DNA of 64,000 nt from Nocardioides aromaticivorans (GTDB lineage Bacteria > Actinomycetota > Actinomycetes > Propionibacteriales > Nocardioidaceae), in contig NZ_JACBZM010000002.1 in the NCBI RefSeq assembly GCF_013408525.1, positions 62,001 through 126,000 on the forward strand, in the 5' to 3' direction. Within the stretch, counting starts at the first letter, position 1. The number at the start of each line of letters is the position of its first letter. The notes under the pieces were generated by a model. That model ran no database searches, had not been told where the DNA came from, and saw nothing but the letters and a program-made list of their open reading frames with translations. Shown piece after piece: positions 1 through 64,000 of this stretch. The translations under genes were made by a program, and so were the position numbers.

Positions 1-28
1 CGTCTACCGCGTCAACCTCGCCCCGTGA
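1..28 (+). CDS. 3' end of an upstream gene (partial)
   Basis: Frame 2 reads VYRVNLAP followed by TGA at 26-28. The stop overlaps the GTG start of the next gene (25-27) in a GTGA overlap, the usual sign of translational coupling in this window. Only eight codons are inside the window, so the product cannot be named. Confidence 0.55.
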
Positions 29-786
29 AGCCCCGCAGCGTGGCGACACGATCCACCGTGCTGAGCGCCGGCATCGATCTGTCCGCTGACCCGAAGAAGA
101 CGGGCGTCGCGATCCTCGAGTGGGCCGAGACCGGCGCCATAGTTACTGGTCTCGATGTCGGCCGGCACTCGGATGGAGACCTGGCGGACCTGATCGGAGT
201 CGTGGACAAGGTCGGCATCGACTGCCCGCTGGGTTGGCCGATCGCCTTCGTCGACTACCTCATCGCGCACCGCGCCGGCGGCCGGGATCTGGTTGTGCCC
301 CCGACCCGACACCCACTGACCAACCGCGCTACCGACCTGCACCTGCGCGAGACCCTGAGACTGCAGCCGCTCAGCGTCTCGGCAGACCGGATCGGCGCAG
401 CGGCGATGCGGTGCGCAGCCATCTTGTCCGGCCTCACCCGCGAGGGCGTCGAGATCGACCGAACCGGCCGCTCCGGTCCCGTCGTCGAGGTCTACCCCGC
501 GGCGGCTCTCAAACTGTGGGGCCTCCCCCACCAAGGCTATAAGGGTCGCGAGCCGGCCAACGCCCGTCGGCGCGCTGAGCTGGTCCAGCTGACCTCCGCG
601 GTACTGCCGTGGCTCGAACTAGGCGAGTTCGCCGAGCTCTGCGTGGACGTCGACGATGCCCTTGACGCCGTGCTCTGCGCGGCGATCGCCGGCTTGGCCT
701 TGCGAGGGGAGACCGAGGAGATCCCCGAAGAGCACCTCGCGGCCGCGGCGGTCGAGGGGTGGATTGCCGTGCCGACTCGCGCCTGA
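25..786 (+). CDS. DUF429-family protein (predicted RNase H-like nuclease)
   Basis: A 253-residue protein that matches the DUF429 pattern. An N-terminal segment around residues 14-28 (AGIDLSADPKKTGVAIL) carries the first acidic residue of an RNase H-like fold, a KVGIDCPLGWP segment lies near residue 70, an EVYPAA segment near residue 155, and a D-D-A-LDAVLCA helix near residue 215. DUF429 members are predicted nucleases of unknown substrate and no pathway can be assigned. The GTG start overlaps the stop of the preceding gene. The family call rests on recognised motifs only. Confidence 0.75.
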   Translation: MKPRSVATRSTVLSAGIDLSADPKKTGVAILEWAETGAIVTGLDVGRHSDGDLADLIGVVDKVGIDCPLGWPIAFVDYLIAHRAGGRDLVVPPTRHPLTNRATDLHLRETLRLQPLSVSADRIGAAAMRCAAILSGLTREGVEIDRTGRSGPVVEVYPAAALKLWGLPHQGYKGREPANARRRAELVQLTSAVLPWLELGEFAELCVDVDDALDAVLCAAIAGLALRGETEEIPEEHLAAAAVEGWIAVPTRA

Positions 787-810
787 CCCGGCCAGAGCCC
801 CGCCGCCGCC

Positions 811-834
811 ATGCGTCAAGTATTCTTGACGCAT
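811..834. promoter_or_regulatory. 24-bp palindromic operator overlapping a start codon
   Basis: Arms ATGCGTCAAG (811-820) and CTTGACGCAT (825-834) are perfect inverted repeats around the loop TATT. The right arm contains the first two bases of the ATG (833) of the next gene. No Shine-Dalgarno precedes that ATG. A regulator bound here would cover the translation start, which suggests autoregulation of a leaderless or nearly leaderless gene. The half-site TTCTTGACGCC recurs at the gene's own stop codon (about 1151-1161). Confidence 0.6.
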
Positions 835-1159
835 GGTCCGGCCCAACAGCCCTAAGGCGCCCGGCTACGTGCCGAGCCACTCGCGCGTCCAGTTCCGGGC
901 CCGCCGAACTGCCCTCGAGCGCGCGGACGCGGTCGAGGAGGCCGTCCGCGCAGCGCAGGCCGAGTTGGGGCACGCCCAAAGGGCCCGCCACGCGGGCGGG
1001 CAGCTCGAGCACCTCACTGCCGCGATCGTGCAGCTGGTGGACGCCCAGGCGACTCTGGTCGCGCAGATGCGCGCAGACAACGAGCCCTGGTCGAGGATCG
1101 GGGACGCCCTTGGACTGACGAAGCAGGCCGCTCAGAACCGGTTCGGCAAGAGTTCTTGA
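833..1159 (+). CDS. Small protein with C-terminal helix-turn-helix
   Basis: A 108-residue basic protein. Residues about 30-70 form an Ala/Glu/Arg-rich helical segment. The C-terminal 35 residues (W-SRIGDALGLTKQAAQNRF) look like a helix-turn-helix of the kind found in small actinobacterial DNA-binding proteins. The ATG at 833 sits in the right arm of a perfect 24-bp palindrome, so self-repression is plausible. No closer family is recognised. It stands alone, convergent with the CoiA-like gene. Confidence 0.65.
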   Translation: MVRPNSPKAPGYVPSHSRVQFRARRTALERADAVEEAVRAAQAELGHAQRARHAGGQLEHLTAAIVQLVDAQATLVAQMRADNEPWSRIGDALGLTKQAAQNRFGKSS

Positions 1160-1188
1160 CGCCAGTCGCTGCGTGCCCACGTCCAGGG

Positions 1189-2427
1189 CTATCGCATCCG
1201 GCCCGCCTTTCGGTAGGTGGCCGCTGGCGGCCGCGGCTTGTCTGGGATCTGGACCTCGAACAGCACGATTCGCTGTGCCGGCCCGCACGCTCGCATGAGG
1301 ACGCGGCGCTCAGCCTCGGTAGCGACGAACAGGGTCAGCTCGCGGAAGCGGTCGAGGACCTCGGCCGAGATCCTGCTGATCACCGGACTGATCACTCCCT
1401 GCGGCATGTCGTGGACGAACAGCGGCACCCCCATCGCCCACGCCGGCGCCGCGTCCCGCACCCCGACGTAGCCGCGTGCCTCTCGGCCAACCAGCTCCAC
1501 TGCCGGCGCCGTCAGCGCCTGCTGGCGGGCCAGTTTGGCCGCGATCGCCGCAAGGTGGCGCTGCCGCTCGTCGGCGACGAGCGCGGCGCGGTCGCGCCGG
1601 CGTGCTGCGGCCTGCGCTTGTGCGCGTTCGGCGGCGACGTGCTGTTGCGTTGTCCACACGAATCCTGTCCCATCGGTGCGCGTCTCGGTTGACCACCGCG
1701 GGACCTGGTGTGGTCTGACGGTGCCAGCCAGGACGCCGGCCACGAACACTCCGAGGTTGAGATGCGTCCCATGTGCCCACGAGGCGTGTCCGGCGCAGGG
1801 GCCGAGAGGGTCGTCGAAGCACCGCCGGCGATCGGGGCACCAGCGCTCGCGGAAGGTTCCGAGTCCGCCGACGACCTCGGCCTCCGTCGTCGCGGCCGCC
1901 CTCGGCTCGGGGGCCGGGGAGAGCCGGACGGCGGGGACGGGAGGCACCGCGCTCACCCACGGGCGATCCTGGTCGGTCACCCAGCACACTGCAACGCCCG
2001 AAGCCCGCATCCGCGCGGTGCGCTCGAGCAGCTCGTCGACCGTGATCTGCGCCAGCTGGGCCTCCCAGGCCATCCGCCTGACCCCGTCCGGACTGGTGGC
2101 CAGTACATCTGCGCGCCAGGCCTCGCCGGCCACTTCGAGCTCGGCGTACCAACCAGCGTCGCGGATCGCCGAGGCCAACTGCAGCTTGAGCAGCCGGTGG
2201 GCCATGGTCTCGCCGACCAGTGAGCACGTTGGCGCCGCGCGGTCGTGAGCGAAGAACCGCAGCCCCTTCGGCGAGAGCTTGGCGTGGAGTCCATGCCCGC
2301 ACTCGCGACACGTCAGGGGCGCGCGCGGCCGCGCCCGGTGGATCGCCCCCCAGGGCACACCTTCACCGAGCGGATCAACGGTTGCGTCGAGCACGCCGGT
2401 CACGGCGTGCTGCGCCGTCAGCGGCAC
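1189..2427 (-). CDS. CoiA-like competence/nuclease family protein
   Basis: About 412 residues from a GTG at 2427. The reading frame stays open upstream, but that part overlaps the GIY-YIG gene and is a shadow; the true start is uncertain because no clear Shine-Dalgarno is visible. Near the N-terminus a zinc-finger-like CREC...C precedes FFAHDR, the CoiA N-terminal pattern. A PD-(D/E)XK core follows: WRADVLAT, then AWEAQLAQITVDELLERT, where D and E-x-Q are the expected catalytic residues, and then VCWVTD. CoiA promotes recombination of incoming ssDNA in competent Firmicutes, and relatives occur on mobile elements. It is the last gene of the four-gene leftward nuclease operon. Confidence 0.65.
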   Translation of the reverse strand: MPLTAQHAVTGVLDATVDPLGEGVPWGAIHRARPRAPLTCRECGHGLHAKLSPKGLRFFAHDRAAPTCSLVGETMAHRLLKLQLASAIRDAGWYAELEVAGEAWRADVLATSPDGVRRMAWEAQLAQITVDELLERTARMRASGVAVCWVTDQDRPWVSAVPPVPAVRLSPAPEPRAAATTEAEVVGGLGTFRERWCPDRRRCFDDPLGPCAGHASWAHGTHLNLGVFVAGVLAGTVRPHQVPRWSTETRTDGTGFVWTTQQHVAAERAQAQAAARRRDRAALVADERQRHLAAIAAKLARQQALTAPAVELVGREARGYVGVRDAAPAWAMGVPLFVHDMPQGVISPVISRISAEVLDRFRELTLFVATEAERRVLMRACGPAQRIVLFEVQIPDKPRPPAATYRKAGRMR

Positions 2428-2468
2428 GAGGGCAACTCTGCCGCAGAGGGCCGACAGAAGTGTGCGGA

Positions 2469-3278
2469 TCAGTTGCGGTTGAGGCCGTGCCGGCGTGAGT
2501 CGAGGGCGTACTTGTAGTGGCTCTCGGCGGCGTCGATCTCGCGGGTGGGGGTTGCCGGGTCGAAGACCCGCAGCACCGAAAGGCGGAAGCCGGAGGGGTC
2601 CAGGTTGCGGAGCTCCACGTTCCCGCCGTGACCGTTTGTCGCGTACGCGGCCCAGCGCTGCAGGATGTTCTCGGCGCCGTCGGCCTTGCCCACGTAGTGG
2701 CGGCCGTCGCGGGTATCGGTGATGAGGTAGACACCGATCACGGACGAGAGGGCGGTGCGCCATGCGGCGTAGCGGTGCTCTCGGATGACGGCCTGCAGCT
2801 GGGGGTAGTCCAGCGTGAGCGCGTCGAAGCCGGGGAACCTCACCGGCTCGGCGTCGGCGATCTCCATCACCGGGTACGCGGCCGCGGTGGTCGCGTGGAT
2901 CCGCCACGTTCGCGGGGAGCGCCACCCGATGACGAGCCGGTTGCGCAGGTCGCTCATCAGCTCGGAGTGCTCGAGGTGGAAGGTGCGACGCAGGCCGTCA
3001 TTCTGCGTCTCCCCATGGTTCACCAGGACCGACCACAGCCGGGCGCGGTCGCCGCCCTCGGGGCGGAATACGATCCAGACGCCGGGAGGCTGCGCCGGGA
3101 AGATCCGGTGGTTGGCCACCTGGACGCTCGTGTAGGCCAGGATCTCCTCGTCCGAGGAGTCGCCGTGGAGGCCTACCGTCCCGTCCTCGTGCTCACGCAC
3201 GTAGGCGTGCCGGATGACCAGGGCCGCGGCCGGGTCGAGGCCCGCGCTGGCGATGATCGAGGCGAAGGTGAGCGTCAT
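2469..3278 (-). CDS. GIY-YIG nuclease-family protein
   Basis: 269 residues. The GIY-YIG motif lies C-terminal (GVYLITD...HYVGKADG) and is followed by the helix WAAYATNGHGGN, then an Arg/Glu pair in REIDAAESHYKYAL, which supplies the conserved Glu. The N-terminal 170 residues have no recognised domain and may give substrate recognition. The start overlaps the preceding gene by ATGA (3275-3278). It lies between a PD-(D/E)XK protein and a CoiA-like protein, suggesting joint action on foreign or branched DNA; that link is inference. Confidence 0.8.
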   Translation of the reverse strand: MTLTFASIIASAGLDPAAALVIRHAYVREHEDGTVGLHGDSSDEEILAYTSVQVANHRIFPAQPPGVWIVFRPEGGDRARLWSVLVNHGETQNDGLRRTFHLEHSELMSDLRNRLVIGWRSPRTWRIHATTAAAYPVMEIADAEPVRFPGFDALTLDYPQLQAVIREHRYAAWRTALSSVIGVYLITDTRDGRHYVGKADGAENILQRWAAYATNGHGGNVELRNLDPSGFRLSVLRVFDPATPTREIDAAESHYKYALDSRRHGLNRN

Positions 3279-3982
3279 GCGGGATCTTCCGTTCCGGTGG
3301 CGGCTGGAGCCGCGGCGATGCTGACCAGCACGTCGTGGCCAAGTGAGGGATCGACCACGACGTGCAGGCCGAGGTCAGTGATCCGCCCGTCCTGGGGATG
3401 CCAGTCGCGGTCCTCGCGGGTGCGACCCAGCAGCGGGTCGAGAGCATCGATCGTGGGCTTCCACAGGGTCAGCCAATTGCGCTGCGGACCGACGACGAAG
3501 GACAGCTGCAGCTGCACGGCGCCGGCGGGGATCGCCCCGGCGTCGACGACTGCGGACCGGACCTGCGCCTTGTACGCCGCCGTCGAGGCCGAGACGGTGG
3601 TGCGGACCGTGTAGGTGGCGCCGGGTGCGGCGCTCTCCCCCGCCGGTGCGATGAGGACCCGGGAAGTGTCGGCGTGCCTCTTGGTGCACCACACCGCCAC
3701 GAGGTCCTCGTTGCGGAGCCGGGTGGCCAGCGGGAAGGCGTAGTTGTCCAGGTCAGCCATGTCGACCAGATCGCGCCCTGTCGGCAGGCCTACCTCGAGC
3801 AGCAGCGCCCAAGGGCGGCCGGATGTCAGGTGCGGCGCCACGAGCTGTGCAGTGTCCTCGAGGTACTCGCGGAGCCGCACCTGGTCGGGATCGGTCGACT
3901 TGTTCCAGCTGGCCAGGCGCGGAGTCTTCCGGAGCACCACGCCGTCCCCCTCGGGCCGGCGGTACCACCGCGGCGCGGTCAC
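3275..3982 (-). CDS. Unknown protein, faint RusA-like DLDNY motif
   Basis: 235 residues, not assigned to a family. Residues about 70-85 contain DMADLDNYAFPLATRL, which resembles the DLDN core of RusA Holliday-junction resolvases. The rest of RusA cannot be confirmed by eye. It overlaps the GIY-YIG gene by 4 bp downstream and the nuclease gene upstream by 4 bp (3979-3982), so it is co-translated with two nucleases. No signal peptide or membrane segment. Confidence 0.65.
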   Translation of the reverse strand: MTAPRWYRRPEGDGVVLRKTPRLASWNKSTDPDQVRLREYLEDTAQLVAPHLTSGRPWALLLEVGLPTGRDLVDMADLDNYAFPLATRLRNEDLVAVWCTKRHADTSRVLIAPAGESAAPGATYTVRTTVSASTAAYKAQVRSAVVDAGAIPAGAVQLQLSFVVGPQRNWLTLWKPTIDALDPLLGRTREDRDWHPQDGRITDLGLHVVVDPSLGHDVLVSIAAAPAATGTEDPA

Positions 3983-4758
3983 GGCAGGTCAACCGCGCCC
4001 GTCTGGTCCACCCACCAGACCTCGATCTGCGCCGCGGCGAGCGAACCCTCAGTCTCGGCGTGCAGGGTGCGGTAACGCGGGAAGTCCGGGAGGGCGATGA
4101 CGCTGCCCCAGTCCGGCTCCTTGCCTCGCAGCCGCATCGCGGCCAGCACAGCCTGGGAATACCAGTGGCCGGCCTGGGTGCTCGGGCTGGTCCGCTTGGC
4201 CTCGCCGGCGCGCGCGGGGTCGGCGTAGTTGCGGCTGGGGAACCCCTTGACCTCGACGCCGACCGTCCGGCCATCGCGGGCCGCGATCACGTCGATGCCG
4301 TGCTCCTTCGTGGCGGTGTTGGCCACCGACAGGATGCGCCACCCCTTGCCGGCCAGCGCGGTGACCAGCGCGGCCTGAACGTTGGCCTCGGTGTGCCACT
4401 CCTCCGTCGAGTCGCCCGCATCGACGACTTCTTGCGCACGCGGTCGCCCAGCCGGTGCAGGCGGCTGCGCCGAGGCTGCCGGGGTGGGGCTGCGCCGCTC
4501 GACCTGGCCGGAGATCTCGTAGCCGAGGGCTGCGAGGTGGCGTCGAGCCGTGTTGGACATGAACTCCGTACGGGGGATGCCGGCGGCCACCTCGAACGCC
4601 TGAATGACGGGGAACCAGGTCGCGTTGACCTTCACCGCGTGCTTGCGGATTGCATCGGGCGCGACGTTGACGAGTCTTGCTGCGACGTCCTCACGGGACA
4701 GCTCATAGCTCTGGCCGTTGAGCGTGAACCGGATGGCATCGCGGCCGTTCGTCTCCAT
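3979..4758 (-). CDS. HTH plus PD-(D/E)XK (Mrr-like) nuclease protein
   Basis: 259 residues. Residues 1-85 are a predicted DNA-binding region (ELSREDVAARLVNVAPDAIRKH), then a Pro/Ala linker at about 90-110. The C-terminal half carries HGIDVIAARDGRTVGVEVKG, the D...E-x-K signature of Mrr-like restriction-endonuclease folds. It heads the leftward operon and probably supplies catalytic cleavage. Mrr-like proteins act on modified or foreign DNA; the specificity here is unknown. Confidence 0.7.
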   Translation of the reverse strand: METNGRDAIRFTLNGQSYELSREDVAARLVNVAPDAIRKHAVKVNATWFPVIQAFEVAAGIPRTEFMSNTARRHLAALGYEISGQVERRSPTPAASAQPPAPAGRPRAQEVVDAGDSTEEWHTEANVQAALVTALAGKGWRILSVANTATKEHGIDVIAARDGRTVGVEVKGFPSRNYADPARAGEAKRTSPSTQAGHWYSQAVLAAMRLRGKEPDWGSVIALPDFPRYRTLHAETEGSLAAAQIEVWWVDQTGAVDLP

Positions 4759-4767
4759 GGCCCGAAA

Positions 4768-5019
4768 CTACGACACGGGCCCGACACCATTAGGGGTTTC
4801 CCCGCCATTGCCGGACGGGGGGCGACCCCACGACGATCGGCCAGCTCTCCTCTGGCGGTACTTCACGAAGCCCTCGACCGCCTGGGCCGTGACACCGATC
4901 TGCTCACCGATCCGGCGGTAGGAGTAGCCGCGGGCGTGGAGCACGACGGCGGGCGGCGTGCTCACGTCGCCAGGGGAAGTTCGTCTAGTGCTCGGCGGAG
5001 CGGCTACTCTTCGGAACAT
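4768..5019 (-). CDS. Small HTH protein divergent from umuD-like gene
   Basis: 83 residues from an ATG at 5019; the frame is open further upstream but that would run through the LexA box. Residues about 30-55 (ARGYSYRRIGEQIGVTAQAVEGF) form a convincing helix-turn-helix resembling resolvase/sigma-4-type HTHs. The C-terminus is Gly/Pro-rich. It starts beside the LexA box, so it may be SOS-controlled too. No Shine-Dalgarno is seen, and a shorter start at an internal GTG is possible. Confidence 0.45.
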   Translation of the reverse strand: MFRRVAAPPSTRRTSPGDVSTPPAVVLHARGYSYRRIGEQIGVTAQAVEGFVKYRQRRAGRSSWGRPPSGNGGETPNGVGPVS

Positions 5020-5020
5020 G

Positions 5021-5036
5021 TCGAACACACGTTCGA
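5021..5036. promoter_or_regulatory. LexA (SOS) box
   Basis: TCGAACACACGTTCGA is a perfect match to the actinobacterial LexA box TCGAAC-N4-GTTCGA. It lies directly upstream of the probable GTG start (5054) of the umuD-like gene and beside the divergent HTH gene. This predicts DNA-damage induction of umuDC and possibly of the divergent gene. Confidence 0.85.
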
Positions 5037-5053
5037 CCACACCGAGACGGGGG

Positions 5054-5452
5054 GTGTCGGTCGAGACGACCGCGTCGTTCCCCAACCCGGCCCAGGACTA
5101 CTTCGAGGGTCACCTGTCCCTCGACCGTCACCTGGTGCGCCGACCTACCTCGACCTTCGTCCTGCGGGTGAGCTCGGATGCACTGGCCAGTATGGGAATC
5201 CGGGCCGGAGACGAGGTGCTGGTCGACCGTGCCCTGGACCCTGCACCTGGCCGTGTGCTCGTAGTCGTTGTCGACAGTGAACGCCGCCTCGGCCGCTTCG
5301 ACATCGTCGACGGCCGGGCAGTGCTCGCCACCGACCTCGAGCAGATCCCTCTCACGTCCGACGTGGAGCCCTGGGGTGTTGCCACGGTGCTGCTTCACCA
5401 CCTTCCACTCGGTCCCGCCGGGGACCGCGACCGCCGCAACTACGCCCGGTAG
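5054..5452 (+). CDS. UmuD'-like protein without protease residues
   Basis: 132 residues from GTG 5054; an ATG at 5018 would add 12 residues but immediately precedes the LexA box, so the GTG is preferred. The order of segments matches UmuD: FPNPAQDY, then a [15 protein letters not shown] loop, then VDRAL and [11 protein letters not shown]. In UmuD the loop holds the catalytic Ser of GDSM; here it is Ala-Leu. The general-base Lys (FTVKK in E. coli) is Gly. The cleavage Cys-Gly before FPSP is replaced by Ala-Ser. The protein therefore resembles processed UmuD' but cannot self-cleave. It is followed after 4 bp by the polymerase gene, its presumed partner. Confidence 0.75.
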
Positions 5453-5456
5453 CCCG

Positions 5457-6737
5457 ATGAAGCGTTGCGCCTGGGGCCCGGACAACACCTCGCCGCCGAT
5501 CGCGCTCGTCGACGTCCGCTCGATGTTCGTCTCGGTCGAGCGAGTCCTGGACCCGACGCTGCGCGATCGTGCCGTCATCGTGCTGTCCAACAACGACGGC
5601 TGCGCCGTGGCGCGCTCCGACGAGGCCAAAGCACTCGGCGTGCAGATGGGCGAACCCTGGTTCCAGCTGCGCGAGAAGCCGCACCTGTTCGACCTGGTCG
5701 CGAAGTCCAGCAACTACGAGGAGTACGGCGCCTTCTCCAGCAGGTTCCACGAGACCGTGGCCAGTGTCTCGGCGACGACCGAGACGTACTCGGTCGACGA
5801 GGCCTTCGTCGGCCTTCCCCGCCTCGAGCCGGCCGCGGCCGCGGCCGAGATCCAGGCACGGGTGCGCCAGTGGACCGGCCTGCCCACCGCAGCCGGGATC
5901 GGGCCGACCAAGACGCTGGCCAAGGTGGCCCAACGGCACGCCAAGACCGTCGGGCAACCCCTCGTCGACCTGACCACCTGGCGCCGGAATGACGTCGGCG
6001 CTCTCCTCGACGCCACCCCAGTCTCCGAGGTGTGGGGCATAGGCCCGCGCCTAACAGCCGGCCTCGCAGGGCTCGGCATCCACACCGCGGCGGACCTCGC
6101 TCTGGCAGACGCCGGCGTGCTGCGGCGCCGCTGGTCGGTCGTCCTCGAGCGCACCGCCCGCGAGCTCGCAGGCGTCCCCTGCATGCCCGTCGGGTTCAGC
6201 CCGAAGGACCGACAGCAGCTGATGTACTCGCGCATGCTCGGGGCCACGGTCAGCACCTCGGCCGAGATGCGCAGCGTGCTCGCGCAGTACGCCGCCGCAG
6301 CTGCCCGACGTCTACGCGCCCACGGCCTCGACGCCGCCTTGTTGCAGGTATGGATCAGCAGCAGCCGGTTCCGCGACGACGTCGCCCATCACTCCGCGGC
6401 AACGGCCTTCGACCCGCCGACCAGCGACCCGCTGCGGCTCATCTGCGGCGCTCGCGCCGTGCTGCCGAAGATGCGGGGGGGCTGGCCCTACAACCGAGCC
6501 GGGATCCTGCTCACCGGGCTGTCGCCGGCCGGCGCCTCTCCCCAGCTCTGGCCGGGCGAGACGCCGGCGCGACGACGGCTCGCCGCGGCCGTCGACGACC
6601 TCACCAGCCGCTACGGACGCAATGCCCTCGGCTGGGGCCCAACTGGACTTCGTGAGCGGCAACGGTGGGACATGAGACGAGAACGCCTCTCCCCCGCTGG
6701 CACGACCAACTGGAACCAGCTCCTCACCGTCCGTTGA
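5457..6737 (+). CDS. umuC: Y-family (UmuC-like) translesion DNA polymerase
   Basis: 426 residues, close to E. coli UmuC (422). The palm residues are present: the first Asp in [15 protein letters not shown] near residue 18, and the DE pair in SVDEAFVGL near residue 112. NDGC and the [10 protein letters not shown] thumb/HhH region follow. The ATG at 5457 lies 4 bp after the umuD-like stop, so the two form an operon under the LexA box. It should act as a mutagenic translesion polymerase with the UmuD'-like protein. Such pairs are common on conjugative elements. Confidence 0.9.
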
Positions 6738-6772
6738 CTGCTGCAGGAGCGGCCAGACCGATCGCTTCGGCC

Positions 6773-7483
6773 TCACCCGCCGGCTCCTACGAGCAGACCC
6801 GCAGCGGCGCCGATGACCACGAAGGGCCCGAGCGGGATCCCGACGCCTCGCAATGACCGCCTCGTCACCACAGAGCGGACGATTGAGTAGCCCAAGGCCA
6901 GGAGCAACGCGCCGTAGATCCCGACCACGAACGGCTCCCATCCCACCCGCGCAGTCACCATGCCGACGAGGGCCGCCAGCCGTACGTCCCCGAACCCCAG
7001 CCCGGATCCGAAAAACCACAGCAGCCAGAACCCCGTCCTGGCGATCACGAGGCCGAGCGCCGCGCGAACCAACACGTCGAGCTCGCCCGTCAGGGCCCAC
7101 TCGACGACCAACGCGGCCGCGACGGCGATCGTGGCTGAGACGACCAAGCGGCGCGGCAGAAGCTGCGCCCGCGCGTCGACGACCGCCAGGACGTACCCAA
7201 TCGGCACAAGTGGCACGAGAACCAGCAGCAGCCGGTCGGCCCCGAAGGCCAAACCCAGGGTGCCGGCCGTGGCCCCGGACACGATCACGCCACCGGGCAG
7301 AAACCACCGTGTGTCCGCGATCGCGCTGTAGACCATGGTGGGTGCCCCCACCACGGCGGTCGTGCCCGTGTCATCCCTTCCGCCGCCGACCGGCAGCGGA
7401 AGCCGGCGGACGACGGCCGGAGCCGCGCAGGCCAGGGCGGCTGCAACGACGGCGCACACGCCGGCAACGGTCCACACAGGCAT
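6773..7483 (-). CDS. Type IV prepilin peptidase (A24), short form
   Basis: 236 residues from ATG 7483, with seven or so hydrophobic segments. The two catalytic Asp motifs of A24 aspartyl prepilin peptidases are visible: VDARAQLLPRR (first Asp) and GFGDVRLAALVG (GxGD). The N-terminal methyltransferase domain is absent, as in TadV/CpaA forms. It would process the Flp/TadE-type pilins encoded at the right end of the window (63342 onward), although the two lie 56 kb apart. It is the last gene of the leftward small-gene chain. Confidence 0.85.
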   Translation of the reverse strand: MPVWTVAGVCAVVAAALACAAPAVVRRLPLPVGGGRDDTGTTAVVGAPTMVYSAIADTRWFLPGGVIVSGATAGTLGLAFGADRLLLVLVPLVPIGYVLAVVDARAQLLPRRLVVSATIAVAAALVVEWALTGELDVLVRAALGLVIARTGFWLLWFFGSGLGFGDVRLAALVGMVTARVGWEPFVVGIYGALLLALGYSIVRSVVTRRSLRGVGIPLGPFVVIGAAAGLLVGAGG

Positions 7484-7499
7484 CGTCGTGCCGCTGCTG

Positions 7500-7877
7500 T
7501 CAGGTTTCCCAGCCGGCGGGCGACTCCAGGCGTGCGAACGGCCGCGGCCCCCCAGCCGCGTCCTCCTCAGCCCGGCGCATGACCTTCTGGATGACACCCT
7601 TGGTCACACCGAGCAGACGCGCGATCGTCAACAGCGACATCTTCGGGTGGGTTCGTAGGTAGAGCACCGTGGCGGTCCGCAGCGCGGCGTTGCTCTGGGT
7701 GAGCTGCGCCAGGTGTTCGTGCAGCACGCTGGTCAGCTGAGCGACGCCCTCTGGACCGCCGTACCGAGCCGACCAGCCAGGAGCGGCCTCCGCGGCAGCC
7801 GCGAGGAAGCCGGCGGGGTCACGAAGCACCTCCGCCACCACCTCGGCCGGCGCGGCGGTCACATCCTCAGGCTGCAT
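7500..7877 (-). CDS. HTH-containing hypothetical protein
   Basis: 125 residues from ATG 7877 (MQPEDV). Residues about 75-105 (THPKMSLLTIARLLGVTKGVIQKVMRRAEED) form a helix-turn-helix. The N-terminal half is acidic and helical. It precedes the prepilin peptidase with a 16-bp gap. Possibly a local regulator; no family name can be given. Confidence 0.65.
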   Translation of the reverse strand: MQPEDVTAAPAEVVAEVLRDPAGFLAAAAEAAPGWSARYGGPEGVAQLTSVLHEHLAQLTQSNAALRTATVLYLRTHPKMSLLTIARLLGVTKGVIQKVMRRAEEDAAGGPRPFARLESPAGWET

Positions 7878-7903
7878 GCCGCCGACTGTAACGATCTCCG
7901 CGC

Positions 7904-8218
7904 TCACCGGTCGGCCCGCACCGTGTAGTCCGGCCACGAGCACCGCTCGCAGTAACGCCAGACCGTCAGCGTGTCCGACGCGGACTCGAACCACTCCCCC
8001 CAATCATGGCCCTCCTGGACGCAGACACGACGTGCCCAGCAGCGCGAACAGAGCTGGACCTCCGCGGTCGACAGCCATGGCTCACAGTGCCGACGGATCC
8101 AGCCCTCCGCGTCGTCGACGGAGTCGAAGTGCGGCGTTCCCATCTCGTCCCAGCAGTCGTCGCCGCAGTCGTCACACAGGACCGTCACGCAAGGGTGCTC
8201 GTGGATCTTGATCGCCAC
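7904..8218 (-). CDS. Small zinc-ribbon protein
   Basis: 104 residues from GTG 8218, preceded by GGAGG with 6-nt spacing. Four paired cysteine motifs are visible: CDDCGDDC near the N-terminus, CSRC in the middle, C in RRVC, and CERC near the C-terminus. Function unknown; actinophages and plasmids often encode such proteins. Part of the leftward small-gene chain. Confidence 0.7.
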   Translation of the reverse strand: MAIKIHEHPCVTVLCDDCGDDCWDEMGTPHFDSVDDAEGWIRRHCEPWLSTAEVQLCSRCWARRVCVQEGHDWGEWFESASDTLTVWRYCERCSWPDYTVRADR

Positions 8219-8321
8219 GGCACACCTCCGTCCGTAGCGTCACGGGCTGACGGTCGACGCGGGGTCGACGACCTCGAGGCGGAGCTCTCCGCGTCGGCCC
8301 ATTCGATGCCCGTCGTGTCCC

Positions 8322-8627
8322 TCACCGCGACTCCTCCCATGAGCGCGCTGCGGCAGATGCGGGCCAAGACCAACAGACGTCCGGTCGCCTCTGCACTCCG
8401 CCAGGTGGCGGGAGAGCAGGACGTTCGGCGGCGCCTCCCCCGGCCTCGTCGGTGACGCCGGCGATCAGGCATGTCGGGCACAGGTGCTCGGTCGCGGTCA
8501 TCTCCCACCCCGCTTCGAGGGCGGCCTGGTCCGCGATCGAGGGCGTCCACCAACCGGTCCCCTCCGGGGCGGCCAGGCCGCAGCGGTCGCACAGGACGAC
8601 GTAGTGCGCGGTCTCTCGGTAACACAT
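8322..8627 (-). CDS. Small zinc-ribbon protein
   Basis: 101 residues from ATG 8627, which overlaps the stop of the upstream gene (TGATG). Shine-Dalgarno GGAGG lies inside the preceding gene. A CDRC pair and a CPTC pair 40 residues apart make a zinc-ribbon. The C-terminal 35 residues are low-complexity. Function unknown. Confidence 0.65.
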   Translation of the reverse strand: MCYRETAHYVVLCDRCGLAAPEGTGWWTPSIADQAALEAGWEMTATEHLCPTCLIAGVTDEAGGGAAERPALPPPGGVQRRPDVCWSWPASAAARSWEESR

Positions 8628-8860
8628 CAGCCGTGACCTCCATCTGCATGCTTGTCGTCGACCCACGAGCCGTTCGAGGACAGGCGGACCAGCTCGTGGT
8701 AGTCGCACATACGGGCGCCGAGCTCCGCATGCCGCTCGCACCCCGGGAAGTCGCAAGTGGCCCCCAGGTGCTGCTGCTCGCGGTGGAAGGCGAGGCTTGT
8801 CGCGGCCGCGCCCTCGGCGGAGGCCGTCATGTTGCGGTGGTTCGCGACGCGGTCCATCAC
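8627..8860 (-). CDS. Small Cys/His-rich protein
   Basis: 77 residues from GTG 8860. CDFPGCERHAELGARMCDYH looks like a C-x4-C-x10-C-x2-H zinc-binding module. It is coupled both upstream (GTGA-type overlap with a 28-residue ORF) and downstream (TGATG). Function unknown. Confidence 0.65.
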   Translation of the reverse strand: MMDRVANHRNMTASAEGAAATSLAFHREQQHLGATCDFPGCERHAELGARMCDYHELVRLSSNGSWVDDKHADGGHG

Positions 8861-8943
8861 GAGCTCCAGGAAGGCCGGTTGAGGTTGATCGCGCTGGACA
8901 GGAGGGCGGTGTAGTGGCTGCAGGGAGTGGAAGGTGCGGTCAT
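8857..8943 (-). CDS. Possible 28-residue leader-like ORF
   Basis: ATG 8943 has a GGAGG about 10 nt upstream, and the stop overlaps the GTG of the next gene (8860). These features suggest that it is translated and couples translation across the gap after the methyltransferase. The peptide has no recognisable motif. Confidence 0.35.
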   Translation of the reverse strand: MTAPSTPCSHYTALLSSAINLNRPSWSS

Positions 8944-9043
8944 CAAGGCTGGGCCTCCGTAGTGGTCGGGCGGAAGGAGCAGTTCGGGTGCCGGGCGGGG
9001 GCCCGGAGCCGGCGCGTCGTACTTCCCGTCGTGCGAGTTCGGT

Positions 9044-11029
9044 TCACAGCAACATCGCTTCGGTCGGAGTCGTGAGGCCGGCAGTGGCGACGGTGCGATC
9101 CTCAGGGCGCAGGGACCGGGCCGCCGGCGGCAGAAGAGCCGGCCGGAAACCGTTGCCCTCAGGGCCGTGCAGGACCGCACGGAGCCGGTTGCTGATCCAC
9201 CAGCCGACCTGCGGTGAGACGGCGTTGCCGTAGCCATCTACCCGGTCGCTTGCGGACCCCCAGACCTGGAAGGTGCCCTGGTAGCCGGCGAAGTCGACGT
9301 CGAACCCGCACCCCCGGCCGATCTCGTGGTCGTACATCATCCGGAAGAAGCAGTCCTCGAGCGTGAGGTCCTCCAGTGCCTCGCGCCACTCGGCCATCAA
9401 CAGCGCCGTTGTGTCGCGCGAGGTCAACGTCCCGAACGGATCGGTGACCGGATGGGGCGCCGTCTCCGTCCCCGTCGAGCCGTTCTGCTTGTACCAGCCG
9501 GAGAACAGCAGCGCCTGGGTCGGCTCAGCGGTGATCGCGCCCAGTGGATCCGAGACCGGGTGGGCGCGGTACTTGGCCTCGCTGATGGACCCGTTGTTCT
9601 TGATCGTGCCGGCCGCAGTGAGCAAACCGGGGATCTGGTCCGCGGTCACGGTCGGCATCGCCTCACCGTGCGTGGTGGGGGTCGTGTGTTGGCGATAGGG
9701 CAGCACACCAGCTGAGAGCAGGGCCATCGTCTCGGACCCGCCCTGGGTCGGGAGCGGCTCGTCGACCCCGCGCGCAGCGCCCTGGAAGTTGTCGATCGCC
9801 ATCGCGACCGGTGGGGTGAGCAGTCCGTTCGCGTTCGTCGAGGTCTGTGACGGCAGCGGCTGGGAGAAGTCCCGGGTCCGGCACACCGAGCCCGGCCACT
9901 CGAAGGTGTTCCCGGCGGCCGCCATCACCGCCCCGGTCGCGACGACCGCGGCCTCCTGCTGGCCGCCGCTCGGTCGCCACGGGTGAGGCTCCGGGCCGAA
10001 CTGCGACGTCGCCGGCACCATCACGGCCGGGAACTCGGCGAACCGCTGGCGGCACCGCTCAGCCCGCGCCATAGTCGCCCTCGCCAAGGGTGCGCGGTAG
10101 AGCTCGCCGGTCTTCTTGTCCCGGATCTCCTTGACCTTCATGTCCCCGATGCGAGTGCCCAGGTTCGACAAGTCGAGCGCGGCGAGCGAGGGTGTGAACG
10201 GCGGGATCACCTCGCGATAGCACGAGGGGCACCGGTAGTTGTACTGCTTTCCGTACCGAACCGACCCCGTCGGCGGGACGCCCGTCTTCCATGACCACAC
10301 CGCCTCGACGACACGCTGGCAGTGGTCGCACCAGGACTCGGGCCGGTGGTCCAGGTCTGGAGTCGGGAGCTTCTTGTCCCAGAAGACCCAGTAGCCGCGG
10401 TCACGGGATTGGCCGACACCGAAGAACATCGAGTTGAGGTAGAGGACCTTGTGGTTGTAGCCCAGCAGGTCGAACTGCTTGAGCCACCACCGGTAGGTCG
10501 ACCCGTCACCGACCTTCCGCTTGCCGGGAACCAGCTGACCCCACGAGTAGAGCTCGGTGGTGCACTCGACGAGGATCAGCCGCGGGTGATGCTGGGCGGC
10601 GTAGGCGAGCACGCAGTTCGCGGTGGCTCGATCGCGCTCGGAGCGGGTGACGCACGCTTCGTAGTCCGGGTCCTCGAGGTCGAACAGCGAGAGGCCCTGC
10701 TCGTAGGCCTTCTTCGTGTTCGCGGGCGAGTGGTTAGTACAAGACACCCCCGCGGTGAGAAGGTCACCGGCCGGGAGCTCCCGGACTGAGTGGTAGGCCG
10801 GTGATTCGGTGTCGACCAGGTCGGCGATCCAGTGCTCGGTCGTCGGGTGGTTGGCCTCGTGGACCTTGACCTTGTACTCGTTGTGGTTCGCCGCGGTGAT
10901 CACGTCGAAGCCCGCGTGGGCGATCCCTTGCGTGAGACCCCCGAAGCCGGAAAAGAGGTCGACTGCGACGAGGGTGTCGTGCTTGAAGCGGCGCTGCTGC
11001 AGGGCGGGCCGCCACTCCGCCTCGGTCAC
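9044..11029 (-). CDS. Divergent C5-cytosine DNA methyltransferase
   Basis: 661 residues from GTG 11029, overlapping the preceding stop as GTGA. Motif I is VDLFSGFGGLTQG. The catalytic Cys lies in GVSCTNHSPAN, where most C5 enzymes have PCQ. The ENV motif VI appears as VECTTEL. Residues about 275-310 carry two CxxC pairs (CDHC, CPSC), a zinc insertion. The C-terminal half holds five or so repeats of the type PLPTxT...ALL, followed by a conserved motif VDGYGNAVSPQVGWW (motifs IX-X). It resembles phage-encoded methylases and may protect the element from restriction during transfer. No cognate nuclease is adjacent, so it looks like an orphan enzyme. Confidence 0.85.
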   Translation of the reverse strand: MTEAEWRPALQQRRFKHDTLVAVDLFSGFGGLTQGIAHAGFDVITAANHNEYKVKVHEANHPTTEHWIADLVDTESPAYHSVRELPAGDLLTAGVSCTNHSPANTKKAYEQGLSLFDLEDPDYEACVTRSERDRATANCVLAYAAQHHPRLILVECTTELYSWGQLVPGKRKVGDGSTYRWWLKQFDLLGYNHKVLYLNSMFFGVGQSRDRGYWVFWDKKLPTPDLDHRPESWCDHCQRVVEAVWSWKTGVPPTGSVRYGKQYNYRCPSCYREVIPPFTPSLAALDLSNLGTRIGDMKVKEIRDKKTGELYRAPLARATMARAERCRQRFAEFPAVMVPATSQFGPEPHPWRPSGGQQEAAVVATGAVMAAAGNTFEWPGSVCRTRDFSQPLPSQTSTNANGLLTPPVAMAIDNFQGAARGVDEPLPTQGGSETMALLSAGVLPYRQHTTPTTHGEAMPTVTADQIPGLLTAAGTIKNNGSISEAKYRAHPVSDPLGAITAEPTQALLFSGWYKQNGSTGTETAPHPVTDPFGTLTSRDTTALLMAEWREALEDLTLEDCFFRMMYDHEIGRGCGFDVDFAGYQGTFQVWGSASDRVDGYGNAVSPQVGWWISNRLRAVLHGPEGNGFRPALLPPAARSLRPEDRTVATAGLTTPTEAMLL

Positions 11030-11220
11030 CACAGCGCACCGTCCTGAGTCTTCACGAACTCGGCCGAAACGTGCTGCGCCCAGGCTCGGTAGCCGGCCCT
11101 GGAGGCGGGCCATTCCAGGCGCGTGCTGCCGGGCTCACGGCGCTGACAGATGCAGGAGTAGCGCGTGGGGTAGGACAGGACGTCGAGGTGGTGCTGCTCG
11201 AGGATGTCGACGAGGTTCAT
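11026..11220 (-). CDS. Small hypothetical protein
   Basis: 64 residues beginning MNLVDILEQHHLDVL, with a CICQR segment. It overlaps the methyltransferase by GTGA (11026-11029) and the upstream gene by ATGA (11217-11220). Coupled to the methyltransferase, but no function can be assigned. Confidence 0.6.
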   Translation of the reverse strand: MNLVDILEQHHLDVLSYPTRYSCICQRREPGSTRLEWPASRAGYRAWAQHVSAEFVKTQDGALW

Positions 11221-11501
11221 GCTGGTCGTCCCCTTTCAGCACCGAGCCGGCCGCAGCCTTCGCTGGCGGGGAACAGGCCGATCTGGCCGCGGAAGTGCTC
11301 GAGGTAGCCGATCCGGTAGACCTCGGCGGCATCCTCGGTCGGGAACGAGCCGCGCGGCCGCGGCGGGTTGCCGTTCCAGCCATCGATCACGCCCTGGTGG
11401 CGGGCCTCGGCGTTCACGCCGGACCAGATCCGGACGTGGCCCGTCGTGGGCGGAATCCAACGCAGGAGGCCGTGGGAGTTGCGGATCCACTCCCCCGTCA
11501 T
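11217..11501 (-). CDS. Small hypothetical protein
   Basis: 94 residues from ATG 11501 (MTGEWIRNSHGLLRW). Rich in Trp, Gly and Arg, without a recognisable domain. Both ends overlap neighbours by 4 bp. The extra upstream 45 codons of the open frame are a shadow of the adjacent gene. Confidence 0.55.
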   Translation of the reverse strand: MTGEWIRNSHGLLRWIPPTTGHVRIWSGVNAEARHQGVIDGWNGNPPRPRGSFPTEDAAEVYRIGYLEHFRGQIGLFPASEGCGRLGAERGRPA

Positions 11502-11761
11502 GACGCCGTCCCCGAGAAGACCAGCGAGGCGACGTGGCCGTCCTGAGGAACGCGGTCGGCGTGATCGGGGCACAGGTGCCCACCGCCTGAGCGGACCCAG
11601 CCAACCGGCATCTCCGCGGTAGACGGCTCGAGCCACTGCGCGCCCTGGTCGGAGCGAACCGAGACGCTGGCGCTGCAGGCCGACCGGTGCTCGGGCTTGC
11701 CGCCGATGAAGTCGCAGGTGAAGTAGGAGGTCTGGTGCTCCGGGATGACGTAGACGCTCAC
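11498..11761 (-). CDS. Small hypothetical protein, Cys/His-containing
   Basis: 87 residues from GTG 11761 (VSVYVIPEHQTSYFTCD). Scattered Cys and His (C at about residues 16, 29 and 67, and H at 66 and 70) could bind a metal. GTGA overlap with the upstream gene and ATGA with the downstream gene. Function unknown. Confidence 0.55.
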   Translation of the reverse strand: MSVYVIPEHQTSYFTCDFIGGKPEHRSACSASVSVRSDQGAQWLEPSTAEMPVGWVRSGGGHLCPDHADRVPQDGHVASLVFSGTAS

Positions 11762-12114
11762 GGGTTCACCCCCAGCAGTCGGCCGAGCTGCTCCCACAAG
11801 TCGAGTACGTCGAGGCTGTCGGTCTCCTGATCGCCCCAGTTGTGGTGGAACTCGCGCACCGCGGTGAGCCGCTCGGCGTCGGTCGGCAGCGCGGCGATGT
11901 CGCTCGGCACGGGGGTGTTCAACGCGGACACCTCCTGCGGGCACGGGGACGGGTGCCGCGGGTCGTTGCTACCGCAGGCCCGGCACGTCCACCCGTTGCG
12001 GACCCGGATGCAGGCCCGGCACGGGTTGCGCTGCCGCGCCTGGTAGGCCGCGGTCGCATTGACCGTCTCTCCGCACTCCGGGCAGGGGTACGGGTAAGGG
12101 CCCTTGCCCCTCAT
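11758..12114 (-). CDS. Zinc-ribbon hypothetical protein
   Basis: 118 residues from ATG 12114. Three CxxC pairs occur in the first 55 residues (CPEC, CRAC, CRAC), then a C-terminal acidic helical half (DAERLTAVREFHHNWG). Overlaps its upstream neighbour by ATGA. Function unknown, though the pattern fits nucleic-acid-binding small proteins of actinophages. Confidence 0.65.
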   Translation of the reverse strand: MRGKGPYPYPCPECGETVNATAAYQARQRNPCRACIRVRNGWTCRACGSNDPRHPSPCPQEVSALNTPVPSDIAALPTDAERLTAVREFHHNWGDQETDSLDVLDLWEQLGRLLGVNP

Positions 12115-12287
12115 GCGCCCGCCCCTTCCGTGTGGGCGGCCGCGGCGACTGCCGTCCAGTACGGCGCCGGGTCCGACTCGGGTGCCGCGTGCCGGCAGGT
12201 GCAGGTCTGGGCACACATCGGCCTGTCCTGGTTCGCGCATTCCTCCGGGCCATGTCCCGGCTGTTCACAGGCCTCGCAGATGCTCAT
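12111..12287 (-). CDS. 58-residue cysteine-rich protein, first gene of the chain
   Basis: Reads MSICEACEQPGHGPEECAN and continues with CAQTCTCRH, giving seven cysteines and three histidines in 58 residues. GGAGG lies 6 nt before ATG 12287. The stop overlaps the next ATG (ATGA, 12111-12114). It is the promoter-proximal gene of the leftward chain ending at 6773. Function unknown; probably metal-binding. Confidence 0.65.
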   Translation of the reverse strand: MSICEACEQPGHGPEECANQDRPMCAQTCTCRHAAPESDPAPYWTAVAAAAHTEGAGA

Positions 12288-12325
12288 CGACGACCTCCAT
12301 CGCCTAACGGATGGTTCCCTAGGGC

Positions 12326-12360
12326 GTATACCCTGGGTCTACCGTATACCCCGGGTATAC
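12326..12360. promoter_or_regulatory. Tandem 17-bp palindromic operators
   Basis: GTATACCCTGGGTCTAC (12326-12342) and GTATACCCCGGGTATAC (12344-12360) are two copies of one palindrome, centres 18 bp apart. The second is perfect and the first has one mismatch. They sit 39 bp upstream of the first gene of the small-gene chain, in the only gap between it and the SNase gene. This is a typical arrangement for a dimeric repressor controlling the chain. The cognate regulator is not identified. Confidence 0.65.
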
Positions 12361-12402
12361 TCCATGTAAACCCCCTTCGCGCACGAGTCCCCGGCGAGTT
12401 CG

Positions 12403-12960
12403 TCATCGGCATGTCGACCACATCCCGGCCTGCCGATTGCGCGCGGCCGCCTCGAGCTGGGCATAGGAGTCGCGACGAAGGACGGGCATGGAGCTGTCGC
12501 GTGCCCCCGCGGCCCCAGCGCGGATCTGGGCGGCGCCTATGTCGCGGCCGGAGACCTGCACATAGCGCAGCCACCGGCCGTAGGTATCGACGTCGTCCTG
12601 GGTGGGGTCGCTCACGAGCGTGACGTGGGTGCCGGCCGGCAGCAGCTGCTTGAGGTGCCGGGTGGCCGCCTGGCCGTAGCACTCCCCCGGCTTGCCGGGA
12701 TGCGGGATCTCGGGAGCGCTGATCCCGAGGAACCGCACCCGGACGTCGCGACCGTCGTCGGTGGTGACCTGGACCGTGTCCCCGTCGAGGACGTAGGCCA
12801 CGACGCCGGCGGTGCGCTCACCTCGTGTTCCGGAACTGGTGGGGGTGTCGAGGATGTCGCCGCCAGCGGCGAAGCCGCCGACGATCCCGCGGACGCCGAC
12901 GACGACCACGGCGGCCACGATCGCCAGGGACAGGAGCCGTATCGGCTTGCTCGCGATCAT
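12403..12960 (-). CDS. Membrane-anchored thermonuclease (SNase-like)
   Basis: 185 residues from ATG 12960. Residues 8-30 form one hydrophobic N-terminal segment (signal anchor), so the enzyme faces the outside. The SNase fold shows in VLDGDTVQVTTDDGRDVRVRFLGISAPE (R and D of the active site), CYGQAATRHLKQLL, and DTYGRWLRYV (the E/R of the second motif). Staphylococcal nuclease relatives cleave DNA and RNA. The start overlaps the LRV-repeat gene by ATGA. An extracellular nuclease next to transfer genes may act on competing DNA or remove DNA at the cell surface; this is inference. Confidence 0.8.
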   Translation of the reverse strand: MIASKPIRLLSLAIVAAVVVVGVRGIVGGFAAGGDILDTPTSSGTRGERTAGVVAYVLDGDTVQVTTDDGRDVRVRFLGISAPEIPHPGKPGECYGQAATRHLKQLLPAGTHVTLVSDPTQDDVDTYGRWLRYVQVSGRDIGAAQIRAGAAGARDSSMPVLRRDSYAQLEAAARNRQAGMWSTCR

Positions 12961-15002
12961 CGAGCCACCTCCGCCCGGAGCGTGGTGCTGGCTGGCTGGT
13001 GGAGCTCGTCTTGGCGAAGCGGCCGCGGGCTGGGTGGGAGCAGGCCCGGCCGCACGTCGGTGCGGCCCTCCTCGGCGGCCCCTGATGCAGCCGGGCCCTG
13101 CTCGACCGCTGCCCGGACCCGCGGGTTCGCGTCGCCGAGCAGAGCGTGCAGCGTCGCCGGGTTGATGGCCGGGTTCTTCGCGAGCGCGACTCGCACGCTC
13201 GGGTCCGGGTCGGCCTGGAGACGGGTCAGCACGTCGGGGTCGACGTGCTGGTTGCGGGCCAGAGCTCGACGGACCTTGGGCTCCTGGTCGAGCGCGACCC
13301 GGTGTGAGTCGGCCGCGTCGATGTTCGGGTTCTTCGCTGCGTGCTCGCGCACCCAGGCGTCGGTGTCCTCGTGAGCGAGCCGGTGCAGGGCCGCGATCGG
13401 GAGAGAGGGGTTGGTCGCGGCCAGGGCGCGCGTGTGGTTGCCCGTCGAGGTGTCTCTGGACATGCGCTCCAGCACGTCGGCCGGCGTCGAGGGGTTCTTT
13501 GCGACTTGCGCCATGGTGTTGCCGTCCGTGTGCTCCCAGCCGGCAAGGATGCGCGATGGGGTGTTCGGGTTGCTGGCCACCGCGTGGCGAACGTCCGAGT
13601 CGATCCACTGGCGTCCCGGCGACGGCGTCGTCGCGAGGTGCTCCAGCGTCGTTGCGCACGCGTGCGGGTGCCGGCCGATCGCGGCGAGCACCATCTGGTC
13701 GGGATCCCCGACCATCCGCGCGAGCGTGGCCTCGGCGGTGCGCGGGTTGGTGGCCACCAGCCAGCGGACCTTCGTCGCCGTGAGCTCCCTGGCCTCGTCG
13801 GGGTCATCGGCCAGCTGGTCGAGCGTCTCCATCGGGGTGTTCGGGTTCCCGGCGACGGCCCGGCGGACCTTGACGTCCTCATCCGTGCCCAGGCCCGCCA
13901 AGGTCGCGGCCGAGGCCGCGTGGTTCTCTGCGACGGTGCGGCGGTTCAGGGCGATCTCGCTGCTCGCGATCGCGGCGAGCTCATCGGGGTCGGTGCTGCG
14001 GCGAGCCTCGGTGTAGTGCAGGACGAGTGCAGGATCGATCGGCAGGGTCGCCCGCGTGGGTGCCGGGACATCGGAGGCCAGCGCCTTGTAGGCAACGAAC
14101 GGGGTGCCGTCGGCATCGCGAATGATGAGGATGCCGCTCGCGTCCCGCTCGGCTTGCTGGCCGGCCCATGCGAGGTGCGAGCCCTGGTCGACGCCGAGCG
14201 GGGTACTCACCATCTCGTAGCCCGTCTGCTTGGTCACCGTGCGGACATCGGGTGTCGTCTGCTCGCGCTGGCCGGACAGGTAGAAGACCTGGATGCGCGA
14301 ACCGACCGGCAGCGTGCGGCGCACCTCAGCGACGGAGATCCGCGCCCTGTCCTCACCGATCGGCAGGATCGGCGTCCCCGAGCTCGCCGCCGTGATGGGC
14401 CGTCCCAGCTGCTGATCCTCCAGGAGCTCGAGGAGGTCCCCGGCCTCCTCCTGCCCGCCCGCATCGGCGCCGAGCGCACGCAGGTGCAGCTCGAGCCGTT
14501 CGGTCTCAAGCGCGGTCCTGCGCTCCTCCCACGCCGCGAGCACGCCGCTGGCCTCGAAGGCCTGGTACTCGCGTACATAGGCGTCCTGGCGCGGCGTGAG
14601 CGGCTCGCCTGGGACGATCGGCCCGCACCCGACCGCGGCCGCGCTGGCCGTGAACCGCGGGTAGGCGGACTGGTGGGCGCGCCACCGCGCGCGGAACTCG
14701 ACGAACTGGTTGCGGACGTCGTCGGGCACCGCAAGCGCGATCGCCTCGATCTCCGGCCACGGGATGACCTCGGCCGGGTTGTGCCATGCGTCGTCGACAC
14801 CGAAGCCCAGGCCCTCTGTGGTGCCGACGATCCGCGCCCCCGTTTCCGGGTCGCGGTGGTGTGTGCCTGACCAGCCGCCCTCACGAACCTGCGCAACCTT
14901 CGCTGGGTCGACCAGGATCGAGGTCAGCGCCCAGGCCGGCCACGATCTCAACAGCTCGCGTTGACGCCGCCGGCTTGTGACGACTGTTGCCTGCCCGGTC
15001 AC
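12957..15002 (-). CDS. Large protein with C-terminal LRV (variant leucine-rich) repeats
   Basis: 681 residues from GTG 15002, overlapping the upstream stop. Residues about 1-330 form an N-terminal region of unknown fold. From about 340 onward there are roughly nine helical repeats of the form VRxAVAxNPxTPxxxLxxLAxD, matching LRV repeats, which form curved solenoids used for protein or nucleic-acid contacts. The last 45 residues are low-complexity. It is coupled to the SNase gene and an upstream unknown gene, so it may recruit a partner to the nuclease. Function unknown. Confidence 0.65.
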   Translation of the reverse strand: MTGQATVVTSRRRQRELLRSWPAWALTSILVDPAKVAQVREGGWSGTHHRDPETGARIVGTTEGLGFGVDDAWHNPAEVIPWPEIEAIALAVPDDVRNQFVEFRARWRAHQSAYPRFTASAAAVGCGPIVPGEPLTPRQDAYVREYQAFEASGVLAAWEERRTALETERLELHLRALGADAGGQEEAGDLLELLEDQQLGRPITAASSGTPILPIGEDRARISVAEVRRTLPVGSRIQVFYLSGQREQTTPDVRTVTKQTGYEMVSTPLGVDQGSHLAWAGQQAERDASGILIIRDADGTPFVAYKALASDVPAPTRATLPIDPALVLHYTEARRSTDPDELAAIASSEIALNRRTVAENHAASAATLAGLGTDEDVKVRRAVAGNPNTPMETLDQLADDPDEARELTATKVRWLVATNPRTAEATLARMVGDPDQMVLAAIGRHPHACATTLEHLATTPSPGRQWIDSDVRHAVASNPNTPSRILAGWEHTDGNTMAQVAKNPSTPADVLERMSRDTSTGNHTRALAATNPSLPIAALHRLAHEDTDAWVREHAAKNPNIDAADSHRVALDQEPKVRRALARNQHVDPDVLTRLQADPDPSVRVALAKNPAINPATLHALLGDANPRVRAAVEQGPAASGAAEEGRTDVRPGLLPPSPRPLRQDELHQPASTTLRAEVAR

Positions 15003-15649
15003 GACGCAAGCCCGGGTCCGGGGGCCGGGGTGACCGGCGAGGTCGTGCTCAGCTCCTCGGGACGATGCGGACGACGGGTGCTGTCCGGCTTGAGCGGCGG
15101 CCGCGCGCCGGCGACGGCGGCGAGCGCCTTCTCGATCGAGTCGCGGCTGCGCACCCACGTCTCCAGCTCGACGCCGAGGACGTCAGCCACGTGGGTGTCC
15201 GTGACCGGGATCGGGCGGTCCTGGTTGTTCAGCTGAAGCGCCACGCTGCCGTCGGTGTGTCGAGTCACCGTGACCGCCGGCGAGGCGTGTGTCCGTCCCG
15301 GACCGGCCGGGCTCGCCTCGATCCGTCCTGAGACCTCACCCGAGGCCCCGGTCGCTGGCTCGCGGTAGCAGATCCGACCCCTGCTCCAGGCGACCGCCTG
15401 GTCGAGCCGCCCGCGCGCTCGGACCGACAGTCCGCTGCTCTCCCGCCGCGTCGCCGACGACCCCGGCTCGCAGCCGAGTCCCTCGAGGATCGATGCCGTG
15501 GGGATACCCATGGCCACGAAGGTCCCCAGGCTCAGTCGGTCCGCGTTCGCCTTGACGACTTCGACCTCGAGCGCTCGCACCGCGTCCTCGCCGAGCTCGC
15601 GGACGGCCGCCTCCCGGGTCCCGTCGTCAGCGTTCTGCCCGGCGCTCAT
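14999..15649 (-). CDS. Hypothetical protein of the SNase/LRV operon
   Basis: 216 residues from ATG 15649 (MSAGQNADD). The N-terminal 90 residues are helical and the middle contains YREPATGASGEVSGRI. No recognised domain. It overlaps its neighbours by GTGA and ATGA, and lies in the operon running from 16217 to 12403. Confidence 0.6.
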   Translation of the reverse strand: MSAGQNADDGTREAAVRELGEDAVRALEVEVVKANADRLSLGTFVAMGIPTASILEGLGCEPGSSATRRESSGLSVRARGRLDQAVAWSRGRICYREPATGASGEVSGRIEASPAGPGRTHASPAVTVTRHTDGSVALQLNNQDRPIPVTDTHVADVLGVELETWVRSRDSIEKALAAVAGARPPLKPDSTRRPHRPEELSTTSPVTPAPGPGLAS

Positions 15650-15837
15650 GAGGCCTCTCCCGGGTAGTTCTTGTGCGGCGGACACGCGCAGTCCTCGCAG
15701 GGCAGGAAGTGGTGGGAGTGGCCGCACCACGGGCATGGCAGGTCATGGCCGGTGATGATCGGGGTCGTACCAAGCTCCTGATCCCGCAAGGCCGCAACTC
15801 GCACCAGCGGAGCGGAGCACCTCGTCGCGGTGTCCAT
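15646..15837 (-). CDS. 63-residue zinc-ribbon protein
   Basis: From ATG 15837. CPWCGHSHHFLPCEDCACPP supplies two C-x2-C pairs with intervening His. Coupled both upstream (TGATG) and downstream (ATGA). Function unknown, probably nucleic-acid or protein binding. Confidence 0.6.
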   Translation of the reverse strand: MDTATRCSAPLVRVAALRDQELGTTPIITGHDLPCPWCGHSHHFLPCEDCACPPHKNYPGEAS

Positions 15838-16217
15838 CACGCCACCTGGACTCCGACCTGAGCAGCGTCGCCGGCGTCCTCCTCGTCGTTGCCCTCGGTC
15901 GTGTCCGTCCCGAGCTGCCGCAGCCGACGGACCGTCGGTGTGTCGAGACCGGTCAGTTTCACGATGTCCTTGATCGCGAGCTTCTCCGCGACGAGTCGCT
16001 CGACTGCGGCCGCGGCCGCGGCCTCCGCGTCGGTCACGGCCTGCTCGGCTCGGGCCCGCTCCTCCCAGGCCACCTCGACGTCGACCGACGCCTCGTCGAT
16101 GCGCCGCTCCCGCGCCAGCTGGTCCGGGTCCAGCTTCAGCCGGCGCTCCCGCGCCGCCTTCAGTCGGGCATCCCGAGCCCGATCCCGACTCGCCTGGGCC
16201 TGCGTCGCCTTCCCCAT
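15837..16217 (-). CDS. Coiled-coil protein with C-terminal HTH
   Basis: 126 residues from ATG 16217, with GAGGTGA upstream. Residues 8-85 are highly charged and helical (RERRLKLDPDQLARERRIDE), a coiled coil. Residues 85-110 (AIKDIVKLTGLDTPTVRRLRQLG) form a helix-turn-helix. It is the first gene of the leftward operon, divergent from the relaxase and preceded by the conserved TGTCCGA...GTTGC element on the minus strand. It could be a relaxosome accessory or regulator; that is inference from position. Confidence 0.65.
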   Translation of the reverse strand: MGKATQAQASRDRARDARLKAARERRLKLDPDQLARERRIDEASVDVEVAWEERARAEQAVTDAEAAAAAAVERLVAEKLAIKDIVKLTGLDTPTVRRLRQLGTDTTEGNDEEDAGDAAQVGVQVA

Positions 16218-16283
16218 CGGGGATCACCTCTTCCTTGATCGGCATGTCACGGAAATCCACCGCGACCCCTTCACCAGCAAGAA

Positions 16284-16310
16284 GCAACCTCGACCGACCC
16301 CGATCGGACA
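16284..16310 (-). promoter_or_regulatory. TGTCCGA-N15-GTTGC promoter-like element, copy B
   Basis: Minus strand: TGTCCGA at 16310-16304, 15 nt, then GTTGCTTCTTG from 16288. It reads toward the operon starting at 16217. The transcript would carry a leader of about 55 nt with a Shine-Dalgarno. It mirrors copy A, so the two make divergent promoters whose TGTCCGA motifs are separated by 93 nt. Confidence 0.65.
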
Positions 16311-16403
16311 CCTCGACCCCGACGACTCGCGAACTTTCAGACCTCGCCAGACTCACCAAAGCCCTCGCACCCCATGCACTGTCGGAACTCGGTGCCGGGC
16401 AGG
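16311..16403. other. Gap between divergent promoters; possible oriT region
   Basis: This 93-bp stretch separates copies A and B of the conserved element and lies directly upstream of the relaxase gene, where oriT is often found. I see no convincing nic-like inverted repeat by eye. The flanking 34-nt arms (16280-16313 and 16401-16434) are imperfect inverted repeats simply because the two promoter copies face apart. Confidence 0.3.
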
Positions 16404-16436
16404 TGTCCGAAACCGGGTCGCGGCGGTTGCTTCTCC
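16404..16436 (+). promoter_or_regulatory. TGTCCGA-N15-GTTGC promoter-like element, copy A
   Basis: Plus strand: TGTCCGA 16404-16410, 15 nt, GTTGCTTCTCC 16426-16436. An in-frame GTG (16442) lies 16 nt after the first G of GTTGC and an ATG three bases later. No Shine-Dalgarno is present. It is the presumed promoter of the relaxase gene. Confidence 0.7.
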
Positions 16437-16441
16437 GTGGC

Positions 16442-19400
16442 GTGATGGGTGTGCACAAGCTGACCGCGGGAGACGGGTACACGTACCTGACCCGCCAGGT
16501 CGCCGTGCACGATGCGACCGACCGCGGCCATGCGGGACTGGCCGACTACTACGCCGAGAAGGGCGAGTCACCGGGTCGTTGGTTCGGCGCCGGGCTCGGT
16601 GCGCTCGACCTCGAGGCGGGCTCGCAGGTCACCGAGGCCCACATGCGGAACCTGTTCGGCGAGGGTCGCCACCCCGACGCGGAGCGTCTGGAGAACGCGG
16701 CGCTGGACGCCGGGAAGAGCGTCGAGCAGGCCAAGAAGGCCTCCCAGCTCGGCCGCGTGTTCGCGCGGTACCTGGGCAATCAGCCGGAGTTCATCCAGGA
16801 GACCGCCAAGCGCTACATCTCCTACAACCTGGCCAACGGCGAGCACTGGAAGACCCCGGTTCCGGCCGAGGTGCGGGCGAAGATCCGCACCGAATTGGGT
16901 AACGAGCACTTCCTCCGTGAGCACGGCCGGGAGCCGATCGACGACCGTGAGCGCGGCTCCTTCATGGCCAAGGCGACCCGGCAGCAGACCACCGCGGTGG
17001 CCGGCTACGACCTCACCTTCGCCCCGGTGAAGTCCGTCTCGACGCTGTGGGCCCTGGCCGATCGCGACGTCGCCAAGGAGATCGAGGCAGCCCACCACTC
17101 GGCCGTCGCGGCCACGCTGTCGTGGCTGGAGAAGGAGGTGCTGTTCACGCGCCGCGGCCGCGGCGGGCTCCAGCAGGTCAAGGCGAACGGGCTGATCGCG
17201 GGCATGTTCACCCACCGCGACGCCCGCTCGTCCGACCCTCACTTGCACACCCACGTCGCGGTCAGCAACAAGGTCCAGGACGAGACCGGCCGCTGGCTCG
17301 CGGTCGACGGGCGCGTTCTCTACAAGGCCAACGTCACCCTCGCGGAGATGTACAACACCCTCATCGAGTCCGAGCTGATCGCCCGATTGGGAGTGCGGTT
17401 CGAGAACCGCAGGAGCGGTTTGGACAAGGGTGTCGACAAGCGGCCCGTGCGCGAGATCGTCGGCGTCGACGAGCGTCTGGCCAAGACCTGGTCCAAGCGG
17501 CACAGCGCCATTGAGGCACGCCGCCGCGAGCTGGCGGCCGCCTTCCAGTCCGAGCACGGTCGCCCGCCGACCGAAGGTGAGGCCGTCACCCTCGCGGAGA
17601 AGGCGTGGGACCAGACCCGGCAGGCCAAGCACGCACCCCGTGCCGAAGCCGATCAGCGGGCCGCTTGGCTGGCCGAGGCCGCCGCCATCATCGGCAGCGA
17701 GCAGGCCGTCCGTGACATGGTCGAGGACTGCCTCGGCCATCGCCCGGACGCCCAGGACGTCACCGACGAGTGGGTCGCCGAGACCGCGCACCGGGTCGTC
17801 GAACGGGTCGCCGAGGACCGTGCAACCTGGCAGGTCTGGCACCTGCGCGCCGAGGCACAGCGCCAGGCACGCGCCCACGGGGTCCGGCTGCCCGACCTCG
17901 ACGCCGCCGTGGATCGCGTGGTGGCCACCGCGATCGAGGAGCACTCGATCGCCTTCAACGACCCCGACCCGCTCACCCACGCGACCACTGCGGCCGAGCA
18001 GGAAGTGACGATCCCCGATCCCCTGCAGCGCGTCGAACACGGCGGGAGCGGCGAGGAGATCGTCAGCGTCTACAGCCTCGCCGGCGCCCGCCAGTACACC
18101 TCCCAGGCCGTGATCGACGCCGAACGACGCATTGTCGAGTCCGCCCGCCGCACCGGCGGCCGCGCCATCAGCGAAGTACGCGTCGGCATCGCGATCGCCG
18201 AAGCCGCCGCCAACGAGCTCCAGCTCAACGCCGCCCAGCAGTCCCTTGTCCGCGAGATGGCCACCAGCGGCCGAGCCGTCCAGCTCGCCCTCGCGCCCGC
18301 CGGCACCGGCAAGACCACCGCCATGCAGGTCCTCACCCGCGCATGGCAGGACTCCGGCGGAACCGTCATCGGCCTCGCCCCCTCCGCGGTCGCTGCCCAA
18401 GAACTGGGCGCCTCCATCAACCCTGAAGCCGGCGACGCGGGCGCCACGAAGGCCAAGGGACTGCTGAACGGGCCATGGCGCCCGGGCCGGAAGAAGGTTC
18501 GCGCCGACACTCTGGCCAAGCTCGTGTGGCACGCCAAGCACGGCGGAGCACCGACCTGGATGGAGAAGATCAACCCCACGACCCTCGTCCTGATCGACGA
18601 GGCGGGCATGGCGGCGACCACAGATCTGGCAGCCGCTATCGACTACATCACCTCCCGCGGCGGCCAGGTGCGGCTCGTCGGTGATGACCGGCAGCTCGCC
18701 TCGGTCGCCGCCGGCGGCGTCCTGCGCGACATCTCTCACCAGATCGGCGCGGTCACCCTCAGCGAAGTGCACCGCTTCCGCAACCCCGACGGCAGCCTCA
18801 ATCACGCCGAAGCAGCCGCCACCCTCGCGCTGCGCGACGGCGACCCGTCGGCGATCGCGTTCTACGCCGACCGCGGCCGCATCCATGTCGGCGACCTCGG
18901 GGCCTGCGCCGACCAGGCCTACGCCGCGTGGGCCGCTGACCGTACCGACGGCACTGACTCAGTCCTGATCGCACCCACCCGAGAGATCGTTGCCGAGCTC
19001 AACACCCGCGCCCGCAACGACCGCCTCGCTGGGATCGACGAGAAGGCGATCGGGCGCGTCTTGACGCTGGCCGACGGCACCAAGGTGTCCGAAGGTGACC
19101 GGATCATCACCCGCGAGAACGACCGCCGCCTACGCATCAGCCGCACCAACTGGGTCAAGAACGGCGACCGCTGGCACGTCAAGAAGGTCAACGCCGACGG
19201 CTCCCTGCGCGTGGTCCACGACCAACTCGGCAAGACCATCAGCCTGCCCGCCGACTACGTCTCCAAGACCGTCCAGCTCGGGTACGCCACCACCGTTCAC
19301 GGCGCGCAGGGCATCACCACCGGCACCTGCCACGTCGTCCTCACCGGTGACGAAGACCGCAACCTGCTCTACGTCGCGCTGTCGCGGGGCAAGTTCGCCA

Positions 19401-22363
19401 ACCACCTTTACCTCAACGTCGCCAGCGACGGCGACCCGCACAACCTGATCCGGCCTGAGGCACTGATCCCGCCGACCGCACTCGACCGGATCGCCGAGAT
19501 GCTGCGCCGCGACGGCTCGCCGGTCTCCGCGACCACCACGCTGCGCGAGCAGGCCAACCCGCACCAGCTGCTCGGCGACATGGCCGCCCGCTACCACGAC
19601 GCCGTCACGGCCGGCGCCGAGAACCTCATCGGTCCCGTCGGCATGGACAAGATCGACGCGCACGCCGAAACGCTCCTCACGGGACTCACCGAGGCCCCGG
19701 CCTGGCCGACATTGCGGGCCCATCTCGCCCTGATCGCGCTCGACGAGCACAGCCCCTTGAAGCTGCTGACCGCCGCCGTGGGCGTCGGTTCGCTGGCCGA
19801 TGCACGCGACCCCGCCGCTGTGCTCGACGCCCGCATCGACGACCTCGTCGCGGAACTCACCGCGGCCCGGCCACACGACCCGGACACTCCCCCGCCCACC
19901 GACGGGCCGCTGCCGTGGCTGCCCGGCATCCCCGGCCGACTGGCCGAGGCCCACGACTGGGGGCCGTTCGCGGCCGCCTACCACCAGCTCGTGCGCGAGC
20001 AAATCGACGCCGTACGCGAGGAGGCTCGGGGCTGGACGGGCGCCACCGCGCCCGTGTGGGCACAGCCCTTCCTCGAGGACGAAGAGGCCGACCTGCGGGC
20101 CGATCTCGCGGTGTGGCGGGCAGTGGCCAGGACTGACGAGAACGACCTGCGCCCCACCGGCGACCGCACCATCGGCGCCCCGGGCGCCTACCAGGCCAAG
20201 CTCAACCGGGCCGTCCGCTCGGCACGTCCCAGCTACCCCTTCTCCCAGCGCACTTGGTACCAGGTGCTGCCGGAGATCGTCCGCGCCGACCCTTGGATCA
20301 CGCCGCTGTGCCAGCGACTCGCCCGGCTAGAACGCGCAGGGTTGCCCGTCACCGATTACATCCAGCAGGCGCTCGCCGCCGATCCCTCGCTCTCGGGCAG
20401 CGAGTCCGCCACCGACGCGGACACGTCTGCAGGCGCGCGGCCGCTGCCCGACGAGCAGCAGGCTGCCGCGCTTTGGTGGCGGCTCGTTCCGCACCTCGGG
20501 CCGGCTGCACTCGGCGCCGACGAGCACTCAGCGAACCTGTTGCAGCCGACATGGCGCAGCGCGCTGACCGAACTGGTCGGCACCACCAAGGCCGAGTATC
20601 TGCAGAAGGCGCCAGCGTGGCCCGCGCTCGTGGCGGCGGTTGACGAAGCCTGCGAACACCACGGCTGGAATCCGACCGAGATCCTCTCCAGCGCTCTCGC
20701 CGGCGTGCCGCAAGACGGGTCTTTGACCGGTGTCGAGGTCGCCGACGCGCTCGTGCTGCGCATCGCCATGCTCACCGACCAGCCGGCAGAGCCGCCCGTG
20801 CATGGTGACGAGCCTTCGCCGTACAGCGACGCCGACATGCCCGCGGACCCGGACCTGCTGCCGCCGGAGGACGCCGACGAGTTCATGGCCGCCTTCTACC
20901 GTGACCGACCCGACGACACCGATATCCCTCTCGCCCACGCCCCCACTCCAGACGACTACGACACCCTCGCGACCGAGCCGGTCGCCTGGGAGCCGGACCT
21001 CGTCGAGCACGAGCCAGCGCCGTACGACGCCGGCGCGGCCGCTCACCACCTGTACGTCGAGGACCCGTACGCGACCCCCCTGCCGTGGGAACAGGCCGAC
21101 GAGGTCACCGCCGAGCACGCCTTCCCAGACCCGAACCAGATCCCGGCCGAGCGGATCCACGAACTCAACCAGCAGGCACTGGCCTACTTCGAGTCCTGCT
21201 ACCCGCGCTCGTGGGCACCGGGCTATCTTCGCGAGCGGCTAGGGACCGACCTCGCCGACCACACCACCTACGCCGTGGGGTACGCACCCGGAGGTGGCCG
21301 CAGCCTGATGCGGCACCTCACCGAGCAGGGAGCCACCCCCGACGAGCTGGAGCAGGCCGGCCTCGTCTCCCAGCGTGAACGCAACGACGGCACGACGTAC
21401 TACCGCGACTTCTTCCGCGACCGACTCATCATGCCCATCCGCGACCCCCATGACCCGAGCGGGCAGGCGATCCTCGGCTTCGTCGGCCGCCGCAACCCCA
21501 ACAAGACCGACGACGACTACGCCGGACCGAAGTACCTCAACACCCGCACCACCCCGGTCTTCACCAAGGGCGAGGCACTCTTCGGGTACGCCGAGGCCCG
21601 CGAACCTCTCACCGACGGCGCGCTCCCGGTCATCGTCGAGGGCCCCATGGACGCGCTGGCCATCACCCTGGGCAGCAACGGCACCGCCGTCGGCATCGCC
21701 CCCATGGGAACCGCGCTCACCGTCAACCAGATCAGGCTGCTCCGTGCCCACATCGACATGGTCGACGGACGCGACCGCATCGCCGTCGCCACCGACTCCG
21801 ACCCGGCCGGCTGGAAGTCGGCACAGAAGGCCTTCTGGCACCTGACCGCCGCGGACCTCGACCCCACCCACCTTGACCTGCCCGACGGACTCGACCCAGC
21901 CAAACTGTTCGAGACCCAGGGCGCCGCCGCGATCACCGCCGCCATCGACAACCGATCCCCCCTCGGCGACGCGATGATCGACCACCTGCTCCGCACCGCC
22001 GGACACTGGTCCGACACCGACGTCCGGCAGAAGCTCATCCACCAGACCGCCCGAGTGCTCGGCTCCCGCGGGTCCGAACACTGGCTCGACGGCTTCGAGC
22101 GGCTCCGCAACCGGCTCCACCTCGCACCCGGCATCCTCGAGCACCAGACCGTCACCGAGAGCATGGAGCGCGACCGCAACCGCCCGGCCTACGCCCAAGC
22201 GCGCATCGACGAGATCAACGACGAGGCCCGCAAGCAGGCCGCCAAATCCGACAGCCCCCTTCGCCACGCCGCCGGAAGCAGGCTCGCCGCAAGCGCCGCC
22301 ACCATTCCGCCCGACCAGACGATGCCCCCTGGGGGGCGCGGTCCGGCCGCACCGTTACGGTGA
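16442..22363 (+). CDS. MobF relaxase-helicase-primase fusion
   Basis: About 1973 residues from GTG 16442 (ATG 16445 is the alternative). The frame is open back to 16235, but that would cover both promoter copies. Near the N-terminus KLTAGDGYTYL carries the candidate catalytic tyrosines of TrwC-type relaxases. The metal triad is HLHTH at residues 267-271. A superfamily-1 helicase follows, with Walker A GTGKTT near 621-626, Walker B LIDEAGM near 717, and a C-terminal helicase motif with VHGAQG. The last ~450 residues contain a DnaG-like primase/TOPRIM region (GFVGRRNPNK, IVEGPMDALAI, ATDSDPAGWKS). It would nick oriT, unwind the strand and prime replacement synthesis. Expression is probably from copy A of the conserved promoter element. 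Confidence 0.9.
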   Translation: MMGVHKLTAGDGYTYLTRQVAVHDATDRGHAGLADYYAEKGESPGRWFGAGLGALDLEAGSQVTEAHMRNLFGEGRHPDAERLENAALDAGKSVEQAKKASQLGRVFARYLGNQPEFIQETAKRYISYNLANGEHWKTPVPAEVRAKIRTELGNEHFLREHGREPIDDRERGSFMAKATRQQTTAVAGYDLTFAPVKSVSTLWALADRDVAKEIEAAHHSAVAATLSWLEKEVLFTRRGRGGLQQVKANGLIAGMFTHRDARSSDPHLHTHVAVSNKVQDETGRWLAVDGRVLYKANVTLAEMYNTLIESELIARLGVRFENRRSGLDKGVDKRPVREIVGVDERLAKTWSKRHSAIEARRRELAAAFQSEHGRPPTEGEAVTLAEKAWDQTRQAKHAPRAEADQRAAWLAEAAAIIGSEQAVRDMVEDCLGHRPDAQDVTDEWVAETAHRVVERVAEDRATWQVWHLRAEAQRQARAHGVRLPDLDAAVDRVVATAIEEHSIAFNDPDPLTHATTAAEQEVTIPDPLQRVEHGGSGEEIVSVYSLAGARQYTSQAVIDAERRIVESARRTGGRAISEVRVGIAIAEAAANELQLNAAQQSLVREMATSGRAVQLALAPAGTGKTTAMQVLTRAWQDSGGTVIGLAPSAVAAQELGASINPEAGDAGATKAKGLLNGPWRPGRKKVRADTLAKLVWHAKHGGAPTWMEKINPTTLVLIDEAGMAATTDLAAAIDYITSRGGQVRLVGDDRQLASVAAGGVLRDISHQIGAVTLSEVHRFRNPDGSLNHAEAAATLALRDGDPSAIAFYADRGRIHVGDLGACADQAYAAWAADRTDGTDSVLIAPTREIVAELNTRARNDRLAGIDEKAIGRVLTLADGTKVSEGDRIITRENDRRLRISRTNWVKNGDRWHVKKVNADGSLRVVHDQLGKTISLPADYVSKTVQLGYATTVHGAQGITTGTCHVVLTGDEDRNLLYVALSRGKFANHLYLNVASDGDPHNLIRPEALIPPTALDRIAEMLRRDGSPVSATTTLREQANPHQLLGDMAARYHDAVTAGAENLIGPVGMDKIDAHAETLLTGLTEAPAWPTLRAHLALIALDEHSPLKLLTAAVGVGSLADARDPAAVLDARIDDLVAELTAARPHDPDTPPPTDGPLPWLPGIPGRLAEAHDWGPFAAAYHQLVREQIDAVREEARGWTGATAPVWAQPFLEDEEADLRADLAVWRAVARTDENDLRPTGDRTIGAPGAYQAKLNRAVRSARPSYPFSQRTWYQVLPEIVRADPWITPLCQRLARLERAGLPVTDYIQQALAADPSLSGSESATDADTSAGARPLPDEQQAAALWWRLVPHLGPAALGADEHSANLLQPTWRSALTELVGTTKAEYLQKAPAWPALVAAVDEACEHHGWNPTEILSSALAGVPQDGSLTGVEVADALVLRIAMLTDQPAEPPVHGDEPSPYSDADMPADPDLLPPEDADEFMAAFYRDRPDDTDIPLAHAPTPDDYDTLATEPVAWEPDLVEHEPAPYDAGAAAHHLYVEDPYATPLPWEQADEVTAEHAFPDPNQIPAERIHELNQQALAYFESCYPRSWAPGYLRERLGTDLADHTTYAVGYAPGGGRSLMRHLTEQGATPDELEQAGLVSQRERNDGTTYYRDFFRDRLIMPIRDPHDPSGQAILGFVGRRNPNKTDDDYAGPKYLNTRTTPVFTKGEALFGYAEAREPLTDGALPVIVEGPMDALAITLGSNGTAVGIAPMGTALTVNQIRLLRAHIDMVDGRDRIAVATDSDPAGWKSAQKAFWHLTAADLDPTHLDLPDGLDPAKLFETQGAAAITAAIDNRSPLGDAMIDHLLRTAGHWSDTDVRQKLIHQTARVLGSRGSEHWLDGFERLRNRLHLAPGILEHQTVTESMERDRNRPAYAQARIDEINDEARKQAAKSDSPLRHAAGSRLAASAATIPPDQTMPPGGRGPAAPLR

Positions 22364-22370
22364 CCCCGCA

Positions 22371-22393
22371 TCGCTCAGGATCGCTCTGAGCGA
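22371..22393. terminator. Hairpin just after the relaxase gene
   Basis: TCGCTCAG (22371-22378) and CTGAGCGA (22386-22393) form a perfect 8-bp stem with a 7-nt loop, 7 bp after the relaxase stop. There is no U-run, as is common for actinobacterial terminators. Confidence 0.45.
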
Positions 22394-22834
22394 ACTCGGA
22401 GCACCACACGGTCGCCTCGGTGCCTGATCCTGCCGTCGAACGTTCGCCAGGAAGCGATCTGGGCGAACTGCGAGCGCATCTCGACCCGAAAGCTCTGCGC
22501 CTGACCCACAACAACAAGCGCTGCTGTGCTGTCGAGATGCACGGGTGCCAGGCAACATCTACTCGTTTCAGTGGCGCGCAGCGGCTGGCGATACCTCCTC
22601 GAACCGGACCCCCCGCTGGGCCCGACATGTACTCCGAGGAGATCGACCTCGACGACTGGCGGCCTTGCCCCTGTGCGGATCAGCGGCGCCGCTCGTGCCA
22701 GTCATCGTCAGCTTCAGGCGCCTCCTCACGTCCCGCGACTGCGACGAGTAGAGGCCGCCGAGCCCGAATCCGCGAACAGATCCCCGTTCGGTCTGGCACC
22801 GTTGCGGATGAGGCGAGGGTCGAGGGAGGCGCCA
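22394..22834. other. Intergenic region before tcmP
   Basis: About 440 bp with no convincing gene: the open frames here lack codon structure and Shine-Dalgarno sites. A strong Shine-Dalgarno (GGGAGG) ends the region. Otherwise I see nothing. Confidence 0.4.
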
Positions 22835-23773
22835 GTGGGCAAGTCAGGTCGCGGCTGGAGTTACTGGTCGCGGAACAAGCTGGAGATCCTCCAGGGCTAC
22901 ATGCCCGCGTTCAACCGGGCCGCGCAGAAGTCGCCGGAACGGATCTACATAGACCTCATGGCCGGAGAGCCGGTCAACTTCGACAAGCACACCAAGGAAC
23001 AGTTCGACGGCTCGGCCCGCCTCGCGTTGGCATCCCAGCCAGGGTTCACCCGGTTGGCGTTCGGCGAGATGCTGCCCAAGGCCGCGAAGTTGCGGGCCGA
23101 TCTGGACGCCCGTCACCCGGGCGCGCCCTTCAAGGTCTACCCGGGCGACAGCAACGTCCAGATCCACAGCATGCTCGCCGATCTCAGCGACGTGAAGTGG
23201 GCTCCGGCGTTCGCGTTCCTCGATCAGCAGGCCGCAGAACTGCACTGGGAGACCATGTGCGCTCTCGCCGACTTCCGTAAGGGCAAGACCAAGGCCGAGC
23301 AGTGGATCCTCTGGTCCCCAGCCATGATCGTGAAGGGCGTCACAGGAACCAACAAGGACAAGTTCGCAGCCCAGGTAGACCGGCTCTACGGGTCGGCAGA
23401 CTGGCGCAAGATCCTCGCCGCCCGGTTCGAGTCAGAGCAGCCGATCACCGCTGGCGAGTTCCGAGCCGAGATGGTCAACCTGCTGCGCTGGCAGTTCGAG
23501 AAGCAACTCGGCTACGCCCACACCATCCGGATTCCCATGAAGATGGCCAACGGGACCGACCTCTACGACATGGTTTTCGCCACCGACCACGAGGCCGGGC
23601 TCAAGATCATGTCGTATCTCTACCAGAAGGCTGCCGAACGAGAGCCGAAGATGAAGGAGGAAGCCCTCCAGGCCCAGAGTGGCCAGGGGGCGCTGTTCGA
23701 CGTGGCCCCGGCCAAGGTGCCGGAGTGGAAGAGCGAGCCCTGCTGGGACCCGACCTTGCAGCCCTGGTGGTGA
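22835..23773 (+). CDS. tcmP: Three-Cys-motif partner protein TcmP
   Basis: 312 residues from GTG 22835, preceded by GGGAGG with 6-nt spacing. The N-terminus YWSRNKLEILQGYMPAF and the following RIYIDLMAGEP are characteristic of TcmP. The DLMAGEP loop and later DLSDV are consistent with a SAM-binding Rossmann-like fold. TcmP proteins are named for co-occurrence with radical-SAM-like proteins carrying a three-Cys motif. Here the partner (23774-24526) is convergent and immediately adjacent. The biochemical role is not established; a modification or defence role is inferred. Confidence 0.8.
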   Translation: MGKSGRGWSYWSRNKLEILQGYMPAFNRAAQKSPERIYIDLMAGEPVNFDKHTKEQFDGSARLALASQPGFTRLAFGEMLPKAAKLRADLDARHPGAPFKVYPGDSNVQIHSMLADLSDVKWAPAFAFLDQQAAELHWETMCALADFRKGKTKAEQWILWSPAMIVKGVTGTNKDKFAAQVDRLYGSADWRKILAARFESEQPITAGEFRAEMVNLLRWQFEKQLGYAHTIRIPMKMANGTDLYDMVFATDHEAGLKIMSYLYQKAAEREPKMKEEALQAQSGQGALFDVAPAKVPEWKSEPCWDPTLQPWW

Positions 23774-24526
23774 CTACCCGACAGCGGCGGAGAGATCGGG
23801 CATGTCATCCCACGTGCGGCCGTCTAACTCACGACCGTTCGCCTTGGGCGTCCGGCCGCCCCACTGCTTGAAGAAGAACGCCACGTCTGCCGAGACACAC
23901 TGGTCGCGGATGTCCTCGACCCATGCCGGGTCCATCGGACGCGCGCGAGGTCCGGACTCTCCGCCAGCGATCACCCAGTCGATCTCCCTCAGGTCGAGGT
24001 TGGGGAGCGCGCTCAGCAGCGGCTCGCAGGATAGGAACCGCACCGCGGCAGGCGTCGCGCGCAGGTGGTCGATCCTGTCGACAGCATCGAACGACTCGAC
24101 CGAAACGCCCATCCAGAGGTTGTCGGGCCAGTCCAGCTTGTCCGCCAGCCGTGCCATGCGATGCGCGCGCTTCGTCAGCACCTGATAGGTGTGCTGCGGG
24201 GTCTCGCGGACCACGTCGAAGATGTCGCGCATGAAGTCGACCGGAACCTTCGCGTGGAACAGGTCGCTCATCGAGTTGACAAACACGACCTTCGACCCGC
24301 GCCAGCGGTATGGCTGGGTCAGGGAGGCCGGATGGACCGTCACACCGAACCCGGGACCGGAGGTGCGTGGATCACCGTCGTTCTGGTACTTCTCGGCACC
24401 CATCGCCTTCAGGCGCTTCGCCAGGCTAAGGGCATAGCAGTTGTCGCAGCCCGCGGCCACCCGGTCACAGCCGGTGACCGGGTTCCAGGTGACCTCGGTC
24501 CACTCGATAGCGCTGTTGGTTGCCAT
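23774..24526 (-). CDS. Gp37/Gp68 (DUF5131) three-Cys-motif protein
   Basis: 250 residues from ATG 24526, with GGAG just upstream. Near the N-terminus, WNPVTGCDRVAAGCDNCYA contains the three cysteines that define the family and are thought to hold an iron-sulphur cluster in a radical-SAM-like fold. Further conserved segments are FVNSMSDLFH, YQVLTKRAHRM, WMGVSVES and VIAGGESGPRARP. The stop abuts the tcmP stop, a convergent pair. Found in phages and mobile elements; the reaction is unknown. Confidence 0.85.
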   Translation of the reverse strand: MATNSAIEWTEVTWNPVTGCDRVAAGCDNCYALSLAKRLKAMGAEKYQNDGDPRTSGPGFGVTVHPASLTQPYRWRGSKVVFVNSMSDLFHAKVPVDFMRDIFDVVRETPQHTYQVLTKRAHRMARLADKLDWPDNLWMGVSVESFDAVDRIDHLRATPAAVRFLSCEPLLSALPNLDLREIDWVIAGGESGPRARPMDPAWVEDIRDQCVSADVAFFFKQWGGRTPKANGRELDGRTWDDMPDLSAAVG

Positions 24527-24738
24527 TGCTCCCACCCCTCTTGGCCGCATGCCGTGCGTCCGAGACGGTGCGGTCGGCGCACATCTCGTAGCGAGGCTAC
24601 CGGTCGACGTACGGCGAGCGCAGGCGAACCGCCTGGGCGTGCGGGGTCACCTGTCAGTGTTGATCGGAACCAGCACTTGGCCCGAACGGGCTGTCCGTGG
24701 CATTGTCCGTACGTTTGCCATTGCGGAGGAAGGTGTGT

Positions 24739-25614
24739 GTGGTGGACCGTCGAAACATGGTCTGGCCCGTCAGCTGCACAGGCGCGCAACTGGCCGAGAC
24801 GCTACGGTCGGCCGCTAACGCCACTCACTCGGTGTCAGGGGGCGCGACCGACGTCGTCGACGGCTATCTTCGCTGGGCGGCCGACCAGGTCCGCATGCTC
24901 CAGGGAATGCTCTCGCCCAGCGATCTGGACCGGTTGATCACCACGCCGCGCTATTGGGCGACGCAGGCGGACAGGACCTCGGTGCTCACCATCGTCAACG
25001 TGATCACTGACGAGTTGCAGCACCGCAGGCGGGTACTCGAGGCGACCGCCGAGGCCGTCGCGCAACAGGCCGCGGCCTGGTCGCCAAACGATGGTCAGTT
25101 CACCAACTACGTCCTGATCGATACCAACTTCTGGATGGAGAAGACGCTCAGCGATCTCGACGCCCTGGACTGGCACCAGGCACTCGCAGACGCGGCAGGC
25201 CCAAGCCACCCTGCGATGCAGGACGAGCTGCGGATCGTCGTACCACTATTGGTCATCGACGAACTCGACGAGAAGTCACACCGCCGCGATACGCGGCCGA
25301 AGGTCCTCGGCGCCACCAAGTTCCTCTACAAGCTGCTGGCTGACAACCCAGGCACGCCACGTCAGATCCGCGCCGAGCACCCCGCGCGGGGTGCGGTAAC
25401 GGCCCAACTCCTGTTCGACCCGCTGGACCACCGACGGTTGCCGAACAACGATGATGAGCTGGTCGAGCGGCTGCTCGTGCTGCGCGACTTCATCGGTCAC
25501 CCGGCACAGCAGATGTTCTTCCTGACCCAGGACGGCGGTGCGGCATTCCGTGCCACCGCCTCCGGACTGATGGCGCGGCACGCGCCTACCCCGCCACGGC
25601 TGAAGGACAACTGA
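24739..25614 (+). CDS. PIN-domain protein (predicted RNase)
   Basis: About 291 residues from GTG 24739, chosen for an upstream GGAGGA with 8-nt spacing; GTG 24742 is also possible. Residues 1-110 are helical and of unknown role. The PIN core then appears: YVLIDTNFWMEK (first Asp), VVPLLVIDELDEKSH (E/D pair), NNDDELVERLLVL, and FFLTQDGGAAFRA (last Asp). PIN domains are metal-dependent RNases. No antitoxin-like gene lies next to it, so a classical VapBC module is not evident. Confidence 0.75.
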   Translation: MVDRRNMVWPVSCTGAQLAETLRSAANATHSVSGGATDVVDGYLRWAADQVRMLQGMLSPSDLDRLITTPRYWATQADRTSVLTIVNVITDELQHRRRVLEATAEAVAQQAAAWSPNDGQFTNYVLIDTNFWMEKTLSDLDALDWHQALADAAGPSHPAMQDELRIVVPLLVIDELDEKSHRRDTRPKVLGATKFLYKLLADNPGTPRQIRAEHPARGAVTAQLLFDPLDHRRLPNNDDELVERLLVLRDFIGHPAQQMFFLTQDGGAAFRATASGLMARHAPTPPRLKDN

Positions 25615-25657
25615 TCTCCTCCTTTCCAGATACGGAGGAACTCGCGGAGCGCCGGCC

Positions 25658-26680
25658 TCAATGCATGCGATCGGCGAGTTGGGTGAAGAAGTCGGCGAGC
25701 ATGTCGTTGGCGCTGCTCGCAACGAGCTCGGCACCACCGAATCGGTACACCTCGTATCCGGCGAGCCGGAGGCGGCGATCCTCGGCGACCATCTCGCTGT
25801 AGAGGGCGGGGTTAGCGATGTCGCCCCTCGCGTAGTGCTGCTTGCCGTCGACCTCGAGAACGACACGATGCCTGCTGGAGAAAAGGATGAGGAAGTCCAT
25901 CCGCTGTCGGGCCAAGGGGCTCCCGCTCTCGCCCGCGGAGCGGCGTGCATGTTGGGTCACTGGGTCGAAGTGCAGGTAGACCTGTGGAATCAGAGCGGGG
26001 ATGTCGAACTGCTCGCCCTGGTAGCGCTTTGAGTAGGCATCGAAGACGCGGAGCTCGGCTGGGTTGTTGGCCAGCGAGGATCGGAGGCGGTCGTGCAGAT
26101 CTAGCGCGACATCGCGGGTCGCCACGTCGGCATCGAATCGTTGGCGGTCTCTCCACCAGTCGATCAGATGGCGGAAGGTCAAGCCGTCAGCAGGGATGGA
26201 CTGGTCGTAGATCAGGCAGTACTCGCTGTTGCGGACGATCTCGATGTCGTTGTTGACCGCGTCGCGCAAGACGAGCTCGGGCTTCGGTCCGTTCGCAGCG
26301 AAGATCAGGTTCTTCGCTGGTGTGCCGACACCGCCGCCGCGGTCGTATTCAGCGAGGAGTGCGGTCAGGTCGGCAAGGACGGCGTCGGTCAGATCGAGCT
26401 CGGTGACTATGCGACGCGCAAGGCCGGCTAGGCGGGAAAAGTCCCAGCCTTCTGTGTAGGCCTGGATGACGTCTCGTTTGGTGTAGAGCGAGTCGTTCGG
26501 CTGTCGGTCGGTGTGGGGCCATGGCAACCGGAGTTCCTCGGCCAAGACCGTCTCCAGGTTGACCCGCGTATAGGTCATGAGCGCGTCCTCGATGGCGGCT
26601 CTCAAGGTGCGCGACGACACCTTCGTCGGCACCGTCGGCGAGCTCACGAACATCGCTTCGAAGAAGTTGGACCCGGTCAC
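25658..26680 (-). CDS. PD-(D/E)XK protein with abortive-infection-like N-terminus
   Basis: 340 residues from GTG 26680; a later ATG at 26653 is possible. The C-terminal domain reads RQRMDFLILFSSRHRVVLEVDGKQHY, then AGYEVYRFGG, a Vsr/DUF559-like nuclease core with D...E-x-D-x-K/Q. The N-terminal ~200 residues are helical and resemble AbiJ-type regions attached to diverse effectors. It is convergent with the PIN gene. Probably a stand-alone defence nuclease; this is inference. Confidence 0.65.
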   Translation of the reverse strand: MTGSNFFEAMFVSSPTVPTKVSSRTLRAAIEDALMTYTRVNLETVLAEELRLPWPHTDRQPNDSLYTKRDVIQAYTEGWDFSRLAGLARRIVTELDLTDAVLADLTALLAEYDRGGGVGTPAKNLIFAANGPKPELVLRDAVNNDIEIVRNSEYCLIYDQSIPADGLTFRHLIDWWRDRQRFDADVATRDVALDLHDRLRSSLANNPAELRVFDAYSKRYQGEQFDIPALIPQVYLHFDPVTQHARRSAGESGSPLARQRMDFLILFSSRHRVVLEVDGKQHYARGDIANPALYSEMVAEDRRLRLAGYEVYRFGGAELVASSANDMLADFFTQLADRMH

Positions 26681-27034
26681 AGCACCAGTGTGGCCGTTCG
26701 CGAGGACAGCTCGGGGAGCAACGGTGCGCGGGCGGCCGACGGCGGAGGACTGTGTCTGGGCCTTCGCCGCCTACCTTGAGCCAGCGACCGGCGACTCACC
26801 AGGTGCTGGATCGACCTCGGAGCGGTCACCAATGTTCGCTGTCGTCTCGACAGCTGCTGCTGAGCTGAGACTCTCGGTTCTCTCGCCGCGGCTGATGCAC
26901 CCGAACGGCGCCTGGAGGGGCCGCCCCGGCGGTAGCGTTTGGCAGGTCCCGGCCCATTCCGTCGGATGCCCTCCGTAGGCTCGCAAATTGGAAGACCGCG
27001 ACCCCCGCCAAGTCCCGCCCTCAGGAGCTGATCA
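26681..27034. other. Intergenic region with a 7-bp hairpin
   Basis: No gene is convincing in this 350-bp gap. A perfect hairpin GCTGTCG-TCT-CGACAGC lies at 26838-26854. The gap separates divergent genes, so promoters for both are expected; I cannot pick them out. Confidence 0.35.
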
Positions 27035-28288
27035 ATGGAGAACGAGATCCAGCTCATCAGCGACGGCGATGGGCTGGCGGTGATCGGGGAGCCGACGGCA
27101 GTGGAACGCTTCCTCGCGTCCGAGGGACTGGCATCGAGGGACCTCGATCTGCCCCGCCTCGGCACCGTCCTCAGTACCGGTGGTGCGGCCGCACAGGCAG
27201 GCTCCGAGATCGCCGCCAACTCGGGCCGCTGGGTGAAGCTGACCAAGGAGTCGTCGAAACTCGTCAAGAAGCACGGACTGCGGGAGAGCTCCAAGTCCGG
27301 CCTTAGCACCGGGGTGGTGAAGGGAAAGAAGGGCCAGATCAAGGGGTTCGTCGAGTTCGCCAAAGGCCCCGGGACGATGCTCAGTAACCCGGCGGTACTC
27401 GCCGGAGCCGCGGGCATCATGGCGCAGTTGGCGATGCAACAGACGATGGATGAGATCACCGACTATCTCGCCACGATCGACGAGAAGCTCGATGACGTCC
27501 TCCGCGCCCAGACCAATCAGGTGCTGGCGCGTGTAGACGGCGTTGACCTCGCGATCCGGGAAGCCATGAGCGTGCGCAACTCGGTTGGCCGTGTCTCCGA
27601 GGTCACCTGGTCGAAGGTGCAAGCCACTTCGTCAACCATCCTCGACACTCAGGCGTATGCGCTACGTCAGCTGAACGATCTTGCTGAGAAGTTGGAGCGC
27701 AAGAACAAGGTCGGCGATCTCGCCAAGGCGACCAAGGACGCTCAGGCGGAAGTCCAGAAGTGGCTGTCCGTGCTGGCTCGCTGCTTCCAGCTGCACGACG
27801 CGATCGCGGTCCTCGAACTCGACCGTGTGCTGGACGCGTCCCCCGAGGAGCTGGATCGGCATCGCCTCGGCCTGCGGGCAGCCCGTGAGCACCGTCTCGA
27901 ACTCATCTCAGGCAGCACGGTGCGCCTGCTCGGCCGCATGGACGCGGCCGCCGGGACAGCCAATAGCCGGGTGCTGCTGCATCCGTCCAAGGCGCCGGCG
28001 CTCGTGCAGGCCAGCAACCAGGTCTCCGACTCCATCCTGGACTTTCACGGACTACTTGGGATCGAGCGTGAGCGGGAGGCGCTGGAGGCACGACGCTGGC
28101 GGACGGCTGCTTCCGAGGTCAAGGTGAAGGCCCTGGAGAAGGGCGCCGACCGGGTCGACGCCGCCAAGCGGGTGGGCAACGAGACCTTCGTCCGAGCCAA
28201 GTCAGCAACGGGCAAGGCGTCAGGCCGGATTTCGGAGCGCACCTTACGGCGCCGCGGTGATGGTGAGGAATCTGCGCGAGACGAGTGA
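27035..28288 (+). CDS. Coiled-coil protein with one hydrophobic segment
   Basis: 417 residues. Residues about 115-135 (NPAVLAGAAGIMAQLAMQQ) are hydrophobic and could insert into a membrane. Residues 145-260 and 345-400 are charged helices suitable for coiled coils. The C-terminus is basic. Coupled to the next gene by a GTGA overlap (28285-28288). No family with known function recognised. Two-gene unit beside nucleases; an effector-immunity or membrane-damage defence pair is possible but unproven. Confidence 0.65.
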   Translation: MENEIQLISDGDGLAVIGEPTAVERFLASEGLASRDLDLPRLGTVLSTGGAAAQAGSEIAANSGRWVKLTKESSKLVKKHGLRESSKSGLSTGVVKGKKGQIKGFVEFAKGPGTMLSNPAVLAGAAGIMAQLAMQQTMDEITDYLATIDEKLDDVLRAQTNQVLARVDGVDLAIREAMSVRNSVGRVSEVTWSKVQATSSTILDTQAYALRQLNDLAEKLERKNKVGDLAKATKDAQAEVQKWLSVLARCFQLHDAIAVLELDRVLDASPEELDRHRLGLRAAREHRLELISGSTVRLLGRMDAAAGTANSRVLLHPSKAPALVQASNQVSDSILDFHGLLGIEREREALEARRWRTAASEVKVKALEKGADRVDAAKRVGNETFVRAKSATGKASGRISERTLRRRGDGEESARDE

Positions 28289-28926
28289 GTTGGGTCGGCC
28301 GCGCCCGTGTCGCTGTCGAGTGTCGGCGCGGCGTGGAACACTCGACCGTCATGGAGATAGACCTCGGTTCTCGGAACGCGGGTCTGGTGGTGGGCGAAGA
28401 GCTGAGCGACTCCGTGGAGATCCCGGGCTACGAGCACCACAGCACCTGGGGATACGACCTGAACACCCGCTCCTACTGGGCATCGCTGTGGCCCAACAAG
28501 GGTGACCGCGATGACCCCCCAATGATCTCCGTTGGCTGGAGTGGCCGGGCACTGCCGCGCCCCGACTGTGTTCTCGTCGAACTGTGTACTCAGCTCCGCC
28601 ACGATCCCCTGACGGTCGCACGAGGCCTCGGCCTGATGCGCCTGATCCACCCACGAACGCCAGAGCAGCTGGCCACCCGCCACGTCGACGTGTTCGAGCC
28701 GGGTGTCGTCGATGGGTACACCCTGGTGGGCAGTTGGCTGGTCGGCGACGCGCGGCAGTGCCCGGCGAGCGGCTGGCCGTGCCACCCCGGCTACGTTCCC
28801 GGCCCGGAGCACATATGGGCAGAGGTCCTCTATGTGACCGGACGCCTCTACCTGGGCGAGCGAACCAGTCTCTTGACGTCGCTTGACGAGGCTCTTTGCT
28901 ACGCGGCGAGACTCACCGGCGACTGA
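28285..28926 (+). CDS. Hypothetical protein paired with 27035 gene
   Basis: 213 residues if started at GTG 28285, which overlaps the preceding stop. An ATG at 28351 (MEIDLGSRN) gives 191 residues and is also credible. Trp/Tyr-rich globular protein without signal peptide or membrane segment. No family recognised. Its overlap with the coiled-coil gene suggests a functional pair. Confidence 0.6.
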   Translation: MSWVGRARVAVECRRGVEHSTVMEIDLGSRNAGLVVGEELSDSVEIPGYEHHSTWGYDLNTRSYWASLWPNKGDRDDPPMISVGWSGRALPRPDCVLVELCTQLRHDPLTVARGLGLMRLIHPRTPEQLATRHVDVFEPGVVDGYTLVGSWLVGDARQCPASGWPCHPGYVPGPEHIWAEVLYVTGRLYLGERTSLLTSLDEALCYAARLTGD

Positions 28927-28942
28927 ATGGCAGATGGCGCTC

Positions 28943-29437
28943 TTAGAAGAGCGCCATCTGCGCTTCGTCGACCGACGCCAGCGCGCGGGCGATCCGCTCG
29001 TCATCCCAGCCTTCCGCGACGGCGGCTCGCAGTGCGAGCGACCGGCGGTACATGGCCTCTCGGCCGAACATCCGGCTGCGGTAACCACGCGCACCGCGGC
29101 GGCCACGCTGGGCGATCCGGGAAAGATTCGCTGCCTGCGTGGACCCTTCGAGGTGATCGAGCAAGGTGCCCTCGGCGCGGACACAGATCGGGTTGTCACA
29201 CACGATGTGCTCGACGACCGGGGGAAGGTCGATCGAGACTCCCTCGGCAAGCGCCCAGGCCACCCGATGAGGCCTCAGCACCCTCTGGTGACCGTCCCGC
29301 GATATCCAGAAGCGCCCGTACCCGTCGTCACCGATAGCTGCGGTTCCCCCCGCTGCCCAGAGCCAGCAGTCGGTCTCCCGGGGGCCCTTCACGACGTGCG
29401 ACCAGAACCGGTCGACCTCGTCCGCCGTGAGTTGCAT
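28943..29437 (-). CDS. HNH endonuclease-like protein
   Basis: 164 residues from ATG 29437 (MQLTADEVDRFWSHV). The segment CWLWAAGGTAAIGDDGYGRFWISRDG, then LRPHRVAWALAEG and VVEHIVCDNPICVRAEGTLLDHLEG, is the pattern of phage-type HNH nucleases of the CWxW...YGrf...HR family. The middle histidine is retained in VEHIVCDNPICV. The C-terminal 50 residues are helical with an HTH-like stretch (GWDDERIARALASV). Before the IS insertion it lay 55 bp downstream of the interrupted gene now at 31280-32053, as part of the transfer operon. Confidence 0.75.
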   Translation of the reverse strand: MQLTADEVDRFWSHVVKGPRETDCWLWAAGGTAAIGDDGYGRFWISRDGHQRVLRPHRVAWALAEGVSIDLPPVVEHIVCDNPICVRAEGTLLDHLEGSTQAANLSRIAQRGRRGARGYRSRMFGREAMYRRSLALRAAVAEGWDDERIARALASVDEAQMALF

Positions 29438-29517
29438 GCGGTCAACGTAGCCGCGGGCACCGACACTGGCGGCGAGGTCCTCGTTGTGTTGTTCAGCGGC
29501 CGGTCGCGGGACTGGGG

Positions 29518-29521
29518 CTAG
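29518..29521. repeat. Target-site duplication CTAG (left)
   Basis: CTAG directly abuts the left IS end. The same four bases abut the right end at 31359-31362, as expected for IS1182-family insertions into a short palindrome. Confidence 0.8.
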
Positions 29522-31358
29522 GAGACTGCTGAACAAAAGGCGCGCCTCCCGAGGTCCTCGGGCTGACCTGAAATCCTGAGGGCATGCAGGGTGAGTCCGA
29601 TCGGCAGCGTGAGCTGCTGGACGTTGAGTCAGTCGCTGGTCATCTGCTCGAGCCGGGCAGTGTGTTCGCTTTGTTGGCCGAGCACCGGGACCGGTTGTTC
29701 CCGAGCGAGTTGTTCGCCGACCTGTTCCCGACCGGCCGCGGTCGGCCCTCGATCCCGGGCGAGGTGATCGCCTCGGTCATCGTGCTCCAGGCGCTCTACG
29801 GCCATTCGGACCGCGAAGCCGTCGACGCCCTGACCTTCGACCTGCGATGGAAGGCAGCGTGCGGGTACGCGATCGACAAGCCGGGCTTCGACCCGTCGAC
29901 GCTGACCTACTGGCGTCGCCGGCTGGCCGCGAGCAACCGGCCGCAGCGGATCTTCGAGGTGGTCCGCGAGGTGATCACCGAAACCGGGGCGGTGGCCGGG
30001 AAGCAGCGTCGGGCGCTGGATTCCACGATCCTCGACGACGCGGTCGCCCGCCAGGACACCGTGACGCAGCTGATCGCGCAGATCCGCCGCGTGGGCCGTG
30101 AGGTTCCTGGCGCCAAGGACCTGATCACCGAGCACTGCACCCGCCTGGCTGCGTTGACCGGACAGGACTACCACTCGACCGGGAAGCCGCCGATCGCGTG
30201 GGACGACCCGGCTGCCCGTGCCGAGCTGGTGTCCGCGCTGGTCGGCGACGCACTCGCCCTGCTCGCTGTGCTGGATGTCGAGGCGATCACCAAGACGGGC
30301 GGGAAGCCGGCTGATGCGGTCGCGCTGCTGGCGCTGGTCGCGGGCCAGGACGTGGAGCCGGCCGAGGACTCCGATGGCACCGACGGCCGGTGGCGCATCG
30401 CACGGAAGACGGCGCCGGATCGGGTGATCTCGACCGTCGACCCCGACACCCGGCACGCCCACAAGACCCGGGAACGACGCCAGGACGGGTTCAAGGCCCA
30501 CGTCGTGGTGGAGCCAGACACCGGGCTGACCACCGTGTGTGCATTGACCAAGACCAACGGCCCAGCCAACTCCGACGCCACCGTCGGTGCCGAGTTGGTC
30601 ACTGCCGACTCGACCCTCGCGACCGACCAGCAGGTCGAGGTGCTCGGGGACTCGGCCTACGCCACCGGCGACATGCTCCACACCCTGGACGGCAAGAAGT
30701 GGCTACCGCTGCTCAAACCGTGGCCGCTGCGCCCCACGGTCGAAGGCGGATTCACCCTCGATGACTTCCGCTACGACCCCGACGCCGACGCCCTGACCTG
30801 CCCGGCGGGCATCACCAGGAAGCGGTCCGCGAAGGGCACCGTCACCTTCGGTGCTGCCTGTCGCGGCTGCCCGCTACGACAGCGATGCACCACTTCGGCA
30901 AGCGGTCGCACTGTGTTGATCGGCGAACACCACCAACTGCAACGCGAACACCGCAAGCGAGCCGCCGACGACGGCTTCCAGGCCGACTATCGACAGCACC
31001 GACCGATGGTCGAACGCTCGATCGCCTGGCTCACCCGCGGCGCCCGACGCGTCCCATACCGAGGCGTCGAGAAGAACAACAACTGGCTCCACCACCGCGT
31101 CGCCGCCCTCAACCTGCGTCGACTCCTCGCCATGGGCCTCACGATGACCGACGGAGCCTGGGCCCTGGCCTGACAGGGCCCTCGCGGGCTCAATTCCGCC
31201 CCTTGCACGCGGCTGCAGAGCCGCGCAGGATGGCCGACGGCGGGCGGAACGACCCCGTTGTCGCACCCAGAGTGCTGACTCAAACTCGCCGCTCGACGGC
31301 CTTGGCGGCGCTCCGCCCGCCACCCACGCCGCCAGATGACAAGTTGTTCAGCAGTCTC
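29522..31358 (+). mobile_element. IS1182-family insertion sequence
   Basis: 1837 bp bounded by perfect inverted repeats GAGACTGCTGAACAA (29522-29536) and its complement (31344-31358). The flanking CTAG is duplicated on both sides. One transposase gene fills the element. The perfect ends, duplication and intact transposase suggest a recent and possibly active insertion. It lies in the 3' end of a leftward gene (31280-32053). Confidence 0.9.
29584..31173 (+). CDS. IS1182-family transposase
   Basis: 529 residues, full length for the family. The N-terminal domain contains RPSIPGEVIASVIVLQALYGHSDREAVDALTFD. The catalytic DDE appears as LDSTILDD (first Asp), VLGDSAYATGDM (second Asp), and MVERSIAWLTRGARR (Glu). 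A CxGCPLRQRC cysteine cluster lies before the last motif. It catalyses cut-and-paste or copy transposition of the surrounding IS. Confidence 0.95.
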   Translation: MQGESDRQRELLDVESVAGHLLEPGSVFALLAEHRDRLFPSELFADLFPTGRGRPSIPGEVIASVIVLQALYGHSDREAVDALTFDLRWKAACGYAIDKPGFDPSTLTYWRRRLAASNRPQRIFEVVREVITETGAVAGKQRRALDSTILDDAVARQDTVTQLIAQIRRVGREVPGAKDLITEHCTRLAALTGQDYHSTGKPPIAWDDPAARAELVSALVGDALALLAVLDVEAITKTGGKPADAVALLALVAGQDVEPAEDSDGTDGRWRIARKTAPDRVISTVDPDTRHAHKTRERRQDGFKAHVVVEPDTGLTTVCALTKTNGPANSDATVGAELVTADSTLATDQQVEVLGDSAYATGDMLHTLDGKKWLPLLKPWPLRPTVEGGFTLDDFRYDPDADALTCPAGITRKRSAKGTVTFGAACRGCPLRQRCTTSASGRTVLIGEHHQLQREHRKRAADDGFQADYRQHRPMVERSIAWLTRGARRVPYRGVEKNNNWLHHRVAALNLRRLLAMGLTMTDGAWALA

Positions 31359-32053
31359 CTAGGGAGGGTGAAGAGCCCTTCCTCCTGCGGCGCCGTCGGA
31401 GACGGACCGGTGGTCGCGCCCTGGATTGCGCTCGCCTGCAACGCTGCAGAGGGGGTCGGCGCGGTTGGGCGGGCTGCTTGCTGATCGAGCAGCTCGAGGA
31501 GGTCCACGGGTTCGTCGTCGACGGTGAGCGGGAGTGCGCGCGCGATAGCCGCCTTCTGACGGGCCCACACGTCACGCAGCGCGACGAGGTGCCTGCCGTA
31601 GACCTTGTCCCACTCGGCCTGAGCCTCCTGATGCTCCTCGTCGGAGTCGAAGCGTCGGCGCCAGGGCCAGCCGCCGCGCGCATCGCTGAACTCACTCCAA
31701 CGGCGATTCTCAGCGCGCTCGGTGCGCCGCAGCGTGTCCAACTCGGTGCGCACGTCCTGCGGCAGGGACGTGCCGTACGCCGCTGCCTCGGCCCAGGTCA
31801 CCTTCAACACGACCTTCGGCCGGATTCGGCGCCAGGCCTGCTTGTCGGAGCCGGCGGCCTTCATCGCCTCAGAGAACCCCGAATGGTCTTCGAGCCAGAC
31901 CGCTTTGCGGTTGTAGCTGATCCAGCAGCCGTCCTGCGGTGCCGACCGGCCGCCTTCCAGCGTCCCGCGGTCGCGGAGACGATCGAGGAGGGCGTCGGCC
32001 GCCATCCCGGCACCCAGCGACCCCAGCAGTTGCTGTTGGTCCCGGCTCAGCAT
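31280..32053 (-). CDS. Transfer-region hypothetical protein with IS-altered C-terminus
   Basis: 257 residues as it stands. The frame crosses the IS right end at ...LFTLP and runs 25 codons into IS sequence before stopping. Removing the IS and one CTAG copy rejoins the frame to PSPSPATGR and a stop at 29493-29495, so the original protein had a different short tail and the body is intact. The body is helical, with a Trp-rich stretch (WSEFSDARGGWPWRRRFD). It follows the DnaA-domain gene by 15 bp. No function recognised. Confidence 0.7.
   Translation of the reverse strand: MLSRDQQQLLGSLGAGMAADALLDRLRDRGTLEGGRSAPQDGCWISYNRKAVWLEDHSGFSEAMKAAGSDKQAWRRIRPKVVLKVTWAEAAAYGTSLPQDVRTELDTLRRTERAENRRWSEFSDARGGWPWRRRFDSDEEHQEAQAEWDKVYGRHLVALRDVWARQKAAIARALPLTVDDEPVDLLELLDQQAARPTAPTPSAALQASAIQGATTGPSPTAPQEEGLFTLPRRLLNNLSSGGVGGGRSAAKAVERRV
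31359..31362. repeat. Target-site duplication CTAG (right)
   Basis: Right copy of the 4-bp duplication flanking the IS1182-family element. Confidence 0.8.
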
Positions 32054-32068
32054 CGCGCTCGGCCCGCA

Positions 32069-32767
32069 CTACCTGACGGGCGCGGCCGAGACCGCGCGCT
32101 GCTGGCCGTCCTCGTCCTGGTGGCGGCGGGTGGTGTCGTTGCGGGTCTGATCGAGGGCCGCGAGCTGCAGCGTGGTGCTGCGACCGCCGTCGGGGGCGGC
32201 GAGGTCCCCGGCGGGGACGCTGGTCGGGTCCGCGTAGTGCTCGTCGAGCTGGTCGACGATGCGGGCGCACACGGCGTTGAGCCGGGGGTTGTTCGCGACC
32301 TTGTTCTGGGCGTACATGACGCTGGTGTGGTCCTTGCCGAAGTAGGACGCGATCGCCGGCAGGGTCAGACCACCGCGCCGGGCCGCAGTCATGGCCACGG
32401 CTCGGGCGTCGCTCACCGCCCGGTGGCGGTCCGCGCTGAGCACCGCGTCGCGGGTTGTGCCGAAGGATTGCGCGGCGGTGGCGATCGCGATCGCGCAGAT
32501 GCCGTCGGGTCCGACGTCGGCCATCTCGCCGGTGGCGGTCTCAGCGGCGTTGACTTGGGTGGCCAGGGCGATCGCGAGCGACCGCAGCTGCTCGGCGTTC
32601 ATCTGGTCGAGCGTGCGCGCGACGGCGGCCTGATTCGCGTTGGCGACCAGCGCAGCGAACGCCGCCGCCTGCTTGGCGGTGAGCCCGCCATCGGGCGCTT
32701 CGGCGAGTTGGTCCTGCTGGTCGTCGACGAGCCGAAGCCGTCGGCTGTTGTTGTCTGGAGTGGCCAT
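32069..32767 (-). CDS. Protein with DnaA domain-IV-like HTH
   Basis: 232 residues from ATG 32767, with GAAAGGTGG upstream. Residues about 120-165 read RHRAVSDARAVAMTAARRGGLTLPAIASYFGKDHTSVMYAQNK (shown in pieces: RHRAVSDARAVAM, LPAIASYFGKDHTSV), the signature of the DnaA DNA-box-binding domain. There is no AAA+ ATPase domain. Such truncated DnaA-like proteins on plasmids may bind DnaA boxes to regulate replication or transfer genes. It lies between the coupling-protein genes and the IS-altered gene. Confidence 0.8.
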   Translation of the reverse strand: MATPDNNSRRLRLVDDQQDQLAEAPDGGLTAKQAAAFAALVANANQAAVARTLDQMNAEQLRSLAIALATQVNAAETATGEMADVGPDGICAIAIATAAQSFGTTRDAVLSADRHRAVSDARAVAMTAARRGGLTLPAIASYFGKDHTSVMYAQNKVANNPRLNAVCARIVDQLDEHYADPTSVPAGDLAAPDGGRSTTLQLAALDQTRNDTTRRHQDEDGQQRAVSAAPVR

Positions 32768-32772
32768 CGCGG

Positions 32773-33471
32773 CTACCACCTTTCGTGCAGGTCGTCGTGG
32801 TCGGGTTTGTGGTCCTCGGGCTCGCTGGTGACCGCGGCCAGTTCCCCGGCGCGCTCAACGTCGTCTCGGTAGCGCTGCTTGCGGCCGCGGCGCACCGGGG
32901 TGGAGGCGTGGGTCTCGTCGCGTTCGCGGCGGGGCCGGGGCTGGTGCTTGCTTGGCTGGCAGCCGTCGCCGAGCCGGTCACGGAGCCGCTCGAGGAATCC
33001 GGGCAGCCCGTAGCGGTGCCAGTCCTCCAGCGCGGCTGGGGTGACGGCAAAGCTGGTGTAGTAGCGGCTGCAAGCGAGCACCGCTAGGTCGTGCACCAGG
33101 TGCGGGTGGGCGGGCCAGCACTCGGGAATCCCGGGGCGGGTCACGTTCCACAGATGCTGCTCGTTGACCCACATCGCGACCAGGTCCAGCCACGCCCACA
33201 GCTCTGTGCGCATCAGCCCGGTGCACGTGGCCGGGTCCCACGGCCTCGGCATCTGCGCGAGCTCGCGCAGTTCTTCCTCATCGGCTGGAGGCTCGACGGT
33301 GGCCTGCTGCAGCTGCTCCATCGCCGTGCGGATCGTGGGGCCGGGTTCGGGGAACGGTCGCACCATCATTCCGACCAGTGGCATCATCCCGTTGCCGTTC
33401 GGTGCGGCGGCCCCAGCAGCTGCGCGGGACGCCACCTGTGAGGGGTGCCCAGTGAACCCTTGTGTTGTCAT
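32773..33471 (-). CDS. Hypothetical protein downstream of the coupling protein
   Basis: 232 residues from ATG 33471 with a GAGGAG Shine-Dalgarno 3 nt upstream. The open frame continues further but covers the coupling-protein gene. The central part is Trp-rich and globular (LWAWLDLVAMWVNEQHLWN, HPHLVHDLAVLACSRYY). The C-terminal 60 residues are highly basic and then acidic. No family is recognised. Co-transcribed with the coupling protein. Confidence 0.65.
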   Translation of the reverse strand: MTTQGFTGHPSQVASRAAAGAAAPNGNGMMPLVGMMVRPFPEPGPTIRTAMEQLQQATVEPPADEEELRELAQMPRPWDPATCTGLMRTELWAWLDLVAMWVNEQHLWNVTRPGIPECWPAHPHLVHDLAVLACSRYYTSFAVTPAALEDWHRYGLPGFLERLRDRLGDGCQPSKHQPRPRRERDETHASTPVRRGRKQRYRDDVERAGELAAVTSEPEDHKPDHDDLHERW

Positions 33472-33485
33472 CGGCTCCTCCTCGC

Positions 33486-34958
33486 CTACTTCGGCATCCC
33501 GAGCCGCTGCCGGGTCCGGGACACCGGCTCGGTTGGCAGCGTCGGTCCGGTGGTCGCCGGGTGGATGGGCTGCGTCTCCGGTTGGGGTGCGCGGGCCGCG
33601 AGCCGGGCACGCTTCTGCGCGGCGAGGAGTTCCTTGCCGCGCTTTCCGTCGATGCAGCGGTGCAGGTTCGCGATGATCGGGTCGTACATCTCGGCCAGCA
33701 CGAGCGCCTTGCGCTGCTCGATGCGACGCAGTTCGGCCGGTTCGAGGATGGGCACCCGCCGCTGGTCGTAGGACCGGTCCATCACCCCGAACAGTTCGTG
33801 CCCGCGCGCCGAGTACCGGGTCTCGGTGTGGCTGGTCGATCCGATCAGGTCGGACAGCTCCTTGTAGAAGCCGATGTCCTTGCCGCCACCGAAGACCACC
33901 AGGTTGTTCGACAGCCCGTAGATGGTGCGGGCCTCGTCCTCGCCGTAGCAGACCACGAACTGCCGCCATGTCTGGGCCGCGAGGATGAAGGAGAGCCCGA
34001 GCGCGCGCTCGTTGGCCATCCGGGTCGACAGCGTCGGGATGGGCGCGGTCGACGGGAGCTCGTCGAGACAGGCGAGGAACGGGGGGCACAGCCGCCCGTG
34101 CGGTGAGGTCTCCCCCAGCCGCTTGGCGGTGTCGAGGATCTGCTCGGTGACTGCCGTCATCAGCGGCGAGGCACTGGCGTACGGGTCGTCGCGGCCGAGC
34201 AGGTAGATCGTGCCGCCGTCCCGAATGAGGGCCTCGAGGTCGGTGGCCGGCCGGGTCGCGGAGGGAACGCAGCGCTCCCGGATCGAGCGCTGGAAGAACA
34301 ACGCCATCGCCTGCTGGACGGTCGTGATCGTGTTGCCGGCGGTCCTCTCGTCGCCGTACAGGGCTCCGCGCAGCAGCCCGTCCCACAGCGGCTCCGCGGC
34401 GGGGTGGGTACGTAGGATCTCCTCGGCCTGCGGGTACTCGCGCGGGCTGGAGACCCACATCAGCACCTCTTCCAGGCTGATGCCGGCGATCGCCGCGGCG
34501 TGGAAGTACGCCTGAAGGACCTTCGCGCACTCGCCGGCGTAGAACCGGGCGGCCTGGTCGGAGGACTGGGAGGTGGCGCCCTTGATGGTTCCGTTCGCGA
34601 ACGCCTTCGCCCGCCGTTCCGCGAGCATCGCGTCCTCGCAGCCCGCGATGCAGTCCCACACCAGCTCCGGGGTGCCGGGTGCGGCGTTGAACGGATCCAA
34701 CACGGCAACGGGGCCGAGCTTCTGGCGGGCCTCCAGGGTGAGGAACAGGTCCTCGGGCTTGGTAAGGGTCACCAGCGCGGCACCGGGCGCGTCGAGCAGT
34801 GCAGGCACCAGAAGGTCGAGGGTCTTGCCCGACCCCTGGGGGCCGATGACGCAGGTGGTCCGGTCGAAGGGCACCCACAGTTCGGGTCCGCTGCGTCCGG
34901 CCTGGCCGAGTCGCCAGCCGACGTCGTGGGGCTTCACATGCTTGAGGGCGGTGGTCAC
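33486..34958 (-). CDS. T4SS coupling protein (VirD4/TraG-like ATPase)
   Basis: 490 residues from GTG 34958 with GAGAGGA upstream. Walker A GPQGSGKTLDLLVP lies near residue 45 and Walker B LACLDELPS near 280. The segments LGLSFILAAQTWRQF and GGKDIGFYKELSDLIG are typical of VirD4/TraG. The N-terminal membrane segments normally found in this family are absent; they may be supplied by the two-TM protein encoded just upstream (34991-35479). The protein links the relaxosome to the secretion channel. Confidence 0.9.
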   Translation of the reverse strand: MTTALKHVKPHDVGWRLGQAGRSGPELWVPFDRTTCVIGPQGSGKTLDLLVPALLDAPGAALVTLTKPEDLFLTLEARQKLGPVAVLDPFNAAPGTPELVWDCIAGCEDAMLAERRAKAFANGTIKGATSQSSDQAARFYAGECAKVLQAYFHAAAIAGISLEEVLMWVSSPREYPQAEEILRTHPAAEPLWDGLLRGALYGDERTAGNTITTVQQAMALFFQRSIRERCVPSATRPATDLEALIRDGGTIYLLGRDDPYASASPLMTAVTEQILDTAKRLGETSPHGRLCPPFLACLDELPSTAPIPTLSTRMANERALGLSFILAAQTWRQFVVCYGEDEARTIYGLSNNLVVFGGGKDIGFYKELSDLIGSTSHTETRYSARGHELFGVMDRSYDQRRVPILEPAELRRIEQRKALVLAEMYDPIIANLHRCIDGKRGKELLAAQKRARLAARAPQPETQPIHPATTGPTLPTEPVSRTRQRLGMPK

Positions 34959-34990
34959 GTCGGGATTCCTCTCTGCTGTCTGGGGTCCGG

Positions 34991-35479
34991 CTACTTGGTG
35001 CCGACGGGGGTCCGCCGCCCCGGGCGGGCGTAGAGGTCGGGTCGGATCACCGCGGCGCTCTTGCGCAGCCGCGGCACCCCGAGCGCCTCCGCGGCCTGCG
35101 TCGGGGTGGCCAGGCCGTGCCGGGAACCGGCGCCGGTCAGGTCGCGCATCCACATCCCGACGACGACGGTGCAACCGAGAACCAGCACCTCGCCGAGGAG
35201 CGTGAGCACCCACATCACCGCATCCGAGGGCAGCGCAGCGGCGACGCCGCGGGGCAGGCCCGCACCGAAGTGGCCGTGTAGCAAACCGCCGTAGGCGTCG
35301 AGCAGCTGTTCGTTCGGTAGCGCGAAGTTTCCCGAGGTGGCGCCCGCGACGACGCCTTGGACGACCAGCGGAGTGACCAGAAGGAAGAACAGGCCGGCCA
35401 GGAGGGCGGCCACCTTGAACTCTCCCGCCGTCGGGGCGACGTTGGTGAACCGGGCGCGCCGGGACCGTTCCATGCTCAT
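34991..35479 (-). CDS. Two-TM membrane protein, partner of the coupling protein
   Basis: 162 residues from ATG 35479. Hydrophobic segments at about 24-46 (AALLAGLFFLLVTPLVV) and 85-110 (MWVLTLLGEVLVLGCTVVVG) are separated by an ~40-residue loop. It directly precedes the coupling protein, which lacks its own membrane anchor, and overlaps the P-loop gene by ATGA. It may be the detached N-terminal half of VirD4; that is inference. Confidence 0.75.
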   Translation of the reverse strand: MSMERSRRARFTNVAPTAGEFKVAALLAGLFFLLVTPLVVQGVVAGATSGNFALPNEQLLDAYGGLLHGHFGAGLPRGVAAALPSDAVMWVLTLLGEVLVLGCTVVVGMWMRDLTGAGSRHGLATPTQAAEALGVPRLRKSAAVIRPDLYARPGRRTPVGTK

Positions 35480-36099
35480 GAGGCGTCCTCTCTTGAGGTA
35501 GTAGCGGTGGGGTTCATCGCAGCCGCCATCCACGCGCCTGCCGGTGCCTGCCAGCGGTGGCACGGGAAGTCGATCGGCCCCCGTAGATCCGGGATGACTG
35601 CGACCGTGCCCATGGGCCAGTCCAGGCGTCCCTGCCCGTCCAGGACCGCGGCCTCGGCCGGGTCCGCGTTCTCGGGGCGAACCAGGCCCAGGCATGCGAT
35701 GTCGGTGGCGAGCAGGGCGCGACCGGCCAGGCTGTTGCCGCCGTGGGAGGTCAGGACGGTGCGTGCCCGGCCGACGGGCAGCAGGGCGAGTCGTTCGTCG
35801 TCGAGCAGGTCCATGTCGTCGACCACGACCAGACAGGCTCCCGGACGGCAGTCGCACCCGATCGGTTCGTCCAGCTGGTCGGGGTGTGCCGGCTCGCAGC
35901 GCAGGTCTGCCCATTCGCTGGGCGCTTGGGCGTACACGTGGGCGTGCCGCCGGGTGTTCGCCAGCCACCACCGGGTGAGGTAGCGCGCGGTGGTGGTCTT
36001 GCCTCGGCCGACGTCGCCGACCAGCAGCAGCGGCCGGGCGCTGCTGGTGTCGAACCCGGCGGCCTGGCCGTCAACTGTGGTGCCGATGCGTACGCCCAT
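35476..36099 (-). CDS. P-loop ATPase of the transfer region
   Basis: 207 residues from ATG 36099. Walker A GDVGRGKTTT near residue 28, Walker B LVVVDDMD near 95, and a sensor-like TVLTSHGG follow. A CDCRPGAC stretch sits between the two. The ATG lies exactly 15 nt after the first G of GTTGC in copy C of the conserved promoter element, with no Shine-Dalgarno. It resembles small FtsK/TraG-like ATPases of actinobacterial elements and is the first gene of the coupling-protein operon. Confidence 0.75.
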   Translation of the reverse strand: MGVRIGTTVDGQAAGFDTSSARPLLLVGDVGRGKTTTARYLTRWWLANTRRHAHVYAQAPSEWADLRCEPAHPDQLDEPIGCDCRPGACLVVVDDMDLLDDERLALLPVGRARTVLTSHGGNSLAGRALLATDIACLGLVRPENADPAEAAVLDGQGRLDWPMGTVAVIPDLRGPIDFPCHRWQAPAGAWMAAAMNPTATTSREDAS

Positions 36100-36103
36100 G
36101 CTT

Positions 36104-36136
36104 GGAAAGGCAACTCAAGGCGGCGTGGATCGGACA
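36104..36136 (-). promoter_or_regulatory. TGTCCGA-N15-GTTGC promoter-like element, copy C
   Basis: Minus strand: TGTCCGA at 36136-36130, 15 nt, GTTGCCTTTCC from 36114. The ATG at 36099 is 15 nt after the first G of GTTGC. The region around TGTCCGATC is weakly palindromic (GCGGTG...CACGCCGC). Confidence 0.7.
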
Positions 36137-36192
36137 CCGCGGAGCGACTGATTTCGACTTTCGGTGGCGATCGCCTGCTGTTCGGTAGCGGC

Positions 36193-38877
36193 TTACGCGG
36201 CTGCGGCCGGCATCCCGCCGAGGTCGAACGCCTGCTTGGGCAGCGCCCAGGTGACCGAGCCGCCGGGTGTGTGGACGTCGGCGAAGCCGACGCAGCCGTA
36301 GACGCCTTTCGCGCTACAGCCGTAGTCGTTGCCGAAGATCTTGCCGCCGCCCACGTAGATCGCCACGTGGCCGACACCGTTTCCGGTGTTGTAGGAGACC
36401 ACGGCGCCCACGGGCGGGAGCGGGTCGAGGCCCGTGCCGTGGGATTGGGCCAGTCCGGCGCTGATGATGCCTCGTGCGACGTCCTGCCCGTTGCCGTAGC
36501 CACGTCCGACACCGGGTCCGCCGTAGAGAGCGTCGACGACCTTGGGGCACTGGTTGTCGTACGTGCAGGGCGCGCCCCTGGTCCACGACAGCGCGCATAG
36601 GCCGTTGGGGGTGTTCATCATGGCGTCGAGGCGGGTTTTGAGCGCGGCCGAGAGCTCGCCGGCGACCTGGATCGGTGAGGTGGAGCAGCTGGTGTTGGCG
36701 ATGTTTGTGGTGCCGCCGCCGGTGGCCGCGACCGCTTGGCGGGCGACGTCGAGGTATTGGTGGTAGTCCTCCTTCTCGAACGGGATCCAGTCGGCGAACT
36801 TGGCTTCCCCTGCCCCGGGTCGCGCGGAGTAGAGCGCGAAGGCGTACTTGGCGTTGAGGAGCGGGTCGAAGATGTCGGCCTTCGTGTTCCAGCCGGGCAC
36901 CTTGCCCTTGTGTTGCGCGGAGATCTGCCACAACCCGAAGTGGGTCCCGTTGGTGGCCTTCGGATTCCAGGTCGACTCCACTCGGGCGATGGCCACCGCG
37001 GTGACTAGGTCCTCGCCGCGGAAGCCGGCCTGGTAGGCGGCTGAGGCCGCAACCTTGGCGGCGTCCTGGGTGCCGGTCGCCGCGACGGGCTGGAGCAGCA
37101 CCGTGCTGAGGCTCCCGGAGGTGGGGCACGGCGGGCAGCCGGCCGGGGTGGTTCCGCCAGGCGGCGTATCGCCGGGTGCGTTGCCGGATGGACTGCCGGG
37201 GCCGGCGCCGTTCATGGCCATGCGTGTGAACAACGCGGGGTGATCGGAGTGGACGGCGGCCCTGCTGATCTCCCAGGTCTTGGTGACCTTCACCGGGGCG
37301 GCGTAGAAGTTGTAGATGACGCCGGAGTCCTTGGTGTACCGGTAGCCGGCCGCCGCCATCCGGGGCGCGGCCGCGTTGGGTCCGTCGTTGGGATGGGAGT
37401 TCATGTCGCCACCGACCAGCACCGGTCCGTACGGCGCCAGGACACCGACCAGGTCGATCAGGTAGTCCATGCCGAGGCCGTACTGCTCTGCACGGCTCAT
37501 CGACGGGTTCCCCCACTGGCGGGGGAACCGATAGGCGTTGGTCATGTGGTGCGTTGCGATGACGGAGACGACCGCGCCGTCGGAGCGCTGGAAGATGCCC
37601 CAGGCGGCGAACCGGTCCCACAGCTTGTTCTTGCCCTTGAACACGGTGTGGTCGTCGTCGACGATCTTGACTCGCCCGCCGTCGAGCATCGTCCAGGTGT
37701 CGGAGCGCCACATGATGGCGCTCCCCATGGCCTGTCCCGCATCGTTCCTGTCCGCAGGCTGCTTCTCGCGGTAGGCGTCGTAGCCGGGCGCAGCGGCACG
37801 CATCTGCGACAGCGGGACGTCCTCGACCTCGTTGAGGGTGATGAAGTCAGGCGACGGCCCGGCGAGGGCGCGGATGCCCGGTGTCGCCCCGGACCGCAGC
37901 TTGATGTTCGCGTTCGCGACCAGGACCGTGCCGTTCACCGGCCCACCCGGTGTGGCCGCGTTGCCGGTGGGCATCACACCCAGCCCGGGCGCGCTGCCTC
38001 CCGGCTGGCCAGGGGCAGAGCCGGCGAGCTGCACGCGGGAGTGGACGAACGGATGGTCGGTGTACTTGTGCGCCCCGTCGTTGGTGCTCTGGTCGACGAC
38101 GGTCCCGGAGAAGGTGACGCCGGGGCTTCCCATGATCCAGTCGATCTGGTGGTTGCTGGGGTTGGCAGCCGACCAGCCCGACGCCAGAGACAAGAACAAC
38201 CGCTTGAACCGAGCCTGGTCGTTCATGTCCCCGGTCAGGAACAACGGGGTGCTGGGCTCGGCGGCCTGCAGCCGCAGAAGTGCCTGCGCCTCGGCACGCA
38301 CGGCCTGATCGCGCATCGCGTCCGTGCCGCCCACCGCGCCGGCCGGGTTGTGGGTGTTGAGCACCCAGACCGACCCAAGGCCAGCGGTGGAGGTGAACCG
38401 AGCCATCGGGATCTGGATCATCGGTCCGCCGTAGCGAATCGACACGTAGCGGACCTCATCCAGCTTCCAGGCGGAGGGCTGATAGGCGATCGCGTTCACG
38501 GTCGACGCGTGCGGGCCACCACGCCTGCCCTTCACGATCGCCCAGGCGCCGTTGGTGACGTTGAGGAAGGCGTCTGCCTGCGGCGGCTCGAACTCCTGGA
38601 ATCCGATGATCGAGGCACCGGAGGCGCCGATCTTGGTCACCATGTTCGGCACGCGCTCGCCGTATGGCCGCTCACCCGGATGGGGGTTCTTCTTGTAGTG
38701 CGACGCCCCCCGCCAGTTCAGCGTGCCGATCCCGAACGACCCGCCTGTACCCGAGCTGCCGGTGGTCGCGCACGCCGCGCGGACCGCCTCGATGTTCGCG
38801 CTTCCCATGCCCAACATGAGCAGCATCAGCGGCGCGATCATCACCAGCGGCAGGCCGAGGAGTACGCCCTTCTTCAC
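36193..38877 (-). CDS. Secreted fusion: two DNase-I-like domains + lytic transglycosylase + CHAP-like domain
   Basis: 894 residues from GTG 38877, with GGAGGAGG 9 nt upstream. Residues 1-31 are a signal peptide or anchor. Two endonuclease/exonuclease/phosphatase folds follow. Domain 1 (about 46-285) has FQEFEP, LTGDMND and TDHPF. Domain 2 (about 318-560) has TLNEVED, VGGDMNSHPND and SDHPALF. Both keep the Glu, Asp-x-Asn and Asp-His catalytic set. A Pro/Gly linker leads to an SLT/lysozyme-like domain (about 595-705) with ARVESTWNPKA and GLWQI. The C-terminus (about 735-890) has NQCPKVVDALYG and GHVAIYVGGG, a CHAP-like Cys-His peptidase. It should open peptidoglycan for the T4SS. The tandem nuclease or phosphoesterase part is unusual. 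Confidence 0.85.
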   Translation of the reverse strand: MKKGVLLGLPLVMIAPLMLLMLGMGSANIEAVRAACATTGSSGTGGSFGIGTLNWRGASHYKKNPHPGERPYGERVPNMVTKIGASGASIIGFQEFEPPQADAFLNVTNGAWAIVKGRRGGPHASTVNAIAYQPSAWKLDEVRYVSIRYGGPMIQIPMARFTSTAGLGSVWVLNTHNPAGAVGGTDAMRDQAVRAEAQALLRLQAAEPSTPLFLTGDMNDQARFKRLFLSLASGWSAANPSNHQIDWIMGSPGVTFSGTVVDQSTNDGAHKYTDHPFVHSRVQLAGSAPGQPGGSAPGLGVMPTGNAATPGGPVNGTVLVANANIKLRSGATPGIRALAGPSPDFITLNEVEDVPLSQMRAAAPGYDAYREKQPADRNDAGQAMGSAIMWRSDTWTMLDGGRVKIVDDDHTVFKGKNKLWDRFAAWGIFQRSDGAVVSVIATHHMTNAYRFPRQWGNPSMSRAEQYGLGMDYLIDLVGVLAPYGPVLVGGDMNSHPNDGPNAAAPRMAAAGYRYTKDSGVIYNFYAAPVKVTKTWEISRAAVHSDHPALFTRMAMNGAGPGSPSGNAPGDTPPGGTTPAGCPPCPTSGSLSTVLLQPVAATGTQDAAKVAASAAYQAGFRGEDLVTAVAIARVESTWNPKATNGTHFGLWQISAQHKGKVPGWNTKADIFDPLLNAKYAFALYSARPGAGEAKFADWIPFEKEDYHQYLDVARQAVAATGGGTTNIANTSCSTSPIQVAGELSAALKTRLDAMMNTPNGLCALSWTRGAPCTYDNQCPKVVDALYGGPGVGRGYGNGQDVARGIISAGLAQSHGTGLDPLPPVGAVVSYNTGNGVGHVAIYVGGGKIFGNDYGCSAKGVYGCVGFADVHTPGGSVTWALPKQAFDLGGMPAAAA

Positions 38878-38916
38878 GACTTACGGCCTCCTCCGACAGA
38901 CGCCGAACGGGTGCAA

Positions 38917-38949
38917 GTTCGCCGCGAAACCGTCAGAAATCCCGCGAAC
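38917..38949. repeat. Left imperfect direct repeat of the 12-kb transposon
   Basis: 33 bp, beginning GTTCGCCGCG and ending CCCGCGAAC, that match the right copy at 26 of 33 positions. Each copy is itself flanked by short inverted ends (GTTCG...CGAAC), as expected of a tyrosine-recombinase site. It lies 39 bp upstream of the wall-hydrolase start. Confidence 0.6.
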
Positions 38950-39128
38950 ATTCACGCCGCAATCTCTAGGAACTCAGGTTCGATCAGGCGTCCATGCGCT
39001 CCGATCTGCGTTTGTGCAGGTGGCGTCGGTTCAGCTCTCCAACGGGCCTGAATTGACAAAGCGTCACCTCGAACGACGGTTTGGCTGTAGCATCGATGCA
39101 TGATCGCTTCCCTTGAAGTCGGTGACTG

Positions 39129-40214
39129 ATGGGTTTGGTGGCGTTGCCGGGCGGCAGCGCTGTTGATCCGGCACTTATAGGTGCGCAGGCGGCCCAGGAC
39201 TTCGAGCAGGAGCTGGTGGACCAGTACGCGCTGGCGATGTCGGCGGCAGGTCTGACTGACCGCCACATCGGCGGGACGCGGGCAATCGTCATCGAGTTCG
39301 CTCGCTCGCTGTCGACTCCGCTGTGGGAGGCCACCTGTGCGGACGCGGACGCGTTCTTGGCCCAGCAGCGGCGGATGGGGCTCAGCGTGTCGACCCGGGC
39401 CGGCAAGGCCGGCGCGCTGGCGGGCTTCTACGAGTTCGTGATCGCCCGCTACGAGGGCGCGATCCGCCGCACGACCGGTGTCTTGGTCGAGCAGCCGATC
39501 GATGAGTTCAATCGCCAGTCCGGGGCATCGCTGGGCAAGGTCCGGGTTCCGCCGTCGGATGAGGAGATCGACTCGCTGTTCACCGCCTGGCGCGGGTCGG
39601 TCACCCAGGCACGCAAGTACCTTCCCGCGGCCCGCGACTACTTCGCCGCCTCGCTGTGGCGCCGACTCGGGCTGCGTATCAACGAGACCGTCATGCTCGA
39701 CATCCGCGACTGGCGCCCCGATCTGGGTGAGTTCGGCAAGCTCCACGTCCGCCACGGCAAGGGCTCGGGCGGCCGCGGACCGAAGCCGCGGCTGGTGCCC
39801 GGAATCAACGGCGCGAACCAGTTGATCGACTGGTGGCTGGCCGAGGTCCGTCCGCAGTACGGCGAGGATTGGGCCGACCCGGACGCGCCACTGCTGCCCT
39901 CTGAGCGGTTCGACAGGGACTTGGACCGCTGTGGACGTGTCGGTGCGAACGCGCTGCGCCGCGCCCTGGGGATCCAGGTCGACGAGTGGTTGCCGGCGTG
40001 GTCGGGGCGAATGACGCCACACGTGCTGCGGCACTACTGCGCATCGTCGCTGTACGCGGCCGGGATGGACATCAAGGCGCTCCAGGAGCTCCTTGGCCAC
40101 CAGTGGCTGGCCACGACCTCGGGCTACCTCCACGTCCGCAGCGATCACATCGAGCGCGCGTGGAACAGCGCGAGCGACCGCGTCGAGGCCCGCCTGGGCC
40201 TCCGTACCGACTGA
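39129..40214 (+). CDS. Tyrosine recombinase (TnpA-like)
   Basis: 361 residues. An N-terminal SAM-like core-binding domain occupies about 30-120. The catalytic residues are visible: Arg in WRRLGLRINETVML, the HxLR-H box in TPHVLRHYCASSLY, His in LLGHQWLATTSGYLHV, and the nucleophilic Tyr in SGYLHV. The length equals Tn554 TnpA. It is the first gene of a three-gene recombinase operon. It probably carries out strand exchange at the 33-bp end repeats. Confidence 0.85.
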   Translation: MGLVALPGGSAVDPALIGAQAAQDFEQELVDQYALAMSAAGLTDRHIGGTRAIVIEFARSLSTPLWEATCADADAFLAQQRRMGLSVSTRAGKAGALAGFYEFVIARYEGAIRRTTGVLVEQPIDEFNRQSGASLGKVRVPPSDEEIDSLFTAWRGSVTQARKYLPAARDYFAASLWRRLGLRINETVMLDIRDWRPDLGEFGKLHVRHGKGSGGRGPKPRLVPGINGANQLIDWWLAEVRPQYGEDWADPDAPLLPSERFDRDLDRCGRVGANALRRALGIQVDEWLPAWSGRMTPHVLRHYCASSLYAAGMDIKALQELLGHQWLATTSGYLHVRSDHIERAWNSASDRVEARLGLRTD

Positions 40215-40242
40215 CCCAACCGAATCGAAGGAGAGGATCCAG

Positions 40243-40596
40243 ATGCAGTGGAGCTTGCGGCTGCGGGCCGCCGAACGAGGGATCTGGAAGTCCGCAGAAC
40301 TTCGGCGGATGCTGGCAGATGCCGGGCTCGAGATCTCCGCCGGGAAGATGTCGTCGTGGTGGGCCGGGACCCCGCCGACGATGCGCCTCGAAGAGCTCGA
40401 CGTCCTGTGCGCCGTGCTCGAATGCACCCCGAACGACCTGATGACACCCGAGCCGGACAAGGTCGCTGCGCGCCGTCCCCGCAACACCGACGCCGCCAAC
40501 GGCGGAAACGGGGATGGCGATCCGAACGGCAACGGCGGCACGCCACCGGCGGTCACCCCGCGGCTCGGCAAGCTCCGCTCGACCCCGCCGCTGTAG
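40243..40596 (+). CDS. HTH protein of the recombinase operon (TnpC-like position)
   Basis: 117 residues from ATG 40243 with AGGAGAGG 6 nt upstream. The N-terminal 70 residues (LRLRAAERGIWKSAELRRML, GKMSSWWAG, LDVLCAVLECTPNDLM) form a Cro/CI-type helix-turn-helix. The C-terminal tail is Asn/Gly-rich. It lies between the two large recombinase genes. In Tn554 the small TnpC sets orientation and frequency of transposition; equivalence is inferred from position and size only. Confidence 0.75.
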   Translation: MQWSLRLRAAERGIWKSAELRRMLADAGLEISAGKMSSWWAGTPPTMRLEELDVLCAVLECTPNDLMTPEPDKVAARRPRNTDAANGGNGDGDPNGNGGTPPAVTPRLGKLRSTPPL

Positions 40597-40634
40597 CCCG
40601 CACCCCCATCGCCCACGGACACGACGAGCACCGC

Positions 40635-42428
40635 ATGCCCGCGCCCGGCCCCAACGCGGCGTTGCGGCTGCCGCCCAAGTGCAACGCCTGCCAGAGCAAC
40701 CGCGTCGCGTGGACCAGCCCCAGAGTCGACTTCTGCTATCAATGCCTGCCCGGCGGCCCGTTCGCCGCTCCACCGTGCAACCGCTGCCGCGCCCGGACCG
40801 ACTACTTCAGTCAGGGGCTGTGCAGCCGGTGTCATCCCCGCAGCCCCGAGCACATCGGATCCTGCAAGGGCTGCCTGGCCTGGGGCGTCTACCCCCGCCA
40901 CAACTGGACCTGCTGGTCCTGCCGCTGGTGGCAGAGCCACTACCCGAAGGGCACCTGCGCCCACTGCGGCCGCGCCAGCCACGTCAGCGACCGACCAGCC
41001 TGTCGCCTCTGCCTCGAGAATGCCCGCCTCGAACAGAAACCCGGGCGGGCACCCGATGTCGCCGCGGGGAACAAGGACAGCCAGCAGCTGTTCTTCGCCA
41101 ACATGGTCTTCAAGCGACGCGTGACACCGGTGCCTGACTACGTCAGCTGGGCTGGCCGTTGGTCGAAGAAGAACAAGAACCAGCTGCCCTACCAGCCAGG
41201 CACCAGGTTCAACGATCACGCGCTTGAGCAGCTGGCCCTGTTTGAGATGGACCCCGACCCCGACGTGCTGCGCCAACGCCTCCTGGTGGAGGACAGCGAA
41301 CTGACCCGGTACTGCGCGGCCATCGTCGCCAACCACGCCCGCCGCTATGGCTGGAGCGTCAGGCAGCGCAATGCCGTGATCCAGTCCCTGCGGCTGCTGC
41401 AGATCCTGCGACCTACTCCCACCGCGAAGGTCCGCGCCAGTGACGTCGTGTGCTTGCGCCGCTACGACGGCACCATCACCTCCACCCTCGACGTCCTCGC
41501 CGAAGCCGACCTGCTGATCGAGGACGTCCCAACCCGGGTCGAGCGGTACTTCAACGCCAAGTTCATCGAATCCGGCGCCCTCCCGGACACCATGCGGGAA
41601 CACCTCCAACTGTGGCTCCAGGTCATGCTCGGCGGATCCCGACAAGCGCCACGCCAGCTGCCTCGCGAACCCGAGACCGTCGAGCTCCACATCCAGGGCC
41701 TCGTGCCCGTCGTGCAGACGTGGGTCGAAGCCGGGCGCCAGTCGTTCGCCGAGATCAGCAAGGACGACATCCTGGCCGCCCTCGCGGCCCTGCCGACCGG
41801 CACCAGCCACCGCCACTTCGCCGAGAACGGGCTGATGTCGCTGTTCAAGATCCTCAAAGGCCGCCGACTCGTCTTCACCAACCCCATGAGGGGCATCGAC
41901 CTCACCCGTGTCGCCACGAACCTTCCGCTGCCGCTTGACCCCGCAGTGATCCGGGCCGAACTGGACTCGCCGAACCCGGCCGTCGCGCTCGCCGTCGCTC
42001 TGGTGGCCTTCCACGGACTGACCGGCAAGCAGGTCGGGGAGCTGCAGCTGACCGACATCGTCGACGGTCGCCTCCACCTCGGCGGCCGCGACATCCCGCT
42101 CGCAGCACCCGTTCGGGCCAGGCTGAGTGCCTGGCTTGACCACCGCAACCGAACCTGGCCAGCCACCGCGAACCCATACCTGCTCATCAACCGACGCACC
42201 GCGCCGCGGCTCGTCCCCGGCGGCCCATCCTTTCCCTGGAAGGAAAGCCGCATCCGCCCGCGGGCCCTGCGCGAAGACCGCATCCTGCACGAGATCCACG
42301 CCACCGGCGGCGACGTACGCCGCATCTACGACCTCTTCGGGCTCAGCGTCGAAGGCGCCACCCGCTACCTCAAGACCGTCGAGCACCCCGACCTGAGGAA
42401 CGAAGACCAGCCTGGCACCCAGCCATGA
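40635..42428 (+). CDS. Large recombinase with zinc-knuckle N-terminus (TnpB-like)
   Basis: 597 residues from ATG 40635. The first ~145 residues hold eight CxxC pairs (CNAC, CYQC, CNRC, CSRC, CKGC, CWSC, CAHC, CRLC). The C-terminal third looks like a tyrosine-recombinase fold: HGLTGKQVGELQLTDI where the first catalytic Arg is expected (Lys/Gln here), a box reading RALREDRILHEI, and LFGLSVEGATRYL with the candidate nucleophilic Tyr. So the active site appears incomplete. The size matches Tn554 TnpB. It may be a structural or regulatory recombinase partner. Confidence 0.75.
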   Translation: MPAPGPNAALRLPPKCNACQSNRVAWTSPRVDFCYQCLPGGPFAAPPCNRCRARTDYFSQGLCSRCHPRSPEHIGSCKGCLAWGVYPRHNWTCWSCRWWQSHYPKGTCAHCGRASHVSDRPACRLCLENARLEQKPGRAPDVAAGNKDSQQLFFANMVFKRRVTPVPDYVSWAGRWSKKNKNQLPYQPGTRFNDHALEQLALFEMDPDPDVLRQRLLVEDSELTRYCAAIVANHARRYGWSVRQRNAVIQSLRLLQILRPTPTAKVRASDVVCLRRYDGTITSTLDVLAEADLLIEDVPTRVERYFNAKFIESGALPDTMREHLQLWLQVMLGGSRQAPRQLPREPETVELHIQGLVPVVQTWVEAGRQSFAEISKDDILAALAALPTGTSHRHFAENGLMSLFKILKGRRLVFTNPMRGIDLTRVATNLPLPLDPAVIRAELDSPNPAVALAVALVAFHGLTGKQVGELQLTDIVDGRLHLGGRDIPLAAPVRARLSAWLDHRNRTWPATANPYLLINRRTAPRLVPGGPSFPWKESRIRPRALREDRILHEIHATGGDVRRIYDLFGLSVEGATRYLKTVEHPDLRNEDQPGTQP

Positions 42429-42766
42429 CCGTGCTTTCACGTACCGCGCGGCGCCGGTCGAGAGTTGTCGCAACATCCTCACGCCACCGATAAGCAACCG
42501 CAGCGCGCACGATTCGGACAATCTGGCGCTGACGAATCTGGTCACGGGCCGCAGCGTGGCGGCTCAGCGTCCCCCCATCCGTCCCCCCGAACCGTCGAAG
42601 GGCGGGGGGACGTGGCGCCCTACACCGCGTTTATGCAGGTCAGGCGGCGTCCCCCCGAAACATCAAGGAGATTCCAGAGCCGGTGGCTCGAGTGGTGGAG
42701 GAGGAGTCCCGCAAGCGGATCCACTTCTCGCGGAGCTCGACGCGACAGCGTTCGTGGTCGGTCTGC
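42429..42766. other. Gap with GC-rich hairpin
   Basis: Contains copy G of the conserved promoter-like element (minus strand) and a 9-bp hairpin GTCCCCCCG (42581-42589) / CGGGGGGAC (42603-42611), a likely bidirectional terminator between the recombinase operon and the convergent HxlR gene. Further CGTCCCCCC runs occur near 42568 and 42651. No gene is seen. Confidence 0.5.
42488..42520 (-). promoter_or_regulatory. TGTCCGA-N15-GTTGC promoter-like element, orphan copy G
   Basis: Minus strand: TGTCCGA at 42520-42514, 15 nt, GTTGCTTATCG from 42498. The following GTGGCGTGA resembles the start region of the relaxase copy A. No leftward gene follows; the plus-strand recombinase gene occupies that DNA. 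It is probably a remnant or decoy. Confidence 0.5.
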
Positions 42767-43126
42767 TTACCGGCGTCGCGAGTCCGCGGCGCTGCGGCCC
42801 TGCGCCGAGCTGGTCGATCCTGGAGGTTCCCACGCCGCAGCCCATTGGGCTATGGACTCGATCACCGGCGCCAGGGAGTGGCCCTTGGTCGTCAGCGTGT
42901 AGTGCACGGTGGTGGCGGAGGAGGCGCGTTCCACCACGCCCTCGCGCTCGAGCTCGCGGAGCCGCTGGGCGAGGAGCCGATCGGTGAGCCCGGGGATTCT
43001 TGAGCGGATCTCGCCGAAGCGGTCGGCTCCGTCGAGGAGTGCGCGGATGATCGGGCCGTTCCAGCGCCGCCCGATCAGCTCGACCGCGCGGTGGAAAACC
43101 GGACAGTAGCCCTGTGTCTCGTCCAT
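42767..43126 (-). CDS. HxlR-family transcriptional regulator
   Basis: 119 residues from ATG 43126 (MDETQGYCPVFHRAVELIGRRW). The winged helix of HxlR is clear: a Cys near the N-terminus, then RRWNGPIIRALL, RFGEIRSRIPGLTDRLLAQRLRELEREGVVER, and YTLTTKGHSL. HxlR proteins often sense reactive electrophiles through the N-terminal Cys. It is divergent from the DoxX gene with a palindromic operator between them. Confidence 0.9.
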   Translation of the reverse strand: MDETQGYCPVFHRAVELIGRRWNGPIIRALLDGADRFGEIRSRIPGLTDRLLAQRLRELEREGVVERASSATTVHYTLTTKGHSLAPVIESIAQWAAAWEPPGSTSSAQGRSAADSRRR

Positions 43127-43204
43127 GCAGACAACCTCCGCGGCCGACGAGTCGCCGGACCTTGACTCTTGCCAACGCCGTTCCCGGAATGATACTCCTA
43201 GAGT

Positions 43205-43223
43205 CACTTACAAAGAGTAAGTG
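43205..43223. promoter_or_regulatory. Probable HxlR operator
   Basis: CACTTAC (43205-43211) and GTAAGTG (43217-43223) form a perfect inverted repeat with the spacer AAAGA, in the 122-bp gap between hxlR-like and doxX-like starts. HxlR-family dimers bind such sites, so this should control the DoxX operon and perhaps the regulator itself. Confidence 0.65.
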
Positions 43224-43248
43224 TCTACTTCGCACACGAGGAGCTCTC

Positions 43249-43665
43249 ATGGACGCTCTGGTCCTCATCGGCCGGATCCTTTTCGCGCTACTGTTCCTGG
43301 GCGCCGGGATGGGCCACTTCAGCCAGCGGGAGATGATGACCGGCTACGTGGCGAGCAAGGGTGTGCCGGCCGCCGGGTTGATGGTGCCCTTCTCTGGTGC
43401 GGTGAGCATCCTGGGCGGCCTCATGGTGGCCGTCGGGGTCTGGCCCGACCTCGGTGCCCTGCTGCTGGTCGCCTTCCTGGTGCCGACGGCGGTGCTGATG
43501 CACGGCTTCTGGCGCGAGACCGACCCGGCGAGCAAGGCCAACGAGCAGACCCAGTTCCTCAAGGACCTGTCCCTCGCGGGTGCCGCGCTCGCCCTGTTCG
43601 CGTTCTTCGCCTCCGCGGGCGACGAGCTCGGCCTGCTCGTGCTCGGCCCGGTGTTCACGCTGTGA
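43249..43665 (+). CDS. DoxX-family membrane protein
   Basis: 138 residues from ATG 43249, with GAGGAG 5 nt upstream. Four hydrophobic segments and the motif GRILFALLFLGAGMGHF, then KGVPAAGLMVP, are typical of DoxX. DoxX proteins are linked with thiol/redox stress. First gene of a DoxX-DUF5519-VOC operon; coupled to the next gene by GTGA. Confidence 0.85.
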   Translation: MDALVLIGRILFALLFLGAGMGHFSQREMMTGYVASKGVPAAGLMVPFSGAVSILGGLMVAVGVWPDLGALLLVAFLVPTAVLMHGFWRETDPASKANEQTQFLKDLSLAGAALALFAFFASAGDELGLLVLGPVFTL

Positions 43666-44144
43666 CCGGCTTGCTGGTCGACCTGCCCGCCCGCGGCGGC
43701 GCCAGGCCGCGCACTACCCCGAGCAATCCGCACACTCAGCTCGATCAACAACCGGACGACGATCGGCCGCGCCGCCTCCTGGAGGAGCGGCTCGCCCAGC
43801 TGCCGGACGTGGTCTGGCGCCCCAGCATGATCTCGGTCCCGGGAGCGCGCGCCCTGACCCTGCCGGAAGACGCCGCGCAGGGCCCGCCCGAGGCCTTCAT
43901 GATCGGCACCGAGTTCGCTCACCTGCACCCCGCCCCGGACCACTCACTGCACCTGGTGCTGCCGCCCGACGTCGCCTCCCGCGTAATCGAGACAGGCTGG
44001 GCAGAGCAACACCCGATCGCCCGCCGCGGCCTGATCACCTCGGGCGCGGTGATGATCTACGCACCCCGCGACGAGGAGGAGGCAGAGCTGGTCTCCCAGA
44101 TCGTGACCGCCGCCTTCGAGTACGCCACCAACCCCCCGGCCTGA
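43662..44144 (+). CDS. DUF5519 (luciferase-like) family protein
   Basis: 160 residues from GTG 43662, overlapping the doxX-like stop. The C-terminal 100 residues contain RPSMISVPGARALTLPED, GTEFAHLHPAPDHSLHLVLP and WAEQHPIARRG, which are characteristic of the DUF5519 family. The product often accompanies DoxX and HxlR genes. The reaction is unknown. Confidence 0.75.
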   Translation: MTGLLVDLPARGGARPRTTPSNPHTQLDQQPDDDRPRRLLEERLAQLPDVVWRPSMISVPGARALTLPEDAAQGPPEAFMIGTEFAHLHPAPDHSLHLVLPPDVASRVIETGWAEQHPIARRGLITSGAVMIYAPRDEEEAELVSQIVTAAFEYATNPPA

Positions 44145-44230
44145 CCAGCCGTACTGACAGAGCGCCGACGTGCTCGGCATCCGGGCCACTCGGGTCCGGA
44201 CCAGTCGAACAAAGATCGGAGTCATCCATC

Positions 44231-44689
44231 ATGCGCATCCACGAGCTCGGCCACCTGGTGCTCTACGTCCGCGACCTGGAGCGCTCACGGCGGTTCTACC
44301 GAGACGTGCTCGGGTGGAACGAGATCCGCGGGGAGGTCCCCCTGCCGGTCCCCGCGGCGGCGTTCTCCTCCGGACGCACCCACCACGAGCTGCTGCTCAT
44401 CGAGGTGGGCCCGGCCGCGGCGCCGATGCCCCCGGGGCACCGTGTGGGCCTGTACCACTTCGGCCTCAAGGTCGGCGACGACGACGACGACCTGCGCGAG
44501 GTCGTGCGTCACCTGACCGAGCACGGGGTGCAGATCCAGGGGGCCAGCGACCACACGGTCACCCACTCGCTCTACATCGCCGACCCCGATGGGCACGAGA
44601 TCGAGCTCTACGTCGATGTGATGGCCACGGAGGAGTGGCTCGCCGACCCCTCGGTGGTCTTCGCCCCGATCCGTCCCCTACGTCTGTGA
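44231..44689 (+). CDS. VOC-family (glyoxalase/dioxygenase-like) protein
   Basis: 152 residues from ATG 44231. IHELGHLVLYVRDLERSRRFYRDVLGW is the start of a vicinal-oxygen-chelate module, with the first metal His in GHLV. GLYHFGLKVGD gives the second His, and DPDGHEIELYVD the Glu, consistent with ring-cleavage or glyoxalase-type enzymes. Third gene of the HxlR-controlled operon. The substrate is unknown. Confidence 0.85.
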   Translation: MRIHELGHLVLYVRDLERSRRFYRDVLGWNEIRGEVPLPVPAAAFSSGRTHHELLLIEVGPAAAPMPPGHRVGLYHFGLKVGDDDDDLREVVRHLTEHGVQIQGASDHTVTHSLYIADPDGHEIELYVDVMATEEWLADPSVVFAPIRPLRL

Positions 44690-45059
44690 CCCTCCGTGGA
44701 TGCCTGGAGCGGCGCAGGCCGCAGCGTCTGGCCATCGGCATCCAGTCCGCTGCCCAGATCACCGGCCGTGCTGAGGTGACAAGGCCGGCACCGTGTTGCT
44801 GCGCTACTCACTTACGACAATCATGCCGTCTCTCAGATGAGTATGGCGGCGGCCGATTGCGCGATGGGTTACGAGGCGTGGAGGAAGGGAGCGAGCCCCG
44901 CACGCGCGGGGGGGCCGATGGCCGCGGTTTCCGTGCTCCTCGCAGTCCAGCATGCCCCGGTGCGGGGCCGGCTGACGGTTCACCTGCATCGAGCGCGTCA
45001 CTGTGAACCGCCTGGGCGTGTCCGGAGACTACGGATCGTGGTGTTGAGGTCCCATTCGG
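44690..45059. other. Intergenic region, no gene seen
   Basis: 370 bp between the VOC gene and the convergent membrane-protein gene. Short frames on both strands lack support. No repeat or obvious terminator recognised. Confidence 0.4.
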
Positions 45060-45716
45060 TCAGCGGATGTTGGGGCCGGTCTTCTCGTCGAGGTTACGCA
45101 CGTGCCGCTCCACTCTCCGCAGGGTCCGTTGAAGGTTCTCGAAGTAGCCGGGGAGTTCTTCGAGGACGGCGGTGCTTCGGTTGAGCCGGTCCAGACTTCC
45201 GGGCAGTGGTCCGGTGGTGGAGGCGAGCCTGCGCAGCGGCCGTTCCATCTTGTCCAATGGTTCGACGAGGCTTTGGTCGAGGCCGGCGAGGCGACCGTCG
45301 AGCCGGCGCAGGGAGGTCTGGAGGTCGCCGAGCTGGCCGGACAGTCGCGCGAGTTTGGGTGCGGCCTCGCCGAGGGGTTTGGAGGTGCGTTGCAGCGTCT
45401 CGAGGTCGTGCAGAAGTCGGTCGACCTGGCCGGCGAGGGTCTCGATGTGCGGCGCGACAAGCGACAGGTCTTTCGTCGCTCTGACGACCGGCGGGGTGAC
45501 CTTCTTGACGTTGCGGTCGATCCGCTGGACTTGGTCGAGGGTGTCGGGGGCCCGGTCGACGACCTCGAGGGTTTCGGGCATGTGGGTGGCGGCCTTGGCG
45601 AGGGCCGGGATGTGGGGGATGAGCAGGGCGAGTCCGAGGGTCAGGACGAGGAGGACCAGCGCGACGAGGGCCGCGAGCGCGCGTACCGCCCAGAGCGGGA
45701 GAGCGTTGTGAAGCAT
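45060..45716 (-). CDS. Membrane-anchored coiled-coil protein
   Basis: 218 residues from ATG 45716. Residues 9-35 form one strong membrane segment (VRALAALVALVLLVLTLGLALL). Residues 45-205 are predicted helices with regular leucines (LSGQLGDLQTSLRRLDGRL), a long extracytoplasmic coiled coil. It lies downstream of the TetR gene and the frameshifted thioesterase gene, in the same direction as the MMPL gene. It may be an accessory to the MMPL exporter, but no family is recognised. Confidence 0.7.
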   Translation of the reverse strand: MLHNALPLWAVRALAALVALVLLVLTLGLALLIPHIPALAKAATHMPETLEVVDRAPDTLDQVQRIDRNVKKVTPPVVRATKDLSLVAPHIETLAGQVDRLLHDLETLQRTSKPLGEAAPKLARLSGQLGDLQTSLRRLDGRLAGLDQSLVEPLDKMERPLRRLASTTGPLPGSLDRLNRSTAVLEELPGYFENLQRTLRRVERHVRNLDEKTGPNIR

Positions 45717-45806
45717 GAGGAACCATCCTTGCGTTGACGGGCAGCGGGTCCCGCTGTTCGCTTCGGGCGACGGTGTGGTGCGTTGTTCACCCGCCCGATG
45801 CTGCGG

Positions 45807-46291
45807 TCACTGCGTGCCCCGGGTGAAGTGGTCGACGCCGACGGTGAGGAACACGGCCGTTGATGTTCCGACCAGAGATCCGTCGCGGTCGGTCAGGCTG
45901 GCGGCGAGGAACAGTTTGCGGCCCTCTTGATTCGTCACGCGTGCCTCCATCCGGTAGGGGACGCCGATCAGTACTGGCGCTCGGTAGTCGACCGTCAGCT
46001 GGCGGGTGACCGCGGGGGTTCCGACCAGGCAGAGCAGGAATCCGTAGAGGTCGTCGATGACGGTGGCGACTGCGCCGCCGTGGGTGATGCCGGGTGCGCC
46101 GATGTGCCGGTTGTCGAAGGTGTGCTCGGCCACGACGCCGTCCCATGGCGGCGAACCTGGAGGTGGTGGCCGTGCGGGTTGTCGGGTCCGCAGCCCAGGC
46201 ACCGCTCGTGGTGGGGCGGCAGGTCGACTCCTTCCGCGTGCGGGCGGAACTTCTCAGCCAAGGTGGCAAGCATCGATGGCAGGTCAGTCAT
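45807..46291 (-). pseudogene. PaaI-type thioesterase gene with a frameshift
   Basis: The N-terminal part (ATG 46291; HHERCLGCGPDNPHGHHLQVRR) and the C-terminal part (DGVVAEHTFDNRHIGAPGITHGG, then DYRAPVLIG) both match one hotdog thioesterase, but lie in different frames. The switch is near 46140-46147, where one base appears to be missing. The gene is either inactivated or carries a sequencing error. It overlaps the TetR gene stop by 8 bp. Confidence 0.8.
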
Positions 46292-46910
46292 GGGGTGGAC
46301 GGCCTCTCAGGAGTTGGGCCCAGGCGGCGAGGACCTGTTCTTGGCGGTGGCCTGGGTGGGAGGTGAGCAGGCCGCTGACCCCCCTGCCGAGCAGGAGGTC
46401 GAGGGTGAGCCGGATCGTGACCGGGTCGTCGGTGACGTAGGTGCGACAGATCTGCGCAAGCTCGTCGTTGACGCGCTCCTCGGCTGGGATCAACTGGGCT
46501 CGCAGATCGGGGTGTGAGCGGGCGGCCACCCACAGTTCCAGGGTGGCGGCGTACAGCGGACCCGAAAGAGCCTCTGCCAACAGCCCGAGCGCAGCCTCCT
46601 GCGGCTCGATCCGACTCCGAGAACGCTTCGCCCCTTGAGGCGTGGCCGGGGACAGGTCGGCCAACGCCTCGCGTACTCGCCGCAAGCGCTTCTGTGCCAG
46701 ATACTCGACCGCCGCGACCACCAACTGGTCTCGGGTCCCGAAGTGATGCAGCTGTGCGCCTCGTGACAGACCGGCCTTCGCGGCCACGGCGGCACTCGTG
46801 GTACCAGTGTAGCCCAGGTCGACCAGGCACGCCACGGTGGCCTCCAACAGCACGTGACGGGTGGCTGCGGAGCGTTCCTCCTGCCGCCTTGCCTGCACTG
46901 ACACAGTCAC
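46284..46910 (-). CDS. TetR-family regulator
   Basis: 208 residues from GTG 46910. The N-terminal HTH reads LEATVACLVDLGYTGTTSAAVAAKAGLSRGAQLHHF, a standard TetR motif. The C-terminal ligand domain is Leu/Arg-rich. A palindromic operator lies just upstream. A decayed paralogue is at 50238-50573. It probably controls the downstream thioesterase and membrane protein. Confidence 0.85.
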   Translation of the reverse strand: MTVSVQARRQEERSAATRHVLLEATVACLVDLGYTGTTSAAVAAKAGLSRGAQLHHFGTRDQLVVAAVEYLAQKRLRRVREALADLSPATPQGAKRSRSRIEPQEAALGLLAEALSGPLYAATLELWVAARSHPDLRAQLIPAEERVNDELAQICRTYVTDDPVTIRLTLDLLLGRGVSGLLTSHPGHRQEQVLAAWAQLLRGRPPHD

Positions 46911-46913
46911 ACC

Positions 46914-46939
46914 TTACATGCAGGCACGAATGTATGTAA
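46914..46939. promoter_or_regulatory. TetR operator candidate
   Basis: TTACATGCA (46914-46922) and TGTATGTAA (46931-46939) are inverted repeats matching at 8 of 9 positions with an 8-bp spacer, directly upstream of the TetR start. A closely related 23-bp sequence stands at 50558-50580 beside the TetR remnant. Confidence 0.6.
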
Positions 46940-47229
46940 CTTTGGGTGCGTCGAGTTCCTCGCATCCGAGGGCGGGCCATCCTGAACGAAGCCGGGACCC
47001 GACGTCTGTCGGTTAAGGGGTTCGGCGATGCTCGACGACGACGACCGCTACACCTCCGCCACGCTCGCGGAAGGGTCTCAGGTCAGTCCGGCCGTGATAG
47101 CCGCCGAATGGCCGAGGCAGCGACGTTTCCTGCCCAGCGAATTGGAGGGAATACGGGAGCGCTGGTCCGATTGCCGGCGGGGGGTCCTGGGCGTTCCCCA
47201 GAAGTCCGGCTCTGGATGCTTCGGTTCGC
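46940..47229. other. Gap between TetR operator and MMPL 3' end
   Basis: A plus-strand frame from ATG 47028 (MLDDDDRYTSATLAEGSQV) has plausible amino-acid composition for about 50 codons, but its tail runs antisense into the MMPL gene and no family is recognised. It may be the 5' remnant of a truncated gene. No other feature seen. Confidence 0.3.
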
Positions 47230-49569
47230 TCAGTTGCGGACCTCGATGTTTTGTCGGTCGGTTGCTTCGGCCTGCTGGTTGAGCATGGTCAGCAGCTTGT
47301 CGCCCTCGATGTCGAGGTCGGGCAGCACGCGGTCGAGCCAGCGGGGCAGCCACCATGCTCGCTCGTCGAAGACGGCCATCAGGGCCGGGACGAGCGTCAG
47401 CCGGACGATGAAGGCGTCGATGAGGATACCGGCGGCGAGAGCGAAGCCGATCTGCTTGATCATGATGTCGTGGCTGAAGATGAAGCCGGAGAACACCGCG
47501 ACCATGATGATCGCGGCCGCGACCACGACGCGGCTGGCCTGGTCGAACCCGCGCACGACGCTCTGGCGGGCCGGCTGGCCGTGGATGTGTGCCTCCCGCA
47601 TCGAGGAGACCAGGAAGACCTCGTAGTCCATGGCGAGCCCGTAGAGGATGCCGGTCACGATGATCGGCATGAAGCTCATCAGCGGGCCGCCGGTGTCGAA
47701 CCCGAAGAGGCTGCTGAGCCAGCCCCACTGGAAGACGGCGGTGGTGGCACCGAAGGTGGCCAGGATGCTGAGCAGGAAGCCGGCGGTGGCCTTGAGTGGG
47801 ACGACGACCGAGCGGAAGACAAGCATCAGGATCAGGACGGAGAGCACGATGATGATGCCGAGGTAGAGCGGTAGGACGTCGGCGAGCTTGTCGGACATGT
47901 CGATGCCGATGGCGGTGAACCCGGTGACGCCGAGTTGCACCTGGTTGTCCTGGGCGATCGCGTTGTCGGGCTCGCGCAGCGACTTCACGAGGTCGCTGGT
48001 GGCCTCGTCGCTGGGGCCGGAGGTGGGGATGACGCTGAACACGGCCAGGTCGCCGGCCTCGTTGACGCCAACGGGGGCGGCTAGCACGATGTCGTCTCGG
48101 CCCTGGAACTCCCCGAGGAGTTTCGCGGTCAGCTCGGGTGTGACGCGGCCTGCGGTGCCGGTGGGCTCTGCGGTGACCAGGAGGGGGCCGTTGAATCCCT
48201 CGCCGAAGCCCTGGGAGACGGCCTCGTAGCTCTGCCGGGCGGCGGTGTCCTGGTTGGCGGTCTCGCCGGTTGGGATACCCAGGTTCATGCTGGCCGCGGG
48301 GATCGCCATCACGCCCAGGATCGCGACCACGCCCGCGATGACGGGCCACCGGAACCTGATCACGCCCTTGACCCAGTGGTCGGCGACGCTGTGCGACTCC
48401 GCTTCGACCTTGGCGCGGCGTCGGGCTCGGGCCTTGTCGGAGCAGATCCGCTCCCCGACCAGACCCAGCAGTGCGGGCAGCAGGGTCAGGGCGATGAGCA
48501 CGGCCAGGGCGACCGTGGAAGCCGCGACCAGTGCCATCGTGGACAGCATCGCGATACCGATGACGGTCAGCGCGCTCAGCGCGATGAGGACGGTCAGTCC
48601 GGCGAAGAAGACCGCGCTACCCGCGGTGCCGACCGCTCTGCCGGCCGCCTCCCGCGCGGTCAGGCCTTGGTCGAGGATCAGCCGTCGCTGCCGGTTGACG
48701 ACGAACAGCGCATAGTCGATGCCGACGGCGAGGCCGACCATGAGACCGAGCACGGGGGTGGCGGAGTTCATCTCGACGGCCGTCGAGAGCGCGTACGCGC
48801 CGCCCACGCCGATGCCGACGCCGACCAGTGCGGTGATCAGAGGCAGGCCGGCCGCGATCAGCGAGCCCAGGGTGAGCACCAGCACCAGGGCGGCGACGGC
48901 GAGACCGACGACCTCGCCGATTCCGACCGGGATCTCGATGGCCTTGAGCGAGTCGCTCGGGAGCACGGTGATCCCCGTTCCCTCCTCGGCACGCTCCACC
49001 ACCTCGACCACCGAGGTGACGTCGTCAGCTGTCAACGAGGTCGAGGCGACTGTGAACTGGAACTGGAACAGCGCGACCTGCCCGTCCGTGGACACCAGCA
49101 CGCCGGGCACCGGGGTCCCGTCCACCACCAGCGGCTGGTAGGAAGGCGCCTGCCCCTGGTCCGACCCGGCTGGGGGATCGGCCGGCGCATCTTCCTGAGG
49201 AGTGCCCGGTCCGCCCTGCTCCCCGGTACCCAGAGCGGCGTCCAGGGGGTTGACGACCTTCTCCAGGTCATAGACGTCGCCGACGGTGCCGCTGATCACC
49301 GCAAGTCGGTCCGGAGTGTCGAGCCGCTCACCGTCCGGGGCAGTGAAGACCACACTGGCCTGGCCCCCCGAGGCGGCGGGGAGCTCGTCGGCTACGCGGT
49401 CGAGCACGGTCTGGGCCTCGGTGCCCTCAATCTTCATCTCCGAGCTGACGCTCACCCCATTGATAGCGACCGCGCCGACTACCACTGCGAGGGCGGCGAG
49501 CCAGCCCGCAATGAACAGCCACGGTTTGCCGAACGCAGTTCGTCCGAGCCGGTACAAGAAAGTGGACAT
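47230..49569 (-). CDS. MMPL/RND-family transporter
   Basis: 779 residues from ATG 49569, with GGAG about 10 nt upstream. About twelve membrane segments in two halves, each with an extracytoplasmic domain after the first segment. The MMPL motif LGLMVGLAVGIDYALFVVNRQRR and its second-half counterpart GILYGLAMDYEVFLVSSMRE carry the Asp-Tyr pairs used for proton relay. Such exporters move lipids or drugs. It follows a TetR gene (49606-50235) in the same direction, its likely repressor. Cargo of the transposon. Confidence 0.9.
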   Translation of the reverse strand: MSTFLYRLGRTAFGKPWLFIAGWLAALAVVVGAVAINGVSVSSEMKIEGTEAQTVLDRVADELPAASGGQASVVFTAPDGERLDTPDRLAVISGTVGDVYDLEKVVNPLDAALGTGEQGGPGTPQEDAPADPPAGSDQGQAPSYQPLVVDGTPVPGVLVSTDGQVALFQFQFTVASTSLTADDVTSVVEVVERAEEGTGITVLPSDSLKAIEIPVGIGEVVGLAVAALVLVLTLGSLIAAGLPLITALVGVGIGVGGAYALSTAVEMNSATPVLGLMVGLAVGIDYALFVVNRQRRLILDQGLTAREAAGRAVGTAGSAVFFAGLTVLIALSALTVIGIAMLSTMALVAASTVALAVLIALTLLPALLGLVGERICSDKARARRRAKVEAESHSVADHWVKGVIRFRWPVIAGVVAILGVMAIPAASMNLGIPTGETANQDTAARQSYEAVSQGFGEGFNGPLLVTAEPTGTAGRVTPELTAKLLGEFQGRDDIVLAAPVGVNEAGDLAVFSVIPTSGPSDEATSDLVKSLREPDNAIAQDNQVQLGVTGFTAIGIDMSDKLADVLPLYLGIIIVLSVLILMLVFRSVVVPLKATAGFLLSILATFGATTAVFQWGWLSSLFGFDTGGPLMSFMPIIVTGILYGLAMDYEVFLVSSMREAHIHGQPARQSVVRGFDQASRVVVAAAIIMVAVFSGFIFSHDIMIKQIGFALAAGILIDAFIVRLTLVPALMAVFDERAWWLPRWLDRVLPDLDIEGDKLLTMLNQQAEATDRQNIEVRN

Positions 49570-49605
49570 GGGCCTGGTGCTCCTTGAGGGCAAGTGGGGC
49601 GGCGT

Positions 49606-50235
49606 CTAGAAGCCGTGGCGCAGGTAGTCGAATGTGATATCGAGGAATGAGCTGTAGTCCATCGACGTAGAGCTGAGGTCGCTCTCACCGCCGAGGTGCA
49701 CATCGAGGGTCCCCTCGAGGGCGGCCATCACGGCGCCATAGACGGCGCCGAACAGCAGGGGCACGTAGATGGCGGGATAGCGGTCCCCTGCTGCGGACCC
49801 CAAGAGCTCCTGGGCGGTGTGGCGCATGCGTTGCTGAACGCTGAGGACGTAGGGCTCGAGGGTTGGGTACTGCCGCGCCATCGCCATCAGCTCGCGCATC
49901 CTCACCAACGCGTCTGCGGTGAACTGCGTCCTCATCACGGCCAGCAGGGCATCGAGCAGGGACAGATCAGCGGGAAGGCCGGTCAGGATCGCACTCGCGT
50001 CCTCGACACCACCGAACGCGACCGAAGCAACTGCCTCCTCCTTGCAGGAGAAGTGGTTCGCGAAGGTGCGGCGCGAGTACCCCGCCCGCTCCACCACGTC
50101 CGCAGTGACAAACCCCGACAAGCCGCGCTCACGGGTCAGATCGAACGCCGCCTTGGCCAGCGCCTCCGCAGTCGCCTCGCGCTTGAGATCCCGCAACCCA
50201 CGATCCACGCCCCCAGTATGCCCGTCCCTACCCAA
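49606..50235 (-). CDS. TetR-family regulator upstream of MMPL gene
   Basis: 209 residues if started at 50235; a later start is possible since the first 15 residues are not conserved. The HTH reads AAFDLTRERGLSGFVTADVVERAGYSRRTFANHFSCKEEAV. The C-terminal domain is variable. It is 36 bp upstream of the MMPL gene, so an operon is likely. Confidence 0.85.
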   Translation of the reverse strand: MGRDGHTGGVDRGLRDLKREATAEALAKAAFDLTRERGLSGFVTADVVERAGYSRRTFANHFSCKEEAVASVAFGGVEDASAILTGLPADLSLLDALLAVMRTQFTADALVRMRELMAMARQYPTLEPYVLSVQQRMRHTAQELLGSAAGDRYPAIYVPLLFGAVYGAVMAALEGTLDVHLGGESDLSSTSMDYSSFLDITFDYLRHGF

Positions 50236-50237
50236 TG

Positions 50238-50573
50238 AGCAAAAGTGCCCAATGCGCAGCTCGCATTCGCCTCCGCGCGCGGTTCCGCAGAGCGCGCCAG
50301 CTCAGTCGCCTGCTCGTGCACCTGCCGCAGCCGTTTCTGCGCCAGATGCTCGACCCGGCGACCACCAACTGGTCGCGGGTCCCCGCAATGGTGCGGCTGG
50401 GCGCCCCGCGACAGCCCGGCCTTCTGCGCAACCGCCGCGCCAGCGGTGCCGGCGCAGCCGAGCTCGACCAAGCACGTGATGGTGGCATCCGGGAGGACGC
50501 CACGCTCTGCAGCCGAGCGGTCCTCCTCGCATCTGAACGCAGGTGCACCTCCGCGGGTTACATGCGTGCATAA
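50238..50573 (-). pseudogene. Decayed TetR gene fragment
   Basis: Pieces in two frames match the N-terminal 90 residues of the TetR protein at 46284-46910: CLVELGCAGTAGAAVAQKAG and LSRGAQPHH in one frame, TRDQLVV in another, then VEHLAQKRLRQVHEQA back in the first. The ligand domain is missing. An upstream 23-bp sequence at 50558-50580 matches the operator of the intact paralogue at 19 of 23 positions. It is a remnant of a duplication. Confidence 0.75.
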
Positions 50574-50580
50574 ATGTATG

Positions 50581-50909
50581 GGGACTGCGCTCCCGTTGCT
50601 TCCGCGAGTGATGGAGCCGCATGAAGGCAGGGTGAGGTCATGGCCGAAGTGGTCCTCGACTATCCGCACCGTCAGGCCGAGCACTGTGCCTCCGGTGCCT
50701 TGCGCGACCTGATGGAGTGGGAAGGGCTCGGCTGGGCTGGTACGGGGTTCCGAGGCCGCCTGGCCGGCGCGCTCGCCGCCGCTCAAGGGTCCCGGATCAC
50801 CTGTCCGGTGACCTTCTCGGTGACGGCTCCCGATCCGGCACACGCTTCCCGTTGCGGCGTCTCTGAACCTGAGTGTCCGCACAGGCTCGAGGACGTTGCG
50901 TATGCTCAG
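50581..50909. other. Right end region of the transposon, no gene seen
   Basis: 330 bp between the TetR remnant and the right end repeat. No credible reading frame on either strand. This probably includes recombinase-recognised end sequences. Confidence 0.35.
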
Positions 50910-50942
50910 GTTCGTCGCAGAACCGTCAAAATACGCGCGAAC
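50910..50942. repeat. Right imperfect direct repeat of the 12-kb transposon
   Basis: 33 bp beginning GTTCGTCGCA and ending CGCGCGAAC, matching the left copy (38917-38949) at 26 of 33 positions in the same orientation. It ends 2 bp from the VirB4-like stop codon. Confidence 0.6.
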
Positions 50943-50944
50943 TT

Positions 50945-52486
50945 CTAAAGAGCCGGGTCAATCGCGTCGTTGGTGTACGTGAGCCGCCGCTCCAGCGGCG
51001 TCAGCAGCGTCTGCACCTTGTAGCGCTGGTCGCCGACCATCCACAGGGCGCGTCCCTTCTCCTGCATCGCCCAGTTGGTGATGACGCTCTGCTGCATCTC
51101 CGAGAGCCCCATCAGGCGGCCGAGCTCGTCGGCGACCGACTCGTCCTGGCCCATCAGGATCCGGACGTCGGAGAGGTTGAGCAGGTCCTTGGCGATCTGG
51201 GCGGCCTGGCTGCCTTGGTCGCCGGCCGAGAGCGGGTCGGACGGCTTGTGGTAGGTCACCAGCTGGATGTCACCTTCGGTGCGGGAGAGCCGCAGGTTGG
51301 CGTCCAGCGCCATCACCGCGTCTAGCGATAGGCGGGTCTGCAGCCATGCCTCGTCTCGGAGCACGATCCGCCGATCGCCCGCCGAGGCGGTTTCGCGCAT
51401 GCCCTGACCCCAGGAGTTGAGGCACATCAGCGCGATGCCCACGGCGACCTTGTTGCCGGTCTCGTGCAGCGAGCGCAGCGACAGCGTCTGGATCGGTGCA
51501 CGCCAGTCGGGGTTGAAGGTCGACTCGGTGTCGAACATGCCCTGCAGCGATCCTTCGCAGAGGGCACCCAGCGCGTCGCGCAGCGGCCGGGTGCCGTTGT
51601 AGAACGCCTGCGGGCTCTCGTAGCGGCAGTCGTCGACCAGCTCCTTGGTGGGCGAATCCAGTGCGGCCCAGACCTGCGGGATGGTGACCGGCTTGAGCCG
51701 GGAGGCACCCACAGACCATCCGGTCAGGTGCCGCAGCACCTTGTTGATGACCCGCTCCTCGGTCGGGGTGAACGTCACGCCCTGGGAGCCGATCAGGCCC
51801 CGGATCAGGAACAGCCATCGGTTGAAGATCACGTTCGCGCGGCGGTGCTGCTCCTCGCGGGACTGCTTCTCCCAGTCCACGCCGAGAGGGCCGAGGTCGA
51901 GCGGGTTGATCCTGCCCGCGAGACCGGGGCCGATGCGGAACGGGTCGACGCCGAGGAACCGGGCCAGGTCCTCGTACTCGTCCTTGACGTCGCCGAGCAC
52001 CAGCGACCGGTAGCCGTAGCGGATCATCCGGAGCATGAACGCCTTGACGGTCGCGGACTTGCCGCGGCCGGGCTTGCCGAAGATGAAGATGTTGGGGTTG
52101 GTGACCGGGATCGAGTCGTCGAGCACCCAGCCCATCGGGTCGCAGTAAAACTTGCCACCCGAGAGCACGTCGTAGCCCATCTCCGCGCCCCAGGGAGGGA
52201 GTCCGTCACCGGAGATCAGCGGCCACAGGACTGGGGTCTCCTCAGATGTCATCTGGTAGCCGGCCAGCGGCGGCATCGTGGGAGCCCACCCATGTCCCAT
52301 CCGGCGTACGCCGTTGGCCTTGACCGAGCCGGGGAACAGCTTCTCCGCCGGCGGCTCTGCGACCGGCGCCGACTTCCGCGGCATCGTGGTCCCGAAGTCC
52401 GACAACAGGTCGTCGATCGTCCGCGACGCCGGACGCGCGTTCTTCGACCCGCCACGAGCACGGGTCTTGGTCGCGACCACGCTCAC
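50945..52486 (-). CDS. VirB4-like T4SS ATPase (C-terminal module)
   Basis: 513 residues from GTG 52486, which overlaps the preceding stop. Walker A GKPGRGKSATVKAF near residue 125 and Walker B RIVLRDEAWL near 370, followed by QLVTYHKPSD. It corresponds to the ATPase half of VirB4; the N-terminal half appears to be the separate SCO6880-type gene at 53552-55087. It powers assembly and transport of the conjugation channel. The transposon has inserted immediately after its stop codon. Confidence 0.9.
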   Translation of the reverse strand: MSVVATKTRARGGSKNARPASRTIDDLLSDFGTTMPRKSAPVAEPPAEKLFPGSVKANGVRRMGHGWAPTMPPLAGYQMTSEETPVLWPLISGDGLPPWGAEMGYDVLSGGKFYCDPMGWVLDDSIPVTNPNIFIFGKPGRGKSATVKAFMLRMIRYGYRSLVLGDVKDEYEDLARFLGVDPFRIGPGLAGRINPLDLGPLGVDWEKQSREEQHRRANVIFNRWLFLIRGLIGSQGVTFTPTEERVINKVLRHLTGWSVGASRLKPVTIPQVWAALDSPTKELVDDCRYESPQAFYNGTRPLRDALGALCEGSLQGMFDTESTFNPDWRAPIQTLSLRSLHETGNKVAVGIALMCLNSWGQGMRETASAGDRRIVLRDEAWLQTRLSLDAVMALDANLRLSRTEGDIQLVTYHKPSDPLSAGDQGSQAAQIAKDLLNLSDVRILMGQDESVADELGRLMGLSEMQQSVITNWAMQEKGRALWMVGDQRYKVQTLLTPLERRLTYTNDAIDPAL

Positions 52487-52947
52487 CACTCCCCTGTGTC
52501 GTGGTGCGGTGAGCTCGAGGTCGCAGACCCCAACGCGAGCGGATTGATCGTCACGTCGCTGACCGTGGAGAAGTCGAACGGCTCGAAGGCCGCAGCCTCG
52601 TCGAGGACCACCACGGGCCGTCCCGAGAACCGCAGCGCGTCCATGCAGAGCCACCGCATCAGTGCGGTCTTGCTGCCGTCCTGCCGCAGCCAACTGTTCG
52701 ATACGGAGACGGCGCTCTTGCGGTGCTGGCCCAATGGGCTCAGCACCGTCGTCTGCCGGCTTTGGATCAGCGCCTGGCCGGCCAGGCGCGGAGGCTGCCA
52801 CCACATCTGCGACGCGGGCGCGGTGGGCACGCGCGTGGTCGCCATCTCGTGCAGGCGACCAACCAGCGGCGGTCGTGACGTCCGGGTGCGGTTACTCGAT
52901 CGCGGCAACACGGGTGACTCCTTCGACAGGGCGGATTGGTGCTCCAT
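52483..52947 (-). CDS. Transfer-operon hypothetical protein
   Basis: 154 residues from ATG 52947. No domain recognised; the middle (WLCMDALRFSGRPVVVLDEAAAFEPFDFS) suggests an alpha/beta fold. The ATG lies exactly 15 nt after the first G of GTTGC in copy D of the conserved element and has no Shine-Dalgarno. Coupled to the VirB4-like gene by GTGA. Probably a T4SS accessory. Confidence 0.65.
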   Translation of the reverse strand: MEHQSALSKESPVLPRSSNRTRTSRPPLVGRLHEMATTRVPTAPASQMWWQPPRLAGQALIQSRQTTVLSPLGQHRKSAVSVSNSWLRQDGSKTALMRWLCMDALRFSGRPVVVLDEAAAFEPFDFSTVSDVTINPLALGSATSSSPHHDTGEW

Positions 52948-52951
52948 GCCC

Positions 52952-52984
52952 GGAGAAGCAACAGCCCGGCCCTCAGATCGGACA
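52952..52984 (-). promoter_or_regulatory. TGTCCGA-N15-GTTGC promoter-like element, copy D
   Basis: Minus strand: TGTCCGA 52984-52978, 15 nt, GTTGCTTCTCC from 52962, then GGGC-ATG (52947). A nested palindrome surrounds the TGTCCGA: CAGAT...ATCTG inside and GCCCGGC...GCCGGGC outside. The palindrome could be an operator, or the terminator of the upstream gene. Confidence 0.75.
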
Positions 52985-53017
52985 TCTGGTGGCCGGGCTC
53001 TTTGAATCCGATGTGCC

Positions 53018-53428
53018 TCAGTGGGGCCAGCGGCTCCACAGCGGCTCGAGGACGGACGTCAAGACGGTGACGGCCCCGGCGACCATGGCCAGGGCAACGA
53101 CACTCGCCAGGGCCGCGTACCCGAGCGCCTTCCGCCAGTCGCCGGACCGGACTCCGAGCGTGCGAACCAGCAGCACGGTGACAGGCAGGCCCAGCAGGGA
53201 CAGCCACATCACGCCGAACATCAGCGGGATCAGCGGCACGAGGCTGACGGCGGTATCAGCCAGGCCGGTGTCTGCGGACGGGAACGTATGCCAGGCCACT
53301 GCGTAACCGAGCGCGGCCGCGGCCAGCAACCAGGTGGTGTTGCGGCAAAGTTCTCGCGCCATGCGGCGGTTGACGTTCTGCGGACCCGACGGCGATGAGG
53401 AGACCGTGAAGCCATCATTGGTGCTCAT
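53018..53428 (-). CDS. Membrane protein of the T4SS region
   Basis: 136 residues from ATG 53428, with GGAGA 6 nt upstream; ATG 53449 is the longer alternative. Three hydrophobic segments: WLLAAAALGYAVAW, VSLVPLIPLMFGVMWLSLLG and ALGYAALASVVALAMVAGAV. Separately promoted (copy E upstream). No family recognised; position suggests a channel or assembly component. Confidence 0.7.
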   Translation of the reverse strand: MSTNDGFTVSSSPSGPQNVNRRMARELCRNTTWLLAAAALGYAVAWHTFPSADTGLADTAVSLVPLIPLMFGVMWLSLLGLPVTVLLVRTLGVRSGDWRKALGYAALASVVALAMVAGAVTVLTSVLEPLWSRWPH

Positions 53429-53467
53429 ACGGGGATCTCCGTTTCTCATGCGGGTGGGGTTGTGCCC

Positions 53468-53500
53468 GGAGAAGCAACAGCCCGGCCGCCAGATCGGACA
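53468..53500 (-). promoter_or_regulatory. TGTCCGA-N15-GTTGC promoter-like element, copy E
   Basis: Minus strand: TGTCCGA 53500-53494, 15 nt, GTTGCTTCTCC from 53478. Almost identical to copy D, including the nested palindromes CAGAT...ATCTG and GCCCGG...CCGGGC. Here no ATG follows at 15 nt; the gene has a leader with a Shine-Dalgarno. Confidence 0.7.
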
Positions 53501-53551
53501 TCTGACGACCGGGCTGTTTCAGGCCGGGGCCGAACTGCGACGCTTCTCGGG

Positions 53552-55087
53552 TTAGCGCCGCTTCTTCGGTATGCCTGCCCCCAGGGGGATCGCGGACACG
53601 GCGAAGGCCGCGTCGTGTGCCCCGTCCAGGGGGAGTGGGGTGAAGCCGCTGATACGGATCGAGGCGTCGAGACGACGGCCGAAGTCCTGGACGTTCCACC
53701 CGGCCGGAACCGTGACTGAGACCGCCGAGGACACCTTGACCAGCGAGCGACCCATCTCGAGCTTCTCGTCACGCTCGTGCAGCTTGCCGACCGACTGGCG
53801 GTCCTTGGCCCGCTCGACCTTGCCAGCCTTCTCACGCAGCGTGCCGGCCATCAACGCTGACATCTGCGCCCGGCCGGTGGACCTGTCCGCCGCCTGCTGC
53901 GAGACCGGCCGGTAGAACACCGTCAGTGCGCGCCGTTCGCCGGGCTGGGAGGGGACCAGTACCCGCGCCAGTGCGCCCATCCGGGCGCCCTTGCGGGGCA
54001 GAAGGATCGTGGAGGAGATCGACTCCCACTCGCCGTGCCGGTAGGACCGCATCGCGGTCGACGCGTTCGTGGGACCAGCGGCGCCAAGCGGGACACCGGC
54101 CGCGATCGACGGGTCGTCACGGTGATGGATCGCCGCGTCCGCGAGCGCGGGCGCATCACCGGGCTCGAAGCCGGTGCGGATCGCCACGGCGAGCTCGGAG
54201 CTATCGAGCCAGTTCACCCGCGTGCAGCCGATCGACCCGGTCAGCCGGGCCTCGACCTCGGCCAGCACCGAGTACAGGATCCTCGCCCGGCCCATCACGC
54301 CGCGCCCGGCGCGCTTGGCGTCCTTGTTGATGACGTCTTCTCGAACCACCACTGTCACGAACGCCTCGCGGCGCACCGCCGCGCCGGCAGTCATCGCCTC
54401 CAGTTGGGCATTGACCCGGGCCGAAACCTCCGGCTCGTCGGGTCTCGCGTTGTGACGCACCCACTCGTCGCGCTCGGTGCCGTCGTCGGGGATGGTGCGG
54501 ACCTGCACCACGACCAGGTCGATCTGGTTGCCAGCGGTTGCGGCCTCCATCATTTCGGTGAGGCCGGCGCCCATGCGGAACCGGTCCGCGTCGTCGCTCA
54601 TCCCGATGCCCGGGTGGACGACCCGCGCGGTGGCCGCCCACGTGCGGGTTGCGTGGTTCTGGATGATCGCGGGGCGTGCGGTCTGCCCGGTCATCGGCGG
54701 GCCGTCGTGGATCTGGATGCTGGACAGGATGCCGGGCAGGTCCGCCTCGCCTGCCTCGCCGTCGTCCTCGTCGTCCTCGTCGCCGAGGTCGAGGTCGCCG
54801 GCGGCGGCCTTGGACTGGAACCGGGACCAGCCGAACGCCGCGCCGACCAGGTGCCGGAACAGGACGCCGATCCACTGGAATGCCGAGTGGCCTCGGATCG
54901 GTAGGCAGGTCAGTAGCGCAACCAGGCCCCACATCGGGACGAGGCCCAGCAGCGCGAGCCACTGCCCGATGGCGATCGCCATCCAGGTCGGGAACCCGGC
55001 GGCCAGCACCAGGAAGAACTGGGGTCCGGTGAGTCCGAAGAGCCAGGCCTGCCGGTCACGGGTTGCGGATGCTCCGTAGACGCTCAT
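53552..55087 (-). CDS. SCO6880-family T4SS protein (VirB3/VirB4-N-like)
   Basis: 511 residues. Residues about 20-60 contain two hydrophobic segments in tandem (GPQFFLVLAAGFPTWMAIAI, LVPMWGLVALLTCLPI), a PrgI/VirB3-like region. The long soluble remainder corresponds to the VirB4 N-terminal domain as in SCO6880. An acidic stretch of D/E lies near residue 100. There is no Walker A motif. It overlaps the VirB6-like gene by ATGA (55084-55087). With the 50945 ATPase it would make a full VirB3-VirB4 unit. Confidence 0.85.
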   Translation of the reverse strand: MSVYGASATRDRQAWLFGLTGPQFFLVLAAGFPTWMAIAIGQWLALLGLVPMWGLVALLTCLPIRGHSAFQWIGVLFRHLVGAAFGWSRFQSKAAAGDLDLGDEDDEDDGEAGEADLPGILSSIQIHDGPPMTGQTARPAIIQNHATRTWAATARVVHPGIGMSDDADRFRMGAGLTEMMEAATAGNQIDLVVVQVRTIPDDGTERDEWVRHNARPDEPEVSARVNAQLEAMTAGAAVRREAFVTVVVREDVINKDAKRAGRGVMGRARILYSVLAEVEARLTGSIGCTRVNWLDSSELAVAIRTGFEPGDAPALADAAIHHRDDPSIAAGVPLGAAGPTNASTAMRSYRHGEWESISSTILLPRKGARMGALARVLVPSQPGERRALTVFYRPVSQQAADRSTGRAQMSALMAGTLREKAGKVERAKDRQSVGKLHERDEKLEMGRSLVKVSSAVSVTVPAGWNVQDFGRRLDASIRISGFTPLPLDGAHDAAFAVSAIPLGAGIPKKRR

Positions 55088-56460
55088 GCGACGAACGCTC
55101 CGTCCTCGACTGCGGCCTGGGCCTCGGGTGGGATGTCGTTGGCGACGCCGTCGCCGTTGGTGTCGTTGAACGGCCGGCGCTGCTGGCCGTGCTGTCCTTG
55201 ACGCTTCTGCTTGGGGGTGTGGTCGGTCGGGTAGTAGCCCTGGTTGCCGATGCCGGCCTGGCCGAGCACGTCGACACTCATCGAGGCGCCGGCCTGGGCG
55301 ACCTTCCCGGTCTTCTCCATGGCACCACCGACGACCCCGCCGACCTTGCCGCCGAACTTCTTGAACCCCGAGGACTGGAACCTGTTCGCGGTCTCGGCAT
55401 CAGCACCGTTCTCCGAGGTCGTGCGGCCGTCCGAGGCGGTCTCGCTCGCGGCACCGGATCCGGACGCCTGGGCGCCTGCGCCCTTGCCCTTCAACAGTCC
55501 GGCGACGCCGCCGTTGGCGTCCATCGTCGAGCGGAACGAGGCACCCGACGCGGTGCCGGGGTCTACGAAGGCCAGCATCCGGAACAACACCAGCGGCATG
55601 AAGCAGGCCACCAGCATGATGATCGACCCGACCACTGACATGCCGATGTTCTCTGACGTCGAACTGAAGTGCAGCGGATTGTCGCCGAGGCCCTGCTCCT
55701 GGCCGTCGGGCATGCCGGCCCACGCGAACTGTGTGCCCATCCCCACCACCAGCGCCAGGAGCGGCTCCATCAGCACGCAGGCCATGAACCAGCGGATCGA
55801 CTTCCACATCCACGACTTGGTGCCCTCCGACAACGCTCCCGCCGCCGACATCGGCATGGTGGCCACCAGGATCAGCAGCGCCGCCGAGCGCACCATCATG
55901 ATCACCATGTGACCAAAGGACGCCGGGATCAGGATGAACAGCGCACAGATCCCGAGCGTGGCTGCCTGTGTCGTGCCCGAGACGCGGTCGACGAACCCGT
56001 CGCCGGCCGCGTAGCCGGAGAAGCTGTCCACGCCGAGCAGGGTGTCCAAGATGCCCTTGGTAAGCCCGGACGCGGCGGCGATGAATCCCGCACTCACGGT
56101 GATCCAGCAGGACAGGACTGCGCCGTACTGGACCACTCCCGCGGCCAAGGTGCCGAAACCGCGGCCGTCCTGCCGGAGGACCGCCAGCCCGATCTGGCCG
56201 AACGCCATCACCAGGGCGATCACCAGGGCGATCCACAAGGTGACGGAGTAGAGCTTGGCCAGGTCGGGGTCGGCGACGTTGGGGGTGAAGTTGTCGATCA
56301 GTCCGAACGCGGTCTTGAGCAGCCACAGTGCGCCTGACCAGATGGACATCATCATCGAGGTGAAGCCGTCGGCCAGGCCCTCCTTGGCCTTGTCTCCGAG
56401 CCAGTTCAAGGGGTTGAGATCGATCATCGGGACGATGCCCGCAATGGTCTGCGTGCTCAT
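55084..56460 (-). CDS. VirB6/TrbL-like channel protein
   Basis: 458 residues from ATG 56460. The N-terminal 300 residues carry about six membrane segments (SVTLWIALVIALVMAFGQIG, AATLGICALFILIPASFGHMVIMMV, IGMSVVGSIIMLVACFMPLVLF), the pattern of TrbL/VirB6 with an NPLNWLGDKAKEG start. The C-terminal 150 residues are Gly/Ser-rich and soluble. Coupled to neighbours at both ends by ATGA. It would form the inner-membrane channel. Confidence 0.85.
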   Translation of the reverse strand: MSTQTIAGIVPMIDLNPLNWLGDKAKEGLADGFTSMMMSIWSGALWLLKTAFGLIDNFTPNVADPDLAKLYSVTLWIALVIALVMAFGQIGLAVLRQDGRGFGTLAAGVVQYGAVLSCWITVSAGFIAAASGLTKGILDTLLGVDSFSGYAAGDGFVDRVSGTTQAATLGICALFILIPASFGHMVIMMVRSAALLILVATMPMSAAGALSEGTKSWMWKSIRWFMACVLMEPLLALVVGMGTQFAWAGMPDGQEQGLGDNPLHFSSTSENIGMSVVGSIIMLVACFMPLVLFRMLAFVDPGTASGASFRSTMDANGGVAGLLKGKGAGAQASGSGAASETASDGRTTSENGADAETANRFQSSGFKKFGGKVGGVVGGAMEKTGKVAQAGASMSVDVLGQAGIGNQGYYPTDHTPKQKRQGQHGQQRRPFNDTNGDGVANDIPPEAQAAVEDGAFVA

Positions 56461-57275
56461 GACTGCGGCACCTCCAGCCACTGGTAGCCGGCGTCGAACG
56501 AGGCCTGGGAGCCGGGCCACAGCGACGGCGCCGGCGCCGGCTCCTCGCCCTCGCCAATCACCCAACGGTCGTCCTGCCACACCATGCGCTGGCAGTCGGC
56601 TGCCGCGACCTGCTGTGGCCGGCCCGACGCGGTAGTGGCGGTGATGATGAAGTCGATGCACGGGATGACGAAGTCGTCACCGACCGTGCCCTTGATGAAG
56701 CCCATCTTCGGCTCTGCGCCGATCGTGATGGTGTTCTGGGCGTCCGAGGACATTCCGGCCGACTCCAGGAGCGCGGCCAGGCCCTGCACACCCGACCAGC
56801 TCTCGGCCGTCGGACCGCCGGGTGCGGACCACGCAGTGATGACCTCCTGGGCCACTCGGACCGACGCCGACGTCAGCGCGGTCGTGTCGATCGCGGCGAG
56901 TTGGGCCAGAGCGCCCTCCGGGGTGTGCGGGAACCCGGTCGCAACACCGACCTCCCCCACCTCCATTGGTGCCGGAATCTCGATCGTGCCGGTCTCGCCC
57001 GACGACAGGCTTCCGGGCTGCGCGGCCTCCAGGGGCGCGTCGGGCAACTGCTTGTCGGCGAGCTGGTCCTGGGCGGACACAGCCGAATCGGACCCGGTTC
57101 CGTCTCCGGATGACGAGCCGGTGAGCATGCTGACCACCGACCACACGCCGCCCGCCGCCATGGCGAGGACGACGACGGCAGCGATCCCCAGCAGGATCTG
57201 CAGCCTGCGGCGGGTCCACTCGGTGTCGGGGTCAACCAGCTTTGCCTGGTAGACGTGTCGGGTCCGGTCGAACAT
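56457..57275 (-). CDS. VirB8/TcpC-like bitopic protein
   Basis: 272 residues from ATG 57275. One membrane segment at about 28-50 (LLGIAAVVVLAMAAGGVWSV), then a disordered Ser/Gly stretch, then a soluble C-terminal domain outside the membrane. The size and topology fit VirB8/TcpC-type proteins of Gram-positive conjugation systems. It starts 1 bp after the pilin-like gene stop. Confidence 0.7.
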   Translation of the reverse strand: MFDRTRHVYQAKLVDPDTEWTRRRLQILLGIAAVVVLAMAAGGVWSVVSMLTGSSSGDGTGSDSAVSAQDQLADKQLPDAPLEAAQPGSLSSGETGTIEIPAPMEVGEVGVATGFPHTPEGALAQLAAIDTTALTSASVRVAQEVITAWSAPGGPTAESWSGVQGLAALLESAGMSSDAQNTITIGAEPKMGFIKGTVGDDFVIPCIDFIITATTASGRPQQVAAADCQRMVWQDDRWVIGEGEEPAPAPSLWPGSQASFDAGYQWLEVPQS

Positions 57276-57276
57276 G

Positions 57277-57606
57277 TCAGCAGCCGTTCCCGACGATGCC
57301 GTTGAGGATGGCGTAGATGCAGACGAACGCGATCGCGCCGATCACGGTCCAGAACAGCCCCGAGGCGCCGATCTGAGCGGCCCGGCCCATCTGGCCGAAC
57401 TTCCCCACGATCAGTGCGCCCGACGAGGCGAAGCCGGCGCCGATGATGATGGCGATCACGCCGTACTTGACCCAGCCGAGGATGTCGTTGACGTACGGCT
57501 TGACGCCGGTCGGGGCCTGGGCGCAGACGTCGCCGACACCCTCGGCCCTGATGTGTCCCGCGGCCGCGATCTGGGTGGCGACCTCCGAGATGGTCTCGAT
57601 GATCAT
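57277..57606 (-). CDS. VirB2/pilin-like small membrane protein
   Basis: 109 residues. Two hydrophobic segments (VKYGVIAIIIGAGFASSGALIVG and GLFWTVIGAIAFVCIYAILNG) separated by a short polar loop, the layout of VirB2-type proteins. AGGAAAGAG lies 8-10 nt upstream of the ATG. A GNGC C-terminus and one internal Cys might form a disulphide. The position between the ParA-like and VirB8-like genes supports a T4SS role. Confidence 0.7.
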   Translation of the reverse strand: MIIETISEVATQIAAAGHIRAEGVGDVCAQAPTGVKPYVNDILGWVKYGVIAIIIGAGFASSGALIVGKFGQMGRAAQIGASGLFWTVIGAIAFVCIYAILNGIVGNGC

Positions 57607-57624
57607 CTTCTTCTCTCTTTCCTT

Positions 57625-58545
57625 TCACGTCCGGTTCGCGGTCAGCGGGCCGGTGATGGTGGTGATCCGCTCCAGCAGGCGCTGAGAGGGGCTTGTGAGC
57701 TGCTTGGGCAGCGGGTCAGGGCCCAGGCCCGGCAGGGCCTTGGCGGGTAGCAACGGCATGAACAGGACGGCCTCCTGCTGGCGCGCTGTGCGCAGCAGCC
57801 GGCCGGCGGCCGCGAACTCGCGATCGCTCCAGCGGGCTGCACCCACGACGACGACCACGACCCCGTCGCGGCCGAGCTGGTCCTCGACGTCGGCCAGCGC
57901 CGCCTCGGTCTGGCTCAATGCCAGACCGTGCGGCCGGGTCACCAGGACCTCTGCGCGTGCCGGCGTCGTGGCGACCCAAGAGCCCGCCCCGGAAGCGGCG
58001 AGCTCACGCATGGACCAGCCGGCGTCCAGAACCGTTAGGTCGACGCCATCCACCGACCGCGGGCGGGGCACCTCGCCAAGGACTCTTACCGGGTCCTCGA
58101 CACGGTCGATCAGCACACCGTCGCCGCGGCGGCCGCGGCGCCAGCCCTCGGCGGCGCCGAGTTCGGTGACAGTGGCGCCCAGCAGTCCCGACCAGGCCGG
58201 AGCTGCGGTATCAAGCACGCGGGTGCGGATACCTGCGGCGTCTGCGGCATCGGCCAGGGCCAGGGCGATCGTCGAGGCCCCGGCGCCAGCGTTGGCGGCA
58301 CGCACCCGCACCAGCGCCCCCGTCGCCGCGACGGCCTCGTCCGGCGTGCGGTCGGTGCCTCGGGGGGCCCGGCCCCGATCCTCGGCCGCTGCCGGCGGCG
58401 CCGCGATCGCCTGCGAGTCCTGGTCCTCGGCCGCGTCCGCTGTCGCGGTTCGCGTGGACGTGGTGGAGAACGTGCCGGCTGCCAGTGCGGCAGCCGCGGC
58501 CTGGAGCTCACGCGTGGAGTAGCGGGGCACGGTGCTGGTGCTCAT
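57625..58545 (-). CDS. ParA/MinD-like protein with degenerate P-loop
   Basis: 306 residues. The N-terminal 80 are Ala/Thr-rich and disordered. Then VRVRAANAGAGASTIALALADAA occupies the position of a deviant Walker A but lacks both lysines. LTVLDAGWSMRELA stands at the Walker A' / switch position. Overall it resembles CpaE/TadZ-like or DUF6668 proteins. It would probably bind but not hydrolyse nucleotide. It heads the T4SS operon with the small 58542 gene (ATGA overlap). Confidence 0.65.
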   Translation of the reverse strand: MSTSTVPRYSTRELQAAAAALAAGTFSTTSTRTATADAAEDQDSQAIAAPPAAAEDRGRAPRGTDRTPDEAVAATGALVRVRAANAGAGASTIALALADAADAAGIRTRVLDTAAPAWSGLLGATVTELGAAEGWRRGRRGDGVLIDRVEDPVRVLGEVPRPRSVDGVDLTVLDAGWSMRELAASGAGSWVATTPARAEVLVTRPHGLALSQTEAALADVEDQLGRDGVVVVVVGAARWSDREFAAAGRLLRTARQQEAVLFMPLLPAKALPGLGPDPLPKQLTSPSQRLLERITTITGPLTANRT

Positions 58546-58793
58546 CGGGCCGCCTCGATCCGTGCCGCCGCCCGGAGCCGCAGCGCCTCACGGAGAACGG
58601 CGGCAGGGGTGTTGCGGAGCACTTCGCGTGCCTCCGCGGCCTCCTCGGCGTCGGCGCGCAGGCGCGCAACCATCCGCTCGATGTCGGACAGCGCGTGGTC
58701 GACGCTGTGGTCGGCCACCACGTCCAGCAGCTGCGCGACGACCTCGGGGGTCGGCTCGGAGACGGTGACTGCGGTGTGTGCCTGCTCGCTCAT
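58542..58793 (-). CDS. Small helical protein, first gene of the T4SS operon
   Basis: 83 residues from ATG 58793. Almost wholly helical (VVAQLLDVVADHSVDHALSD, RADAEEAAEAREVL). The ATG lies exactly 15 nt after the first G of GTTGC in copy F of the conserved element and there is no Shine-Dalgarno. Overlaps the ParA-like gene by ATGA. Function unknown. Confidence 0.65.
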   Translation of the reverse strand: MSEQAHTAVTVSEPTPEVVAQLLDVVADHSVDHALSDIERMVARLRADAEEAAEAREVLRNTPAAVLREALRLRAAARIEAAR

Positions 58794-58797
58794 GTTT

Positions 58798-58830
58798 GGA
58801 GAAGCAACCGCGCCCTGTCCGGATCGGACA
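58798..58830 (-). promoter_or_regulatory. TGTCCGA-N15-GTTGC promoter-like element, copy F
   Basis: Minus strand: TGTCCGA 58830-58824, 15 nt, GTTGCTTCTCC from 58808, then AAAC-ATG (58793). A perfect 13-bp palindrome with a two-base centre, CGCGCCCTGTCCG / CGGACAGGGCGCG, covers the TGTCCGA. It may also terminate the upstream gene. Confidence 0.75.
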
Positions 58831-58868
58831 GGGCGCGGGAAATTCTTCGAGAATGCAGACTGAGGTGT

Positions 58869-59756
58869 TCAGGCGATGGCGGCCAGGTACTTCGGGGCGG
58901 CGTCGCGCAGCCGCGCGGCGGTGCGGTCGCGTCGGCGTCGGATCGTCCGCATCGCGACGCCGTGGCGCTCGCCGACGACCCGCTGAGCCTCCTCACGGGG
59001 CATGCCGTCGTTCTCGGCGGCGAGGAGCTCGACGAGCAGGTCGATCTCGTCGGTGTCGATGACGCCGACCTCGCGCGCCCAGGTGAGCAGATCGGCCAGG
59101 TCCTCGACCGGGTCCTCGACCTCCGGGACCGTGAGGACCGCGTCGCGGACCAGGTTGACCGGGCCCGACCCGGGATCGCTGCCGATCCCCAACGAGTTCA
59201 TCCGCTCGGACCGCGCTTCCAGAGACGTCGTGTCGACCCGGGAGACCATTCCGGCGGCCGGGCGGCTGAGGCGCTGCCGGGCGCGTCGCAGCAGGTACGT
59301 GGCGGCGTGGCAGCCCATCTGCGGCTCGGCGCCCTTGACCTCCTCCCACACCGTGGCGTTGACGTCGTCGATCTCGCACACGTCGGTCAGGGTCATCGCC
59401 ACCCGGTTTACGCCCTCCTCGAGCAGCACCGCCACGGCCAGCGCGGCGTCGTCGTCATCGCCTCCGCGGTGGGACCCGAGGGCGGTCAGGCCGGCGACGA
59501 CTTGGTAGCAGCGCTCATCGCGTCGACGCCACCCTTCCCGGGCCTCCTCGAGGCTGGTGAACCCGGCCAGACGGGGTTCGACCTGCTGCCACTCGGCCCA
59601 CTTCCCGGAGCGCTCCAGGCTGCTGATGACCGAAGTGGCCAGCGCGCTTTGTGCCCTGCGGCGCTGGTGGTGGGCGTCGCTCCAGGACGGGCCAGGAGCC
59701 GTGGTGCGAGTTGCGGCGCCGATGGTGACTTCGTGGGCGGGGTGATTGGCCGACAT
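58869..59756 (-). CDS. HTH protein, candidate regulator of the transfer regulon
   Basis: 295 residues. The C-terminal 40 residues (EAQRVVGERHGVAMRTIRRRRDRTAARLRDAAP) resemble a sigma-region-4/LuxR-type helix-turn-helix. The middle is helical with conserved-looking HAATYLLRRARQRLSRPA and DLADLLTWAREVGVIDTDEIDLLVELLAA, as in sigma-like or phage regulators. It directly precedes copy F and the T4SS operon. Five direct repeats lie upstream of it. It is the best local candidate to recognise the TGTCCGA...GTTGC element; this is inference. No canonical sigma-2 region is evident. Confidence 0.6.
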   Translation of the reverse strand: MSANHPAHEVTIGAATRTTAPGPSWSDAHHQRRRAQSALATSVISSLERSGKWAEWQQVEPRLAGFTSLEEAREGWRRRDERCYQVVAGLTALGSHRGGDDDDAALAVAVLLEEGVNRVAMTLTDVCEIDDVNATVWEEVKGAEPQMGCHAATYLLRRARQRLSRPAAGMVSRVDTTSLEARSERMNSLGIGSDPGSGPVNLVRDAVLTVPEVEDPVEDLADLLTWAREVGVIDTDEIDLLVELLAAENDGMPREEAQRVVGERHGVAMRTIRRRRDRTAARLRDAAPKYLAAIA

Positions 59757-59806
59757 GGCGGTCCTCCGAGAGAGGCGATCAGGACGCGCCTACTGCAGAA
59801 CCGACC

Positions 59807-59882
59807 CCTCACCACCTCGCTCACCACAGCGCTCACCCCACCCGCCGACCGGCCCGATGACCGCTCACCAACCCGCTCACCA
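59807..59882. repeat. Five direct repeats of TGGTGAGC upstream of the HTH gene
   Basis: On the minus strand TGGTGAGC or a one-base variant (plus strand GCTCACCA) occurs at 59807-59814, 59819-59826, 59831-59838, 59863-59870 and 59875-59882, with start-to-start spacings 12, 12, 32 and 12. They lie 51-126 bp upstream of the start at 59756. This resembles a multi-site operator or iteron set. Confidence 0.6.
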
Positions 59883-59997
59883 AGTTGCAAAACCGCAGGT
59901 CAGAGCCGGTGAGGCGGCCTCACCAGGCCCCTCGGAGAAAAAGTCAAAAAAGTTCGTCCGCACCGGTTGCGGACACCCCGTGGACGACCCCAAAACG
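59883..59997. other. Remainder of the gap between LysM gene and HTH gene
   Basis: A perfect 7-bp hairpin GGTGAGG-CGG-CCTCACC lies at 59908-59924. An A-rich patch (GAAAAAGTCAAAAAAG) follows at about 59937-59952, unusual in this GC-rich DNA; it could be part of a promoter or terminator. No gene seen. Confidence 0.4.
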
Positions 59998-60042
59998 GGC
60001 TTCGGCCCTGTCCCACCATCCAGGTGAGACAGGGCCGAAGCC
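59998..60042 (-). terminator. Strong terminator of the LysM/BTAD gene
   Basis: GGCTTCGGCCCTGTC (59998-60012) and GACAGGGCCGAAGCC (60028-60042) form a perfect 15-bp stem with a 15-nt loop, 35 bp after the stop at 60077. On the minus strand it is followed by CGTTTTGGGG. Confidence 0.85.
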
Positions 60043-60076
60043 GCCCTCGAGGGCCCTATCCGGAGCCTGCGGCGAG

Positions 60077-63000
60077 CTACCCGGTGGCACCCCACTCGCG
60101 CTGTTCCACGACGGCCTCCGAGCGCGGCGGGAGGTCCTCGTCGTACCGGTCGAGGACCTGCTCGCGGATGAGCTCGCCAGCGGCGTCACGACCGCTCTCG
60201 GCTTCCGTGGCGGCGGCCTCGTCGAGCCACGCGATGTCACTGTGAGGGCTGGCCTTACGGGCTGCGTCGCAGGCCACCCTGACCAGGTCGGTCCGGCCAG
60301 CCGTGACCGCCCGCGTCGCCAAGATGTGGGCCGCGTCGTGGATGGCTCCCACCAGGATCTCGTCCCACCGCTGCTGCCCCGGCTTGAAGAGCCACTTGAA
60401 CCGGTGCTCGGTGGCCGCCTCGAATGGTGCCCCAGTCACCAACGACAGCGCGGTCACCAGGTCCTCCTCACAGCCCTCGTCACCGCGGCGCTCGGCGCGG
60501 TGCTTGAGCCGCACGAACAGGTCCGCACTGTTCAGGACCCCGCCGGTCCCCCGCACGAGCTCGTAGGTGGGGCTGGTGCCTCGCCGGGCCCCGGCGCTCA
60601 TGCTCGCGTCCGGCAGCCAGTCGCTGCCGTCGGGTCGGGTGCCCAACAGGAAGCGGGCGTTGGTGGCACGGTTCTGCACCGTCTTCTGCGTCTTCCACCC
60701 GCACGCGACGGCGGCCCGCTCCCCGGTTACCCCATGGTCTTGGACGGCCAGGTAGGCGATGAAGGAGACGGTGCCCCCGGCGTTGTCGATCGCCGCGGGG
60801 TCGCCACCGTCACGTGCACTGACCGACACCGGACCGAGCAGGTGCACCTTGGGCCGCGGCGAGGACTCGTCGAACCAATCAGCCACGTCTTGGTCCAGTG
60901 TCGGGTCGAGTGCCGCGATCTCGGCACGGACCTCCTTGGGAACACTGGGCGCGGCCGCAGCGAGGTCCTCGGGGGTCGTGGCCGCGGTGGCCAGGTAGAC
61001 CTCGTCGGCATCGGGCAGCATCGAGGAGGGGTCGTTGCCATCGGTGCGCCGCGGCTCGGTGTACTCCTCGCGCAATGAGCCGTCGGCACGCGCGTACTTG
61101 CCCAGCGGCCCTTCGTCAGACTGCGTGTCCGGCACCGGCTCGTCTTCGAGGTTGCGTGTCGACGCCACCAGCGCCGCCATCGCCTCGGCCTCGGAGGTCG
61201 GCAGCGTGAAGACCTTGACGCTGATGCCCCACATCGGCAGGAACGCCATCCCGTCGCCGGCCAGCTCCACGGCCGGCGACTCCTCCTCGCCGTGCACGAC
61301 CACGACCCGGGAGCGGTCCCGGCCCTCGATGTCGGCGACGAACTCGCCCTCGGGTCGCGACGACACCACGACCACCACCGGGCTGGTGCTGTCCAGCAGC
61401 AGCCCGTCTCGGCGACGAGTCAGCAGGTCAGCATCCAGGTTCTGCTCACCCTCGCCCATCTCACCGGTCAGCACCGCTGCCCGAGCCAGAGCGTCGCTGC
61501 GCTGCACCTGCCGCAGACGGGCCGGGTTGAGACCGATCGTCTCGGCTCCGAACTGGTCGGCAAGCAGCACCTCACTACCCTCCGACCATGCGTTGACCGC
61601 AAGCTCGGCCACCAGGAACCGCGCCAGGTCAGCTACCTGCTCGGGATCGCCGCAGATCCCGCACATGCCCAGCGTCTCCAGGTCGAGCAGCCAGGTACGA
61701 CCGCCCTCGTCCTGGCCGATGGTCACCAGAGCCGGGTACGGGGCCGGCTGGTTCTCCAGGTCCTCCTCGAGGAAGGTCCAGCGCGGCAGCATCCAGGCTC
61801 GGGCGTCATCGGTCGCGGTCCAGCCCTCCGGCACGCCGCCGGGCGCGGGGTGGGTGAAGAGCAGCGTCAGGTCCTCATCGCCCAGTACGGCGGCGCCCAG
61901 TTGAGGCAGCGGCTGACCGGCCACCTTGCAGCACGCGGCCACATGTCGAAGGGCCCGGTCGAGGAACGTGACATCCTCCTGCGCCTCGGAGCCGTTCTCG
62001 ATGATCGCCTGCTCCACCTCCACGAGCTCGTCAGGTGTCGAGGCGATCGTGCGGCCGATCCGGCGGCGACGGAACTGGCGTCGCCGGTTGGCGGCCACCA
62101 TCCCCAGGGCTCCCACCGACAGACACGCAGCGCTGGCCAGCAGCGCGCGCAGGCCCGTGATCCCGCTTTCGTCGCTGGCCTCCTCGGCACCGTCGGCTGA
62201 GGTTGGCATCTGCTCCGTATTTCCCGGTGCCTCCTGACCCGACTCCTGCGACGGTGCGATCGGGGTGGCCGGCTCCTCGGGGGTCTGCTGCTCGTCGTGC
62301 CCAGCCTGATTCTCGGTTCCCGAGGATCCGTCGGCCCCCGTGTCGCCCGACTGCTCGTCCTGGCCACCGGTGGACTTGTCGGGCACGGGGACGGGCTCTC
62401 GCTGCGGCGCCCGGTCCGTGCCCGGGGCAACGTCGCCAGTGCCCGGCAGGACGAGGACCTGCCCGGGGTAGATGAGGTCAGGGTCACTGCCGATGACGTC
62501 CTTGTTGGCCTCGTACAGCGCCTGCCAGTTGTCGGGGTCGCCAGTGGTCTCCGCGGTGATCCCGGTCAGCGTCTCTCCAGGGGTGACGACGTGCTCGGTC
62601 TCGGAGCTCTGGTCGCCGGGCAGGTCGGTCGCATCGGCGGGCAACAGCAGCTCCCAGCCGGGCTCGATGCTGCGCGGGTTGCTGAAGGTGCGCCCGTCGG
62701 CCATGCCCCGCCCCTGGTTCAGGTCCGCGATCTCCTGCCACCGGAACCCGTCTCCCAAATGCTTCTCGGCCAGGCCCCACAAGGTGTCGCCCTTGTCGGT
62801 GACGATCTTCGGAGGGTGGGCCCGGTGGTCCTGGGTGGTGTCCGGTGCGGCCTGGACCGGTGAGGCTGTGGGGCTCGTCTCCGGGTGCGCGGCCGGCGAC
62901 TGGTGTGCGACATGGGTGACGGGCCGCAGGGGTGCGGCAGGGGCAGCCTCCGCGGTGGCTGCGTGCGATCCGAGCAGAGTTGTCGAGGTGACGCCGACCG

Positions 63001-63316
63001 CGAGCACGGTGTGGACCAGCATGCGGATGAACCTCTGCTGGCCACCGACCGCGATCGGCAGCCTCGGGGCCCCCTGGGGCTCGTGGCGCAGCGCAGGGGG
63101 GATCTCCCACAGGGTGCACAGCAGGAGCTGCGCCCACACGAACCAGCCCAGCAGCGAGATGATCCCGAGCACGGCCGAGTTGCTCATGAGCGAGAGCTCG
63201 TTCAACCCGCCAGCGGGCCAGGGGTTGCCCACGGCCGCGATCAGCAGGGCGGGGAACCCGACGAGGAGCCCCAGCAGCAGTGCGAGGGCTCCGAGTCGCT
63301 TGACCAATCCCAGCAT
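60077..63316 (-). CDS. LysM + BTAD multi-domain membrane protein
   Basis: 1079 residues from ATG 63316. Three N-terminal hydrophobic segments (about 8-30, 48-66, 98-115). Two LysM-like domains follow: KIVTDKGDTLWGLAEKHLG with WELLLP near 170-226, and EHVVTPGETLTGITAE with YPGQVLVLP near 240-292. A disordered acidic stretch leads to another membrane segment near 390-410. The ~650-residue C-terminal part contains a winged-helix-like region (KVHLLGPVSVSA) and a BTAD-like helical region, as in AfsR/SARP proteins. Topology would put LysM outside and the BTAD part inside. Similar proteins sit beside actinobacterial Tad pilus genes. Confidence 0.85.
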   Translation of the reverse strand: MLGLVKRLGALALLLGLLVGFPALLIAAVGNPWPAGGLNELSLMSNSAVLGIISLLGWFVWAQLLLCTLWEIPPALRHEPQGAPRLPIAVGGQQRFIRMLVHTVLAVGVTSTTLLGSHAATAEAAPAAPLRPVTHVAHQSPAAHPETSPTASPVQAAPDTTQDHRAHPPKIVTDKGDTLWGLAEKHLGDGFRWQEIADLNQGRGMADGRTFSNPRSIEPGWELLLPADATDLPGDQSSETEHVVTPGETLTGITAETTGDPDNWQALYEANKDVIGSDPDLIYPGQVLVLPGTGDVAPGTDRAPQREPVPVPDKSTGGQDEQSGDTGADGSSGTENQAGHDEQQTPEEPATPIAPSQESGQEAPGNTEQMPTSADGAEEASDESGITGLRALLASAACLSVGALGMVAANRRRQFRRRRIGRTIASTPDELVEVEQAIIENGSEAQEDVTFLDRALRHVAACCKVAGQPLPQLGAAVLGDEDLTLLFTHPAPGGVPEGWTATDDARAWMLPRWTFLEEDLENQPAPYPALVTIGQDEGGRTWLLDLETLGMCGICGDPEQVADLARFLVAELAVNAWSEGSEVLLADQFGAETIGLNPARLRQVQRSDALARAAVLTGEMGEGEQNLDADLLTRRRDGLLLDSTSPVVVVVSSRPEGEFVADIEGRDRSRVVVVHGEEESPAVELAGDGMAFLPMWGISVKVFTLPTSEAEAMAALVASTRNLEDEPVPDTQSDEGPLGKYARADGSLREEYTEPRRTDGNDPSSMLPDADEVYLATAATTPEDLAAAAPSVPKEVRAEIAALDPTLDQDVADWFDESSPRPKVHLLGPVSVSARDGGDPAAIDNAGGTVSFIAYLAVQDHGVTGERAAVACGWKTQKTVQNRATNARFLLGTRPDGSDWLPDASMSAGARRGTSPTYELVRGTGGVLNSADLFVRLKHRAERRGDEGCEEDLVTALSLVTGAPFEAATEHRFKWLFKPGQQRWDEILVGAIHDAAHILATRAVTAGRTDLVRVACDAARKASPHSDIAWLDEAAATEAESGRDAAGELIREQVLDRYDEDLPPRSEAVVEQREWGATG

Positions 63317-63341
63317 GGTGTTTCTTCTCTCTCCCGGGAAC

Positions 63342-63767
63342 CTAGTTCGGGCCCGTGATGGACGTTGCGGTGCCGGTCTCGTCGACCGGGAAGCTTGCGA
63401 AGCCGAGGACGTTGAGGAACGCGTTGTCTGACTTTCCCGTGACCCTCACAGTGACGTCGAGCCCGTTGATGTTCACGGTGCCGCTCCAGCCGGCCTGCTG
63501 CAGGATCTGGTTGGCGCGTGCGGTCGCGGTCGCCTGGTTGATGCCTTCGGTCCCGTCACGGACGCCGCGCATCTCGTCGGCGGCCGCCCGCGCGGCCTGT
63601 TCCGCGGCGCGGTGGGCAGCGATGCGCTGGTTCATGGCGTTGCCGCCGTCATAGACGAGTCCGAGGAGCACCAGGAACACCCCCGAGGCCATGAGGATCG
63701 TCCAGGTAGAGACCACTCCTCGTTCGTCGCGCCGGGCCCGCAACCGTCGGATGAGTCGCGACGTCAT
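63342..63767 (-). CDS. TadE/TadG-like pilus protein
   Basis: 141 residues. RRDERGVVSTWTILMASGVFLVLLGLVYDGGNAMNQRIAAHRAAEQAARAAADE is seen in pieces: a cleavage-type motif ERGVVSTW, one membrane segment and the Ala-rich helix of TadE-like pseudopilins. The C-terminal domain has beta-strand-like VTVRVTG. Located 25 bp upstream of the LysM gene and overlapping the next gene by ATGA. It would be processed by the A24 peptidase at 6773-7483. Confidence 0.8.
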   Translation of the reverse strand: MTSRLIRRLRARRDERGVVSTWTILMASGVFLVLLGLVYDGGNAMNQRIAAHRAAEQAARAAADEMRGVRDGTEGINQATATARANQILQQAGWSGTVNINGLDVTVRVTGKSDNAFLNVLGFASFPVDETGTATSITGPN

Positions 63768-64000
63768 GGCAGCCGCCGGTACTGCTCGATGGGGACCACG
63801 GCTGTGCTGGTGAAGTCCTTGGCGCCCGGCAGGCCGAAACCGACGACGTCGCTCAGGTTCGCGTGGCAGGTGACCTCGACACTCACGTGACCCGAGGTCC
63901 GGAAATCTGTTCCCGCGAACGACACCGTCAGCTGTGTGCAGGCCTTGCCCCGATCGGCCAGCGCGTCGGCAGCCGCTTTGCGGCCTGCCATCTGTCCGGC
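63764..64000 (-). CDS. TadE-like pilus protein (partial, 5' end outside window)
   Basis: The last 79 or so residues, with MAGRKAAADALADRG, VSFAGTDF, VEVTCHANLSDVVGFGLPGAKDFTSTAVVPIEQY; such a C-terminal beta-rich domain follows the pilin-like helix in TadE/TadG proteins. The frame is open to the window edge, so the real start lies beyond 64000. Coupled to the next TadE-like gene by ATGA. Confidence 0.7.
   Translation of the reverse strand, partial: AGQMAGRKAAADALADRGKACTQLTVSFAGTDFRTSGHVSVEVTCHANLSDVVGFGLPGAKDFTSTAVVPIEQYRRLP

Follow-up and report, generated by a model that had tools for sequence, protein, structure and literature searches.

The bipartite element TGTCCGA-N15-GTTGCTTCTCC is likely to be the promoter of a conjugation regulon, and its likely reader is a divergent sigma70-like factor that the same plasmid encodes (58869-59756). 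In the proposed mechanism, a -35 block, TGTCCGATC, and a -10 block, GTTGCTTCTCC, separated by a fixed 15-bp gap, would direct transcription to start about 10 nt past GTTGC. The sigma70-like factor would bind the host core RNA polymerase and target it to approximately a dozen promoters ahead of relaxase, coupling-protein, T4SS-like, Tad-pilus and other plasmid genes. The sigma-like gene itself would not be controlled by an element of its own; a block of direct repeats upstream of it is the presumed operator, and a regulator acting there could serve as the on/off switch of the regulon.

All seven copies (A to G) that had been claimed in the window, the 64,000-nucleotide stretch of Nocardioides aromaticivorans DNA analyzed here, are exact matches to TGTCCGA-N15-GTTGC with the coordinates and strands as given, except that the span of copy B, given as 16310-16284, becomes 16278-16310 once the -10 side is counted. 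The list was complete for the window only: in the whole-genome scan, 12 exact copies are found on replicon C2 (187,947 bp), five of them outside the window, and none on the chromosome C1 (5,069,211 bp). A 20-base form with up to three mismatches yields 11 matches in the whole genome, all on C2, and none in the reversed control. The 15-nt gap was correctly singled out: when spacers of 5 to 30 are scanned on C2, spacing 15 gives 12 matches and every other spacing 0 or 1, and the order-swapped control gives none at any of these spacings. Shifting the pattern by a single base of spacing leaves no match on C2 and one on C1. All eight occurrences of GTTGCTTCTCC on C2 are parts of element copies. In the window, 90 matches with up to three mismatches are found compared to a shuffle mean of 73, and 90 is reached in 2 of 100 shuffles; loose matches thus barely exceed chance, and the signal resides in the exact copies. 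The two-block, -35/-10-like layout stands, but the hexamers originally proposed are too short, the conserved blocks being the longer TGTCCGATC and GTTGCTTCTCC, the starts of which are 22 bp apart. According to our own gene calls, all 12 exact C2 copies are intergenic and 11 have a same-strand start within 143 nt ahead, the exception being copy G.

The statement that six of the copies precede transfer operons holds to a different extent for different copies. Copy A (TGTCCGAAACCGGGTCGCGGCGGTTGCTTCTCC; 16404..16436, plus strand; exact match) is located 8 nt ahead of the ATG of a 1972-aa MobF relaxase-helicase with a primase/Toprim C-terminal part (16445..22363, plus strand; Pfam TrwC, 4.7e-85, AAA_30, 1e-54, DNAG_N, 4.1e-21, and Toprim). 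Copy C (the GTTGCCTTTCC variant; 36104..36136, minus strand) lies 4 nt ahead of the ATG at 36099 of a gene for a 207-aa P-loop protein (35476..36099, minus strand; AAA_22, 5e-7), behind which a 490-aa TraG/TraD coupling protein is encoded (33486..34958, minus strand; TraG-D_C, 1.7e-25; T4SS-DNA_transf, 2e-17). The relaxase and the coupling protein are both identified by Pfam matches over the cut-off. For copy D (52952..52984, minus strand; overlapping an inverted repeat and 4 nt ahead of the ATG at 52947), the link to transfer comes from a 511-aa P-loop ATPase of its operon (50945..52480, minus strand) with a TraG P-loop match (3.1e-5) under its cut-off. Copy F (58798..58830, minus strand) is 4 nt ahead of the ATG at 58793 of an 83-aa gene, the first in a six-gene operon (53552..58793, minus strand; 83, 306, 109, 272, 458 and 511 aa); none of the six products reaches a Pfam cut-off, and the operon is T4SS-like by synteny with pNOCA01, which is typed as conjugative and in which the positional counterpart of the last gene is annotated as SCO6880 family. 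Copies B and E are putatively located ahead of transfer genes. Copy B (minus strand; exact match), which is divergent from A, is followed by a gene for a 126-aa protein with weak HTH similarity (15837..16217, minus strand; HTH_29, E 0.002, under the cut-off), and copy E (53468..53500, minus strand), which also overlaps an inverted repeat, lies 39 nt ahead of a 136-aa gene. Copy G (the GTTGCTTATCG variant; 42488..42520, minus strand; exact match) directly precedes no transfer operon: it faces three opposite-strand genes, recombinase-like by our reading, and then an SLT/CHAP gene, the next on the same strand, 3.6 kb on, which encodes an 894-aa endonuclease/SLT protein (36193..38877, minus strand; own gene calls and Pfam). 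An element copy of pTC1 (30307-30339) has a similar setting.

Beyond this genome, TGTCCGA-N15-GTTGCTTCTCC is found in 22 of 341 family genomes (zero for the reversed control), and 42 of the 46 stretches of the GTDB collection that contain the element are labeled Nocardioides. Searches of related DNA recovered the element on pTC1, at loci of orthologs and in chromosomal modules; it occurs on plasmids of two orders, and pNOCA01 and pTC1 have 11 sites apiece. Exact-scan matches outside Nocardioides (Streptomyces, L104; uncultured, L121; Deltaproteobacteria, L141) and in a viral sequence (L143 and L144, one sequence) were judged from context to be chance matches and removed, which reduced the non-redundant set from 64 to 60 sites. 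As far as sequence searches go, the element occurs only in this family of plasmids and in seemingly mobile chromosomal modules. Variants of the -10 block partly track the plasmid element that carries them; the concordance test included 14 of 16 elements (L189 and L196, with no D-type site in the available stretch, were left out), and in its seven-element form near relatives were collapsed.

The chromosomal modules are compact, consisting of a relaxase gene, two HTH genes and a single copy of the element, which precedes an HTH_17 pair lying behind the relaxase gene; N. gansuensis and N. astragali are among the species with such a locus. Integrase-like genes were recognized by our own reading in three of the loci (L175, L176 and L184), and of 11 loci that were scanned for tRNA genes, 4 have a tRNA 3' end facing the module; as to attachment-site repeats, exact matching of tRNA parts detected no second tRNA copy in the module stretches. 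This organization suggests that the modules are satellites, as if eavesdropping on the plasmid, with a putative role of the HTH_17 pair in excision and a putative mobility of the modules themselves.

The element looks like a promoter, with -35/-10-like geometry that fits leaderless starts. A start codon is located exactly 10 bases past GTTGC in 22 of the 60 non-redundant sites, and five of the 12 exact copies on C2 have the start codon right at the predicted transcript start, so that the respective messages can be leaderless. A -10 of the TANNNT type, as in sigma-A (housekeeping) promoters, is present in none of the 60 sites for starts from -37 to -5, in agreement with the earlier assertion that the consensus matches no standard sigma-70 promoter. 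The further suggestion that the transfer regulon has a sigma factor or activator of its own is supported by this geometry, the lack of a sigma-A -10, the restricted distribution and a sigma-like protein encoded next to the motif.

This 295-aa protein (58869..59756, minus strand), annotated as "hypothetical protein", probably reads the element. Of the loci with an ortholog of at least 54%, 15 were retrieved, and every one of them has the motif right behind the ortholog gene. Scoring of 7,999 candidates gave 172 matches to the family at E<=0.001, with members on pNOCA01 of Nocardioides sp. JS614 (NOCA_RS00090) and on pTC1 of Paenarthrobacter aurescens TC1 (AAur_pTC10022). The AlphaFold model predicts helical domains at approximately 24-168 (sigma2-like) and 210-292 (sigma4-like) joined by a low-confidence linker, that is, in the sigma2-then-sigma4 order; a single-sequence AlphaFold model (pLDDT 49.5) was set aside. 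All 50 PDB fold matches listed are sigma-type by title. Fold matches include Mycobacterium tuberculosis SigC region 2 and SigD region 4, and several phage-encoded sigma factors match weakly. No significant Sigma70_r2, Sigma70_r4 or sigma70-ECF profile was detected with Pfam, NCBIfam or hhalign, and sub-threshold sigma70-ECF matches were limited to one of 49 family members and to three of the 10 distant relatives; given the lack of a significant profile match, the protein is denoted sigma-like rather than a member of the sigma70 family (ECF-like), and its sigma activity is putative. A classical sigma factor on the plasmid was considered and rejected: C2 has no Sigma70_r2 match and two Sigma70_r4_2 matches, both under the cut-off.

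The element might instead be a binding site for an activator, either the 295-aa protein or another plasmid regulator, with a host sigma factor initiating transcription. A dimer or a tandem HTH could read two blocks with starts 22 bp apart, sequence profiles do not class the 295-aa protein as a sigma factor, and AcaCD and SetCD are precedents for master activators of plasmids and ICEs (PMC4605294, PMC4344509); however, a host -10 of the TANNNT type is missing from all 60 sites, the downstream block, as measured from leaderless starts, has the position at which sigma2 would act, and the fold matches listed are uniformly sigma-type by title, so this explanation appears rather unlikely. ​We consider it improbable that an ECF sigma factor of the host chromosome reads the element and is only borrowed by the plasmid. 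There are 50 Sigma70_r2 matches on the host chromosome and none on C2, and TGTC opens the -35 of ECF41 promoters (PMC3426412). However, the host chromosome contains no site within three mismatches of the 20 bases, although ECF genes are frequently autoregulated, the same motif is shared by plasmids that belong to two orders, and which -10 variant a copy has depends in part on the plasmid element that carries it.

The HTH_17 pair (HTH1/HTH2) as regulator of the element is a highly improbable candidate: it lies downstream of many chromosomal copies, but four genomes with the motif (G096, G222, G290 and G340) have no HTH1 match at E<=0.001, the best match on the plasmid of the window is no better than E 0.15, and many HTH1 genes lack the motif. 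A universal role of the pair was therefore dismissed. Equally hard to credit is a structural, recombination or mRNA element that is not a promoter. Some D-, E- and F-type copies are flanked by inverted repeats that differ on both arms from one element to another, but most sites lack them (scores of at least 8 in 13% of the 60 sites compared to 3% in the re-paired control), and orientation and position ahead of starts are fixed. Being restricted to some site types, such repeats were rejected as a constant component of the element.

Known master regulators of conjugation are mostly activators, repressors or peptide circuits. Phage-encoded sigma factors allow a mobile element to redirect the host polymerase to its own genes, whereas the regulon considered here includes conjugative transfer. 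Orf7 of the Tn916 family, conjugative elements of Firmicutes, is likewise described as sigma-like. The 295-aa protein shares with ECF-type sigma70 factors the predicted order of two helical domains, sigma2, linker and sigma4, but differs in the lack of a significant profile match, an extra N-terminal helical part and its location on a conjugative plasmid. According to PMC3426412, ECF41 promoters have the form TGTCACA-N16±1-CGTC, and ECF41 genes are linked to genes for carboxymuconolactone decarboxylase, oxidoreductase or epimerase. The element is similarly bipartite, with a -35 opening with TGTC and comparable spacing, but does not match this promoter: its -35 continues with CGATC, its -10 is GTTGCTTCTCC and the gap is fixed at 15 on C2. 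AcaCD, the FlhDC-family master activator of IncA/C plasmids, governs transfer genes and the SGI1 xis promoter, as described in PMC4605294; there, as may also be the case here, the site of a plasmid master regulator for transfer is found ahead of an excision gene in chromosomal mobilizable islands as well, but the candidate here is sigma-like, the site itself is -35/-10-like, and excision and mobilization are putative. A plasmid-encoded sigma factor for conjugation is absent from the titles and abstract openings among the matches listed, a search outside which many subscription papers fall; in the accessible text of PMC6540685, phrI is the only gene for which a sigma factor is mentioned, and that of PMC5704250 describes known canonical IMEs with MobP, MobQ, MobV or MobC.

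If the proposed role of the 295-aa protein is correct, transfer would be tied directly to polymerase choice on a plasmid that brings along both a sigma-like factor and an orthogonal promoter. A broader scheme, which we put forward tentatively and with some doubt, is that these proteins might represent a new plasmid-borne sigma lineage, invisible to sequence profiles, that would act as the polymerase switch reserved for conjugation of actinobacterial plasmids, and that chromosomal mobilizable elements with the same promoter before excisionase-like genes would wake only once transfer has been switched on by the plasmid. The analysis offers a functional prediction for an unannotated protein family, including the genes of pNOCA01 and pTC1, and the element allows plasmids of this kind and possible satellites to be sought by a simple sequence test; the sigma-like factor and its promoter are also a candidate system for orthogonal gene expression in actinobacteria.

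Inspection of the region upstream of the sigma-like gene (59803..59930, minus strand) revealed direct repeats (T)GGTGAGC and no copy of the promoter element. Further upstream, there is a terminator-like hairpin (59955..59975, minus strand), one of 2 such sites found compared to 0.6 expected.

Each of the seven copies (A to G) of the promoter-like element TGTCCGA-N15-GTTGC that the earlier note had read in the window was recovered as an exact match at its coordinates, and the constancy of the spacing was borne out as well: among spacers of 5 to 30 nt scanned on the 187,947-bp replicon that contains the window (G000:C2; the window is positions 62001-126000), only 15 nt is enriched (12 matches vs 0 or 1). 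These 12 sites are all the exact matches in the source genome, which also includes a 5,069,211-bp chromosome. With up to 3 mismatches, TGTCCGATC-N13-GTTGCTTCTCC has 11 sites in this genome, all on C2, and the reversed pattern has none; a pattern off by one base in spacing yields, at the same tolerance, no site on C2 and a single chromosomal one, and swapping the two blocks gives no matches on C2. The 18-base form was found in 22 of 341 genomes of the same family (75 matches), and the reversed control in none of the 341. The motif occurs in 46 stretches of the GTDB contig collection, of which 42 are labelled Nocardioides and one is a Propionibacteriales MAG; the three others were judged from their context to be chance matches, as were two stretches of one single sequence among viral contigs. 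Two named conjugative plasmids, pNOCA01 of Nocardioides JS614 and pTC1 of Paenarthrobacter aurescens TC1, a member of a different order, each carry 11 sites at up to 3 mismatches (control 0). The element is a real, highly specific, fixed-spacing and promoter-like feature of a conjugative plasmid family.

Copy A precedes a 1972-aa MobF relaxase-helicase that has DnaG-N and Toprim primase-like domains fused to it (window 16445-22363), copy C a P-loop protein and a TraG/TraD coupling protein, and copy D a P-loop ATPase with a TraG match below the cut-off. The operon behind copy F has no Pfam match above the cut-off and is called T4SS-like on account of pNOCA01, where the corresponding position is occupied by a gene annotated as SCO6880 family. 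Copy G is separated from the SLT gene by three genes that read as recombinase-like and lie on the opposite strand (window 39129-42520); pTC1 has a copy in a similar setting, where one of the three genes is annotated as phage integrase family. Outside the window, site 154819 (one mismatch) precedes a DUF1173 gene, site 174944 a DUF4192 gene, and site 133746 a Tad/Flp-type pilus operon with T2SSE ATPase and SAF above the cut-off and T2SSF and RcpC below it, for which the pNOCA01 annotation gives TadE and TadG-related proteins. This pilus might be part of the mating apparatus. The operon occupies window 60077-63716 and extends on G000:C2 to 133596, encoding T2SSE, SAF/RcpC, T2SSF-like and LysM proteins. 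The same plasmid also encodes BREX components outside the window (BrxA, BrxB, BrxC and PglX by PADLOC; G000:C2:156564-164722) and two look-alike 529-aa transposase-like genes (window 29584-31173 and G000:C2:175357-176946), equal in length and identical over their first 110 residues.

For the analysis of promoter geometry, 105 distinct sites were reduced to 64 at 85% non-redundancy and to 60 after removal of four judged chance. In 22 of the 60, a start codon (ATG or GTG) stands exactly 10 nt past GTTGC, and no other offset from 0 to 17 has more than five; 5 of the 12 exact C2 sites have a start codon at this position. Genes with this arrangement can be leaderless because there is no room for a ribosome site in between; with +1 placed at that start codon, TGTCCGA spans -37 to -31 and GTTGC -15 to -11. 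At sites E, 174944 and 178399 the leader is longer and includes a purine-rich stretch resembling a ribosome site, which fits a promoter rather than a translation signal. None of the 60 sites has TANNNT beginning anywhere from -37 to -5, part of these positions being forbidden by the fixed letters of the pattern. A facing start is found within 143 nt of 11 of the 12 C2 sites. In the deposited annotations, all 11 pNOCA01 sites are intergenic, four of them exactly 4 nt ahead of an annotated start, and 8 of the 11 pTC1 sites are intergenic (three at 4 nt), the other three falling within annotated genes, two of them under the relaxase gene as annotated. Inverted repeats at window 52963-52999, 53479-53515 and 58808-58838 overlap copies D, E and F; their pairing is kept in orthologs with both arms changed, and they are absent from most other copies.

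The element is probably read by a plasmid-encoded sigma-like factor, the 295-aa protein of window 58869-59756 (-) with a predicted sigma2 and sigma4-like fold. Confidence in this reading is slightly reduced, since the T4SS assignment of the operon behind copy F and the variants among the sites give it weaker backing. Seven candidates were scored per genome; orthologs of this protein (at least 54% identity) are present in 14 of the 341 genomes, and 12 of these 14 carry the exact 18-base motif, compared with 10 of the remaining 327 (Fisher p 1.3e-14, relatedness ignored). The two other ortholog genomes, G230 and G257, have variants ending GTTGCTTGTCC, GTTGCCTGTCC or GTTGCCTCTCC. At each of the 15 fetched loci whose ortholog reaches this identity, a motif copy lies behind the gene, in most cases 4 nt ahead of one and the same gene of about 83 aa; three copies carry a single mismatch in TGTCCGA, and G268 has a split ortholog. 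Among six loci with homologues of at most 45% identity, five have no copy and one a weak copy; the chance rate in base-shuffled DNA is about 0.04 matches per 20-kb locus. Within one element, the -10 extension tends to agree between the F- and D-type sites, those matching copies F and D (76 of 84 positions vs 64.1 in 14 elements; 35 of 42 vs 27.4, p 0.004, in seven collapsed elements), as expected if the promoters of each plasmid track their own factor. Against uniform tracking, three elements have GTTGCCTTTCC at their C-type sites, and the F and D sites disagree in G256 and G268 and to some extent in G155 and G170. The upstream region of the sigma-like gene itself lacks the motif and contains (T)GGTGAGC direct repeats (window 59803-59930, -), a probable operator of some regulator: 14 of the 16 examined orthologs have them, and in the remaining two, which are divergent, the repeat units share the change to GGTGGGC. 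The rest of C2 has one more such pair, adjoining site 154746. Distant homologs of the sigma-like protein (about 26-41%; L160-L174) are spread over several genera of the family, several of them on contigs of chromosome size, and the scanned surroundings (L200-L204) contain no motif.

Ten motif-containing genomes lack an ortholog at the 54% threshold. Three of these (G096, G161 and G340) have plasmid-type sites with no ortholog in the assembly; in the other seven (G119, G148, G159, G209, G259, G287 and G315), and also in G152, there are copies in compact chromosomal modules that consist of a relaxase gene, one motif and two small HTH_17-type genes. The relaxase is TrwC by Pfam in L175 and is recognized elsewhere by shared N-terminal sequence; in G159 it is truncated, in L179 it is broken into two pieces, and for G148 it lies beyond the stretch. 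G268 has the motif and the HTH_17-type pair, with the relaxase not in view, and G119 has one further copy, in L180, that precedes another HTH gene. A 392-aa integrase-like gene is located near modules L175, L176 and L184. In L177, L178, L185 and L192 the module has a tRNA 3' end facing it at a distance of 88-261 bp; the 7 remaining stretches of the 11 scanned show no such tRNA, and a search for attachment repeats, by exact match to tRNA parts inside the stretch, found none. These modules (L175, L176, L177, L178, L181, L183, L185 and others), with their MobF-type relaxase, look like mobilizable elements and are possible satellites. The arrangement is similar to that of SGI1, whose xis promoter is activated by AcaCD of the helper plasmid (PMC4605294), with mobility and mobilization of the modules being putative. 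The available text of a review (PMC5704250) gives MobP, Q, V and C alone for canonical IMEs.
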